A DNA stretch of 31,655 nt from a virus, in the IMG/VR virus record IMGVR_UViG_3300017759_000033, positions 1 to 31,655 of that record; one strand, 5' to 3'. The notes under the pieces were generated by a model. The model had not been told where the DNA came from. It ran no database searches and saw only the letters and a list, made by a program, of their open reading frames with translations. Shown piece by piece: positions 1-31,655 of this stretch. Numbering within the stretch: the first letter of the stretch is position 1; every line of letters begins with the position of its first letter. A program made the translations under genes and the position numbers.

Positions 1-56
1 AGAAGGGCGCGCCTTTTTTTAACAACGCCTTATTTTTTTCAAAAAACAGAGAATAC
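1..56 (+). other. Leader before small terminase, possible cut terminator
   Basis: The window opens with the palindrome GGCGCGCC followed by a run of seven T. This looks like the right arm and T-tract of a terminator whose left arm lies outside the window. A second T-run follows. No convincing promoter is visible, and the terminase start has only a weak purine stretch (AGAGAA) ahead of it. Confidence 0.3.
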
Positions 57-728
57 ATGTCAAGAAAACCAAAGATAAACCCCGAATCAATCAAACGAAT
101 ATGCAATGCGATAGAGCTTGGAGCGACATACACAATCGCCGCCGAAGCCGGAGGAATATCTCGAGGGACATTGTATAATTGGTTTGACCGAGCCAAGAAA
201 CCTCGAGCAGATAAAGCGTATGTGAGATTTCTCGAGCAGTTCACCGCCGCCGAGTCTCGAGGAGCTCTCCACCTACTCGGAGAAGTGAAAAGACATAGCG
301 TCAAAGATTGGCGCGCGGCCGCATGGGTCCTCGAGCGCCGACACGACTACAAAAAAGACAAAGTCTCCGAGCGAATTTCCGAAATTCGTACAGACCCGGA
401 CAAACAAAAAACCCCCGACGATTATATGTCGCTATTGCGAGAACAACTCTTTGAGACTCGAGACATGTTAGAGAAAGCGAAATCGTCGGAGTCGTGGCAA
501 GCCGCCGCCGCGCTCCTCAAATCGTATCTCAGTCTCGCCGGTCAAATCCGAGCGCTCGAGGCGGAGGAGGGAGCTCTCGACAACCTCGACAAACTCCCAG
601 ACGACCAAGTTATCCGAGAAGCGGTCGACAGTATTATTACACTACCGCCAATATTGAGACAGCCAATAATCGAGCAAATAAACGAGCTCGGAGTCTCAAA
701 CGTTATATCGATCCAGAGGAAAAAATGA
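57..728 (+). CDS. Terminase small subunit (putative)
   Basis: A 223-residue protein that probably recognises phage DNA and hands it to the large terminase for packaging. Residues about 10-50 form a helix-turn-helix-like unit (IAAEAGGISRGTLYNWFDRA), as in many small terminases and transposase-like DNA-binding proteins. The middle and C-terminal parts are alpha-helical, Glu/Leu-rich and likely support oligomerisation. The gene is first in a packaging cassette that continues with the large terminase and portal, which is the main support for the call. Its stop overlaps the next ATG (ATGA), so the downstream gene is probably translationally coupled. Codons 112-116 carry one copy of the 13-mer AGACCCGGACAAA that recurs upstream of the G-free arrays. 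A generic HTH protein is the alternative. Confidence 0.75.
   Translation: MSRKPKINPESIKRICNAIELGATYTIAAEAGGISRGTLYNWFDRAKKPRADKAYVRFLEQFTAAESRGALHLLGEVKRHSVKDWRAAAWVLERRHDYKKDKVSERISEIRTDPDKQKTPDDYMSLLREQLFETRDMLEKAKSSESWQAAAALLKSYLSLAGQIRALEAEEGALDNLDKLPDDQVIREAVDSIITLPPILRQPIIEQINELGVSNVISIQRKK
392..404 (+). repeat. AGACCCGGACAAA 13-mer, copy a
   Basis: Exact copy of the recurring 13-mer, here inside the small terminase gene, where it encodes part of Thr-Asp-Pro-Asp-Lys. It may be a coincidence of codon use or a genuine DNA site. Confidence 0.4.
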
Positions 729-1132
729 CCGAAATCATTCTCGCCGGTTTGATTGGAGCGATTGTCGGAGTCGGAGCGACAATCGGAATATCGCAGATCA
801 ACAAAACACCGGTCCACATTCCCGACGAGACCTCGAGAGAACAACAGGAGGTTATCAAACAATTGACGAATCTCGACATCGTCAAAGAGATTTGCGCTCC
901 GGAGTATTTGACAAAACAGAGAGAGACGAATCCACATGTCGCGCCCGAGCTCCTATGCCGTGAGCTCTCGTGTCTCGTTTTCTCTCGAGGGATAGACTCA
1001 CAAACCGGAGGAAACGGAGAATGTGAGTCTATCGGAAATATATCGAGCTCAATCTCAATAATGGAATATTGCGCTCAGAAATCCGACGAGGAGCGCTCCG
1101 ACTGCATCGATAATTTTTGGCGTAGAAAATGA
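725..1132 (+). CDS. Membrane-anchored Cys-rich protein, unknown function
   Basis: A 135-residue protein. The ATG at 725 is chosen because it overlaps the small terminase stop as ATGA; the same frame is open upstream but only as a shadow. Residues 3-21 are a clear hydrophobic segment rich in Gly, Ala and Ile. A soluble domain of about 110 residues follows, with six cysteines spaced as if for disulfides and mixed charge. The layout (short cytoplasmic start, one membrane span, Cys-containing domain) fits a protein with a periplasmic face. A spanin-like or superinfection-exclusion role is possible, but I recognise no family. It sits between the two terminase subunits and overlaps both by 4 nt, so it is expressed with the packaging genes. 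Confidence 0.7.
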   Translation: MTEIILAGLIGAIVGVGATIGISQINKTPVHIPDETSREQQEVIKQLTNLDIVKEICAPEYLTKQRETNPHVAPELLCRELSCLVFSRGIDSQTGGNGECESIGNISSSISIMEYCAQKSDEERSDCIDNFWRRK

Positions 1133-2568
1133 GTCTAAAAGGTTTTGCAAAAAACATATCGAGGCTCAAATCTCGAGCCGAGAGAGACCCGCTCTCGTAC
1201 TATTGCCCGACACCGAGCCAATACGCGTATTTATGCGACCCGAGTCCGGTCAAAGCGCTAATTGGAGGAAATCAGACAGGAAAAACGGTCACGTCTTGCG
1301 CACTTTTGCTCTATGCATGCCTTAACCGACATCCGGTCCTCCGAACCGACCCTCCTCCAATAGAAGCTTGGTTGGTTACACACTCGCACGAACAGAGCCG
1401 AACAATTCAACAAAAATTACACGACCTCACACCAAAAGAGGAGCTCCATCCGGATTGCATACATATTAGGGGGCGCGGCTACAAAGGCCTTGCGCCCGTG
1501 GTCCGCTTCCGTAACGGCTCGATAATCCGCATCAAAACGGCGAATCAAGGCCTAGGATTGGAGTCGGCGACGTGTAACCTCGTAGTCGTGGACGAGCCGG
1601 TCAATATGGAAACCTACAACGCTTTACTTAGTAGAACAACTCGAGGAGGACGAGGAGGAAAACGAGGAGTCATGGCACTCAGTTTGACACCGGTCGGAGA
1701 CGTGGATGTCACATATCTAAAGGACATGATCGATGCCGGAAAAATATCCGCACATTTCGCACCGCTCACCGTGGAAGCAACGACCCCGAGAACGTGGACC
1801 GGACGCACTTTAAAGCCGCTCTTGAGCGCTGCACAAGTGGATGCCATGACTCAAAGTTACCTTCCCATAGACCGCGACGCGCGGATATTTGGCTCGTTTG
1901 ACGTCTCGCCGGTCGGAGTAATATTCGAGAACTTCGAAGACTCCATGATTTCGAGCCAACCAGTCCCCAAAAACGCAGAGCCGTATGCCTTTTGTATTGG
2001 TCTCGACCATGGCTCTCTTCCAAATTCGAATGTCGCTGTGCTTTGTTGTGTCTCGATGCGAGACCCCCAAAACCCGAGAGTCTATGTCCTAGCCGAGTAT
2101 GTCTCCGGCCAAGCTCCTCCAGAACATCACGCCCGAGCAATTCTCGAGATGTGCAAATCTCAAGGGGTAGACCCTAAAATATGCAAGTGGACCGGAGACG
2201 GCGAGCACCACGGAAGCCGCGGTCGAGACGGACACAAGATGTCTAATATTATGTTGATGCGAGCATTCGAGAACATCCTCGGGTATCCTCCGAGAAATCT
2301 ACCTTGGACCATTCGTCGAGCTCGCAAGGGTAGACATTCGGTTTACTTTGGAGCGAGCTTGATACATTCGATTCAATCGCGCCGGCATTTTTGGATTCGT
2401 CCCGAATGTACACATACGATTCGCAGCATTCGAACGTGGACGATGAAGAAAAAACAGTATCAAAGGAGCCGAGACCCAAATCAACATTGTATCGATGCCC
2501 TTAGATATGGACTACTTCCAACCCTCGATTATAGAATAGACACTCCAACCCGAATCCGAGTTATGTAA
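1129..2568 (+). CDS. terL: Terminase large subunit (packaging ATPase-nuclease)
   Basis: A 479-residue motor that threads DNA into the prohead and cuts it. The N-terminal ATPase has Walker A GGNQTGKT at residues 46-53 and a Walker B-type strand LVVVDE ending at Asp155-Glu156. The C-terminal RNase H-like nuclease shows the expected acidic residues: Asp293 in CIGLDHG, Asp356 in KWTGDGEHH, and an Asp in HCIDALRYG near the end. The length is normal for the family. The start overlaps the previous stop (ATGA), and the stop overlaps the portal ATG (TAATG), so three or four packaging proteins are made from one coupled message. Confidence is high because all catalytic motifs are present in order. Confidence 0.96.
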   Translation: MSLKGFAKNISRLKSRAERDPLSYYCPTPSQYAYLCDPSPVKALIGGNQTGKTVTSCALLLYACLNRHPVLRTDPPPIEAWLVTHSHEQSRTIQQKLHDLTPKEELHPDCIHIRGRGYKGLAPVVRFRNGSIIRIKTANQGLGLESATCNLVVVDEPVNMETYNALLSRTTRGGRGGKRGVMALSLTPVGDVDVTYLKDMIDAGKISAHFAPLTVEATTPRTWTGRTLKPLLSAAQVDAMTQSYLPIDRDARIFGSFDVSPVGVIFENFEDSMISSQPVPKNAEPYAFCIGLDHGSLPNSNVAVLCCVSMRDPQNPRVYVLAEYVSGQAPPEHHARAILEMCKSQGVDPKICKWTGDGEHHGSRGRDGHKMSNIMLMRAFENILGYPPRNLPWTIRRARKGRHSVYFGASLIHSIQSRRHFWIRPECTHTIRSIRTWTMKKKQYQRSRDPNQHCIDALRYGLLPTLDYRIDTPTRIRVM

Positions 2569-4031
2569 TGTTATACGACGATGTCCCACCGAAACCACAA
2601 GCGCCCGACGACTACAATCAAAAAAGATGGAACCACACCGCCTTAAGGCGACGCATTTGTCAAGGTATATACGAGGACGATCTCGTTTTTGAGCTTAAAA
2701 GGCACTTTCCGACCGATCGTCTCGAGGTTCTCGGCCCTCCGGATTTGAGCTCGAATTGTTTGTTGCAAATCTCGCAACAATTAGCAATGCTATATCACCA
2801 AGAGCCCACGGTCACACACGGAGAGACCGACATATCGGAGCTCGTCGGACGAGCCGGATTCGTGAGCACCGCCGGATTTTTTCAGCTAATGTCCAGAGTC
2901 CAAATGTTAACAATTGCATTGCGCGAATGTTTTGTACGTATTGACGTAACTCCAGACCGACCCGACGAGCTCGTCCGGACTCCAAGTCTGTTATATCGAG
3001 TCGTTACTCCGGATTTCGTGATTTGCGAGGCGAGTCCAGATGCCCCCGACACACCCTTATATTATCAAGAGATTAGACTCCGAGTCGATCCCGAGACACA
3101 TCGTCCGATTTGGATCGCGGACTGTTTGGACATCCGAGACGAAGACAACCCCAAATTCGCTTTATACACAATAAGTCCGACCGGACAGCTCGAAGACGAT
3201 GTAACAGAAAAATATCTCGGACAGCCAGCCATGATTGGCGACAAATATCCTTATAGATCATCCGAGGGACGTCCATTCCTACCAGTCCAATTGTACCATG
3301 CCGAGAAAACCGGAGTATTGTTCGACGCATTTTCGCAATCCCAAATTTGTTATGGTTCTCTTACGGCGAGCGCCCTTTTTAGTTTTTATGTGAAATGCGT
3401 ACGCGATAATTCATGGCCTCAAAAATTTGCAGTCGGCGTATATCCGATGGGATTGTCTCAAGCCGACGGAGACATGACGAGCCGCCGCGCGTCAATCACA
3501 ACGGACCCGAGCTCGATACTGATGTTCGCCGGAGACCCAGACTCAAACGCTCAGCCGATGATTGGCACATTCCAATTCTCGGACCCCGACAAAATCCTCG
3601 AGTCAATTACAAAATACGAAACGAGAGTATGTTCGAGCGCCGGATTGAGCGCCGAAATCTTGAGACAATCCGGCGACCCGCGCTCCGGATTTGCGATTTC
3701 TCTCTCTAGGGAAGGCCAGCGCCAAGCCACTAAAAAATTCGCTCCTGTTTTTAGATATGTCGATGAGATGACAATCGCCAAATCTGCAATGTTAGCGAAT
3801 CGATTCCTCGGGACCAATCTTCCCGAGCGCGGATATAGAGTCCAATATCAACCAATCGGACTCAGCGCAGAGGAGCAACAAAAACAGACCGAGGACATAA
3901 TTAAGCAACTCGGAGCCGGTTTGATTTCTCCGGTTGACGCAATCATGAAATTAAATCCGGATCTCGATGCCCAAGAAGCGAGAGCCGAGCTCGACCGAAT
4001 TCGACGAGAGCGCGCAGAGTACAAAGTCTAA
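2568..4031 (+). CDS. Portal protein
   Basis: A 487-residue protein directly after the large terminase, the usual place for the portal ring through which DNA enters and leaves the head. The composition is mixed alpha/beta with no membrane spans. The C-terminal region (about residues 355-487) is helical and charged, resembling the stem and wing helices of portals, and ends in an acidic, Arg-rich helix. The ATG overlaps the terminase stop and there is no clear Shine-Dalgarno, which implies coupling. The call rests on position, length and general sequence character rather than a single diagnostic motif. Confidence 0.88.
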   Translation: MLYDDVPPKPQAPDDYNQKRWNHTALRRRICQGIYEDDLVFELKRHFPTDRLEVLGPPDLSSNCLLQISQQLAMLYHQEPTVTHGETDISELVGRAGFVSTAGFFQLMSRVQMLTIALRECFVRIDVTPDRPDELVRTPSLLYRVVTPDFVICEASPDAPDTPLYYQEIRLRVDPETHRPIWIADCLDIRDEDNPKFALYTISPTGQLEDDVTEKYLGQPAMIGDKYPYRSSEGRPFLPVQLYHAEKTGVLFDAFSQSQICYGSLTASALFSFYVKCVRDNSWPQKFAVGVYPMGLSQADGDMTSRRASITTDPSSILMFAGDPDSNAQPMIGTFQFSDPDKILESITKYETRVCSSAGLSAEILRQSGDPRSGFAISLSREGQRQATKKFAPVFRYVDEMTIAKSAMLANRFLGTNLPERGYRVQYQPIGLSAEEQQKQTEDIIKQLGAGLISPVDAIMKLNPDLDAQEARAELDRIRRERAEYKV

Positions 4032-4046
4032 AAACCTAGGTTCACC

Positions 4047-4059
4047 AGACCCGAACAAA
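4047..4059 (+). repeat. AGACCCGAACAAA 13-mer, copy b (one mismatch)
   Basis: Variant of the recurring 13-mer with A for G at position 8. It lies 14 bp upstream of array R1, the same spacing as copy c before array R3. Confidence 0.6.
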
Positions 4060-4073
4060 GTAGAAAATAAATC

Positions 4074-4106
4074 TTATCACTACCATCACTACCATCACTA
4101 CCATCA
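4074..4106 (+). repeat. G-free 9-bp tandem array R1
   Basis: TT, then three exact ATCACTACC units, then ATCA: 33 bp with no G on the + strand. It ends 27 nt before the scaffold start. A TTG codon directly abuts it, but the ATG at 4134 with GGAG is the better start. Confidence 0.95.
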
Positions 4107-4133
4107 TTGACCCAAAAAACCCGAGGAGACTAC

Positions 4134-4784
4134 ATGGCTGAAATAACACACGAAGGAAAAATCTATGTGCTGAAAAGCGCAATGGAAAACATAATAAAGG
4201 AGCGAGTCTCGAAGGTCGCAACGAGAGCAAACGGAGCCGAATCCAGAGTCGCAGAGCTCGAGGCAAAACTCGAGGAAAATCGAAAAAGTTTGACCTCGGT
4301 CGATTTGCTCAATACACAATTAACCGAGCTCAAATCCAAGCTTGAGAGCTCCGAGACTCGATTCTCGAGATACCAATCGATATCAAAACATGGATTGACA
4401 GATCCGGATTTGGTCGACGCTATAGAATGGCAATACGAGAGAGCTCAATCCAAACTAAATAAAAAGGACCGCGTCTCGTTGTCAAATTGGCTCGAGGGAC
4501 ATGTAACAAATCCGGAGCAAGCTCCAAGCCTATTACGACCCCACCTCCAAAAGCTCGCCCCCGAGCCGACCGGAGCTCCGGAGCCGAGCTCGATTCCAGA
4601 GCGACCCCCCGAGACAAAGCAAGCGATGCCCACAACCCCACCACCCAACGCAAACGCACGCAGCATGCCCGCTCCGGAGGTTGGAAATTGGCAAGACAGC
4701 GCCCTCAAAGACCCAAAACTCTATAGACAATACAGAGAAAAATTCAAAGAAGAATATGAAAGTCGCAGAAAAAGAAGGAGCTAG
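4134..4784 (+). CDS. Scaffold-like coiled-coil head protein (putative)
   Basis: A 216-residue protein. The ATG at 4134 is preferred over the upstream TTG at 4107 because it has GGAG 6 nt upstream. Residues about 15-85 are a Glu/Lys/Leu-rich coiled coil (VAELEAKLEENRKSL and similar). A Pro-rich linker spans about 140-185, and a basic helix (KFKEEYESRRKRRS) ends the protein. A coiled-coil core with a basic C-terminal helix is the usual plan of capsid scaffolding proteins, whose C-terminus binds the coat. Its place between portal and major capsid agrees. No protease gene was recognised nearby, so if it is a scaffold it may leave intact. A minor head protein is the alternative. Confidence 0.6.
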   Translation: MAEITHEGKIYVLKSAMENIIKERVSKVATRANGAESRVAELEAKLEENRKSLTSVDLLNTQLTELKSKLESSETRFSRYQSISKHGLTDPDLVDAIEWQYERAQSKLNKKDRVSLSNWLEGHVTNPEQAPSLLRPHLQKLAPEPTGAPEPSSIPERPPETKQAMPTTPPPNANARSMPAPEVGNWQDSALKDPKLYRQYREKFKEEYESRRKRRS

Positions 4785-4786
4785 AA

Positions 4787-5098
4787 ATGCCCGAGGATTT
4801 GAGAAGCGCAAATATTTACCCACACATACACGTATTCACCGCCGGCGACGCGGCAATGACCGAAATCCAGTTACCGAGCGCCTCGAATAGAATAACGGTC
4901 GGATGCGAGAACAAAGACTTGTATGTCGCCCAAAACGGAGCCACAGACGCAGAAGCGCCGCCGAGCGCAAAAGCGTTCATACCCAAAAACAACTACTTGC
5001 AATTAAGAATTGGTCGTGGTACAAATAGAGCAAACAGTATTTTTATATCGAGTCAAAGTGGCTCGGCGAGCGTTATTTTGATACTCGAGGAAATTTGA
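4787..5098 (+). CDS. Small structural protein, paralog of the 7240 gene
   Basis: A 103-residue, beta-rich protein with no membrane span. It aligns along its whole length with the product of 7240-7542: both start near the N-terminus with DLRS-x-N-x-YP, share LQLPS or IQLPS, then YV-x-QN-x-ATD, then an FI and G-x-GT-x-R segment, and end with a hydrophobic strand before Glu. The pair therefore arose by duplication. The repeated small beta domain in a head-gene cluster suggests a capsid decoration or head-fibre adaptor, but this is inference. GGAG lies 8 nt before the ATG, and the gene follows the scaffold by 2 nt. Confidence 0.75.
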   Translation: MPEDLRSANIYPHIHVFTAGDAAMTEIQLPSASNRITVGCENKDLYVAQNGATDAEAPPSAKAFIPKNNYLQLRIGRGTNRANSIFISSQSGSASVILILEEI

Positions 5099-5102
5099 TG
5101 CT

Positions 5103-5369
5103 ATGGCATTTCTATTGTTTGGAACCGGCTCCGGAGGAGACTCCGAGGAAATGAAACAAGCCGATTTGACATCTCAAGTAGACTCGAACCGTACCTCGTT
5201 TACAGTCCCCGAGGAATATACAGCCGGATCGCTCCGAGTATATTACAACGGAGTCCGACAAACCGAAGGGAACACCTTTAACGAGCACAACTCGACAACA
5301 TTTACGACAAATTTTACACCGATTACAGGAGACTACCTAACAATCGATTATTCCCCAAATACAACATAA
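5103..5369 (+). CDS. Small beta-rich structural protein
   Basis: An 88-residue protein. Residues about 30-88 follow a pattern common in phage virion proteins: S-x-T-x-F-TVP-x-x-Y-x-x-GSLRVYYNGVRQ, then a TTFTT strand, then P-x-x-GD-x-L-x-x-DYS. This is usually a small beta domain found in decoration or fibre-tip proteins. A related pattern appears at the C-terminus of the next gene (LINSMLVFKNGL ... LVQNDMLIVVF), so the two may be structurally similar. GAGG lies about 12 nt ahead of the ATG. The exact role is not known. Confidence 0.7.
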   Translation: MAFLLFGTGSGGDSEEMKQADLTSQVDSNRTSFTVPEEYTAGSLRVYYNGVRQTEGNTFNEHNSTTFTTNFTPITGDYLTIDYSPNTT

Positions 5370-5389
5370 ATCTATAGAGGAAAAATAAC

Positions 5390-7126
5390 ATGGGTAGTGT
5401 TCAAATTCGCTCCGGTCAGATCCAAGACGCCGCGGTCTTGACCGGAAAAATCGCCGATTCGGCAATTACGACAGTAAAATTAAATGATGGTTCTATAACC
5501 TCCGGAAAAATCGGAGCAAGTGCCATTCTCACCGCCGCGCTCAATGACTCCGCAGTCACCGAACAAAAGCTTGGAAGCGCATCCGTTTCTACGGCAAAAT
5601 TACAGGACGACGCGGTCACATCGGCGAAATTAGGAGCCGGCGCGGTCGATACAAGCGCTCTCGGAGCGCTCGCCGTAACGACAGCAAAAATATCCAACTC
5701 GGCGATCGATGCAAGCAAATTAGCATCAAATGCCGTCGAGACCGCAAAAATAAACGATTCCGCGGTCACCGGTCAGAAGCTCGCAGCGAATGCCGTCGAC
5801 GCATCCAAGATGAATTTAACCGGTACATTCGATTTCTCCTCGGGAACAATCCGAGTCCCTACGACACCGACCAACAACAACGACGCAGTATCCAAAAAAT
5901 ACGCCGACGAGCTCGCTCAAGGCCGACACTACAAAGAGCCGGTCAAAGTCGCTCCCGACTCAAATATCGACATTTCGAGCCTACCGGCGAGCGTAGATTC
6001 GCAAAGTCTCAGCACCGACGACCGCATGCTCCTAAAATCTCAGACCGATTCGTCTGAAAATGGCGTTTGGTTGTATAAAGGGAGCGGAAATGCCGCGGTT
6101 CGATCATCAGACATGGATGTCGGCTCCGAATTTCCGAGCGCCGCAATTCTTGTTTTACTTGGTACAAACCAATTCAAACAATATATTTGCAACCTCACAG
6201 CAGCTCCAAATGTCGGATCTGACAACATTACATTTGTACAATATGCCGGAGCCGGAGCCGATGGCATAACCGCGTCTCAAGGCTTGACCCGAGTCGGAAA
6301 CGACATCCAAATCGCCAGCGCCGGAGTCTCGACAGCGAAAATCGCCGATTCCGCTATTACAACAGCCAAATTATCCGACAATAGTATTACCTCGGGAAAA
6401 ATTTCCGACAATAGTATTACATCGGCAAAAATGGCCGACGACAGTATCGGAGCCGACGAGCTCATCGATGCCAGTGTTGGAACCGTTGCAATTGCGAATT
6501 CCGCAATTACCGCGGCGAAATTGGCGAGCAACTCGGTCGAGTCGGCAAAAATAGCGAATGCCGCCGTGGACTCCAATAAACTAGCCTCGAATGCAGTTGA
6601 GACAGCCAAAGTATCCGATTCGGCTATTACGGCGGCGAAATTGGCTTCGAATGCAGTTGAGACAGCCAAAGTACTAGACTCCGCAATTACAGCGGCGAAA
6701 TTGGCGAGCAACTCGGTAGAGTCCGACAAGATTCAGAGCTCCGCGGTCACCTCGTCAAAAATCCAAAACGGCGCTGTGGGCACATCTGCTCTCGCCGCTA
6801 CCGGAGTTACGACAGCAAAAATCGCCGATTCCGCTATTACGGCAGCGAAATTAGGATTGACATATCGTCAAGAGGGATTCCAAATCGGAAACAACTCGAC
6901 AACGACGATCGATCTATCCGTAGCCGTTCCGAGCAATCTCATTAACTCTATGCTGGTATTTAAGAACGGTCTCGCAATTCGCAACATGACGGCGCTCGGA
7001 GACACAGCAGCAGACAACGACGAATTTAATGTCGCCGGCAGCGGAGGAAGCGGAGGCGTATGCCGTTTGACCGTGGGATCCGCGCTCGTTCAAAACGACA
7101 TGTTGATTGTCGTATTTGCTACCTAA
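5390..7126 (+). CDS. Repeat-rich fibre protein (head or tail fibre)
   Basis: A 578-residue protein dominated by a degenerate repeat of roughly 10 residues of the form S-A-[IV]-T-x-[AG]-K-[LI]-x-[DS]-N. About a dozen copies lie before residue 145 and about twenty between 305 and 485. Between them is a globular domain with AVSKKYADELAQGR near 163-176. The C-terminal 90 residues form a beta domain ending in IVVFAT. Such Ala/Ser/Lys repeats are typical of elongated trimeric fibres. Its place among head genes, upstream of the capsid gene, suggests a head fibre, though a tail fibre cannot be excluded. The ribosome-binding site is AGAGGA. The DNA repeats invite recombination and length change. Confidence 0.75.
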   Translation: MGSVQIRSGQIQDAAVLTGKIADSAITTVKLNDGSITSGKIGASAILTAALNDSAVTEQKLGSASVSTAKLQDDAVTSAKLGAGAVDTSALGALAVTTAKISNSAIDASKLASNAVETAKINDSAVTGQKLAANAVDASKMNLTGTFDFSSGTIRVPTTPTNNNDAVSKKYADELAQGRHYKEPVKVAPDSNIDISSLPASVDSQSLSTDDRMLLKSQTDSSENGVWLYKGSGNAAVRSSDMDVGSEFPSAAILVLLGTNQFKQYICNLTAAPNVGSDNITFVQYAGAGADGITASQGLTRVGNDIQIASAGVSTAKIADSAITTAKLSDNSITSGKISDNSITSAKMADDSIGADELIDASVGTVAIANSAITAAKLASNSVESAKIANAAVDSNKLASNAVETAKVSDSAITAAKLASNAVETAKVLDSAITAAKLASNSVESDKIQSSAVTSSKIQNGAVGTSALAATGVTTAKIADSAITAAKLGLTYRQEGFQIGNNSTTTIDLSVAVPSNLINSMLVFKNGLAIRNMTALGDTAADNDEFNVAGSGGSGGVCRLTVGSALVQNDMLIVVFAT

Positions 7127-7239
7127 ACCATAGACACAAAAATCTAAAAACTGATGCGTCGAGCTCGGCTCCTTGAGCTCGGCGTATCATTATCACTACC
7201 ATCACTACCATCACTACCATCACGACCGGAGCTCCAGAC
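7127..7239 (+). promoter_or_regulatory. Leader with hairpin and G-free array R2
   Basis: Between the fibre gene and the 7240 gene. A 7-bp inverted repeat (CGAGCTC at 7160-7166 with GAGCTCG at 7175-7181, 8-nt loop) precedes GGCGTATCAT, which also precedes array R6. Array R2 then leads into CCGGAGCTCCAGACATGG. The hairpin has no T-tract, so it is not a standard terminator. Confidence 0.5.
7190..7222 (+). repeat. G-free 9-bp tandem array R2
   Basis: TT plus three ATCACTACC units plus ATCA; the next five bases (CGACC) extend it as a variant fourth unit. The start codon is 18 nt downstream, with GGAG between. Confidence 0.95.
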
Positions 7240-7542
7240 ATGGCCACCGACCTACGATCGACAAACGAATATCCAATATTCAAAACAATTTCATGCGATG
7301 CGACAACAACAAAATTGCAACTACCCTCGAGCGCCAAATCGATTCGAATCGGCTCCGAAGGCGGTATCGTTTATGTCTGTCAAAACGACGCGACCGACGG
7401 CGGAGCGCTACCGACACACTATATATTTATTGGGCAGGGAGACACGCTCGAGATTATTCTCGGGACCGGTACACAACGCCGCGACGTCTTTATTGCATCC
7501 AAAACAGGGACGATCAATATTTGTGTAATGTTATCGGAATAG
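7240..7542 (+). CDS. Small structural protein, paralog of the 4787 gene
   Basis: A 100-residue, beta-rich protein homologous to the 4787-5098 product by direct comparison (shared DLRS, YP, LQLPS, YV-x-QN-x-ATD and G-x-GT-x-R segments in the same order). It likely forms a small beta barrel in the virion, perhaps a decoration protein; no enzymatic motif is visible. It follows array R2 and a GGAG ribosome-binding site 8 nt before the ATG. The two paralogs bracket the 5103 and 5390 genes, so the cassette may have grown by duplication. Confidence 0.75.
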   Translation: MATDLRSTNEYPIFKTISCDATTTKLQLPSSAKSIRIGSEGGIVYVCQNDATDGGALPTHYIFIGQGDTLEIILGTGTQRRDVFIASKTGTINICVMLSE

Positions 7543-7544
7543 CC

Positions 7545-7805
7545 ATGGCAAGAGACTACAAACGGGAATACAAATTATTTCACTCGTCCACAAAAGCCAA
7601 AAAACAAAGAGCAATGCGGAACACGGCTCGACGTCGAATGGTCAAGGCCGGACTCGTGAAGAAAGGCGACGGAAAACATGTCGACCACATCAAACCGCTC
7701 TCCAAGGGAGGGACGAACGGTCGGAAAAACCTCCGAGTCGTCTCGGCGAAAACCAATTTGAGAAAAGGAGCTCGGACAACAGCCAGAAGGAAAAAACGGA
7801 AATGA
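7545..7805 (+). CDS. Small basic HNH-type protein
   Basis: An 86-residue, very basic protein. The ATG at 7545 follows the previous stop by 2 nt. Residues about 45-75 carry the HNH-like core HVDHIKPLSKGGTNGRKNL followed by N-x-x-KG, the beta-beta-alpha-metal layout of small phage HNH nucleases. The CxxC zinc knuckles seen in longer members are missing. The flanks are Arg/Lys-rich and could bind DNA. HNH proteins often sit near terminase and portal genes and assist packaging cleavage, but this one lies just before the capsid genes. Nuclease activity is plausible, not shown. The stop overlaps the next start (ATGA). Confidence 0.75.
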   Translation: MARDYKREYKLFHSSTKAKKQRAMRNTARRRMVKAGLVKKGDGKHVDHIKPLSKGGTNGRKNLRVVSAKTNLRKGARTTARRKKRK

Positions 7806-8146
7806 TTAAAAAAAACTCCGGTCGGTCCAAAGCTTCTCGAGCCAAAAAGACAATGCGCGTCAATAGCCCAAAACCGAGCTACAAGAAAAACAAAAAATTT
7901 ATGGTCGTAGCGAAAGAGGGAGACAAGACAAAATTAATCCATTTTGGGTCCGCGGATTATGGACACAATTTCTCGCCAACCGCTCGAAAAAATTTCCGGT
8001 CAAGAATGGGATGTGACAAAAAAAAGCATTCCAAATTGACAGCAAAATATTGGGCATGTGAGTTTTTGTGGAGCTCCGATTCGCCCAAAAAGACGACAGC
8101 GAAAAAAGGAGGAGCCGCAAAACCGAAAAGAAAAAGAAAAAAATAA
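7802..8146 (+). CDS. Lys-rich conserved phage protein, function unknown
   Basis: A 114-residue basic protein. Its core (about residues 32-92) has the pattern KKFMVVAKEGDKTKLIHFG, then HNFSPTARKNFRSRM, then LTAKYWACEFLW. I recognise this arrangement from a family spread among phages and some large viruses that has no firmly assigned function; I recall it as DUF5754-like but cannot confirm the name. Both ends are Lys/Arg-rich and probably disordered, suited to binding nucleic acid or capsid surfaces. It ends 2 bp before the first LexA-like operator, and its Lys codons supply the A-rich tract next to it. Confidence 0.75.
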   Translation: MIKKNSGRSKASRAKKTMRVNSPKPSYKKNKKFMVVAKEGDKTKLIHFGSADYGHNFSPTARKNFRSRMGCDKKKHSKLTAKYWACEFLWSSDSPKKTTAKKGGAAKPKRKRKK

Positions 8147-8165
8147 CACTGTACAGAAATACAGT
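8146..8165. promoter_or_regulatory. LexA-like (SOS) operator 1
   Basis: CTGT at 8149-8152 and ACAG at 8161-8164 are separated by exactly 8 bp, the spacing of the gammaproteobacterial LexA box. The 6-bp arms ACTGTA/TACAGT are perfect. Read on the - strand the dyad is followed by GTTATTTTTTT, so a reverse-strand terminator is the main alternative. The same arms recur at the start of element copy 2, with a different centre. Confidence 0.55.
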
Positions 8166-8512
8166 AGTTTTGTATTTTTCCAGAAAAAAAGCACCCATAC
8201 AAAGCTTGAATCGCCGATTCGCTGCTCTAGAGCTTTAATCGCCGATTTAGTATAAAAACGCTGTTTTAAGGCTTGTATGCTAGATTTAGGGTCGTGAAAC
8301 CCCGATTTTTATAGAAAAACCGCATTCTACGACTAAAAAGTGGCCTTCTAGGTATCTACAAGGCCGAATATGCTTTACAGGCCGTAAAACGATACCGATT
8401 CGAGGCTCAAATTTAGCCGATAAACGCTCCGGAGCATGTCCGTACTATATTGACACCATGTAAACCCGAGAATAACCTTTATCGAGATTTCGCCTTTTTA
8501 TGTCCTTTTTTT
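8148..8512 (+). ncRNA. Duplicated structured element, copy 1
   Basis: A non-coding stretch closely related to 24413-24780. Shared landmarks are the LexA-like dyad, GCCGATT at 8213, 8241 and (as CCCGATT) 8301, ACCGATT at 8394, the mini-hairpin AAAAC-GCT-GTTTT at 8255-8267, GATTTAGGGTCGT, CCGCATTCTACGAC, a hairpin at 8341-8366, and a right end reading CGCCTTTTTATGTCC plus a T-run. Spacings between the GCCGATT-type motifs (28, 60, 93) are identical in both copies. Stem differences from copy 2 are G-U or compensatory changes that keep pairing if the + strand is transcribed. No open frame spans it. A structured RNA is favoured; an origin-like or regulatory DNA array is the alternative. Confidence 0.55.
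8341..8366 (+). other. Conserved hairpin of element copy 1
   Basis: An imperfect stem of 10 Watson-Crick pairs plus one T-G wobble, with one C-C mismatch and a GTAT tetraloop. The equivalent hairpin in copy 2 (24609-24636) swaps a G-C pair (8343/8364) for C-G (24612/24633), a compensatory change. Confidence 0.6.
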
Positions 8513-8524
8513 CCTTCTTTCGAG

Positions 8525-8698
8525 TCAGATTTCGAATAATTTTATTTGTCTCGGCTCCGGAGGAGAGCTCGGTCTCTGGTTCAATCGCTCCGCGGCGAGA
8601 CGATTCAATTCGAATTGGAGCTTGGACATTCCTCGTTTCTTTCTCGGGAAATATACGATTTTTCCGTCTATTATTTTTGCTTGTATTTCCGTTTTCAT
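8525..8698 (-). CDS. Small reverse-strand protein, unknown
   Basis: A 57-residue protein on the - strand in the gap between element copy 1 and the capsid gene. It starts MKTEIQAKIIDGKIVYFPRK, has a helix with LQFELNRLAAERL, then a Pro-rich tail ending QIKLFEI. It is supported by AGGGG 6 nt before the ATG and by codons typical of this genome (GAG, CTC, GCC, CGA, CCG). It is basic and has no membrane span. I know no family. Like the exonuclease gene near copy 2, it is convergent with a structured element, its stop lying 12 bp from the element's right end. Its start is just 21 bp left of the capsid promoter -10, so it may be transcribed divergently. Confidence 0.55.
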   Translation of the reverse strand: MKTEIQAKIIDGKIVYFPRKKRGMSKLQFELNRLAAERLNQRPSSPPEPRQIKLFEI

Positions 8699-8716
8699 TT
8701 GCACCCCTTGAATCTA

Positions 8717-8725
8717 TGATATAAT
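8717..8725 (+). promoter_or_regulatory. Extended -10 promoter for the capsid gene
   Basis: TG-A-TATAAT: a perfect -10 hexamer (8720-8725) with the extended -10 TG. No good -35 is seen 16-18 bp upstream, as is usual for extended -10 promoters. The predicted leader to the capsid ATG is about 85 nt and holds a small hairpin (GGTT-CGC-AACC, 8747-8757), AT-rich DNA and an AGGTG ribosome-binding site. Confidence 0.65.
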
Positions 8726-8817
8726 ACAGATGAAATATATCGGGTAGGTTCGCAACCGTTAACAGCAGATGGGCCCCAAAGACAACGACGACAACCCCCA
8801 ATATATATAGGTGTAAC

Positions 8818-9768
8818 ATGCCATCAATCAGCCCAATTACATTCGGCAACATGGAAACAAATCTTAGACTCGCGGCAATGCTTAGCCAAGAGATTAACCT
8901 CCTTTTGACCGACTCCGCAAATCTCAGAAATAGCCCTTTTATGTCTTATCAAGGCTCCATTAATGGAAGTGGCTCCGATACCGTACGCGTGAGACTCGCC
9001 GGTCTTGGCCGTGATTCATTCGCCGCGGCAGATTCTGAAAACCACGACCACTCCGGAGATTTGACGTCTTTAACCGTACAATCCGCAGATCTTATAGCGG
9101 CTAGACAGTACTTGATTTACAAAATAGACGATCTCGCCTCGATGACCCGTTTGGACGGTGGTCCGGACATAGACCCTTTCAGAATCGCCCAAAGCATCGC
9201 CGCGTCCTACGATGTACGATTCGCCGAATTGTCTTGTGCAGCAGCAGCCGCGGCGACTACAATCAAGGGAAGCAACACGACAACGTTCTCCACAAATGAT
9301 TTTTTCAACGGAATATTTGCCCTCGAGACCGCCGATTCGGGACGTGGAGCAGATGGACCCTTTGCCGCCGTGCTCGATGGGAAGGCCTTAAGTGAGCTTC
9401 AGGACTCGCTCAGAGGAGAAACGGGGAATGCCGTGTCCAGAATGGCATCGAGCGCCGCTATGCTTGAGGCAAAAGGAAAAGGATACGCCGGCGAATTATT
9501 CGGTGTGCAGGTGTTCAGAAGCTCTCATGTCAAAGAAAACGCTTCATCTGGTTACGACAACTTTATGCTTGGACCCGACGGACTCGCTTATGTCGATGGC
9601 ATTCCCGATACAGTTCCAGGCGCGGTCGATCTTATGTCTATGGGTAAGGTAGCCGTCGAATTCGATCGCCGCCCAATGGAAGCGAGCGTGTTTGTCGTCG
9701 GTCACATGTACCTCGGATGCGGTATAATCGACGATACTCGACTCGTAAAAATCAATAGTGCTCGATAG
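8818..9768 (+). CDS. Major capsid protein (putative)
   Basis: A 316-residue protein that most likely forms the head shell with the HK97 fold. The N-terminal helix (METNLRLAAMLSQEINLLL) is followed by beta-rich segments; the middle shows AARQYLIYKIDD and a helix IAQSIAASYDVRFAELSCAAAAAA like a spine helix; the end is beta-rich, reading VAVEFDRRPMEASVFVVGHMYLG as in P- and A-domain strands. It has its own strong extended -10 promoter and AGGTG. Arg codons here are mostly AGA, CGT and CGC instead of the CGA typical of neighbours, which fits very high expression. It is followed by connector and tail genes. The call rests on these traits and on gene order. Confidence 0.85.
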   Translation: MPSISPITFGNMETNLRLAAMLSQEINLLLTDSANLRNSPFMSYQGSINGSGSDTVRVRLAGLGRDSFAAADSENHDHSGDLTSLTVQSADLIAARQYLIYKIDDLASMTRLDGGPDIDPFRIAQSIAASYDVRFAELSCAAAAAATTIKGSNTTTFSTNDFFNGIFALETADSGRGADGPFAAVLDGKALSELQDSLRGETGNAVSRMASSAAMLEAKGKGYAGELFGVQVFRSSHVKENASSGYDNFMLGPDGLAYVDGIPDTVPGAVDLMSMGKVAVEFDRRPMEASVFVVGHMYLGCGIIDDTRLVKINSAR

Positions 9769-9780
9769 ATTGTTTTGTCG

Positions 9781-9820
9781 GGAGACTCGCTCTATTTTTG
9801 GGTAGTCTCCTTATAGAGCG
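9781..9820 (+). other. Two interleaved inverted repeats after the capsid gene
   Basis: GGAGACT (9781-9787) pairs perfectly with AGTCTCC (9804-9810), and CGCTCTAT (9788-9795) pairs perfectly with ATAGAGCG (9813-9820). The arms interleave, so the two hairpins exclude each other or form a partial pseudoknot. No long T-tract follows. It could act as a switchable attenuator or protect the capsid message 3' end. Confidence 0.6.
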
Positions 9821-9836
9821 GTCTCTCGACTCACAA

Positions 9837-9845
9837 TCACCACCA
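9837..9845 (+). repeat. Degenerate G-free array unit
   Basis: ATCACCACC, one unit of the variant type seen at the ends of arrays R5 and R7, stands alone upstream of the 9868 gene. It may be a decayed eighth array. Confidence 0.3.
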
Positions 9846-9867
9846 TATAAAGGGGACTACTTGTATT

Positions 9868-10524
9868 ATGGATTATTCTAACTACGCTCAACCATGGCAA
9901 GAGACCCGAGCCCAACAGACTCGGATTCCAATAAAAGCCAACAGCCGATTTTTCTACGCTCACTATCCAGAGAATTGGGAGCTCGTTCACTTCGAGCAAA
10001 CTCTCAAAGAGGAAGGAAAAAAGCCAAAGAAAATCGAGATACCGCTATTTCTTCCGATGCTGTCTTCCATTCCAGAGGAGGCCGGAGTCAATGGATGTCG
10101 AGCGGTCGGAGGTCGAATCGACTCGTCGGTCCTCAAGGCCCAATTATCAAATAAGGGTTGGAGAATACTCGAGGCAAACCAACACGACTATATCCGAACG
10201 TATCCGGCGACCCGTGGAACATACTACACATCTAAATGGGTAAAATTGGAGAAGGTGGGCTCTCGAATCCTACACTCGTTTGACCAAGATTCCTTTAATG
10301 CTTGGAGACTCGAGCTCATGGCATCCGGAGCGATATCAATGCCACATCCTCAAATCATAAAGCTCAAATTGATTGACAACAATCGACAAATATCGAGTCT
10401 CGAGCAAAACCAACACATACCAGAAATCGCCGCCCGACTCAAAGCCGCCCAAAAACGACACACCGATATAAAAAAGGGAATTGCTCGCCTCGAGCGATAC
10501 AAGTCTAAGACATACAATATTTGA
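9868..10524 (+). CDS. Hypothetical protein next to the capsid gene
   Basis: A 218-residue soluble protein that I do not recognise. The first part is mixed alpha/beta (RFFYAHYPENWELVHFEQTL, then FLPMLSSIPEEAGVNG). The middle contains a Trp/Tyr-rich stretch (TYYTSKWVKLEKVG). The C-terminus (about 165-218) is a charged helix with many Lys, Arg and Gln. No catalytic motif or membrane span is visible. It lies directly after the major capsid gene, where phages often encode a head-completion or minor capsid protein. The AGGGG sequence is about 12 nt before the ATG, longer than ideal, so initiation may be modest. Codon use is typical of the genome. Confidence 0.7.
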   Translation: MDYSNYAQPWQETRAQQTRIPIKANSRFFYAHYPENWELVHFEQTLKEEGKKPKKIEIPLFLPMLSSIPEEAGVNGCRAVGGRIDSSVLKAQLSNKGWRILEANQHDYIRTYPATRGTYYTSKWVKLEKVGSRILHSFDQDSFNAWRLELMASGAISMPHPQIIKLKLIDNNRQISSLEQNQHIPEIAARLKAAQKRHTDIKKGIARLERYKSKTYNI

Positions 10525-10543
10525 TCAAAAAGTGTATGCCACT

Positions 10544-10556
10544 AGACCCGGACAAA
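10544..10556 (+). repeat. AGACCCGGACAAA 13-mer, copy c
   Basis: Exact copy in the gap before array R3, with the same 14-bp spacer length as copy b before R1 and a nearly identical spacer sequence. Confidence 0.65.
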
Positions 10557-10570
10557 GTAAAAAATAAATC

Positions 10571-10603
10571 TTATCACTACCATCACTACCATCACTACCA
10601 TCA
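10571..10603 (+). repeat. G-free 9-bp tandem array R3
   Basis: TT plus three ATCACTACC units plus ATCA. The last A is also the first base of the ATG of the next gene, so here the array itself occupies the ribosome-binding position. Confidence 0.95.
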
Positions 10604-10752
10604 TGAACAAACACCAACGAGAAAGAGACGCATTCAAACGCACGGCGCGACGGCTCCGAATAGGAACCGGAGACAAAATCACGCAATACGAAGCAGAGCG
10701 CAAACTCGACAAAATGATTAACGAATCCGAAAACAAAACAAAACGAGGTTAA
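10603..10752 (+). CDS. Small basic protein starting inside array R3
   Basis: A 49-residue protein, highly charged and basic (starts MNKHQRERDAFKRTARRLRI, ends NKTKRG). The ATG is formed by the last A of array R3 plus TG, leaving no room for a purine Shine-Dalgarno, since the 30 nt upstream contain no G. Either the array itself promotes initiation or translation is leaderless-like. The stop is 2 nt before the next start, whose ribosome-binding site (CGAGG) lies inside this gene. No family is recognised; the charge suggests nucleic-acid or capsid binding. It is supported by exact gap filling and typical codons. Confidence 0.55.
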   Translation: MNKHQRERDAFKRTARRLRIGTGDKITQYEAERKLDKMINESENKTKRG

Positions 10753-10754
10753 AA

Positions 10755-11081
10755 ATGGCATACACCGACCCTACACCATTCAAAATCCCAAGACGACTCG
10801 AGAACAAAGGCGGCGTCAATCCCGAGACAATTACGACCAATAGGACGTTAACATATTCAGATTCACAGTATCAATTGTTGAAAAATACAACCGGTACGCT
10901 TGACGTAATATTGCCGAGTTTTTCCGAAGGTGCACATTTTTGGATAAAAAGCCGAGCGTCTTCCTCCTCAAATATAGTAGTCAAAGACGGCACCGGAAAC
11001 ACATTGGCCACTTTAGGAGTCGGCGAAGCTGTTCTCGTCGTATCTTCCGATTCGGCGTGGTGGGACGTCATAAAGGCGTAA
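10755..11081 (+). CDS. Beta-rich virion protein (decoration-like)
   Basis: A 108-residue protein. From residue 27 it follows a pattern common in phage structural proteins: TTNRTLTYSDSQYQLLKNTTGTLDV-type start, ILPSFSEGAHFWI, NIVVKDGTGN, LATLGVGEAVLVVSSDSAWWDVI. This reads as a small beta barrel ending in an aromatic W-x-VI strand, found in decoration proteins and fibre domains. The ribosome-binding site is CGAGG. It lies between head and connector genes. A fibre base or decoration role is likely, without direct proof. Confidence 0.7.
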   Translation: MAYTDPTPFKIPRRLENKGGVNPETITTNRTLTYSDSQYQLLKNTTGTLDVILPSFSEGAHFWIKSRASSSSNIVVKDGTGNTLATLGVGEAVLVVSSDSAWWDVIKA

Positions 11082-11085
11082 TAAG

Positions 11086-11847
11086 ATGTCCGATATTCCC
11101 TATACTGCACAAATCCGAATAACCGAGCTTCTCGAGCGAGACAAAGCCCAAACGACCGAGCTTAAAGTCTTTCGAGACGGTCTCCAGATCGTCCCGAGCT
11201 CGGGAACATACACGCTAAAAAAGCCGACCGGCTCCGACATTGTGAGCTCCGGAGCTTTGACGATTGCAGTATCTGGAACAGCCAGTTATGCCCACACCTC
11301 CTCGGAGCTCGCCTCGACGCTTGCGCTTGGAGAGGGATATGTCCAAGAGTTCTCGCTCACAATCTCTGGCGAGGTTTTCATATTTCGCCGAATGTGTGCT
11401 CTCGTCCTTAGACGCTTATATCCGACCATCCAAGACGCAGATTTAACGGCGACATATAGCGATCTCGAGAGCTTGAGACCGAGCTCTCTAACATCGTATC
11501 AAAACTATATCGACGATGCATGGTATCAAATTTTGAGACGAATCAAAAATCAAGGTATGGGATACGAATATCTCGTTATGTCGCCGGAGTCTTTTTTCGA
11601 TGCACACCGACATTTGACGCTCTATCTAATATTCCGAGACTTCCATTCCTCTCTTAGTGCAGAGGGGCGATATATGGATTTGAGCTCCGAACATTATCGT
11701 TTGTATCGAGAGGAGTTCGACCAAATCTCGTTCACATACGACCAGAGCCACGATTTGACCGCCGACAATCCAGACAAACGCACTCGAGGACGTCCGACGA
11801 TATTCCTCTCGAGACGAGGACAGCATTATATGAGGCGTAGATATTAA
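11086..11847 (+). CDS. Head-tail connector or adaptor protein (putative)
   Basis: A 253-residue protein. Residues 1-100 form a beta domain (TTELKVFRDGLQIVPSSGTYTL and EFSLTISGEVFIFRR). Residues about 105-215 are helical (SLTSYQNYIDDAWYQILRRIKNQG, then HLTLYLIFRDFHSSL). The helical half resembles gp6/gp15-like head-tail adaptors that bind below the portal, which commonly carry a long D-x-x-Y-x-x-I helix. A basic tail ends in MRRRY. It is followed directly by the tail terminator candidate, fitting the usual order capsid, connector, terminator, tail tube. There is a 4-nt gap to the previous gene. Confidence 0.6.
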   Translation: MSDIPYTAQIRITELLERDKAQTTELKVFRDGLQIVPSSGTYTLKKPTGSDIVSSGALTIAVSGTASYAHTSSELASTLALGEGYVQEFSLTISGEVFIFRRMCALVLRRLYPTIQDADLTATYSDLESLRPSSLTSYQNYIDDAWYQILRRIKNQGMGYEYLVMSPESFFDAHRHLTLYLIFRDFHSSLSAEGRYMDLSSEHYRLYREEFDQISFTYDQSHDLTADNPDKRTRGRPTIFLSRRGQHYMRRRY

Positions 11848-12282
11848 ATGCCTTTATCAGTAGCCCAATTACGCGACGCGGTCTCGAGCCAAATCTCCTC
11901 GATTTCTGGTTATAAACAGATCCTAATGATTCCGGAGTATTTCTCACGGACTCCAAACACGCTCGCGCATAAGGCATATTCGGTCGGAGTCGATGTCTCA
12001 AACGCACAACCGGAGCGCCAGAGACGCGCAGTCGGTCTCGTCCTCGAGTCGGTCGTCCGAGTCCGTATCGCGTATCGGATACGACCCCACGACATATTAA
12101 CAGATTACAATGCCGCTCTCGATGCCGAGTCGGTCGTCGTCGGAAAAATACTCTCGTCCTACGCAACGATTAGAGACGGAGTCTCGATTCGGTTTGTACG
12201 CTCAAATCGGAGCGCTCCGGACTCGAGCGAATATTTGATCTCAGATATAGAATTTGCAGCAATACACACCCTAAGTTTTTAA
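11848..12282 (+). CDS. Tail terminator or neck protein (putative)
   Basis: A 144-residue alpha/beta protein starting directly after the previous stop. It has an N-terminal helix (LRDAVSSQISSISG), a strand region, a core with LVLESVVRVRIAYRIRPHDI, a helix ADYNAALDAE-like segment, and a C-terminal strand (FAAIHTLSF). The alternating helix-strand plan, the size and the place just before the major tail protein match tail terminator proteins, hexamers that cap the tail tube and join it to the head. There is no sequence-diagnostic motif, so this is positional inference supported by fold impression. Confidence 0.6.
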   Translation: MPLSVAQLRDAVSSQISSISGYKQILMIPEYFSRTPNTLAHKAYSVGVDVSNAQPERQRRAVGLVLESVVRVRIAYRIRPHDILTDYNAALDAESVVVGKILSSYATIRDGVSIRFVRSNRSAPDSSEYLISDIEFAAIHTLSF

Positions 12283-12293
12283 AGGAGTAAAAC

Positions 12294-12812
12294 ATGGCTT
12301 ACAGCTCAGTAATTAAGACTCGCCGCGACGGTAAAATCACACTCAAGGATCAAGGAGCGTCTAACACGCTCGAAATCAGCTACGAGGAAGGCAATTTGAC
12401 CATAGACGGCATCCAATCTCAAAAAAGCGGACAATCGGTCCTCAGAGATCGCGGCGTAGTCGTAAACGTCAGAAAATCCGACGATGAAGTAAGCTCCACC
12501 GGCTCTTTTTCGGCATATTTTAGACAATTTTCCGACGGAAGCGAGGCCGGCTCTCTCCTCGATTTTATCAATAAATCTGGAAGTTATTCCGGAAATACCT
12601 CGACCGGCTCCACAGGAACTCCTTTTATCGAGCAGTATTGTATCGATATACAATACGAGGTAGAGGGAACCGATTTCGGAGACGATGCAGATCACGCGGT
12701 CACAATGTCCAAATGTATTTGTACGGTATCATTCGCCGAATCCGATGCCGGCTCGACATTTACAATCAATTTCACCTCTTACGGAGGATTGGTCTTTAGT
12801 GGTCCAAGCTAA
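12294..12812 (+). CDS. Major tail (tube) protein
   Basis: A 172-residue, beta-rich protein with many Ser, Gly, Thr and Asp residues. It starts MAYSSVIKTRRDGKITLKDQ and contains the long strand segments NTLEISYEEGNLTI and EQYCIDIQYEVEG, ending TFTINFTSYGGLVFSG. The beta-sandwich character, size and position between the terminator candidate and the tail assembly chaperones fit the tube protein of siphoviruses. It has a good AAAGGAG ribosome-binding site. Its Arg codons are AGA and CGC with no CGA, unlike the neighbours, which supports high expression as for the capsid gene. Confidence 0.8.
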   Translation: MAYSSVIKTRRDGKITLKDQGASNTLEISYEEGNLTIDGIQSQKSGQSVLRDRGVVVNVRKSDDEVSSTGSFSAYFRQFSDGSEAGSLLDFINKSGSYSGNTSTGSTGTPFIEQYCIDIQYEVEGTDFGDDADHAVTMSKCICTVSFAESDAGSTFTINFTSYGGLVFSGPS

Positions 12813-12833
12813 ACACCGACAACAGGAGACTAC

Positions 12834-13205
12834 ATGAAAATAACACTAAAACGACTAGGAGGAGCACTCGAGACACGATGTCCAGATTTGGCGACGTGTT
12901 TCGAATTTGTCTCCTTGTGGAGTACAAACTCGAGCGACACCGCAGAGCTCGGGAGATTATGCGCCGGCGCAATTGGTGTGTCGATTGACCATTTGGCACG
13001 ATTGCCAAAATACAAACCCCAAATGCATAAGCCGAGCGCGTATGGACATATTTGTCTGAATCGGATGCTTGAGCTCAATATAACTCCAAGCGAGATATAT
13101 CAAGAGGGGATTAAATGTCTTACGGTCATGACGTCCAAAATTCCAACCGCCGCCGAGGTCACCGAAAAAGTAAATTTTTCGACCAAGGACGATCCGGACA
13201 TTTGA
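12834..13205 (+). CDS. Tail assembly chaperone, short form (G-like)
   Basis: A 123-residue protein between the major tail protein and the tape measure, the classical place of the lambda G/GT pair. The N-terminal strands (MKITLKRLGGALETRCPDLA) lead into a helical body (AELGRLCAGAIGVSIDHLARL). An overlapping -1 frame opens at its end, and the codons AAT TTT at 13173-13178, preceded by A, form the slippery heptamer A-AAT-TTT. Most ribosomes would end here at 13205, and a minority would shift to make the long form. GGAG lies 6 nt ahead of the ATG. Confidence 0.8.
   Translation: MKITLKRLGGALETRCPDLATCFEFVSLWSTNSSDTAELGRLCAGAIGVSIDHLARLPKYKPQMHKPSAYGHICLNRMLELNITPSEIYQEGIKCLTVMTSKIPTAAEVTEKVNFSTKDDPDI
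13172..13178 (+). other. Slippery heptamer for -1 frameshift
   Basis: AAATTTT, read in the zero frame as gtA AAT TTT, has the X-XXY-YYZ form needed for simultaneous -1 slippage. It lies inside the 91-nt overlap of the two frames and upstream of the zero-frame stop at 13205. A weak palindrome (GTCTCGAGAC) lies downstream, but no strong stimulatory stem is evident. Confidence 0.65.
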
Positions 13206-13390
13206 GTCTTCTCGCGCTCCGAGTCTCGAGACATTGGCATAAAGAGCCGAGATGGTTTGAGCAACAACCAAAAGACGTCCAAATCGATATAATCGCCGAA
13301 TACATACTCCACAACGAGACCCCCGAATCCAGAGAGGAACGTCGGAAAAAGTTTCAAAAGGAGTTAATGAGAAAATGGCAAAAAAAATAA
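13178..13390 (+). CDS. Tail assembly chaperone -1 extension (T-like)
   Basis: This is the downstream part of the frameshift product. After slippage at 13172-13178 the ribosome reads TTC GAC CAA and continues for 70 residues to the stop at 13388. The fusion would be about 185 residues: 115 from the zero frame plus this extension. The extension is helical and basic at its end (SREERRKKFQKELMRKWQKK), similar in nature to lambda T and its many analogues that bind the tape measure. The same frame has an ATG at 13115, but it has no ribosome-binding site and its first part only mirrors the zero frame. The stop overlaps the next gene. Confidence 0.7.
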   Translation, partial: FDQGRSGHLSLLALRVSRHWHKEPRWFEQQPKDVQIDIIAEYILHNETPESREERRKKFQKELMRKWQKK

Positions 13391-13944
13391 CGGTCAAATC
13401 GGGAGACGCCGAGGTCCAAATCTCGGACGATCTGAATCAACTTGTCGAGGATTTACTCGCCAAAGCCCTTCCGGAGACAAAAAAAGCGCTCGAATCCGAG
13501 CTCGAAAGAGTGTACGACAACGCCGTTAAAAATTGGCCGGTTCGGATGAATAGACCATTCACCGAGCGAGACAAATTCTATGCCCAAATTGCCAAACAGA
13601 GAAAGCTCGGCAAATCCAAAAAACAAGCCTACGCGATCGCCGCCTCGATGAAAGAGCGCGGAACGCTACCCCCGCCGAGACCATTCACTCCGACAGTATC
13701 CAAAGAGAGCGGAGACTCCAAAAGCAAATTGAGACGCGGCATCCGAATTCAATCCGGAGAAATCGTCGCTTTTGTGGAGAACGATGCCGAATATGCGTGG
13801 GCGATAAAAGCCGCTCGAGACTCGGTCGGAAATGTACCATATAAAAAACGAGTATCAAACGAGCTCCTATGGAAGCCGATTCGAAAAGCATCGGATAAAA
13901 TAGCTCAAAAGCTCGCCGCGGATTTGACTCGATCAATCAAATAA
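13375..13944 (+). CDS. Tail-associated protein, HK97 gp10-like (tentative)
   Basis: A 189-residue basic protein overlapping the chaperone extension by 16 nt. It begins with a short beta segment (KKITVKSGDAEVQISDDLNQ), a helix (LVEDLLAKALPETKKALESEL), then a region with RDKFYAQIAKQRKLGKSKKQ. The second half has LRRGIRIQSGEIVAFVENDAEYAWAIKAARDS-type sequence and a C-terminal helix. The RIQSGEIVAFVENDAEYA segment resembles the HK97 gp10-type neck or tail-completion family (strand, N-x-A-x-YA). Its location after the chaperones is slightly unusual for that family, so the assignment is tentative. Confidence 0.55.
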   Translation: MAKKITVKSGDAEVQISDDLNQLVEDLLAKALPETKKALESELERVYDNAVKNWPVRMNRPFTERDKFYAQIAKQRKLGKSKKQAYAIAASMKERGTLPPPRPFTPTVSKESGDSKSKLRRGIRIQSGEIVAFVENDAEYAWAIKAARDSVGNVPYKKRVSNELLWKPIRKASDKIAQKLAADLTRSIK

Positions 13945-13947
13945 TTC

Positions 13948-13986
13948 TTATCACCATCACTACCATCACTACCATCACTACCATCA
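13948..13986 (+). repeat. G-free tandem array R4 (longer variant)
   Basis: TT, a truncated 6-bp unit ATCACC, three full ATCACTACC units, then ATCA: 39 bp. The extra partial unit shows that copy number can vary. It begins 3 bp after the previous stop and ends 15 nt before the tape measure ATG. Confidence 0.95.
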
Positions 13987-14001
13987 TTGACCGGAGAACA
14001 C

Positions 14002-16179
14002 ATGCCCAGCGACATTAACAAAAGCGTTTCCATAAGTCTGAAGGCGAATTTGTCACAACTCGAGGCCGGTCTCGCAAAACTTCCATCGATGACCAAAAAG
14101 GAAGCCGCCGCAATGGTCCGAGGTTTGTCTCAAGAGCTCAAAAAGAGCGAGAAAGCCGCCAGAGCCGCCGCCAAAGCCAACAAAAAACAGCTTGAAAAAA
14201 TGCGAAAAGAAGCGGAGAAGACCAAGAAAGCATTTCGGCAAATGGGAAAAAATCTCGCCGCGTCCGTAGCCGTAGCCGGAGCCGCAGTCCTAGCATTCAC
14301 ACAACAGATCGCCGACTTGTCAAACGAGCTCGTCGATTCCTCGACCAAAACCGGCTTAGCTGTTGACACACTGTCCGGACTCCGACTCGCCGCCGAGGGA
14401 GCCGGTCTCGGATTTGGGGAGCTTGAGGCCGGTCTTATAAAACTTCCTAAACAAATGCTAAAAGCGCAGCAAGGGAGCAAAAAACAGAGCGAATTGTTTA
14501 AACGCCTCAAAGTCGATGTCACGGAATACAAAGACGGCATCGAACAGCTCAGAGACGCCGACGATGTTCTCAAAGAAATATTCGTATCGTTGAACAACAT
14601 AACGAGCGAGGAGGAGCGAGCCGCACTCGCCGCGGAGCTATTCGGACAGCAAGCTGGACCAAAGCTCCTACAATCCGGAGCTCTGAACAACCTCGAGAAT
14701 TTTGTCGCTCTTTCAAAAGAGTTTGGAGTCTCGACCGGTCCCGAGATGCGAGACGCAATGGCCGATTTCCAACGAGTCTCGAGCACTGCATTAATGACCG
14801 TGACCGGAGAGATTCAAAGGGTATTGGACACATTGACCGGAGCGACAGAGGGAGGAGGCATGTCGGCAGCGATAATGCTTGTAACCGAATCGTTTTTATT
14901 TCTTTCGACGGTAGTCCAAGACGTGTTCAACGGCATTCGAGCAACCGCCGGTTTTTCTGGTTCGATGATTGGCGCGGCATACATGGCATTAAAAGGAGAG
15001 GGAGCCGAGGCATTTAAAATGCTACAAGAGGAGGCGAACAAAACAACAGAAATCACAGACGACATGTTCTCCACATTCGACCGAGGAACGCAACGAATCA
15101 ACCGATTTCGAGCTCAAATCCAAGCCACATTAAGCGCCGGAACACCAAGCGGACCACAAGGCCAACGACCGACCGGAGACTCCGGAGAACCAGAGGAGGC
15201 CGAGAAACGAGCGCAAGACATAGCCAAATCGACAAACGAGATCAAAAAATTTACAATACAACTCGAGAAAGACACTGCAAAAGCGACGTTAGACCGCCTC
15301 GAGGGAATCGACAAAGTCTCAGAGGCGATAAAGCAGAGAGTCAAGGAAATAGAAGCAGAGAAAGAGGCAATACTCGAGAAAGAACAAGCTTTGTATAATT
15401 CAGTCGTAAACAACGAAGCCCAACAAAAAGAGGTTAGCGAGCTCCAAGACGCATTAAACGAACGAGAGAAAAGTCTTGCAATTGAGCTCGCCGATTTGCA
15501 AGAAGAATTATTTCAAAAAACCCTAGATGCAGAAATCGAGGCCGGACTCGCCGCGCTCGAGCACGACACGCAAATGACGACCGAAAAGCTCGCAAACGAG
15601 CAAAAACTCGCCGACGAAAAAGAAAAAAACAGACAAAAAGAACTAAAGCAACAACTCGCAGCAAATCAGCTTGTTCTTAGCTCTATATCGGAGGGAGCCG
15701 ATGCCGCTCTCAGTATCGCCGAAAACTCGTACGGAAAGAATAAACAGCTAATATTGACCCTGTTTAATGTCAAAAAAGCCGCGACAATTGCCGACATTGC
15801 AATGTCCACCGCCGCCGCATTCCAAGCCGCATTCGTTCAATACGGAACATTCGCACCAATCGCACAGGCCGCAATAATTGCGAGCGGAGTCGCACAAGCC
15901 GCGACGGTCCTCGGACAACAACCCCCAAAACTCCACACCGGCGGAATAATCAACAACACGCCAGACGAAAGAACGAGAACAGTATTAACAGGAGAAGCGG
16001 TCCTCGACCGAGCAACCGTGAACCGACTCGGAGGAGAGTCCGGCGTCAATCGGATACAAAATGGAATGACATCCGAGCCGATTGTCGTCGTCACAAATCC
16101 GTATAAACATTTTGATCGATTCATGAGAGACCGAAAGAGACTCGGAGTCGAAAGAAAAAGCGGTCGAGTCGGATATTAG
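14002..16179 (+). CDS. Tail tape measure protein
   Basis: A 725-residue protein. The ATG at 14002 is preferred (GGAG 5 nt upstream) over the TTG at 13987 that abuts array R4. Residues about 25-80 are a Lys/Ala/Glu-rich coiled coil; a hydrophobic segment follows (LAASVAVAGAAVLAF, about 82-96). More hydrophobic stretches occur near 290-340. A long coiled coil spans about 405-555, and the C-terminus has an Ala/Ile-rich hydrophobic region ending in the LHTGGII motif seen in many tape measures. By the usual 1.5 angstrom per residue this implies a tail of about 110 nm. It is the longest of the helical tail genes and directly follows the chaperone region. Confidence 0.9.
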   Translation: MPSDINKSVSISLKANLSQLEAGLAKLPSMTKKEAAAMVRGLSQELKKSEKAARAAAKANKKQLEKMRKEAEKTKKAFRQMGKNLAASVAVAGAAVLAFTQQIADLSNELVDSSTKTGLAVDTLSGLRLAAEGAGLGFGELEAGLIKLPKQMLKAQQGSKKQSELFKRLKVDVTEYKDGIEQLRDADDVLKEIFVSLNNITSEEERAALAAELFGQQAGPKLLQSGALNNLENFVALSKEFGVSTGPEMRDAMADFQRVSSTALMTVTGEIQRVLDTLTGATEGGGMSAAIMLVTESFLFLSTVVQDVFNGIRATAGFSGSMIGAAYMALKGEGAEAFKMLQEEANKTTEITDDMFSTFDRGTQRINRFRAQIQATLSAGTPSGPQGQRPTGDSGEPEEAEKRAQDIAKSTNEIKKFTIQLEKDTAKATLDRLEGIDKVSEAIKQRVKEIEAEKEAILEKEQALYNSVVNNEAQQKEVSELQDALNEREKSLAIELADLQEELFQKTLDAEIEAGLAALEHDTQMTTEKLANEQKLADEKEKNRQKELKQQLAANQLVLSSISEGADAALSIAENSYGKNKQLILTLFNVKKAATIADIAMSTAAAFQAAFVQYGTFAPIAQAAIIASGVAQAATVLGQQPPKLHTGGIINNTPDERTRTVLTGEAVLDRATVNRLGGESGVNRIQNGMTSEPIVVVTNPYKHFDRFMRDRKRLGVERKSGRVGY

Positions 16180-16283
16180 CAAAACCGCAAAACAAGCCCC
16201 AAAACAGCGATAAAAATTTTGAGCAAATCACATTAAACCGTATATCTATACAACAAATTCAAAATCTAAAACCATAGTCACAC

Positions 16284-16296
16284 AGACCCGGACAAA
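16284..16296 (+). repeat. AGACCCGGACAAA 13-mer, copy d
   Basis: Exact copy in a non-coding gap, 15 bp upstream of array R5. Preceded by CAC as at 24197, making a longer shared match. Confidence 0.65.
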
Positions 16297-16311
16297 CTTT
16301 ATTCGAATTTG

Positions 16312-16344
16312 TTATCACTACCATCACTACCATCACTACCATCA
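16312..16344 (+). repeat. G-free 9-bp tandem array R5
   Basis: TT plus three ATCACTACC plus ATCA, continuing into CCACC so that a variant fourth unit ATCACCACC is formed. It is 17 nt upstream of the 16362 ATG. Confidence 0.95.
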
Positions 16345-16361
16345 CCACCGGAGCTCCAAAC

Positions 16362-19300
16362 ATGGCAAACACAACCCCCGAGTATATCCGCGGTTTTCTC
16401 ATTCCGCTTGATGTGGACACCGATAACATTTGGACCGCTCAATCAACATTCACAACATACGACAATTTCGCCGGCGACCCAACCCCCCAACAGACAAACC
16501 CGATGCGACTATACGCGACCGGACGACAGACCGCGAGCTCCGATTTGACAATCACGACACGCCGCGCAGGATATGCCGGATTTGGGGCCGGATTTACGTA
16601 CACCGACAATGCCGATGCCGGTACGATATACGGTCGAGACCCACAAAATCAAATCTCGTATTGGTCCTATGTAAAGAGCTCGTTCTCGGCGTCAATCAAA
16701 TATCTCAATCCAACCGGACTCGATGCCGGAGACGGAGACATATTAATTGCATACGGTCTCTCGAATACAGTTATGCCCAAATACGGAGTTTTTATCGTCA
16801 AACAGACACAGGACGGAACACAAACCACAAACGAGATATACTCGCAAACGACCGCAAACTCACAGGATTTTTATCCGGTTATGTGTACGCTCCAGAACGG
16901 CGAGTATCTCCTCGCACATTTGACACACGACGAGGACGACGAGGCCGCGACGCTCCGAACATATACGAGCACCGACGGCGAGACGTGGACCACGAGAAGC
17001 CGAGCCGCGCTCGAGAACCGAATCAACACCGGAACAGCAACGGGAACCGCGAGCATATACAATACGCACAACATCCAGAGAGTCCGAATCGCTCAGACAA
17101 ACGGAGTCATTCTCTTAATGATTGAGACGACGTGGAACAATACGAGCGCAACCAAGAGAAATCGGCTCCTACAATACGCAAGTTCGGACAACGGAGCGAC
17201 ATTCTCGCTCGTAACGACCGAGAGCGAAATTGACGACAATTCCTTTCACAGCATCCAATTGTATGCCACAAATGGACAATTCTCGTTTGCTTATATTGGA
17301 GCACTTGCCGAGACTCATTATATGCGGATTCCGCACGCGTACATGTCCGCACATCGACAACGTCAATCCGGCTCCTATGTCGTAGTAACACAAACGACCG
17401 CGGCAACAGGGACAAACGACTTTATGTCCGGAGGAGAGCTCGCCGCGTGGACCGACGAGCATTTCTCGAACCATGTTATTGTTCAAGCCGTCTTGCTCGC
17501 CGGTACATTCTACGAGTTTTACTCCGATAATTTCCTCGATTGGCGAGTAATGGGAAGCAATACAAACGGAAACGGACTTGTATTCCACTCCGGAGACAAT
17601 AGCTCGGACATTCAGAATTTCCACGCGTTCTCGGCTCTCGGTCGGTCGTTGTTGTTGTGCAAACCGAGCACGACAGCAACAAACACCGGCGCTCTAATGA
17701 TTGAGCTCGGAGGGTACGCGAATGTAACATTGCCAGAAACCAGAGGATACCGATTCGGAGCCGGTCTCGGAAATCCGCTCGCCGACTATGCGCGGATGTC
17801 GTTTGGAGACAATTTTATCGGGCATGATTTGTTTTCAAATTATAGCACATTGACCGCCGGAGGAGGTTCGGAGACACTCGGAGCCGACGGAGTCACAATC
17901 GGAGGAGGTCAAAAATATACGCGGAATATGGTTGTAGTTGGAACAACGTCTCAGATCGTCGGAATTGGGATAATCGCTCGAGCTCGTTTGAAGGCGAGCA
18001 CCGGAGGAGGATTGACCGGCTCAGAAATCCGCGGTCTTGAGCTCAAGATCGACGACACGAGCACCGATTATAATGTACAAATCCGAATTACTCCGAATTC
18101 GATGTCGGTCTATGATTTGAATGCCGGAGCACAGGCCGCAAGTCTCACCGGTTTGACGCTAAACAACGGAGTCGAGCTCATTATCGGATTCTCAAGCGGA
18201 AAAATCGATGTTTGGATGCGCGAGACCGGAACGCAGAGCGCAAGACGCAAATATACAAAGGCATTCACGCTCTCGGGATTGACCGCCGGCTCCGGAGGAG
18301 CGAGCAATGTCCAATCACTTGTTATTGGAAATTTGGCGTATTCCTCCGGAACATTGACAACGGTCGTCCAAGAATTCCATGTCGCCAACGCGATAAACAT
18401 CGGAGAAAACCTCCATTCGTTCTCGAGTCCGGACGATTTACAAACGAGAGCATACCCGAGCTCGGAGAAATTCGCCTATATACACGACAATGTATCGATA
18501 TCGGCGACAGACGGTCCAACCTACGAAGGAGACGAATTTAAAGTCTTGCCGACGAGCTCGACACCGATTGAAAACATCTTTTACAATGTGTCTCCGACTC
18601 CTCGGATTCCGTGGAAAAGTCAAAGTGTGAGCGCCGGAGCAAATGTCGCCGAGCAATTTATCGCAATCAAATTAGACTCAGATACGAGCGTACACATAGA
18701 CGAGTCTCTCCCGAATGACATCCTCGGACTCCATCTCAACAATTACAATTTCCGGACAGCTCGGCTCGAATACTATTCGTCCGGTTCTTGGACGGTCCTC
18801 GACACATTCCAATGTGCAATACTCACACAAGGGAATTCGCAAGGTCGGACGCTCCGAGGAGCGAGCGGAGCAAACGAGGAGCCGTATCTCCACTACAACG
18901 AATGCGAAGGTTGGTATGCCCACATTCAAACGGCATCCGGCTATGCATGGAGAAAGGTTGTCTCCAATTCCGAGGGAGTATTCGGAGGAACCTCGACGGG
19001 AACAAAACAAGCAGTTTTGACCCTAGACTCGAGTATCGTCGCGAGCTCCGGAGCGACGATATATTTGATACCCAAATCATTTACTTTATTGGTCAATTTG
19101 AACGGACGACGCGTCGAGGCGCTCGGACTCCGAATCACAACAAATACGAGCTACGACAATTATTTTCAAATTGGTACAATGGTTCTTGGTTCGGTTTTGG
19201 TAGCCGGCAAACAGTATCAGAGAGGACGCTCGATAATGATTGACTCGGGAACCGAGACCACAGAGACCGAGGATGGAATCGTTTATTCTCGCAACCAGAG

Positions 19301-19682
19301 ACCGAGCCGCCGCCGGTATCGTCTCGCATGGACAGAAGGTGTAGACATATCCAGACTCCAAGGCACGGACCCGACTCCAGACTATTGGAAATCGTCGAGC
19401 ACATCCGGAGCCGAGCCGATCGCAATACAAAACGATGTTCCCGATCTGTTACAAGGCCTATTGACGTATTTAAAAGGGAATACGAAGCCAATTGTATATA
19501 TTCCGCTAATCATACAAACGAGCGACACTCGAGAGCTCACCAGAGCAAAAGAACAGACACTCGTAACGCTCGAGAGCGAGGTCACAATCGAGCATACACT
19601 CGGAGACGAGCTCGTCAATATAAACGGCTCCGGAGGCGAAGTCTTTAGAGTAGCGACAATGTCTTTCTTGGAGGTGATTTGA
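16362..19682 (+). CDS. Large tail protein with sialidase-like propeller
   Basis: A 1106-residue beta-rich protein, the longest in the window. Residues about 1-430 resemble a beta-propeller with Asp-box turns: STDGETW near 202, SSDNGATF near 273, and a degenerate SDNFLDW near 387. Such BNR/Asp-box domains occur in sialidases and in sugar-binding phage tail proteins. The middle (about 500-680) reads like a concanavalin or LamG-type beta sandwich (GLELKIDDTSTDYNVQIRI, then ELIIGFSSGKIDVWMRE). The C-terminal third is beta-rich and ends in VFRVATMSFLEVI-type sequence just before the hub gene. A host-surface glycan-binding role is likely; catalytic residues were not identified. Confidence 0.7.
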   Translation: MANTTPEYIRGFLIPLDVDTDNIWTAQSTFTTYDNFAGDPTPQQTNPMRLYATGRQTASSDLTITTRRAGYAGFGAGFTYTDNADAGTIYGRDPQNQISYWSYVKSSFSASIKYLNPTGLDAGDGDILIAYGLSNTVMPKYGVFIVKQTQDGTQTTNEIYSQTTANSQDFYPVMCTLQNGEYLLAHLTHDEDDEAATLRTYTSTDGETWTTRSRAALENRINTGTATGTASIYNTHNIQRVRIAQTNGVILLMIETTWNNTSATKRNRLLQYASSDNGATFSLVTTESEIDDNSFHSIQLYATNGQFSFAYIGALAETHYMRIPHAYMSAHRQRQSGSYVVVTQTTAATGTNDFMSGGELAAWTDEHFSNHVIVQAVLLAGTFYEFYSDNFLDWRVMGSNTNGNGLVFHSGDNSSDIQNFHAFSALGRSLLLCKPSTTATNTGALMIELGGYANVTLPETRGYRFGAGLGNPLADYARMSFGDNFIGHDLFSNYSTLTAGGGSETLGADGVTIGGGQKYTRNMVVVGTTSQIVGIGIIARARLKASTGGGLTGSEIRGLELKIDDTSTDYNVQIRITPNSMSVYDLNAGAQAASLTGLTLNNGVELIIGFSSGKIDVWMRETGTQSARRKYTKAFTLSGLTAGSGGASNVQSLVIGNLAYSSGTLTTVVQEFHVANAINIGENLHSFSSPDDLQTRAYPSSEKFAYIHDNVSISATDGPTYEGDEFKVLPTSSTPIENIFYNVSPTPRIPWKSQSVSAGANVAEQFIAIKLDSDTSVHIDESLPNDILGLHLNNYNFRTARLEYYSSGSWTVLDTFQCAILTQGNSQGRTLRGASGANEEPYLHYNECEGWYAHIQTASGYAWRKVVSNSEGVFGGTSTGTKQAVLTLDSSIVASSGATIYLIPKSFTLLVNLNGRRVEALGLRITTNTSYDNYFQIGTMVLGSVLVAGKQYQRGRSIMIDSGTETTETEDGIVYSRNQRPSRRRYRLAWTEGVDISRLQGTDPTPDYWKSSSTSGAEPIAIQNDVPDLLQGLLTYLKGNTKPIVYIPLIIQTSDTRELTRAKEQTLVTLESEVTIEHTLGDELVNINGSGGEVFRVATMSFLEVI

Positions 19683-21412
19683 TGAGATACTATAGCGCCG
19701 ACGAATATGTCGATACAGACATCGTTTTTCTCCTCGAAATCGAGTATATCGGAAGGACATATCGATTTTCATCGTATCCGCTCACATTGACGGACGGAGA
19801 CGCCGAAATTCTATACGAGGGAGGACTCGAGGAGCCGGCATTCGACCAAGAGCTCGGACGAATCGGAGCGCTCCAGACATCGAGCTCGAATGTATCGCTC
19901 GCATTGACATTCCCTTTTAATGTCGCAGTGAGACAAATCAAAGGAAAAGGAATCGAGCGCTCGAGAGCGACATTGTATTATGTTCTGAGCAAATCCGGAC
20001 GAATCCAACAAACCCAAGACCAAAGAATACCGATTTTCTCCGGAGTCGTCACAGATCCGATTTATGGACATCCAGATCGAGAGCTTGGATATGTGGAATT
20101 CTCAATCGAAAACGAAATTGTTATTAATGACTCGTCGCTCCTCGGTCTTATATGTGGAGAAGTGCTTTTCTTGGAGAAAGCCGCTTACTCCGAGCCGCCG
20201 ACCGCTCCGACGATTGTCAACACACCTCCAAAAGATCCCGACGGCATAATCGACGTTCTCGACGTCCACAAGGGAAAAGCCGTCCCCGCTATTATAGGCA
20301 GCGCCGGCGCGGTATATGGTCAAAATGCAACATTGACGAGCGCCGGTTCGACACCGGCTTATTTGATCGCATATGAAAACGTAGGACCAGATTATCCGGC
20401 ATGGTACGTTATCGCCGGTCACAATGTCGTAGCCGATACCGTCAAAATGTACGACAACCAAGGCAATTCGGAGAACGGTCTCTCAGTCGGACAGTATATC
20501 GGAGCCCGTGGAGACGCATATTCGTTTGTTCGATTGGTCGCCTCGACACCGATTGACCGCTCGTTTGTAGCGAACAATGATCGCGAATATTGGATTGAAT
20601 GGAACCAAGCCGGCGGACTCGTCAATCCGACCGGCTCCGGAGCGCTCGAGCTTGGAGGAGACATCATAATTTGGGCTCTCGAGTCTCTCGGCATCACATA
20701 CGACCGCGAGCAATGGAACGCAGTTCGAGACGCGTTGAACGAGTACAAATTCGCCGGATACATAAACGACCCGAATTTAAAATGTTTTGAATGGATACAA
20801 TCGAACATTATCGCCTATTTGCCCGTAACAGTCGCCGCCGGTCCAAATGGTCTATATCCCATAATAGACGCCCGAATCGATACAATCCAAACAAAAGCGA
20901 GACTAAGAGTCACCAACTCGAGCGAATTTCGCCGAGTCTCTCCGATTTCTCCGATTGACAGCGAGCTCGTTAATACTTTGACTGTTCGATTTGGTCCTCG
21001 AGGCAACGGAGCCGAGCAAGATACATACATGTCGTATGCAAAAATATCGTATAACCCCCCCGACCAAGCGGATGCCCGATTCGAGCTTTTGTCTCCATAC
21101 TCGATCGTCTCGTATCAGAGATTCGGAGAACAATCCGAGGTTATAAATCTCGACTTTGTTTATGACATGGAAACCGCCTCGAGAATTGCAGCGAACCAAA
21201 TAAAAACGCGAGCGCTACCGGAGAAAAAAATCACATATCGAGCCGCATTCCGATTTGGATTTCTTGAGCTCGGAGACATTGTCGAGCTCACAGACTCGGA
21301 GCTCGGTCTCGAGGAATATCGAGCTCAAATATGCGGCAAACGATATGCCGGTCGGTCTTGGGAATATGATATATTGTTTTCAGAAAATCCAATCGACAAC
21401 TCGAGACCGTAA
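19682..21412 (+). CDS. Tail hub or baseplate protein (putative)
   Basis: A 576-residue beta-rich protein. The ATG at 19682 overlaps the previous stop (TGATG) and has a very strong GGAGGTGA 4-5 nt upstream; the TTG directly before it is not needed. The N-terminal 150 residues (DIVFLLEIEYIGRTYRFSS, IPIFSGVVTDPIYGHPDREL) resemble the start of gp27/J-type hub proteins. The middle holds a Gly-rich beta domain with a helical insertion (ALNEYKFAGYINDPNLKCFEWI). The C-terminus has RTRALPEKK-like then FLELGDIVELTD, a pattern I associate with phage tail hub and DUF2163-like proteins. It probably forms the tail tip with the 16362 product. Confidence 0.7.
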   Translation: MRYYSADEYVDTDIVFLLEIEYIGRTYRFSSYPLTLTDGDAEILYEGGLEEPAFDQELGRIGALQTSSSNVSLALTFPFNVAVRQIKGKGIERSRATLYYVLSKSGRIQQTQDQRIPIFSGVVTDPIYGHPDRELGYVEFSIENEIVINDSSLLGLICGEVLFLEKAAYSEPPTAPTIVNTPPKDPDGIIDVLDVHKGKAVPAIIGSAGAVYGQNATLTSAGSTPAYLIAYENVGPDYPAWYVIAGHNVVADTVKMYDNQGNSENGLSVGQYIGARGDAYSFVRLVASTPIDRSFVANNDREYWIEWNQAGGLVNPTGSGALELGGDIIIWALESLGITYDREQWNAVRDALNEYKFAGYINDPNLKCFEWIQSNIIAYLPVTVAAGPNGLYPIIDARIDTIQTKARLRVTNSSEFRRVSPISPIDSELVNTLTVRFGPRGNGAEQDTYMSYAKISYNPPDQADARFELLSPYSIVSYQRFGEQSEVINLDFVYDMETASRIAANQIKTRALPEKKITYRAAFRFGFLELGDIVELTDSELGLEEYRAQICGKRYAGRSWEYDILFSENPIDNSRP

Positions 21413-21480
21413 TATCAGAAATACGGCGTATCATTATCACTACCATCACTACCATCACTACCATCACCGGAGCGCCAGAC
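21413..21480 (+). promoter_or_regulatory. Leader of the lysis module with array R6
   Basis: A short gap with AAATACGGCGTATCAT directly upstream of array R6. GGCGTATCAT also stands before R2, and AAATACGGC before R7. The ribosome-binding block CCGGAGCGCCAGAC precedes the ATG at 21481. Confidence 0.5.
21434..21466 (+). repeat. G-free 9-bp tandem array R6
   Basis: TT plus three exact ATCACTACC units plus ATCA, then CCGGAG. The start codon is 14 nt downstream. Confidence 0.95.
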
Positions 21481-22092
21481 ATGAACCGAATCGAAACCAA
21501 AGAACGTCCAACCATTCTCGACCGAGTCGAATCGTTCGGATTTCGCGTATTTGACGAGCCGAATTTTGACTTGAACATTATCGGAGTTCGACGCATGTCC
21601 AACAGACAACACAACGAATTCGACGATGCAATCCATGTTTGTTATCGGATGCTAGATTTCTGGGTCGAGGAGTGGGGACCGGCGACGACAGATCCAGGCT
21701 CCTATTGGCTCACAAAACCAGACTACAAACCATGCGCTATATATTACCACCCACAGCAAGCGCGCGGAGCGTATCAAATCGGTTTTCACCGTGGAAATTC
21801 GTCTCATGAATGCTTAAAACAGGTCCGCCCCGTGAAATTTTGGCGCGACTCAAACAAAGACGAACACGCAGACTATGCCGGATTTGTACACAAAGATTTG
21901 ATTGGTCTCAATATCCACCGTAGCTCGACACGTCCGGAAGGGAGCCATTTTGTCGATAAGTACAGCGCCGGATGTCAGGTTTTCAAGTACGCTCGAGACT
22001 TGAAGCGCTTGATTGAGCTCTGTAAACTCCAAATCGAACATCATCCGAATTGGGCGAAAGAATTTACTTATACATTGATTTCGGAGGAGTAA
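21481..22092 (+). CDS. Probable cell-wall enzyme (L,D-transpeptidase-like fold)
   Basis: A 203-residue protein without a signal peptide. Residues about 130-165 contain GLNIHRSSTRPEGSHF then DKYSAGCQVF, i.e. a HxxS...SAGCQ pattern like the catalytic HxxG...SxGC region of YkuD-type L,D-transpeptidases and of some phage peptidoglycan hydrolases. The remainder has mixed alpha/beta with many Trp and Tyr residues. It begins a new leader after the tail module and is followed, with overlapping stop/start, by a holin-like protein, so an endolysin role is reasonable. A tail-associated wall-degrading enzyme is possible too. The catalytic reading is from the motif only. Confidence 0.55.
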   Translation: MNRIETKERPTILDRVESFGFRVFDEPNFDLNIIGVRRMSNRQHNEFDDAIHVCYRMLDFWVEEWGPATTDPGSYWLTKPDYKPCAIYYHPQQARGAYQIGFHRGNSSHECLKQVRPVKFWRDSNKDEHADYAGFVHKDLIGLNIHRSSTRPEGSHFVDKYSAGCQVFKYARDLKRLIELCKLQIEHHPNWAKEFTYTLISEE

Positions 22093-22454
22093 TGGACCCG
22101 AGCACAATACACGATTTATGGTTAAATTTGGCAACGAATAGCCCGTTCTTGGCATTCGTAATATACAATTGGTATCAACAAACCAAACAAATAGAGCTCT
22201 ATCGGCAAGAAATGAAAAAGGACCGAGACGAATACGAACAGAAACGAGAAGATGCCATCGAGAAAATACGACAGAGATACATTGTCGTTATAGACGAGCT
22301 CAAGAGCGACCAAGAAAATTCGGTACAAAACCGACTCGCAACTCTTGAGAAAAGCATTCGGAAATTGTTCGCCAGCGTCGAGGACATGAAAAAAATCAAA
22401 ACGATTGTCGAGGAGCTCAGACTCAAAGAACAGATTCGAGAGCATCAAAAATGA
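22092..22454 (+). CDS. Holin- or spanin-like membrane coiled-coil protein
   Basis: A 120-residue protein. The ATG overlaps the preceding stop (TAATG) and GGAGG lies 5 nt before it. Residues about 8-27 are hydrophobic (LNLATNSPFLAFVIYNWY), enough for one membrane span; the rest is a highly charged coiled coil (about 30-120) rich in Glu, Lys and Arg. This layout resembles BhlA/UviB-type small holins and also inner-membrane spanins. Its coupling to the putative cell-wall enzyme supports a lysis role. It ends with ATGA overlap into the methyltransferase gene. Confidence 0.6.
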   Translation: MDPSTIHDLWLNLATNSPFLAFVIYNWYQQTKQIELYRQEMKKDRDEYEQKREDAIEKIRQRYIVVIDELKSDQENSVQNRLATLEKSIRKLFASVEDMKKIKTIVEELRLKEQIREHQK

Positions 22455-23110
22455 TACAATATTACAATATCGATTGCATGGAAGCGCTCAAAAAGGCCCC
22501 CAATAATCATTGGGATTTGGCAATCGTCGATCCGCCGTATGGAATACATGAAAAGCTATTGACGAGCACACCAGAGCCCAACAACTCGAACAAATTCGCG
22601 CTCCGATACATGGAAAAAAACTGGGACCACCAAAGACCAACCGCGGAGTATTTCTCCGAGCTCCAAAGAGTCTCAAAAAATCAAATAATCTGGGGAGGAA
22701 ATTATTTTGCTGATTTGCTACCACCTTCTCGAGGCTGGATATGCTGGGACAAAATGCAAGATAAATTTACATGCCTTAACAACGAGCTCGCATGGACGAG
22801 CTTTGATGTCGGTTTGAAAATGTTTCGCAGATTGCGAGCCTTAGACATTGGTTTTATGGTTCGGAAAGCACATCAAGAATTTGTACATCCGACACAGAAA
22901 CCACTAGAATTGTACATATTTTGTCTCGAGCAGTACACCAAGACCAATCGAGCTCGAATCCTCGACACACACCTCGGAGCCGGCTCTATTGGTCTTGCAT
23001 GCTACGACCTCGGATATACTCTCGACGGATTCGAAATCGACAAAGATTATTTTGACGCTGCACAAAATCGACTTGATGTCTATCGCAGACAATTAAAGCT
23101 ATTCGGATAA
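22451..23110 (+). CDS. DNA adenine or N4-cytosine methyltransferase
   Basis: A 219-residue amino-methyltransferase. Catalytic motif IV, DPPYG, is near residues 27-31 (AIVDPPYG). Downstream are a short recognition region and HPTQKPLELY, then SAM-binding motif I as ILDTHLGAGSIGLACYDLGY near 175, followed by DGFEIDKDYFDAA. The order (IV before I) is that of the beta class, which modifies the exocyclic amino group of A or C. Length is typical for compact phage orphan enzymes, and no restriction partner is nearby. It probably protects phage DNA or marks it for packaging or regulation. The target sequence cannot be told from sequence. Confidence 0.93.
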   Translation: MIQYYNIDCMEALKKAPNNHWDLAIVDPPYGIHEKLLTSTPEPNNSNKFALRYMEKNWDHQRPTAEYFSELQRVSKNQIIWGGNYFADLLPPSRGWICWDKMQDKFTCLNNELAWTSFDVGLKMFRRLRALDIGFMVRKAHQEFVHPTQKPLELYIFCLEQYTKTNRARILDTHLGAGSIGLACYDLGYTLDGFEIDKDYFDAAQNRLDVYRRQLKLFG

Positions 23111-23111
23111 A

Positions 23112-24032
23112 ATGAGAAAAGTAACAATCGGCTCTTTATTTAGTGGAATTGGAGGATTCGAGCTCGGCGCACAAATGGCATTTGAGAGCGCCGGCATTCC
23201 GCACGAGGTTTTGTTCCAAGCCGAGCAAAACAAATATTGTCAATCTATTTTAAAAAAACATTGGCCAAATGTGCCAATATTTGACGATGTTCGGTCGGTA
23301 GGTAGACAAAATGTAAACTCGCCCGATATATTAATCGGAGGATTTCCATGTCAATCCATTTCTGTATGTGGAGAATTGCGAGGTTTGAGCGATGAAAAAA
23401 AGTCCGGTCTTTGGTTTGAAATGTTGCGAATTATTAGCGAGCTTCGACCCGCATTCGTCGTCGTTGAGAATGTCGCAAATGCGATTAGATTGGGCGGACC
23501 CGCTATTATTGGAGGCTTTGCCGAGCTCGGGTATAATGCAGAATGGGAAATTGTATCGGCTCGCCAACTCGGAGCGCCGCACCTCCGGAGACGCTGGTTT
23601 TGTATCGCTACCGACTCCGACCGCATCCGACTACAAACGACGAGGACCAAACAGCAAACAGCAAGGACTCTCGAATGTGGAGAATTGGGCTCATTTGTTG
23701 CCAACTCCGACCGTACGAATATACAAAGACAATCCAAGCACTCCGAGCGCGTGGAAACGCAAAACAGATTTAAATGTGGAAGTGGCAAAATTGAGCGGAA
23801 AAAATCAAAAAACTATTGGAAAAAAGGACCGCCTGTCGCCCCACTTTGTAGCGTGGATGATGGGATTCCCGATAGAGTGGCTCGATTGAAAGCGCTCGGG
23901 AATGCGATTGTTCCACAATGCGCCGAGTATATTTTCAACAAATTAATTCATTCCTCGATATTTCTCGATACAATAGGAATGCCGGAAAAATTGACCGGCG
24001 AGGAAAAACGGCGAGAGCAAAAATCATCATAA
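23112..24032 (+). CDS. DNA cytosine-5 methyltransferase
   Basis: A 306-residue C5 enzyme with all main motifs: I FSGIGGFELG (residues 10-19), IV GFPCQS with the catalytic Cys near 79, VI VVVENV near 120, VIII RQLGAPHLRRRW near 154-165, and the C-terminal RLKALGNAIVPQ motif (IX/X region). The target recognition stretch between (about 170-250) is short, Arg/Ser/Thr-rich and of unusual composition because a second gene is encoded in the +1 frame over 23392-23889. It follows the DPPY enzyme by 1 nt, so the two are co-expressed. Its role is probably evasion of host restriction. Confidence 0.93.
   Translation: MRKVTIGSLFSGIGGFELGAQMAFESAGIPHEVLFQAEQNKYCQSILKKHWPNVPIFDDVRSVGRQNVNSPDILIGGFPCQSISVCGELRGLSDEKKSGLWFEMLRIISELRPAFVVVENVANAIRLGGPAIIGGFAELGYNAEWEIVSARQLGAPHLRRRWFCIATDSDRIRLQTTRTKQQTARTLECGELGSFVANSDRTNIQRQSKHSERVETQNRFKCGSGKIERKKSKNYWKKGPPVAPLCSVDDGIPDRVARLKALGNAIVPQCAEYIFNKLIHSSIFLDTIGMPEKLTGEEKRREQKSS
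23392..23889 (+). CDS. Overprinted gene inside the C5 methyltransferase
   Basis: A 165-residue protein in the +1 frame, fully inside the C5 methyltransferase gene. The order of motifs is SSSLRMSQ, then PSSGIMQNGKLYRL, then LPTPTASDYKRRG, a second LPTPTV, and finally FVAWMMGFPIEWLD. I recognise this series (SGMMxNG, PTPTxxD, W(L/M)MGFPxxW) from short phage and metagenomic proteins of unknown function. GAGG lies 8 nt before the ATG. The motifs coincide with conserved ones of the other frame: LPTPT over ATDSD and VANSD, and WMMGFP over the VDDGIPDRV segment. Finding a full motif series in a random frame is very unlikely, so it is probably expressed or was once the main frame. Confidence 0.6.
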   Translation: MKKSPVFGLKCCELLASFDPHSSSLRMSQMRLDWADPLLLEALPSSGIMQNGKLYRLANSERRTSGDAGFVSLPTPTASDYKRRGPNSKQQGLSNVENWAHLLPTPTVRIYKDNPSTPSAWKRKTDLNVEVAKLSGKNQKTIGKKDRLSPHFVAWMMGFPIEWLD

Positions 24033-24062
24033 TGATTTTTCTCTCTTTTCTTTTGAGTCTAT

Positions 24063-24314
24063 ATGCTACCGGAAAAACTACCCCCCGAGACAATAATATT
24101 AGAGCCCCAAAAAATATTGAATAAGGCAATTGTCAAATTCGATGCAGTTTTGTATTATTCGTATTCAAAATTAATTGATTGCTATGTCGAAATTTTCACA
24201 GACCCGGACAAATGTCCAAACGAAATTTATCGGATGTCGGTCGAATGGATTTCGTACAATATTGAAAATTGTCACATCGAATATTGGCCAATATTAATTT
24301 ATGACGACGAATAA
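24063..24314 (+). CDS. Small acidic protein, unknown
   Basis: An 83-residue acidic protein (about 16 Asp/Glu against 7 Lys/Arg), starting MLPEKLPPETIILEPQKI and ending EYWPILIYDDE, with several Tyr and Trp. It has no membrane span and no motif I know. Compact acidic phage proteins next to methyltransferases are sometimes DNA mimics or anti-restriction proteins, but nothing specific shows it. The ribosome-binding site is weak (GAGT). Codon use has fewer CGA and GAG than neighbours. The gene carries a 13-mer copy that encodes part of Thr-Asp-Pro-Asp-Lys, just as in the small terminase. It is the last gene before element copy 2. Confidence 0.6.
   Translation: MLPEKLPPETIILEPQKILNKAIVKFDAVLYYSYSKLIDCYVEIFTDPDKCPNEIYRMSVEWISYNIENCHIEYWPILIYDDE
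24200..24212 (+). repeat. AGACCCGGACAAA 13-mer, copy e
   Basis: Exact copy inside the small acidic gene, in the same reading frame (within Thr-Asp-Pro-Asp-Lys) as copy a. Confidence 0.4.
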
Positions 24315-24412
24315 TTTCGTAAAAAAAGAGGGACACTTTTTCCAAAAATAAGACAAATTTTTTTTTCGTGTACGACGATTTTTTCTTTTGTAAGAAAATG
24401 TCTCCAAAAAAA
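24315..24412. other. AT-rich gap before element copy 2
   Basis: T-rich runs follow the acidic gene (TTTTTTTTCG and GATTTTTTCTTTTG), then A-tracts up to the dyad. No gene, repeat or clean terminator stem was found. Confidence 0.4.
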
Positions 24413-24414
24413 CA

Positions 24415-24434
24415 TACTGTACATCTTTACAGTA
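24415..24434. promoter_or_regulatory. LexA-like (SOS) operator 2
   Basis: TACTGT-N8-ACAGTA matches the gammaproteobacterial LexA consensus at all conserved arm positions. The full dyad is a perfect 9-bp inverted repeat with a 6-bp centre (24413-24436). On the - strand it is followed by seven T, so it could instead be a terminator for the exonuclease transcript. Both functions may coexist. Confidence 0.6.
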
Positions 24435-24608
24435 TGTAACAAGAAAACAGTGAAAAAAAGCACCGATACAGAGCGTATATCGCCGATTCACCCCTACAGA
24501 CTCCGAATAGCCGATTTGGTATAAAAACGCTGTTTTACGGCTTGTATAAACGATTTAGGGTCGTAGAACGCCGATTTCAACACAAAAACCGCATTCTACG
24601 ACAAAAAA

Positions 24609-24636
24609 GTGCCCTTGTAGGTACCTAGAACGGCAC
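24609..24636 (+). other. Conserved hairpin of element copy 2
   Basis: Imperfect stem with GTAC loop, 10 Watson-Crick pairs and two mismatches (C-C and G-G). It corresponds pair by pair to 8341-8366, including one compensatory swap and one change between G-U and A-U pairs. Confidence 0.6.
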
Positions 24637-24782
24637 AACCTTAAAAGAGAGCGTATTTCGATACCGATTCCGGCTCCAAATTTCGCCGCTATACAACTTG
24701 TCAATGTTCCGTGGTGTATTGACACACCGTAAAGCCGAGAACAGCCTTTATCGAGAATTCGCCTTTTTATGTCCTTTTTTAT

Positions 24783-25376
24783 CTACTTTTTGGTCAAATT
24801 TTGCAATTTCTGACGAATCCGATTTTTCAGTCGCCACCAAAAACGACGCATAAAATTTGCTCGGCTCAAAAAATGATAGAGCCGCCGGACGTCCTCGGCA
24901 TCCTTATCCGCGGTATGATTTCGAGCGAGACTCCATCCGAGAAAGGAGCGAATCGAATCGAGAGACAAACTCGTCAAACCACATACGAGAAGCTGTTCAT
25001 GTGCGAGCATAATCGTATCCAGATATCGAGGATCGATTCGACACGGCATCGAATGTTGTTCGAAAAGCTCCTCTATGAATTCCATATCGAATCGGACATT
25101 GTGAGCACATACCGAGCAACCGTGGAGAAATTTTGAGAGCTCCTCAGCGACATATAGAGCATCGAAAGCATCCGACCAATCGCGCGAATGAAACCGGTTT
25201 ATTTTGAGCGCGGTCTCGTCGGCGTCTTTTATTCTCGTCGGTCTTATTTTAGCGGAGTAGTACTCGAGAGCTCCGGTCGGATGTTCCTTAATGACTGAGA
25301 CCTCTATTATTTCATGCCGGACCGAGTCGAGACCGGTCGTCTCGATGTCCAGAAAACAGATCGGTTTTTTACGCAT
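24783..25376 (-). CDS. DnaQ-like 3'-5' exonuclease (DEDDh)
   Basis: A 197-residue exonuclease on the - strand. Exo I is FLDIETTG (Asp10, Glu12), Exo II is AHNVRFDMEF (Asp97), and Exo III is HTADKDAED (His154, Asp159), so it belongs to the DEDDh class, like the epsilon proofreading subunit. The C-terminus is a basic helix (RFWWRLKNRIRQKLQNLTKK). A strong GGAGG lies 5 nt ahead of the ATG. It is divergent from the HTH genes at 25451 and convergent with the acidic gene, with element copy 2 downstream. No polymerase is encoded, so it may work with a host enzyme, degrade host DNA, or counter defence; its role is open. Confidence 0.9.
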   Translation of the reverse strand: MRKKPICFLDIETTGLDSVRHEIIEVSVIKEHPTGALEYYSAKIRPTRIKDADETALKINRFHSRDWSDAFDALYVAEELSKFLHGCSVCAHNVRFDMEFIEELFEQHSMPCRIDPRYLDTIMLAHEQLLVCGLTSLSLDSIRSFLGWSLARNHTADKDAEDVRRLYHFLSRANFMRRFWWRLKNRIRQKLQNLTKK

Positions 25377-25398
25377 ACAACCTCCAAATTTTTATCGT

Positions 25399-25427
25399 TT
25401 GACATGCTGTATATCTCGGTATAGACT
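25399..25427 (+). promoter_or_regulatory. Sigma70-type promoter for the HTH operon
   Basis: A perfect -35 TTGACA (25399-25404), a 17-bp spacer and -10 TAGACT (25422-25427). The start would be about 10-15 nt before the AGGAG ribosome-binding site of the 25451 gene. Confidence 0.75.
25410..25423. promoter_or_regulatory. Possible repressor operator in the promoter spacer
   Basis: TATATCTCGGTATA is a partial dyad (10 of 14 positions symmetric) inside the promoter, between the divergent exonuclease and HTH genes. A repressor bound here would block the + promoter and perhaps the divergent one. The HTH product of the next gene is the natural candidate. Confidence 0.35.
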
Positions 25428-25450
25428 TGTAAAGACCTATAGGAGATAAC

Positions 25451-25732
25451 ATGTCACAATATACAATTATAGAGTCCGGAGAGCCAAATTTCGCGGACTG
25501 GCTCGGTCACATATTGACCTCAAATAATTTGACCGGAGACCAACTCGCAAAAGCAATAGGCAAATCCGGAGGAGCAGTCTCGCATTGGAGACACAACAAA
25601 CGACTACCCGACCCCGTCTCACGGATTAAGCTCGCCGCATTCCTCAGTCCATATCTAAAGGAGGATTACTCCAAATTGATTCGCGAGATACTTTGGAGAG
25701 TACATGTCTCGGAGGTTAAAAACAGCCAATGA
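25451..25732 (+). CDS. Cro/CI-type HTH regulator
   Basis: A 93-residue protein with one helix-turn-helix of the lambda Cro/CI class at about residues 20-70 (NNLTGDQLAKAIGKSGGAVSHW, with RLPDPVSRIKLAAFL after it). There is no peptidase domain, so it resembles Cro or a short repressor rather than a cleavable CI. It has a consensus promoter and AGGAGA ribosome-binding site, and an operator-like dyad sits in that promoter. It heads the early/replication operon, so it likely controls that operon and possibly the divergent exonuclease. The stop overlaps the next ATG. Confidence 0.85.
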   Translation: MSQYTIIESGEPNFADWLGHILTSNNLTGDQLAKAIGKSGGAVSHWRHNKRLPDPVSRIKLAAFLSPYLKEDYSKLIREILWRVHVSEVKNSQ

Positions 25733-26067
25733 GACGACGATTTAACCAAGAGTTATTGGTCACCACTTGGAACCACGACAAAACGATCGAGACTCGAGAA
25801 TTCCGGACATCGAACAAACGACAAAACAAAAAATTTGCCGAGGTGCGAGACTGGTTTCGGAGCCGAGCTCGATTCGAAGTTCGGTCCCTTGCCGAATATT
25901 GTCAATGTACAGAGTATACGGTCTATCGTTGGAAAGCCGGTCGAGCTCCAAAGCAAAACAGACATGCCACAATTGCGGCATATTTTGCGGCGCTCGAGGG
26001 AGGATCGGTCGTCGATCTGTTTGTCGAGCTCAGAGACCTATGCCGCGCGAGACAAAATGTTATTTAG
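25729..26067 (+). CDS. Second small HTH protein
   Basis: A 112-residue basic protein overlapping the first regulator by 4 nt (ATGA). Residues about 48-80 read as an HTH (FEVRSLAEYCQCTEYTVYRW then KAGRAPKQNRHATI), in the pattern of Cro-like or excisionase-like DNA-binding domains, with a preceding basic arm. No catalytic site is seen. Tandem HTH genes at the head of an early operon suggest a pair of regulators, or a regulator and a replication initiator. Its end overlaps the SWIM-finger gene by 11 nt. Confidence 0.75.
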   Translation: MRRRFNQELLVTTWNHDKTIETREFRTSNKRQNKKFAEVRDWFRSRARFEVRSLAEYCQCTEYTVYRWKAGRAPKQNRHATIAAYFAALEGGSVVDLFVELRDLCRARQNVI

Positions 26068-26314
26068 CGAATACATAAAAAAACAAGCGGTCGAGAAAAA
26101 AGTCTCACATATACTAATACGAGAGGAGCTCGTATTCGACGAGCTATATCTCGTTATTGCGGCGCTCGTCAATGGATACCGAGTCTCCGTTTTTATCTCG
26201 ACACATAAATCATGGTATACATGCAATTGTATAGCATACAAACATTCGAGACCTTGCTCGCACATATACGCGGCATTGCTCGAAAAGGACAGATTCCTCA
26301 ATGAAAGAAATTAA
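26057..26314 (+). CDS. Stand-alone SWIM zinc-finger protein
   Basis: An 85-residue protein. The ATG at 26057 overlaps the previous gene by 11 nt; a longer version would lie inside that gene. Residues about 50-75 read SWYTCNCIAYKHSRPCSHIYAALL, which in short form is C-x-C-x7-C-x-H followed by a hydrophobic helix, the SWIM finger pattern. SWIM domains bind DNA or proteins and are usually part of larger enzymes (SWI2/SNF2 ATPases, transposases, recombination factors); a small free one in a phage is unusual. Its position just before the RusA resolvase hints at recombination or replication. The ribosome-binding site is weak. Confidence 0.75.
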   Translation: MLFSEYIKKQAVEKKVSHILIREELVFDELYLVIAALVNGYRVSVFISTHKSWYTCNCIAYKHSRPCSHIYAALLEKDRFLNERN

Positions 26315-26771
26315 GATACTATTACCACTTGAGGCAGTAGCGACGCCGAGACCTCGAGTCTCTTTCCATCGAGGCAAATCTATAGCATATTACCCCAAGA
26401 AATATCGGGACTTTAAAGCCGCCGCGCGTCTCTTTTTGCGACATACATATCGCAATGTGAGCATAGACGCCGCCGAGCTACTACACACGGATTATTTGAT
26501 TGTTTTGACCCGACCCAAATATATGCATGCCAAAAAATATCCAGATGGATTGATACCGCATCAAAAGCGCCCCGACCGAGACAATCTCACAAAGTCGATT
26601 GACGACATATTGGAGGACGCTGGAATCTACACGGACGACTCGGTCAATTGGTCCAATACAACGAAAAAAATGTATTCCGAGAGAGACACTCTCGGACGTA
26701 TCGAAATTACGATACAAATAAGAAAAGCCGGCGAACAACCACATTCGCCGGCTAACAGAAATCAAACTTAA
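26301..26771 (+). CDS. rusA: RusA-family Holliday junction resolvase
   Basis: A 156-residue nuclease. It starts with a strand LLPLEAVATPRPRV typical of RusA, followed by KKYRDFKAAARLFLRH. The catalytic region RPDRDNLTKSIDDILEDAG (about 93-111) holds the conserved Asp residues, then IYTDDSVN and the strand GRIEITI. It would resolve branched replication or recombination intermediates before packaging. It overlaps the SWIM gene by 14 nt. The last 15 residues are an extra polar tail, and in the DNA they include a 10-bp GC-rich hairpin. Confidence 0.88.
   Translation: MKEIKILLPLEAVATPRPRVSFHRGKSIAYYPKKYRDFKAAARLFLRHTYRNVSIDAAELLHTDYLIVLTRPKYMHAKKYPDGLIPHQKRPDRDNLTKSIDDILEDAGIYTDDSVNWSNTTKKMYSERDTLGRIEITIQIRKAGEQPHSPANRNQT
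26726..26753 (+). other. Hairpin at the end of the resolvase gene
   Basis: AGCCGGCGAA and TTCGCCGGCT form a perfect 10-bp stem with an 8-nt loop, inside the last codons of the resolvase gene and 44 bp before the primase-like ATG. No T-tract follows, so it is more likely an RNA processing, stability or attenuation element than a terminator. Confidence 0.55.
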
Positions 26772-26796
26772 CCAAGACATACAACGTAGGAGCCAC

Positions 26797-27777
26797 ATGT
26801 CGAAAATAAATGTAACATATATGCCGGCACGAAACAAGCCGGATGCCACAAAACGAGTTTTGACAACAGATCAAAACCTATATAGAGCCGTGACTCGAGA
26901 GAGATTCGGCTCCGAGAAGAACAAAATGCCCCTTTGGAGCCCTTGCATTTTCAAATTGGGCAAAAAAGCGGACAATGCAAACAGTATCGAGATTTCTTGT
27001 CTCGTTTGGGACTTCGACATCGGTATCAAAAAGGACGTCGTTCTCGACGTCGTAGACCGGCTCGATTTCGCCTATTTTGCGCATTCGTCATGGTCCAATA
27101 GTTCAGCATGCGACAAATTTCGAATCGTCCTACCGCTCGCCGAGCCGATTTGCACGGTCGATTGGGAGTATGCGTGGACCGGAGCTCTCGAGCTACTGAA
27201 AAGCCACATGCCCGAATATGCCGTGAACTGTTTCGGAGACAACATCATCGATATTACATGTTCAGATGCGAGACGTTTTTATTATGTCGGAGGAGCCGGA
27301 GTCGGCGAAATTTGGAGCGTCTCAAAGCTCGATAGACCTCGATTCGACCTCATGCCAATAATGGAAACGACTCGAGAGCGAATGGTCCAAGAACAAGAGG
27401 AGAGAAGGGCCAGAATAGACCGAGAACACGCGGCATATATGGCAAAACAGGAAAAGAAGAAAGGAGAGCACCGAGATTTTAACAGGGAGTTGTTCTATAA
27501 GCTCAAAAACACAAAAGAAGAACGGCGTAAATTTGCGAATCAAATGTCGGCATTTGGTGGTCAAATCATAATAGGACCCAAATCCGGCGATGAAATGTGT
27601 GTCGATTGGATATGTCCGAAATGTAAAAACATCAAAAACGGCAAATACGACCCCGCGACCTATTTTTATATCAGTCCATATTGCAAATTGACCGCGGCAT
27701 ATTGTCAACACCGCAATTCATGCGGATACTATAGCTCGTTATATTGGCTCGGTCACGAGTACAACCTCATCAAATAG
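26797..27777 (+). CDS. Primase-like protein (AEP-type, putative)
   Basis: A 326-residue protein. An acidic strand CLVWDFDIG (Asp72, Asp74) fits catalytic motif I (hhhDhD) of archaeo-eukaryotic primases. It is followed by FAHSSWSNS and KFRIVLPLAEPI, and later ITCSDARRFYYVGGAG, in the order seen in phage primases. Residues about 185-225 are a charged helix. The C-terminus (about 270-320) has CPKC and C-x5-C-type pairs (CPKCKN, CKLTAAYC, CGYY), a likely zinc-binding region. It sits directly before an SF3-type helicase, as in many small replication modules. The ribosome-binding site is TAGGAG. Primase activity is an inference from motifs and context. Confidence 0.75.
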   Translation: MSKINVTYMPARNKPDATKRVLTTDQNLYRAVTRERFGSEKNKMPLWSPCIFKLGKKADNANSIEISCLVWDFDIGIKKDVVLDVVDRLDFAYFAHSSWSNSSACDKFRIVLPLAEPICTVDWEYAWTGALELLKSHMPEYAVNCFGDNIIDITCSDARRFYYVGGAGVGEIWSVSKLDRPRFDLMPIMETTRERMVQEQEERRARIDREHAAYMAKQEKKKGEHRDFNRELFYKLKNTKEERRKFANQMSAFGGQIIIGPKSGDEMCVDWICPKCKNIKNGKYDPATYFYISPYCKLTAAYCQHRNSCGYYSSLYWLGHEYNLIK

Positions 27778-27785
27778 GATTATAC

Positions 27786-29231
27786 ATGGATAAAGAATTA
27801 AAATTGGTCTCGGTAAATGTCGAGGACCGTCTCTCTGACGAGCTCTATCCGATATACAAATTGGAGCTCCAAACCAAAAAGAAGAAAAAGAAAGTCGTCG
27901 AATTCAAACGAGACGAGCTCGGCTCGATTGTTTTCAAATCCGGTCTTCCTGTCGCCGAGGAATTCGACACGGTCCTCGAGACAATCGCGCCGGCATATCA
28001 CAATGCCGTTAATATGCTACTCAATCATCCCAAATATGCCGAGCGTATACGATATGATGTTTGGAACCATCGAATCGAGTACAAGCTCAAACAATACCAG
28101 GAACGCGAGGAGACTTGGAGCTCAATAACGGACACGACCGAGAACGAAATCGCGTATTGGTTCGGATGTCATTATCGAGTTTCTTTCAACGAGAAGATGA
28201 TTTCGAGAGCGATTGACCAAATCGCACACCGCAACACATACGACCCATTTGTCGAGAAGATCGATAAAATCGTCGAGAAGTATCCGATTGACGACGATTG
28301 GGTTAAAAAACACACCATACAAGGAGCGACTCCGCTCGACCGGATGCTTGAGGAGTATTTCGGCGTATGTGAGACCGAAATTGCGCGGATTTATTCTCGT
28401 CGTTGGATGATTGGCACATTGAGACGCGCGTATTATGGCCTCCAGAAGGGAGGAGTCAAACACGACGAAATTCTTATTCTGTACGGAGAGACCGGAATCG
28501 GCAAATCGACAGCAATTCGAATATTGGCACTCGAAGACGATTTTTATCAAGATCAAGGCTTTAAAATTGGCGATAAAGACGTCGCTCAGTATTTCCAAGG
28601 TGTGTTTTTGTACGAGCTCAAAGAGCTTTCAAATCGGAGCACTCCGGAGCGTGAAAAACAATTCTACGAGCAAGAAATCGACACCGTTCGACTACCCTAC
28701 GAGAGACGAGCAAAAAAGATGATTCGTCGATGTTCCTTCATTGGCACGACCAACCGCTCCGACATCCTCCACGACGCGACCGGAAATCGGCGATTTCTAC
28801 CGGTTATTTGTGGGCGAGAAATGGTCCAAGTTGCAAAAAACCAAAAAGAGCCGCGCAATTGGAAAAAAGGGAAAATGTTCCCACTCGAGGAGCTCCGAAA
28901 GGCCGCGCCACTTTTGTGGGCCGAGGCATATTATTGGATGCAGAAAGGCGAACCACACCACCTCGATGCCAAAGAACAAGAAAAGCAGAGAAAGAGCAAC
29001 ATTGAATTCGAGTCTGTTCATCCGTGGACCGAGCGAATCGACAAAGCCGCACAAGACCAATTCCATAATGCCGACCGAGTCACGGTCTCGAATATGTTCG
29101 AGGAGCTATTGATTCCGATTGAGAGACGAGACCACAAAGCGCGAGCGACCGTGGAAATGATCTTGACTCGTCTCGGGTATCGCAAAGGACGACGAGGACC
29201 AAAAAAACTCCGAGGCTGGTATCCATTCTAA
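27786..29231 (+). CDS. VapE/VirE-type SF3-like helicase
   Basis: A 481-residue ATPase. The ATG at 27786 follows the primase-like gene by 8 nt and has AGGA upstream; the earlier in-frame start lies inside the previous gene. Residues 1-220 are a charged N-terminal region. The ATPase core has Walker A GETGIGKST near 232, a B-like strand VFLYELKEL near 274, the sensor strand CSFIGTTN near 317, and the arginine finger region GNRRFLPV near 333, as in VirE/VapE proteins. These serve as replicative helicases in phages and satellites. The C-terminal 80 residues are a basic winged-helix-like tail. It ends the replication operon before a good terminator. Confidence 0.88.
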   Translation: MDKELKLVSVNVEDRLSDELYPIYKLELQTKKKKKKVVEFKRDELGSIVFKSGLPVAEEFDTVLETIAPAYHNAVNMLLNHPKYAERIRYDVWNHRIEYKLKQYQEREETWSSITDTTENEIAYWFGCHYRVSFNEKMISRAIDQIAHRNTYDPFVEKIDKIVEKYPIDDDWVKKHTIQGATPLDRMLEEYFGVCETEIARIYSRRWMIGTLRRAYYGLQKGGVKHDEILILYGETGIGKSTAIRILALEDDFYQDQGFKIGDKDVAQYFQGVFLYELKELSNRSTPEREKQFYEQEIDTVRLPYERRAKKMIRRCSFIGTTNRSDILHDATGNRRFLPVICGREMVQVAKNQKEPRNWKKGKMFPLEELRKAAPLLWAEAYYWMQKGEPHHLDAKEQEKQRKSNIEFESVHPWTERIDKAAQDQFHNADRVTVSNMFEELLIPIERRDHKARATVEMILTRLGYRKGRRGPKKLRGWYPF

Positions 29232-29254
29232 GGATTTGAACCGAAGTCTATATC

Positions 29255-29283
29255 GAGAGCTCTCCAGTCCGAGAGCTCTCTTT
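29255..29283 (+). terminator. Rho-independent terminator after the helicase gene
   Basis: GAGAGCTCTC (29255-29264), a 6-nt loop and GAGAGCTCTC (29271-29280) form a perfect 10-bp stem, followed by TTTAATT. It ends the early replication operon that starts at the promoter near 25399. Confidence 0.85.
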
Positions 29284-29288
29284 AATTG

Positions 29289-29450
29289 GGACCAAATATC
29301 CCTCTATATCTAATACAAATTATAATTAATTATTTTTTTATAAAAAAGTTTTAAAAAAGGGTGGATATCTGGTTCTTGAGGATTTCTTTTCGAGTAGATC
29401 GATATTTGCCTATGGTCCCGAAGGTGGTCCCGACATGGTCCAAATGGATA
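29289..29450. other. Origin-like AT-rich region with inverted and direct repeats
   Basis: An imperfect inverted repeat (ACCAAATATCC at 29291-29301 against GGATATCTGGT at 29363-29373, 10 of 11 pairs) flanks an almost pure A/T stretch (29308-29357). To its right TGGTCC repeats at 29413, 29425 and 29436 (12 and 11 bp steps), with another GGATAT at 29446. Iteron-like repeats next to an AT-rich melting zone, directly after primase and helicase genes, are what a phage replication origin looks like. There is no plausible gene here. It could also be regulatory. Confidence 0.4.
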
Positions 29451-29477
29451 TTTTTGTTGTATTGTCAATAAATACGC

Positions 29478-29506
29478 TTTACAGTCTGTCAATAATCCTA
29501 TACTAT
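29478..29506 (+). promoter_or_regulatory. Promoter for the 29559 gene
   Basis: TTTACA (29478-29483), a 17-bp spacer, and TACTAT (29501-29506). The surrounding DNA has TGTCAATAA twice (29464 and 29487), which may be an operator. The ribosome-binding site AGGA is 6-7 nt before the ATG. Confidence 0.6.
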
Positions 29507-29558
29507 ATTTCTGCGGCCAGAAAATTATTAAAAACAAACGAGAAAAAACAGGAAAAAA

Positions 29559-30050
29559 ATGCAACACAAAATAACTATAAACGAAACAGATATTTATGAA
29601 GTTACAACCGATAGACCGCTATTCGAGACATTCCAGACACTAAAGCTCGATGCCGATACAATCAAAACTTTAAAAATAGAACTAAGACTCGCAAAGCGCA
29701 AAAGTGACGGAAGCGTCTACAGGTGGAAAAAATTAGGCGATGAACAAAAAAAACCTCTTTTGCACCTTTTAAAAAATCCTAGCGAATATATTTCTCCAGA
29801 GCAAAAAAAAGAGGCATACAGAAAAGAAACCGCGCGAAGACAAAAAGAAATTGATGCTGAATATCAAAGAAAAGTCGACGCTAGAAAACAGCATGAAAAA
29901 GATTTGAACAATCCAAAACTTTACAAAAACGTCATTTGTCGCAGATGCAATGGTAAAGGATATATTGCCGCATTTATGTATGTGGAGAATGGCCGTTGTT
30001 ATTCTTGCAATGGGACAGGCTACAAAAAGCGCAAAATTAAACAATCTTAA
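29559..30050 (+). CDS. DnaJ-type zinc-ribbon protein
   Basis: A 163-residue protein. Residues about 126-156 carry CRRCNGKGY, a short insert, then CYSCNGTGY, i.e. two C-x-x-C-x-G-x-G modules as in the DnaJ zinc-finger domain, but only one pair of repeats and no J-domain. The preceding part is a charged coiled coil (KKEAYRKETARRQKEIDAEYQRK). Such small proteins probably act as zinc-dependent adaptors; no catalytic function is implied. Base and codon use differ from neighbours: AT-rich, Arg by AGA and CGC, and none of the CGA, CTCGAG and GAGCTC abundance found elsewhere. Together with its own promoter this suggests recent acquisition. Confidence 0.75.
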   Translation: MQHKITINETDIYEVTTDRPLFETFQTLKLDADTIKTLKIELRLAKRKSDGSVYRWKKLGDEQKKPLLHLLKNPSEYISPEQKKEAYRKETARRQKEIDAEYQRKVDARKQHEKDLNNPKLYKNVICRRCNGKGYIAAFMYVENGRCYSCNGTGYKKRKIKQS

Positions 30051-30084
30051 AAACAACTTAAATCAACCACAAACCGGAGACACA

Positions 30085-31158
30085 ATGTCCGAGAACAATC
30101 AAACAATAACATTCCGACAATACCTCGAGGAATACACAACCCTAAGCGAGCCGACAATCAAATCATATTTGAGAGCTCACAAATGCACCGATACAAACAA
30201 ATACAAGAACGCACGAAAAGCCGTTAAAAATCTACACAAATTCTATGTGAATTTCCTTGGCAACTCCTCAGAGCTCGAGTCCAAGCTCCGACGAGCTCAA
30301 GAGTCAAACGAGGCACTAGTCCAAAACATGAACGAACTGCTTAGACATTGTGCAGAGCTCAAAGAGGAGACCGAGTCTCTCAATAGTATTAAGCTCGCGA
30401 GCGCCGCAAAGATACAACAACTTATCGAACATGAAAAGAAGCATTTCAAAGAGTTTGTAGACCTAAAAGAGCAAAACAACAAAGCACATGAAGCATTAGA
30501 GCGCGCCAGCTACACAAATCAAGACCTCAGAAGCGAGCTAAAGAGTTATGTCGATGAGGAATGCAAGTATATTCGAGAACTTGAAGCAGAAACCAAAGAG
30601 CTCAGAGCGCAACTTAGCACAACACGAAACGTTAACAATCAATTGCTCCAAGAATTAGAAGATGCGAACGATACATTCAATCTTGCATTCGAGACACAAG
30701 AAGGGCTCCACAATAGCCAAATCCAAGACCTCGAGAACGACTACAACGAAATCAGAAAAGAGAGAGACGAGCTCCACGAACAACTCGATGCCTACAAAGC
30801 GAAAGAGCCATTGACCCTCAAACAAACCTTGATCGATCAAGACCACACCAACCAAACCAAAACAGGAGACACAGTGAATATTAACACCGATAAAATACTC
30901 GACGAGCGCACGACTCGCCAAAAAGTCAAAGAGCAAGGCAAATCCGAAACCCGAGCCGAGCTCGCCGAATCCGGAATCGAGCTCGAAAACATTTTACCGA
31001 GTCCAACCGCCGAGATTCGAGCCCCAAGAATGATTCTCATTACATGGAATTCATACATGCAAACAGTGATTCGAGAAGACAATCGAGCTCTCGAATATCT
31101 CATTGAGAACTTCGACAACATAGAAAATGTCTGCTATGTGAATTTTGAAACTGTATAA
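30085..31158 (+). CDS. Long coiled-coil protein with possible internal start
   Basis: A 357-residue protein, ATG chosen for GGAG 6 nt upstream. Residues 1-50 are an N-terminal domain (TFRQYLEEYTTLSEPTIKSYL, helical and DNA-binding-like). Residues 55-235 form a long coiled coil with heptads of Leu, Glu and Lys. From about 264 the sequence becomes a separate small C-terminal domain ending in LEYLIENFDNIENVCYVNF. An in-frame GTG at 30874 sits 5 nt after ACAGGAG, a ribosome-binding block like that of the gene itself, so a shorter 94-residue product may also be made. I do not recognise the family; the coiled coil suggests a structural or regulatory partner. Confidence 0.7.
   Translation: MSENNQTITFRQYLEEYTTLSEPTIKSYLRAHKCTDTNKYKNARKAVKNLHKFYVNFLGNSSELESKLRRAQESNEALVQNMNELLRHCAELKEETESLNSIKLASAAKIQQLIEHEKKHFKEFVDLKEQNNKAHEALERASYTNQDLRSELKSYVDEECKYIRELEAETKELRAQLSTTRNVNNQLLQELEDANDTFNLAFETQEGLHNSQIQDLENDYNEIRKERDELHEQLDAYKAKEPLTLKQTLIDQDHTNQTKTGDTVNINTDKILDERTTRQKVKEQGKSETRAELAESGIELENILPSPTAEIRAPRMILITWNSYMQTVIREDNRALEYLIENFDNIENVCYVNFETV
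30874..31158 (+). CDS. Possible internal in-frame product (94 aa)
   Basis: It starts at GTG with GGAG 5 nt upstream inside the coiled-coil gene. The block ACAGGAGACACAGTG repeats the CCGGAGACACAATG arrangement before the parent ATG. The product would hold only the C-terminal domain (starting VNINTDKILDERTTRQKV). Either it is an alternative product or the remains of two formerly separate genes now fused. Confidence 0.4.
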   Translation: MNINTDKILDERTTRQKVKEQGKSETRAELAESGIELENILPSPTAEIRAPRMILITWNSYMQTVIREDNRALEYLIENFDNIENVCYVNFETV

Positions 31159-31180
31159 ATCTTTTCAATTTGTGATGTTT

Positions 31181-31208
31181 AAAGCCGAGACGATTCGTCT
31201 CGGCTTTT
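31181..31208 (+). terminator. Rho-independent terminator
   Basis: AAAGCCGAGACG (31181-31192), loop ATT, CGTCTCGGCTTT (31196-31207) plus TT: a perfect 12-bp stem with a T-tract. It ends the 29559-31158 unit. Confidence 0.9.
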
Positions 31209-31229
31209 CACGTTTTTATGTCGTATTTG

Positions 31230-31258
31230 TTGCGATTTGCTCCGATTTGCTGTAAAAT
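31230..31258 (+). promoter_or_regulatory. Promoter for the last gene
   Basis: TTGCGA (31230-31235), a 17-bp spacer, and TAAAAT (31253-31258). The short direct repeat GATTTGCT (at 31234 and 31244) falls within it. The transcript would include array R7. Confidence 0.55.
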
Positions 31259-31306
31259 TTGCACAAAACCCGACGGATTTATCGCAAATACGGCAAATCA
31301 CTATCC

Positions 31307-31339
31307 TTATCACTACCATCACTACCATCACTACCATCA
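31307..31339 (+). repeat. G-free 9-bp tandem array R7
   Basis: TT plus three ATCACTACC plus ATCA, running on into CCACC, followed by GGAGCTCCAGACATGG, the same as at arrays R2 and R5. It is 17 nt upstream of the ATG and downstream of a promoter and a terminator, so it is clearly in a 5' leader. Confidence 0.95.
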
Positions 31340-31356
31340 CCACCGGAGCTCCAGAC

Positions 31357-31626
31357 ATGGCCAGAACGGATGCCGAGAACAAAGCAATATTTGACAAAGT
31401 TCAACAACTCAAACGCGAGGGACTTGTCGATCGTAGAGCAAAAGCCGCGGCCTTTAGAATGTTTCGAGCCGGCGAGCTCTCGACAGCCATTAAAAAAGCA
31501 GATACACAGATCAAAAAGAGGCGCTCAAATTTGACGCTCAACGCTTTAAAAGTCGGAGCGGCGATTGTTGCTCGGAAAAAATCGCAGAGCAAGAACAAGA
31601 CCAGAAGGAGGAGAGGCAAACGATAA
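31357..31626 (+). CDS. Small basic protein, unknown
   Basis: An 89-residue, very basic protein (tail SKNKTRRRRGKR). Residues 1-55 are helical (ENKAIFDKVQQLKREGLVDRR-like start), and a hydrophobic patch (LKVGAAIVA, about 66-74) comes before the basic end. There is no known motif. It has its own promoter and terminator-bounded unit with array R7 and a GGAG ribosome-binding site, so it may be a separately controlled accessory gene. Basic tail and helices suggest DNA or RNA binding. Confidence 0.65.
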   Translation: MARTDAENKAIFDKVQQLKREGLVDRRAKAAAFRMFRAGELSTAIKKADTQIKKRRSNLTLNALKVGAAIVARKKSQSKNKTRRRRGKR

Positions 31627-31655
31627 TCTATGTGTCGGAACTAGACCCCCCCGTA

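Follow-up and report, generated by a model that had tools for sequence, protein, structure and literature searches.

A duplicated non-coding element behind the two leftward genes of a phage, tentatively read as a shared 3′ untranslated tail with its own terminator

Two related non-coding regions, e1 and e2, were found in the virus record of 31,655 bases analysed here (the window, meaning that whole stretch of DNA), each trailing a leftward gene where it converges on a rightward one, and both in identical orientation (Table 1). The reading that we favour, tentatively and with a confidence that falls somewhat short of even, is that the element constitutes the 3′-terminal untranslated part of the phage's two leftward transcripts and carries a built-in terminator. 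The gene order is that of a tailed phage, with terminase, portal, fibre, capsid, tape measure, endolysin-like, methyltransferase and replication genes. Judging from the ORF lists and from related phages, only a 57-aa ORF and a DnaQ-like exonuclease gene seem to lie on the minus strand of this phage, and e1 and e2, respectively, are found at their ends. e1 is located in the late region ahead of the capsid gene, where its T7 (8137-8143) overlaps the 3′ end of the convergent plus-strand gene, while e2 is near the replication genes.

Table 1. Positions of the element copies, their hairpins, the flanking genes and the leader features (window coordinates unless a relative is named).
Feature	Position	Strand	Description	Basis or context
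Copy 1 (e1)	8137..8532	minus	leftward, from stop codon of the 57-aa ORF to hairpin + T7	homology to e2, strand arguments
Copy 2 (e2)	24406..24801	minus	leftward, from last codons of the exonuclease gene to hairpin + T7	homology to e1
Terminator-shaped hairpin, e1	8137..8166	minus	TACTGTA-N6-TACAGTG, then TTATTTTTTT U-tract	"LexA operator" of the first-pass annotation
Terminator-shaped hairpin, e2	24406..24437	minus	ACATACTGTA-N6-TACAGTATGT, then TTTTTT	"LexA operator" of the first-pass annotation
Hairpin H1, e1	8340..8367	minus	one compensatory G-C to C-G exchange relative to e2	
Hairpin H2, e1	8291..8333	minus		folding prediction
Hairpin H1, e2	24609..24636	minus		folding prediction
Hairpin H2, e2	24560..24602	minus	18 pairs	folding prediction
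57-aa ORF	8525..8698	minus	ends at e1	many relatives have a homologue ahead of the major capsid gene
DnaQ-like exonuclease gene	24783..25376	minus	ends at e2	relatives with 38-41% identity
Convergent gene, basic, PHROG 220-like	7802..8146	plus	stop codon (8144-8146) abuts e1	
Convergent ORF, 83 aa	24063..24314	plus	ends about 90 nt before e2	no PHROG match
Capsid leader hairpin in relatives	L022:8767, L026:8690, L039:8327, L063:8311			
CACTACCAT leader copies	4078, 7194, 10575, 13952, 16316, 21438, 31311			

The homology of the two copies, on which blastn and nhmmer were concordant, is clear. The sole other blastn match of e1 in the whole record was e2 (77% over about 354 nt, E-values of 1e-67 to 3e-68), and a query of 8140-8530 returned, itself aside, 24452-24789 only (77%, E 1e-67). 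The core of the alignment (8183-8532 and 24452-24801) comprises 350 columns with no gaps and 89 substitutions, corresponding to 75% identity. On the left, the similarity ends at an A7 run (8137-8143 and 24406-24412), slightly beyond the boundary drawn in the first-pass annotation, and on the right it extends into the last few codons of both flanking minus-strand genes. That annotation had described two related non-coding regions, each beginning with CTGT-N8-ACAG, holding GCCGATT-type motifs spaced at 28, 60 and 93, and ending with CTTTTTATGTCC plus a T-run, and all of these features are indeed present in both copies. A coding role of the element was rejected, since no frame is open across both copies and the substitutions fall on the three codon positions without periodicity (34/30/25). 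A type III toxin-antitoxin RNA was also considered and rejected, as the motifs are only loosely repeated and no toxin gene was recognised adjoining either copy.

The 89 substitutions are unevenly spread. Their variance among 20-nt windows was 11.8, compared with 3.6 after shuffling, and none of 5000 shuffles reached a value as high; the longest identical runs were 23, 19, 19, 13 and 13 bases. Since uniform drift would not give such clumping, blocks of the element look to be under constraint. Some conserved blocks have no predicted structure, for example GTATAAAAACGCTGTTTTA and TTCGCCTTTTTATGTCCTTTTTT on the plus strand. A terminator does not account for them, and they could be where a partner binds, whether to the RNA or to the DNA.

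The palindrome that begins each copy had been interpreted as a LexA operator, so that the element would be a structured RNA under control of the host SOS response. CTGT-N8-ACAG, of which the window holds two occurrences, one starting each copy, against 0.22 expected in shuffled sequences, is close to the E. coli SOS-box consensus, and may or may not correspond to the LexA motif of the phage's host. The two sites amount effectively to one event because the copies are homologous. On the minus strand, the same palindrome has the form of an intrinsic terminator, i.e. a stable hairpin directly before a U-tract, in both copies, with the T-run following within 0-4 nt (Table 1). The hairpins were predicted to fold at -8.5 kcal/mol (z -4.7) in e1 and -11.5 kcal/mol (z -3.4) in e2, and both stems are poor in G+C. 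A terminator scan picked the e2 hairpin independently, and a looser genome-wide scan listed both, that of e1 at -7.1. The palindrome is thus better read as a minus-strand terminator than as an SOS operator: on the leftward reading it would close the RNA at its 3′ end, a position typical of terminators but not of operators.

A rightward non-coding RNA from a LexA-controlled promoter is, in our estimation, very unlikely. It would account for the position of the palindrome at the start of both copies, and the rightward folds of the single copies are somewhat more stable than chance (z -2.0 and -2.7). However, the scan gave no sigma-70-like promoter near either palindrome, and the first 16-17 nt to its right, where the -10 region would be expected, are unconserved between e1 and e2. 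No hairpin was detected on the plus strand ahead of the T-run at the far end, and the leftward terminator accounts for the same palindrome. The proposed SOS control was therefore not sustained by the promoter scan, and the strand asymmetry points leftward instead. An SOS-operator-like palindrome of this kind is a tempting error, which is corrected by reading the opposite strand as a terminator.

Part of the element also bears marks of conserved RNA structure, as supported by the folding models. RNAalifold applied to the pair of copies including the palindrome gave z -3.9 on the minus strand versus -2.2 on the plus strand; for the core alone, the values were -2.75 (2 of 300 shuffles) and -1.04. 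Structure beyond chance on the minus strand was limited to a module of about 100 nt (8283-8382; z -5.56 minus, 0 of 200 shuffles, versus -3.44 plus), in which two corresponding hairpins, H1 and H2, were predicted for e1 and for e2, with conserved blocks that are unpaired on either side of the module. Plus-strand windows starting from 8308 and 8333, which overlap the module, reached z -4.0 and -4.4, so that a fold on the plus strand is possible too. Of the cells at paired positions in the module alignment, 92.9% can pair on the minus strand versus 85.7% on the plus strand, where the lower value arises because several minus-strand wobble pairs turn into A-C mismatches. A single pair in the module shows a compensatory change, which in an alignment of two sequences is by itself not significant. 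Helix-wise covariation over the whole element, likewise from two sequences, was not beyond chance on either strand (minus, 8 versus 5.8 in shuffles, sd 2.6; plus, 1 versus 3.7). A fold of the full-length RNA was rejected, since outside the module no minus-strand fold was better than chance. The earlier description of a structured RNA is thus supported for the module and not for the element over its whole length. A further difference between the copies was observed in the inner part of H1, where a symmetric mismatch is changed from C.C to G.G as if the arms of the loop had been inverted, an outcome to be expected of template switching within a hairpin.

Three features point to a leftward orientation of the element: the minus-strand hairpin with its T7, the wobble (G-U) pairs that occur on that strand, and the fact that e1 and e2 both start at the stop codon of a minus-strand gene. 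Polymerase that has passed the 57-aa ORF or the exonuclease gene would read on through the element and stop at the hairpin, and this stop would shield the opposing plus-strand operons from leftward read-through. The tail of 340 nt may act as a structured 3′ UTR, for stability or end protection; it may also be released as a small RNA, with the conserved unpaired blocks binding RNA or protein. One shared partner, or a need shared by the leftward transcripts, could be the reason why the same tail is found behind two unrelated genes. Placement, orientation, constraint, the shape of the terminator and the two-hairpin module argue for this leftward RNA, and from these we infer its transcription, termination and effect. 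Against it stand most of the conserved blocks, which are not explained by RNA folding, the A+T-rich stems of the terminator hairpins, the plus-strand windows with z near -4, and the fact that a terminator alone needs no 340 nt. No minus-strand promoter ahead of the exonuclease gene passed the scan. It is possible, though on the unlikely side, that the element represents a phage RNA of a new class: encoded as the 3′ tail that both leftward units have in common, it would be set free and exert its effect in trans, on the host or on the phage, having a two-hairpin core and, for binding sites, the conserved unpaired blocks.

The conserved blocks without RNA structure would also suit an element that works at the DNA level between convergent operons, either as an insulator or as an array of protein-binding sites made up of the GCCGATT motifs, A-tracts and inverted repeats, and serving as a transcription barrier or a site for a phage protein. 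The gapless 350 nt with identical motif spacing and the location of both copies at convergent junctions agree with such an element, but the wobble pairs and the hairpin with its T-run are strand-asymmetric, and the spacings of 28, 60 and 93 correspond to no whole helical turns. We regard it as unlikely. The first-pass annotation had named a replication or packaging site as its alternative, and no support for this was found. The short inverted and direct repeats, together with the closeness of e2 to replication genes, could fit an origin, a packaging site or a recombination site present in two copies, yet e1 lies among the late genes, ahead of that for the capsid, with no GC-skew inflection, no integrase or recombinase was recognised among the proteins scanned, and packaging from two sites at a distance of 16 kb should split the genome; this explanation is highly improbable.

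In order to look for relatives of the element, related loci were collected from IMG/VR, 80 by alignment of the terminase and 80 more by the capsid, with some records in both sets. The phage family is uncultured and large, with well over 100 IMG/VR contigs (L018-L220). The terminase and portal of this phage had no match by tblastn in 50,697 GenBank phage records. In one relative, G025 (L133, L134), a 99-bp direct terminal repeat (C1:1-99 and 28251-28349) indicates that the assembly, of about 28.2 kb, may be circular and complete, and hence the window is probably near complete. The search for homologues returned no relative of the element: none was found by nhmmer in the related loci (about 140 viral contigs) or in 50 whole records, and none by blastn in GenBank phages and plasmids. 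Pattern scans of viral contigs and genomes were equally negative, the 15 contig hits being unrelated, mostly coding matches to a single 18-mer. A related terminase occurs in a MAG, and a scan of 385 genomes from the class to which that MAG belongs gave one chance match of 22 nt. No covariance model of Rfam, including those of GOLLD, ROOL, group I and II introns and riboswitches, matched the element up to an E-value of 5. The 9-nt leader repeat described below was tried as a probe for close relatives and found only unrelated, mostly repeat-coding stretches.

The 57-aa ORF (39-45% identity) and the exonuclease (38-41%) are kept in many relatives without the element behind them, and the equivalent junctions there hold compact terminators (e.g. 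G002, L152 and L160) or overlapping genes (e.g. G011). The element was probably gained in the lineage of this phage, an estimate based on relatives whose terminase identity is at most about 70%. Near-identical records may be hidden from these searches, and the nearest relative, L021, has a terminase 84% identical on a contig of only 4 kb. Absence at both places from all related phages examined, as well as the 25% difference between the copies, could also be explained by two insertions, into tolerant convergent junctions, of a sequence that is now drifting and that was either mobile but non-autonomous or acquired horizontally. We consider this quite unlikely, as there are no clean terminal repeats, the similarity extends beyond the A7G / T-run pair at either end into the flanking genes, conservation is strongly clumped, orientation and position are alike behind both leftward genes, and no third copy occurs in the phage, the related contigs or the collections searched. 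A MITE or an IS200/IS605-type element in particular was rejected, since there are no clean shared ends and no further copies in the collections searched.

Other candidate regulatory elements were observed in the same phage. Upstream of the major capsid gene, in its 5′ leader, a short hairpin (window 8740-8772) closes with a TCGCN loop and precedes the motif AGC(A/T)GA, which is almost invariant. This hairpin covaries in 43 distinct sequences, with the stems CGG/CCG, TGG/CCA, GGG/CCC, GGTT/AACC and AGG/CCT, and had no match in Rfam for the five sequences scanned; it is a candidate for a family-wide leader element of the capsid mRNA. The -10 region of the capsid promoter (window 8715-8735) reads TATGATATAATAC, and TATGCTATACTAG in relatives (L032, L147 and others). 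It is almost symmetric and may, like bidirectional promoters, also direct transcription to the left, into the 57-aa gene. A second leader, consisting of 3 to 4 CACTACCAT units, occurs in seven copies, in most cases immediately ahead of a ribosome-binding site with its ATG, and a variant is present at the same place in L021. As it contains no G, it should be unstructured, and it is possibly a translation enhancer.

If the leftward reading is true, this small phage devotes more than 2% of its genome to one shared tail on both transcripts. For a phage, this would be an uncommon way of employing a 3′ UTR, and it would offer a test case either for how convergent operons are protected or for a common RNA that acts in trans. 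Within the literature consulted, no other duplicated tail common to two unrelated phage genes is known to us. The intrinsic (Rho-independent) terminators at the convergent gene ends of the relatives resemble the element in location and in having a hairpin with a T-run, whereas they are compact, often G+C-rich and a few tens of bases in size, the element being about ten times longer. GOLLD and ROOL are RNAs that occur in or near phages, and the element is like them in its phage setting, in its length, in not coding for protein and in the conservation of structure. In comparison with these large ornate non-coding RNAs (PMC12286853), it is shorter, is structured over about 100 nt and had no Rfam match even at an E-value of 5. 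Small RNAs derived from 3′ UTRs are described in bacteria (e.g. PMC9731577), and one of them, CisR, acts on phage CTXphi (PMC13250501). They are similar to the RNA proposed here in that the candidate would end at the terminator of a coding gene, while in our case it would be phage-encoded, duplicated and of no known family. The 3′ UTR of hilD in Salmonella, an example of a long bacterial 3′ UTR, is 310 nt (PMC4027200), and thus an untranslated tail of similar length behind a coding gene. The tail proposed here differs from the hilD case in that it occurs twice, each time after a different phage gene, and these genes are unrelated.
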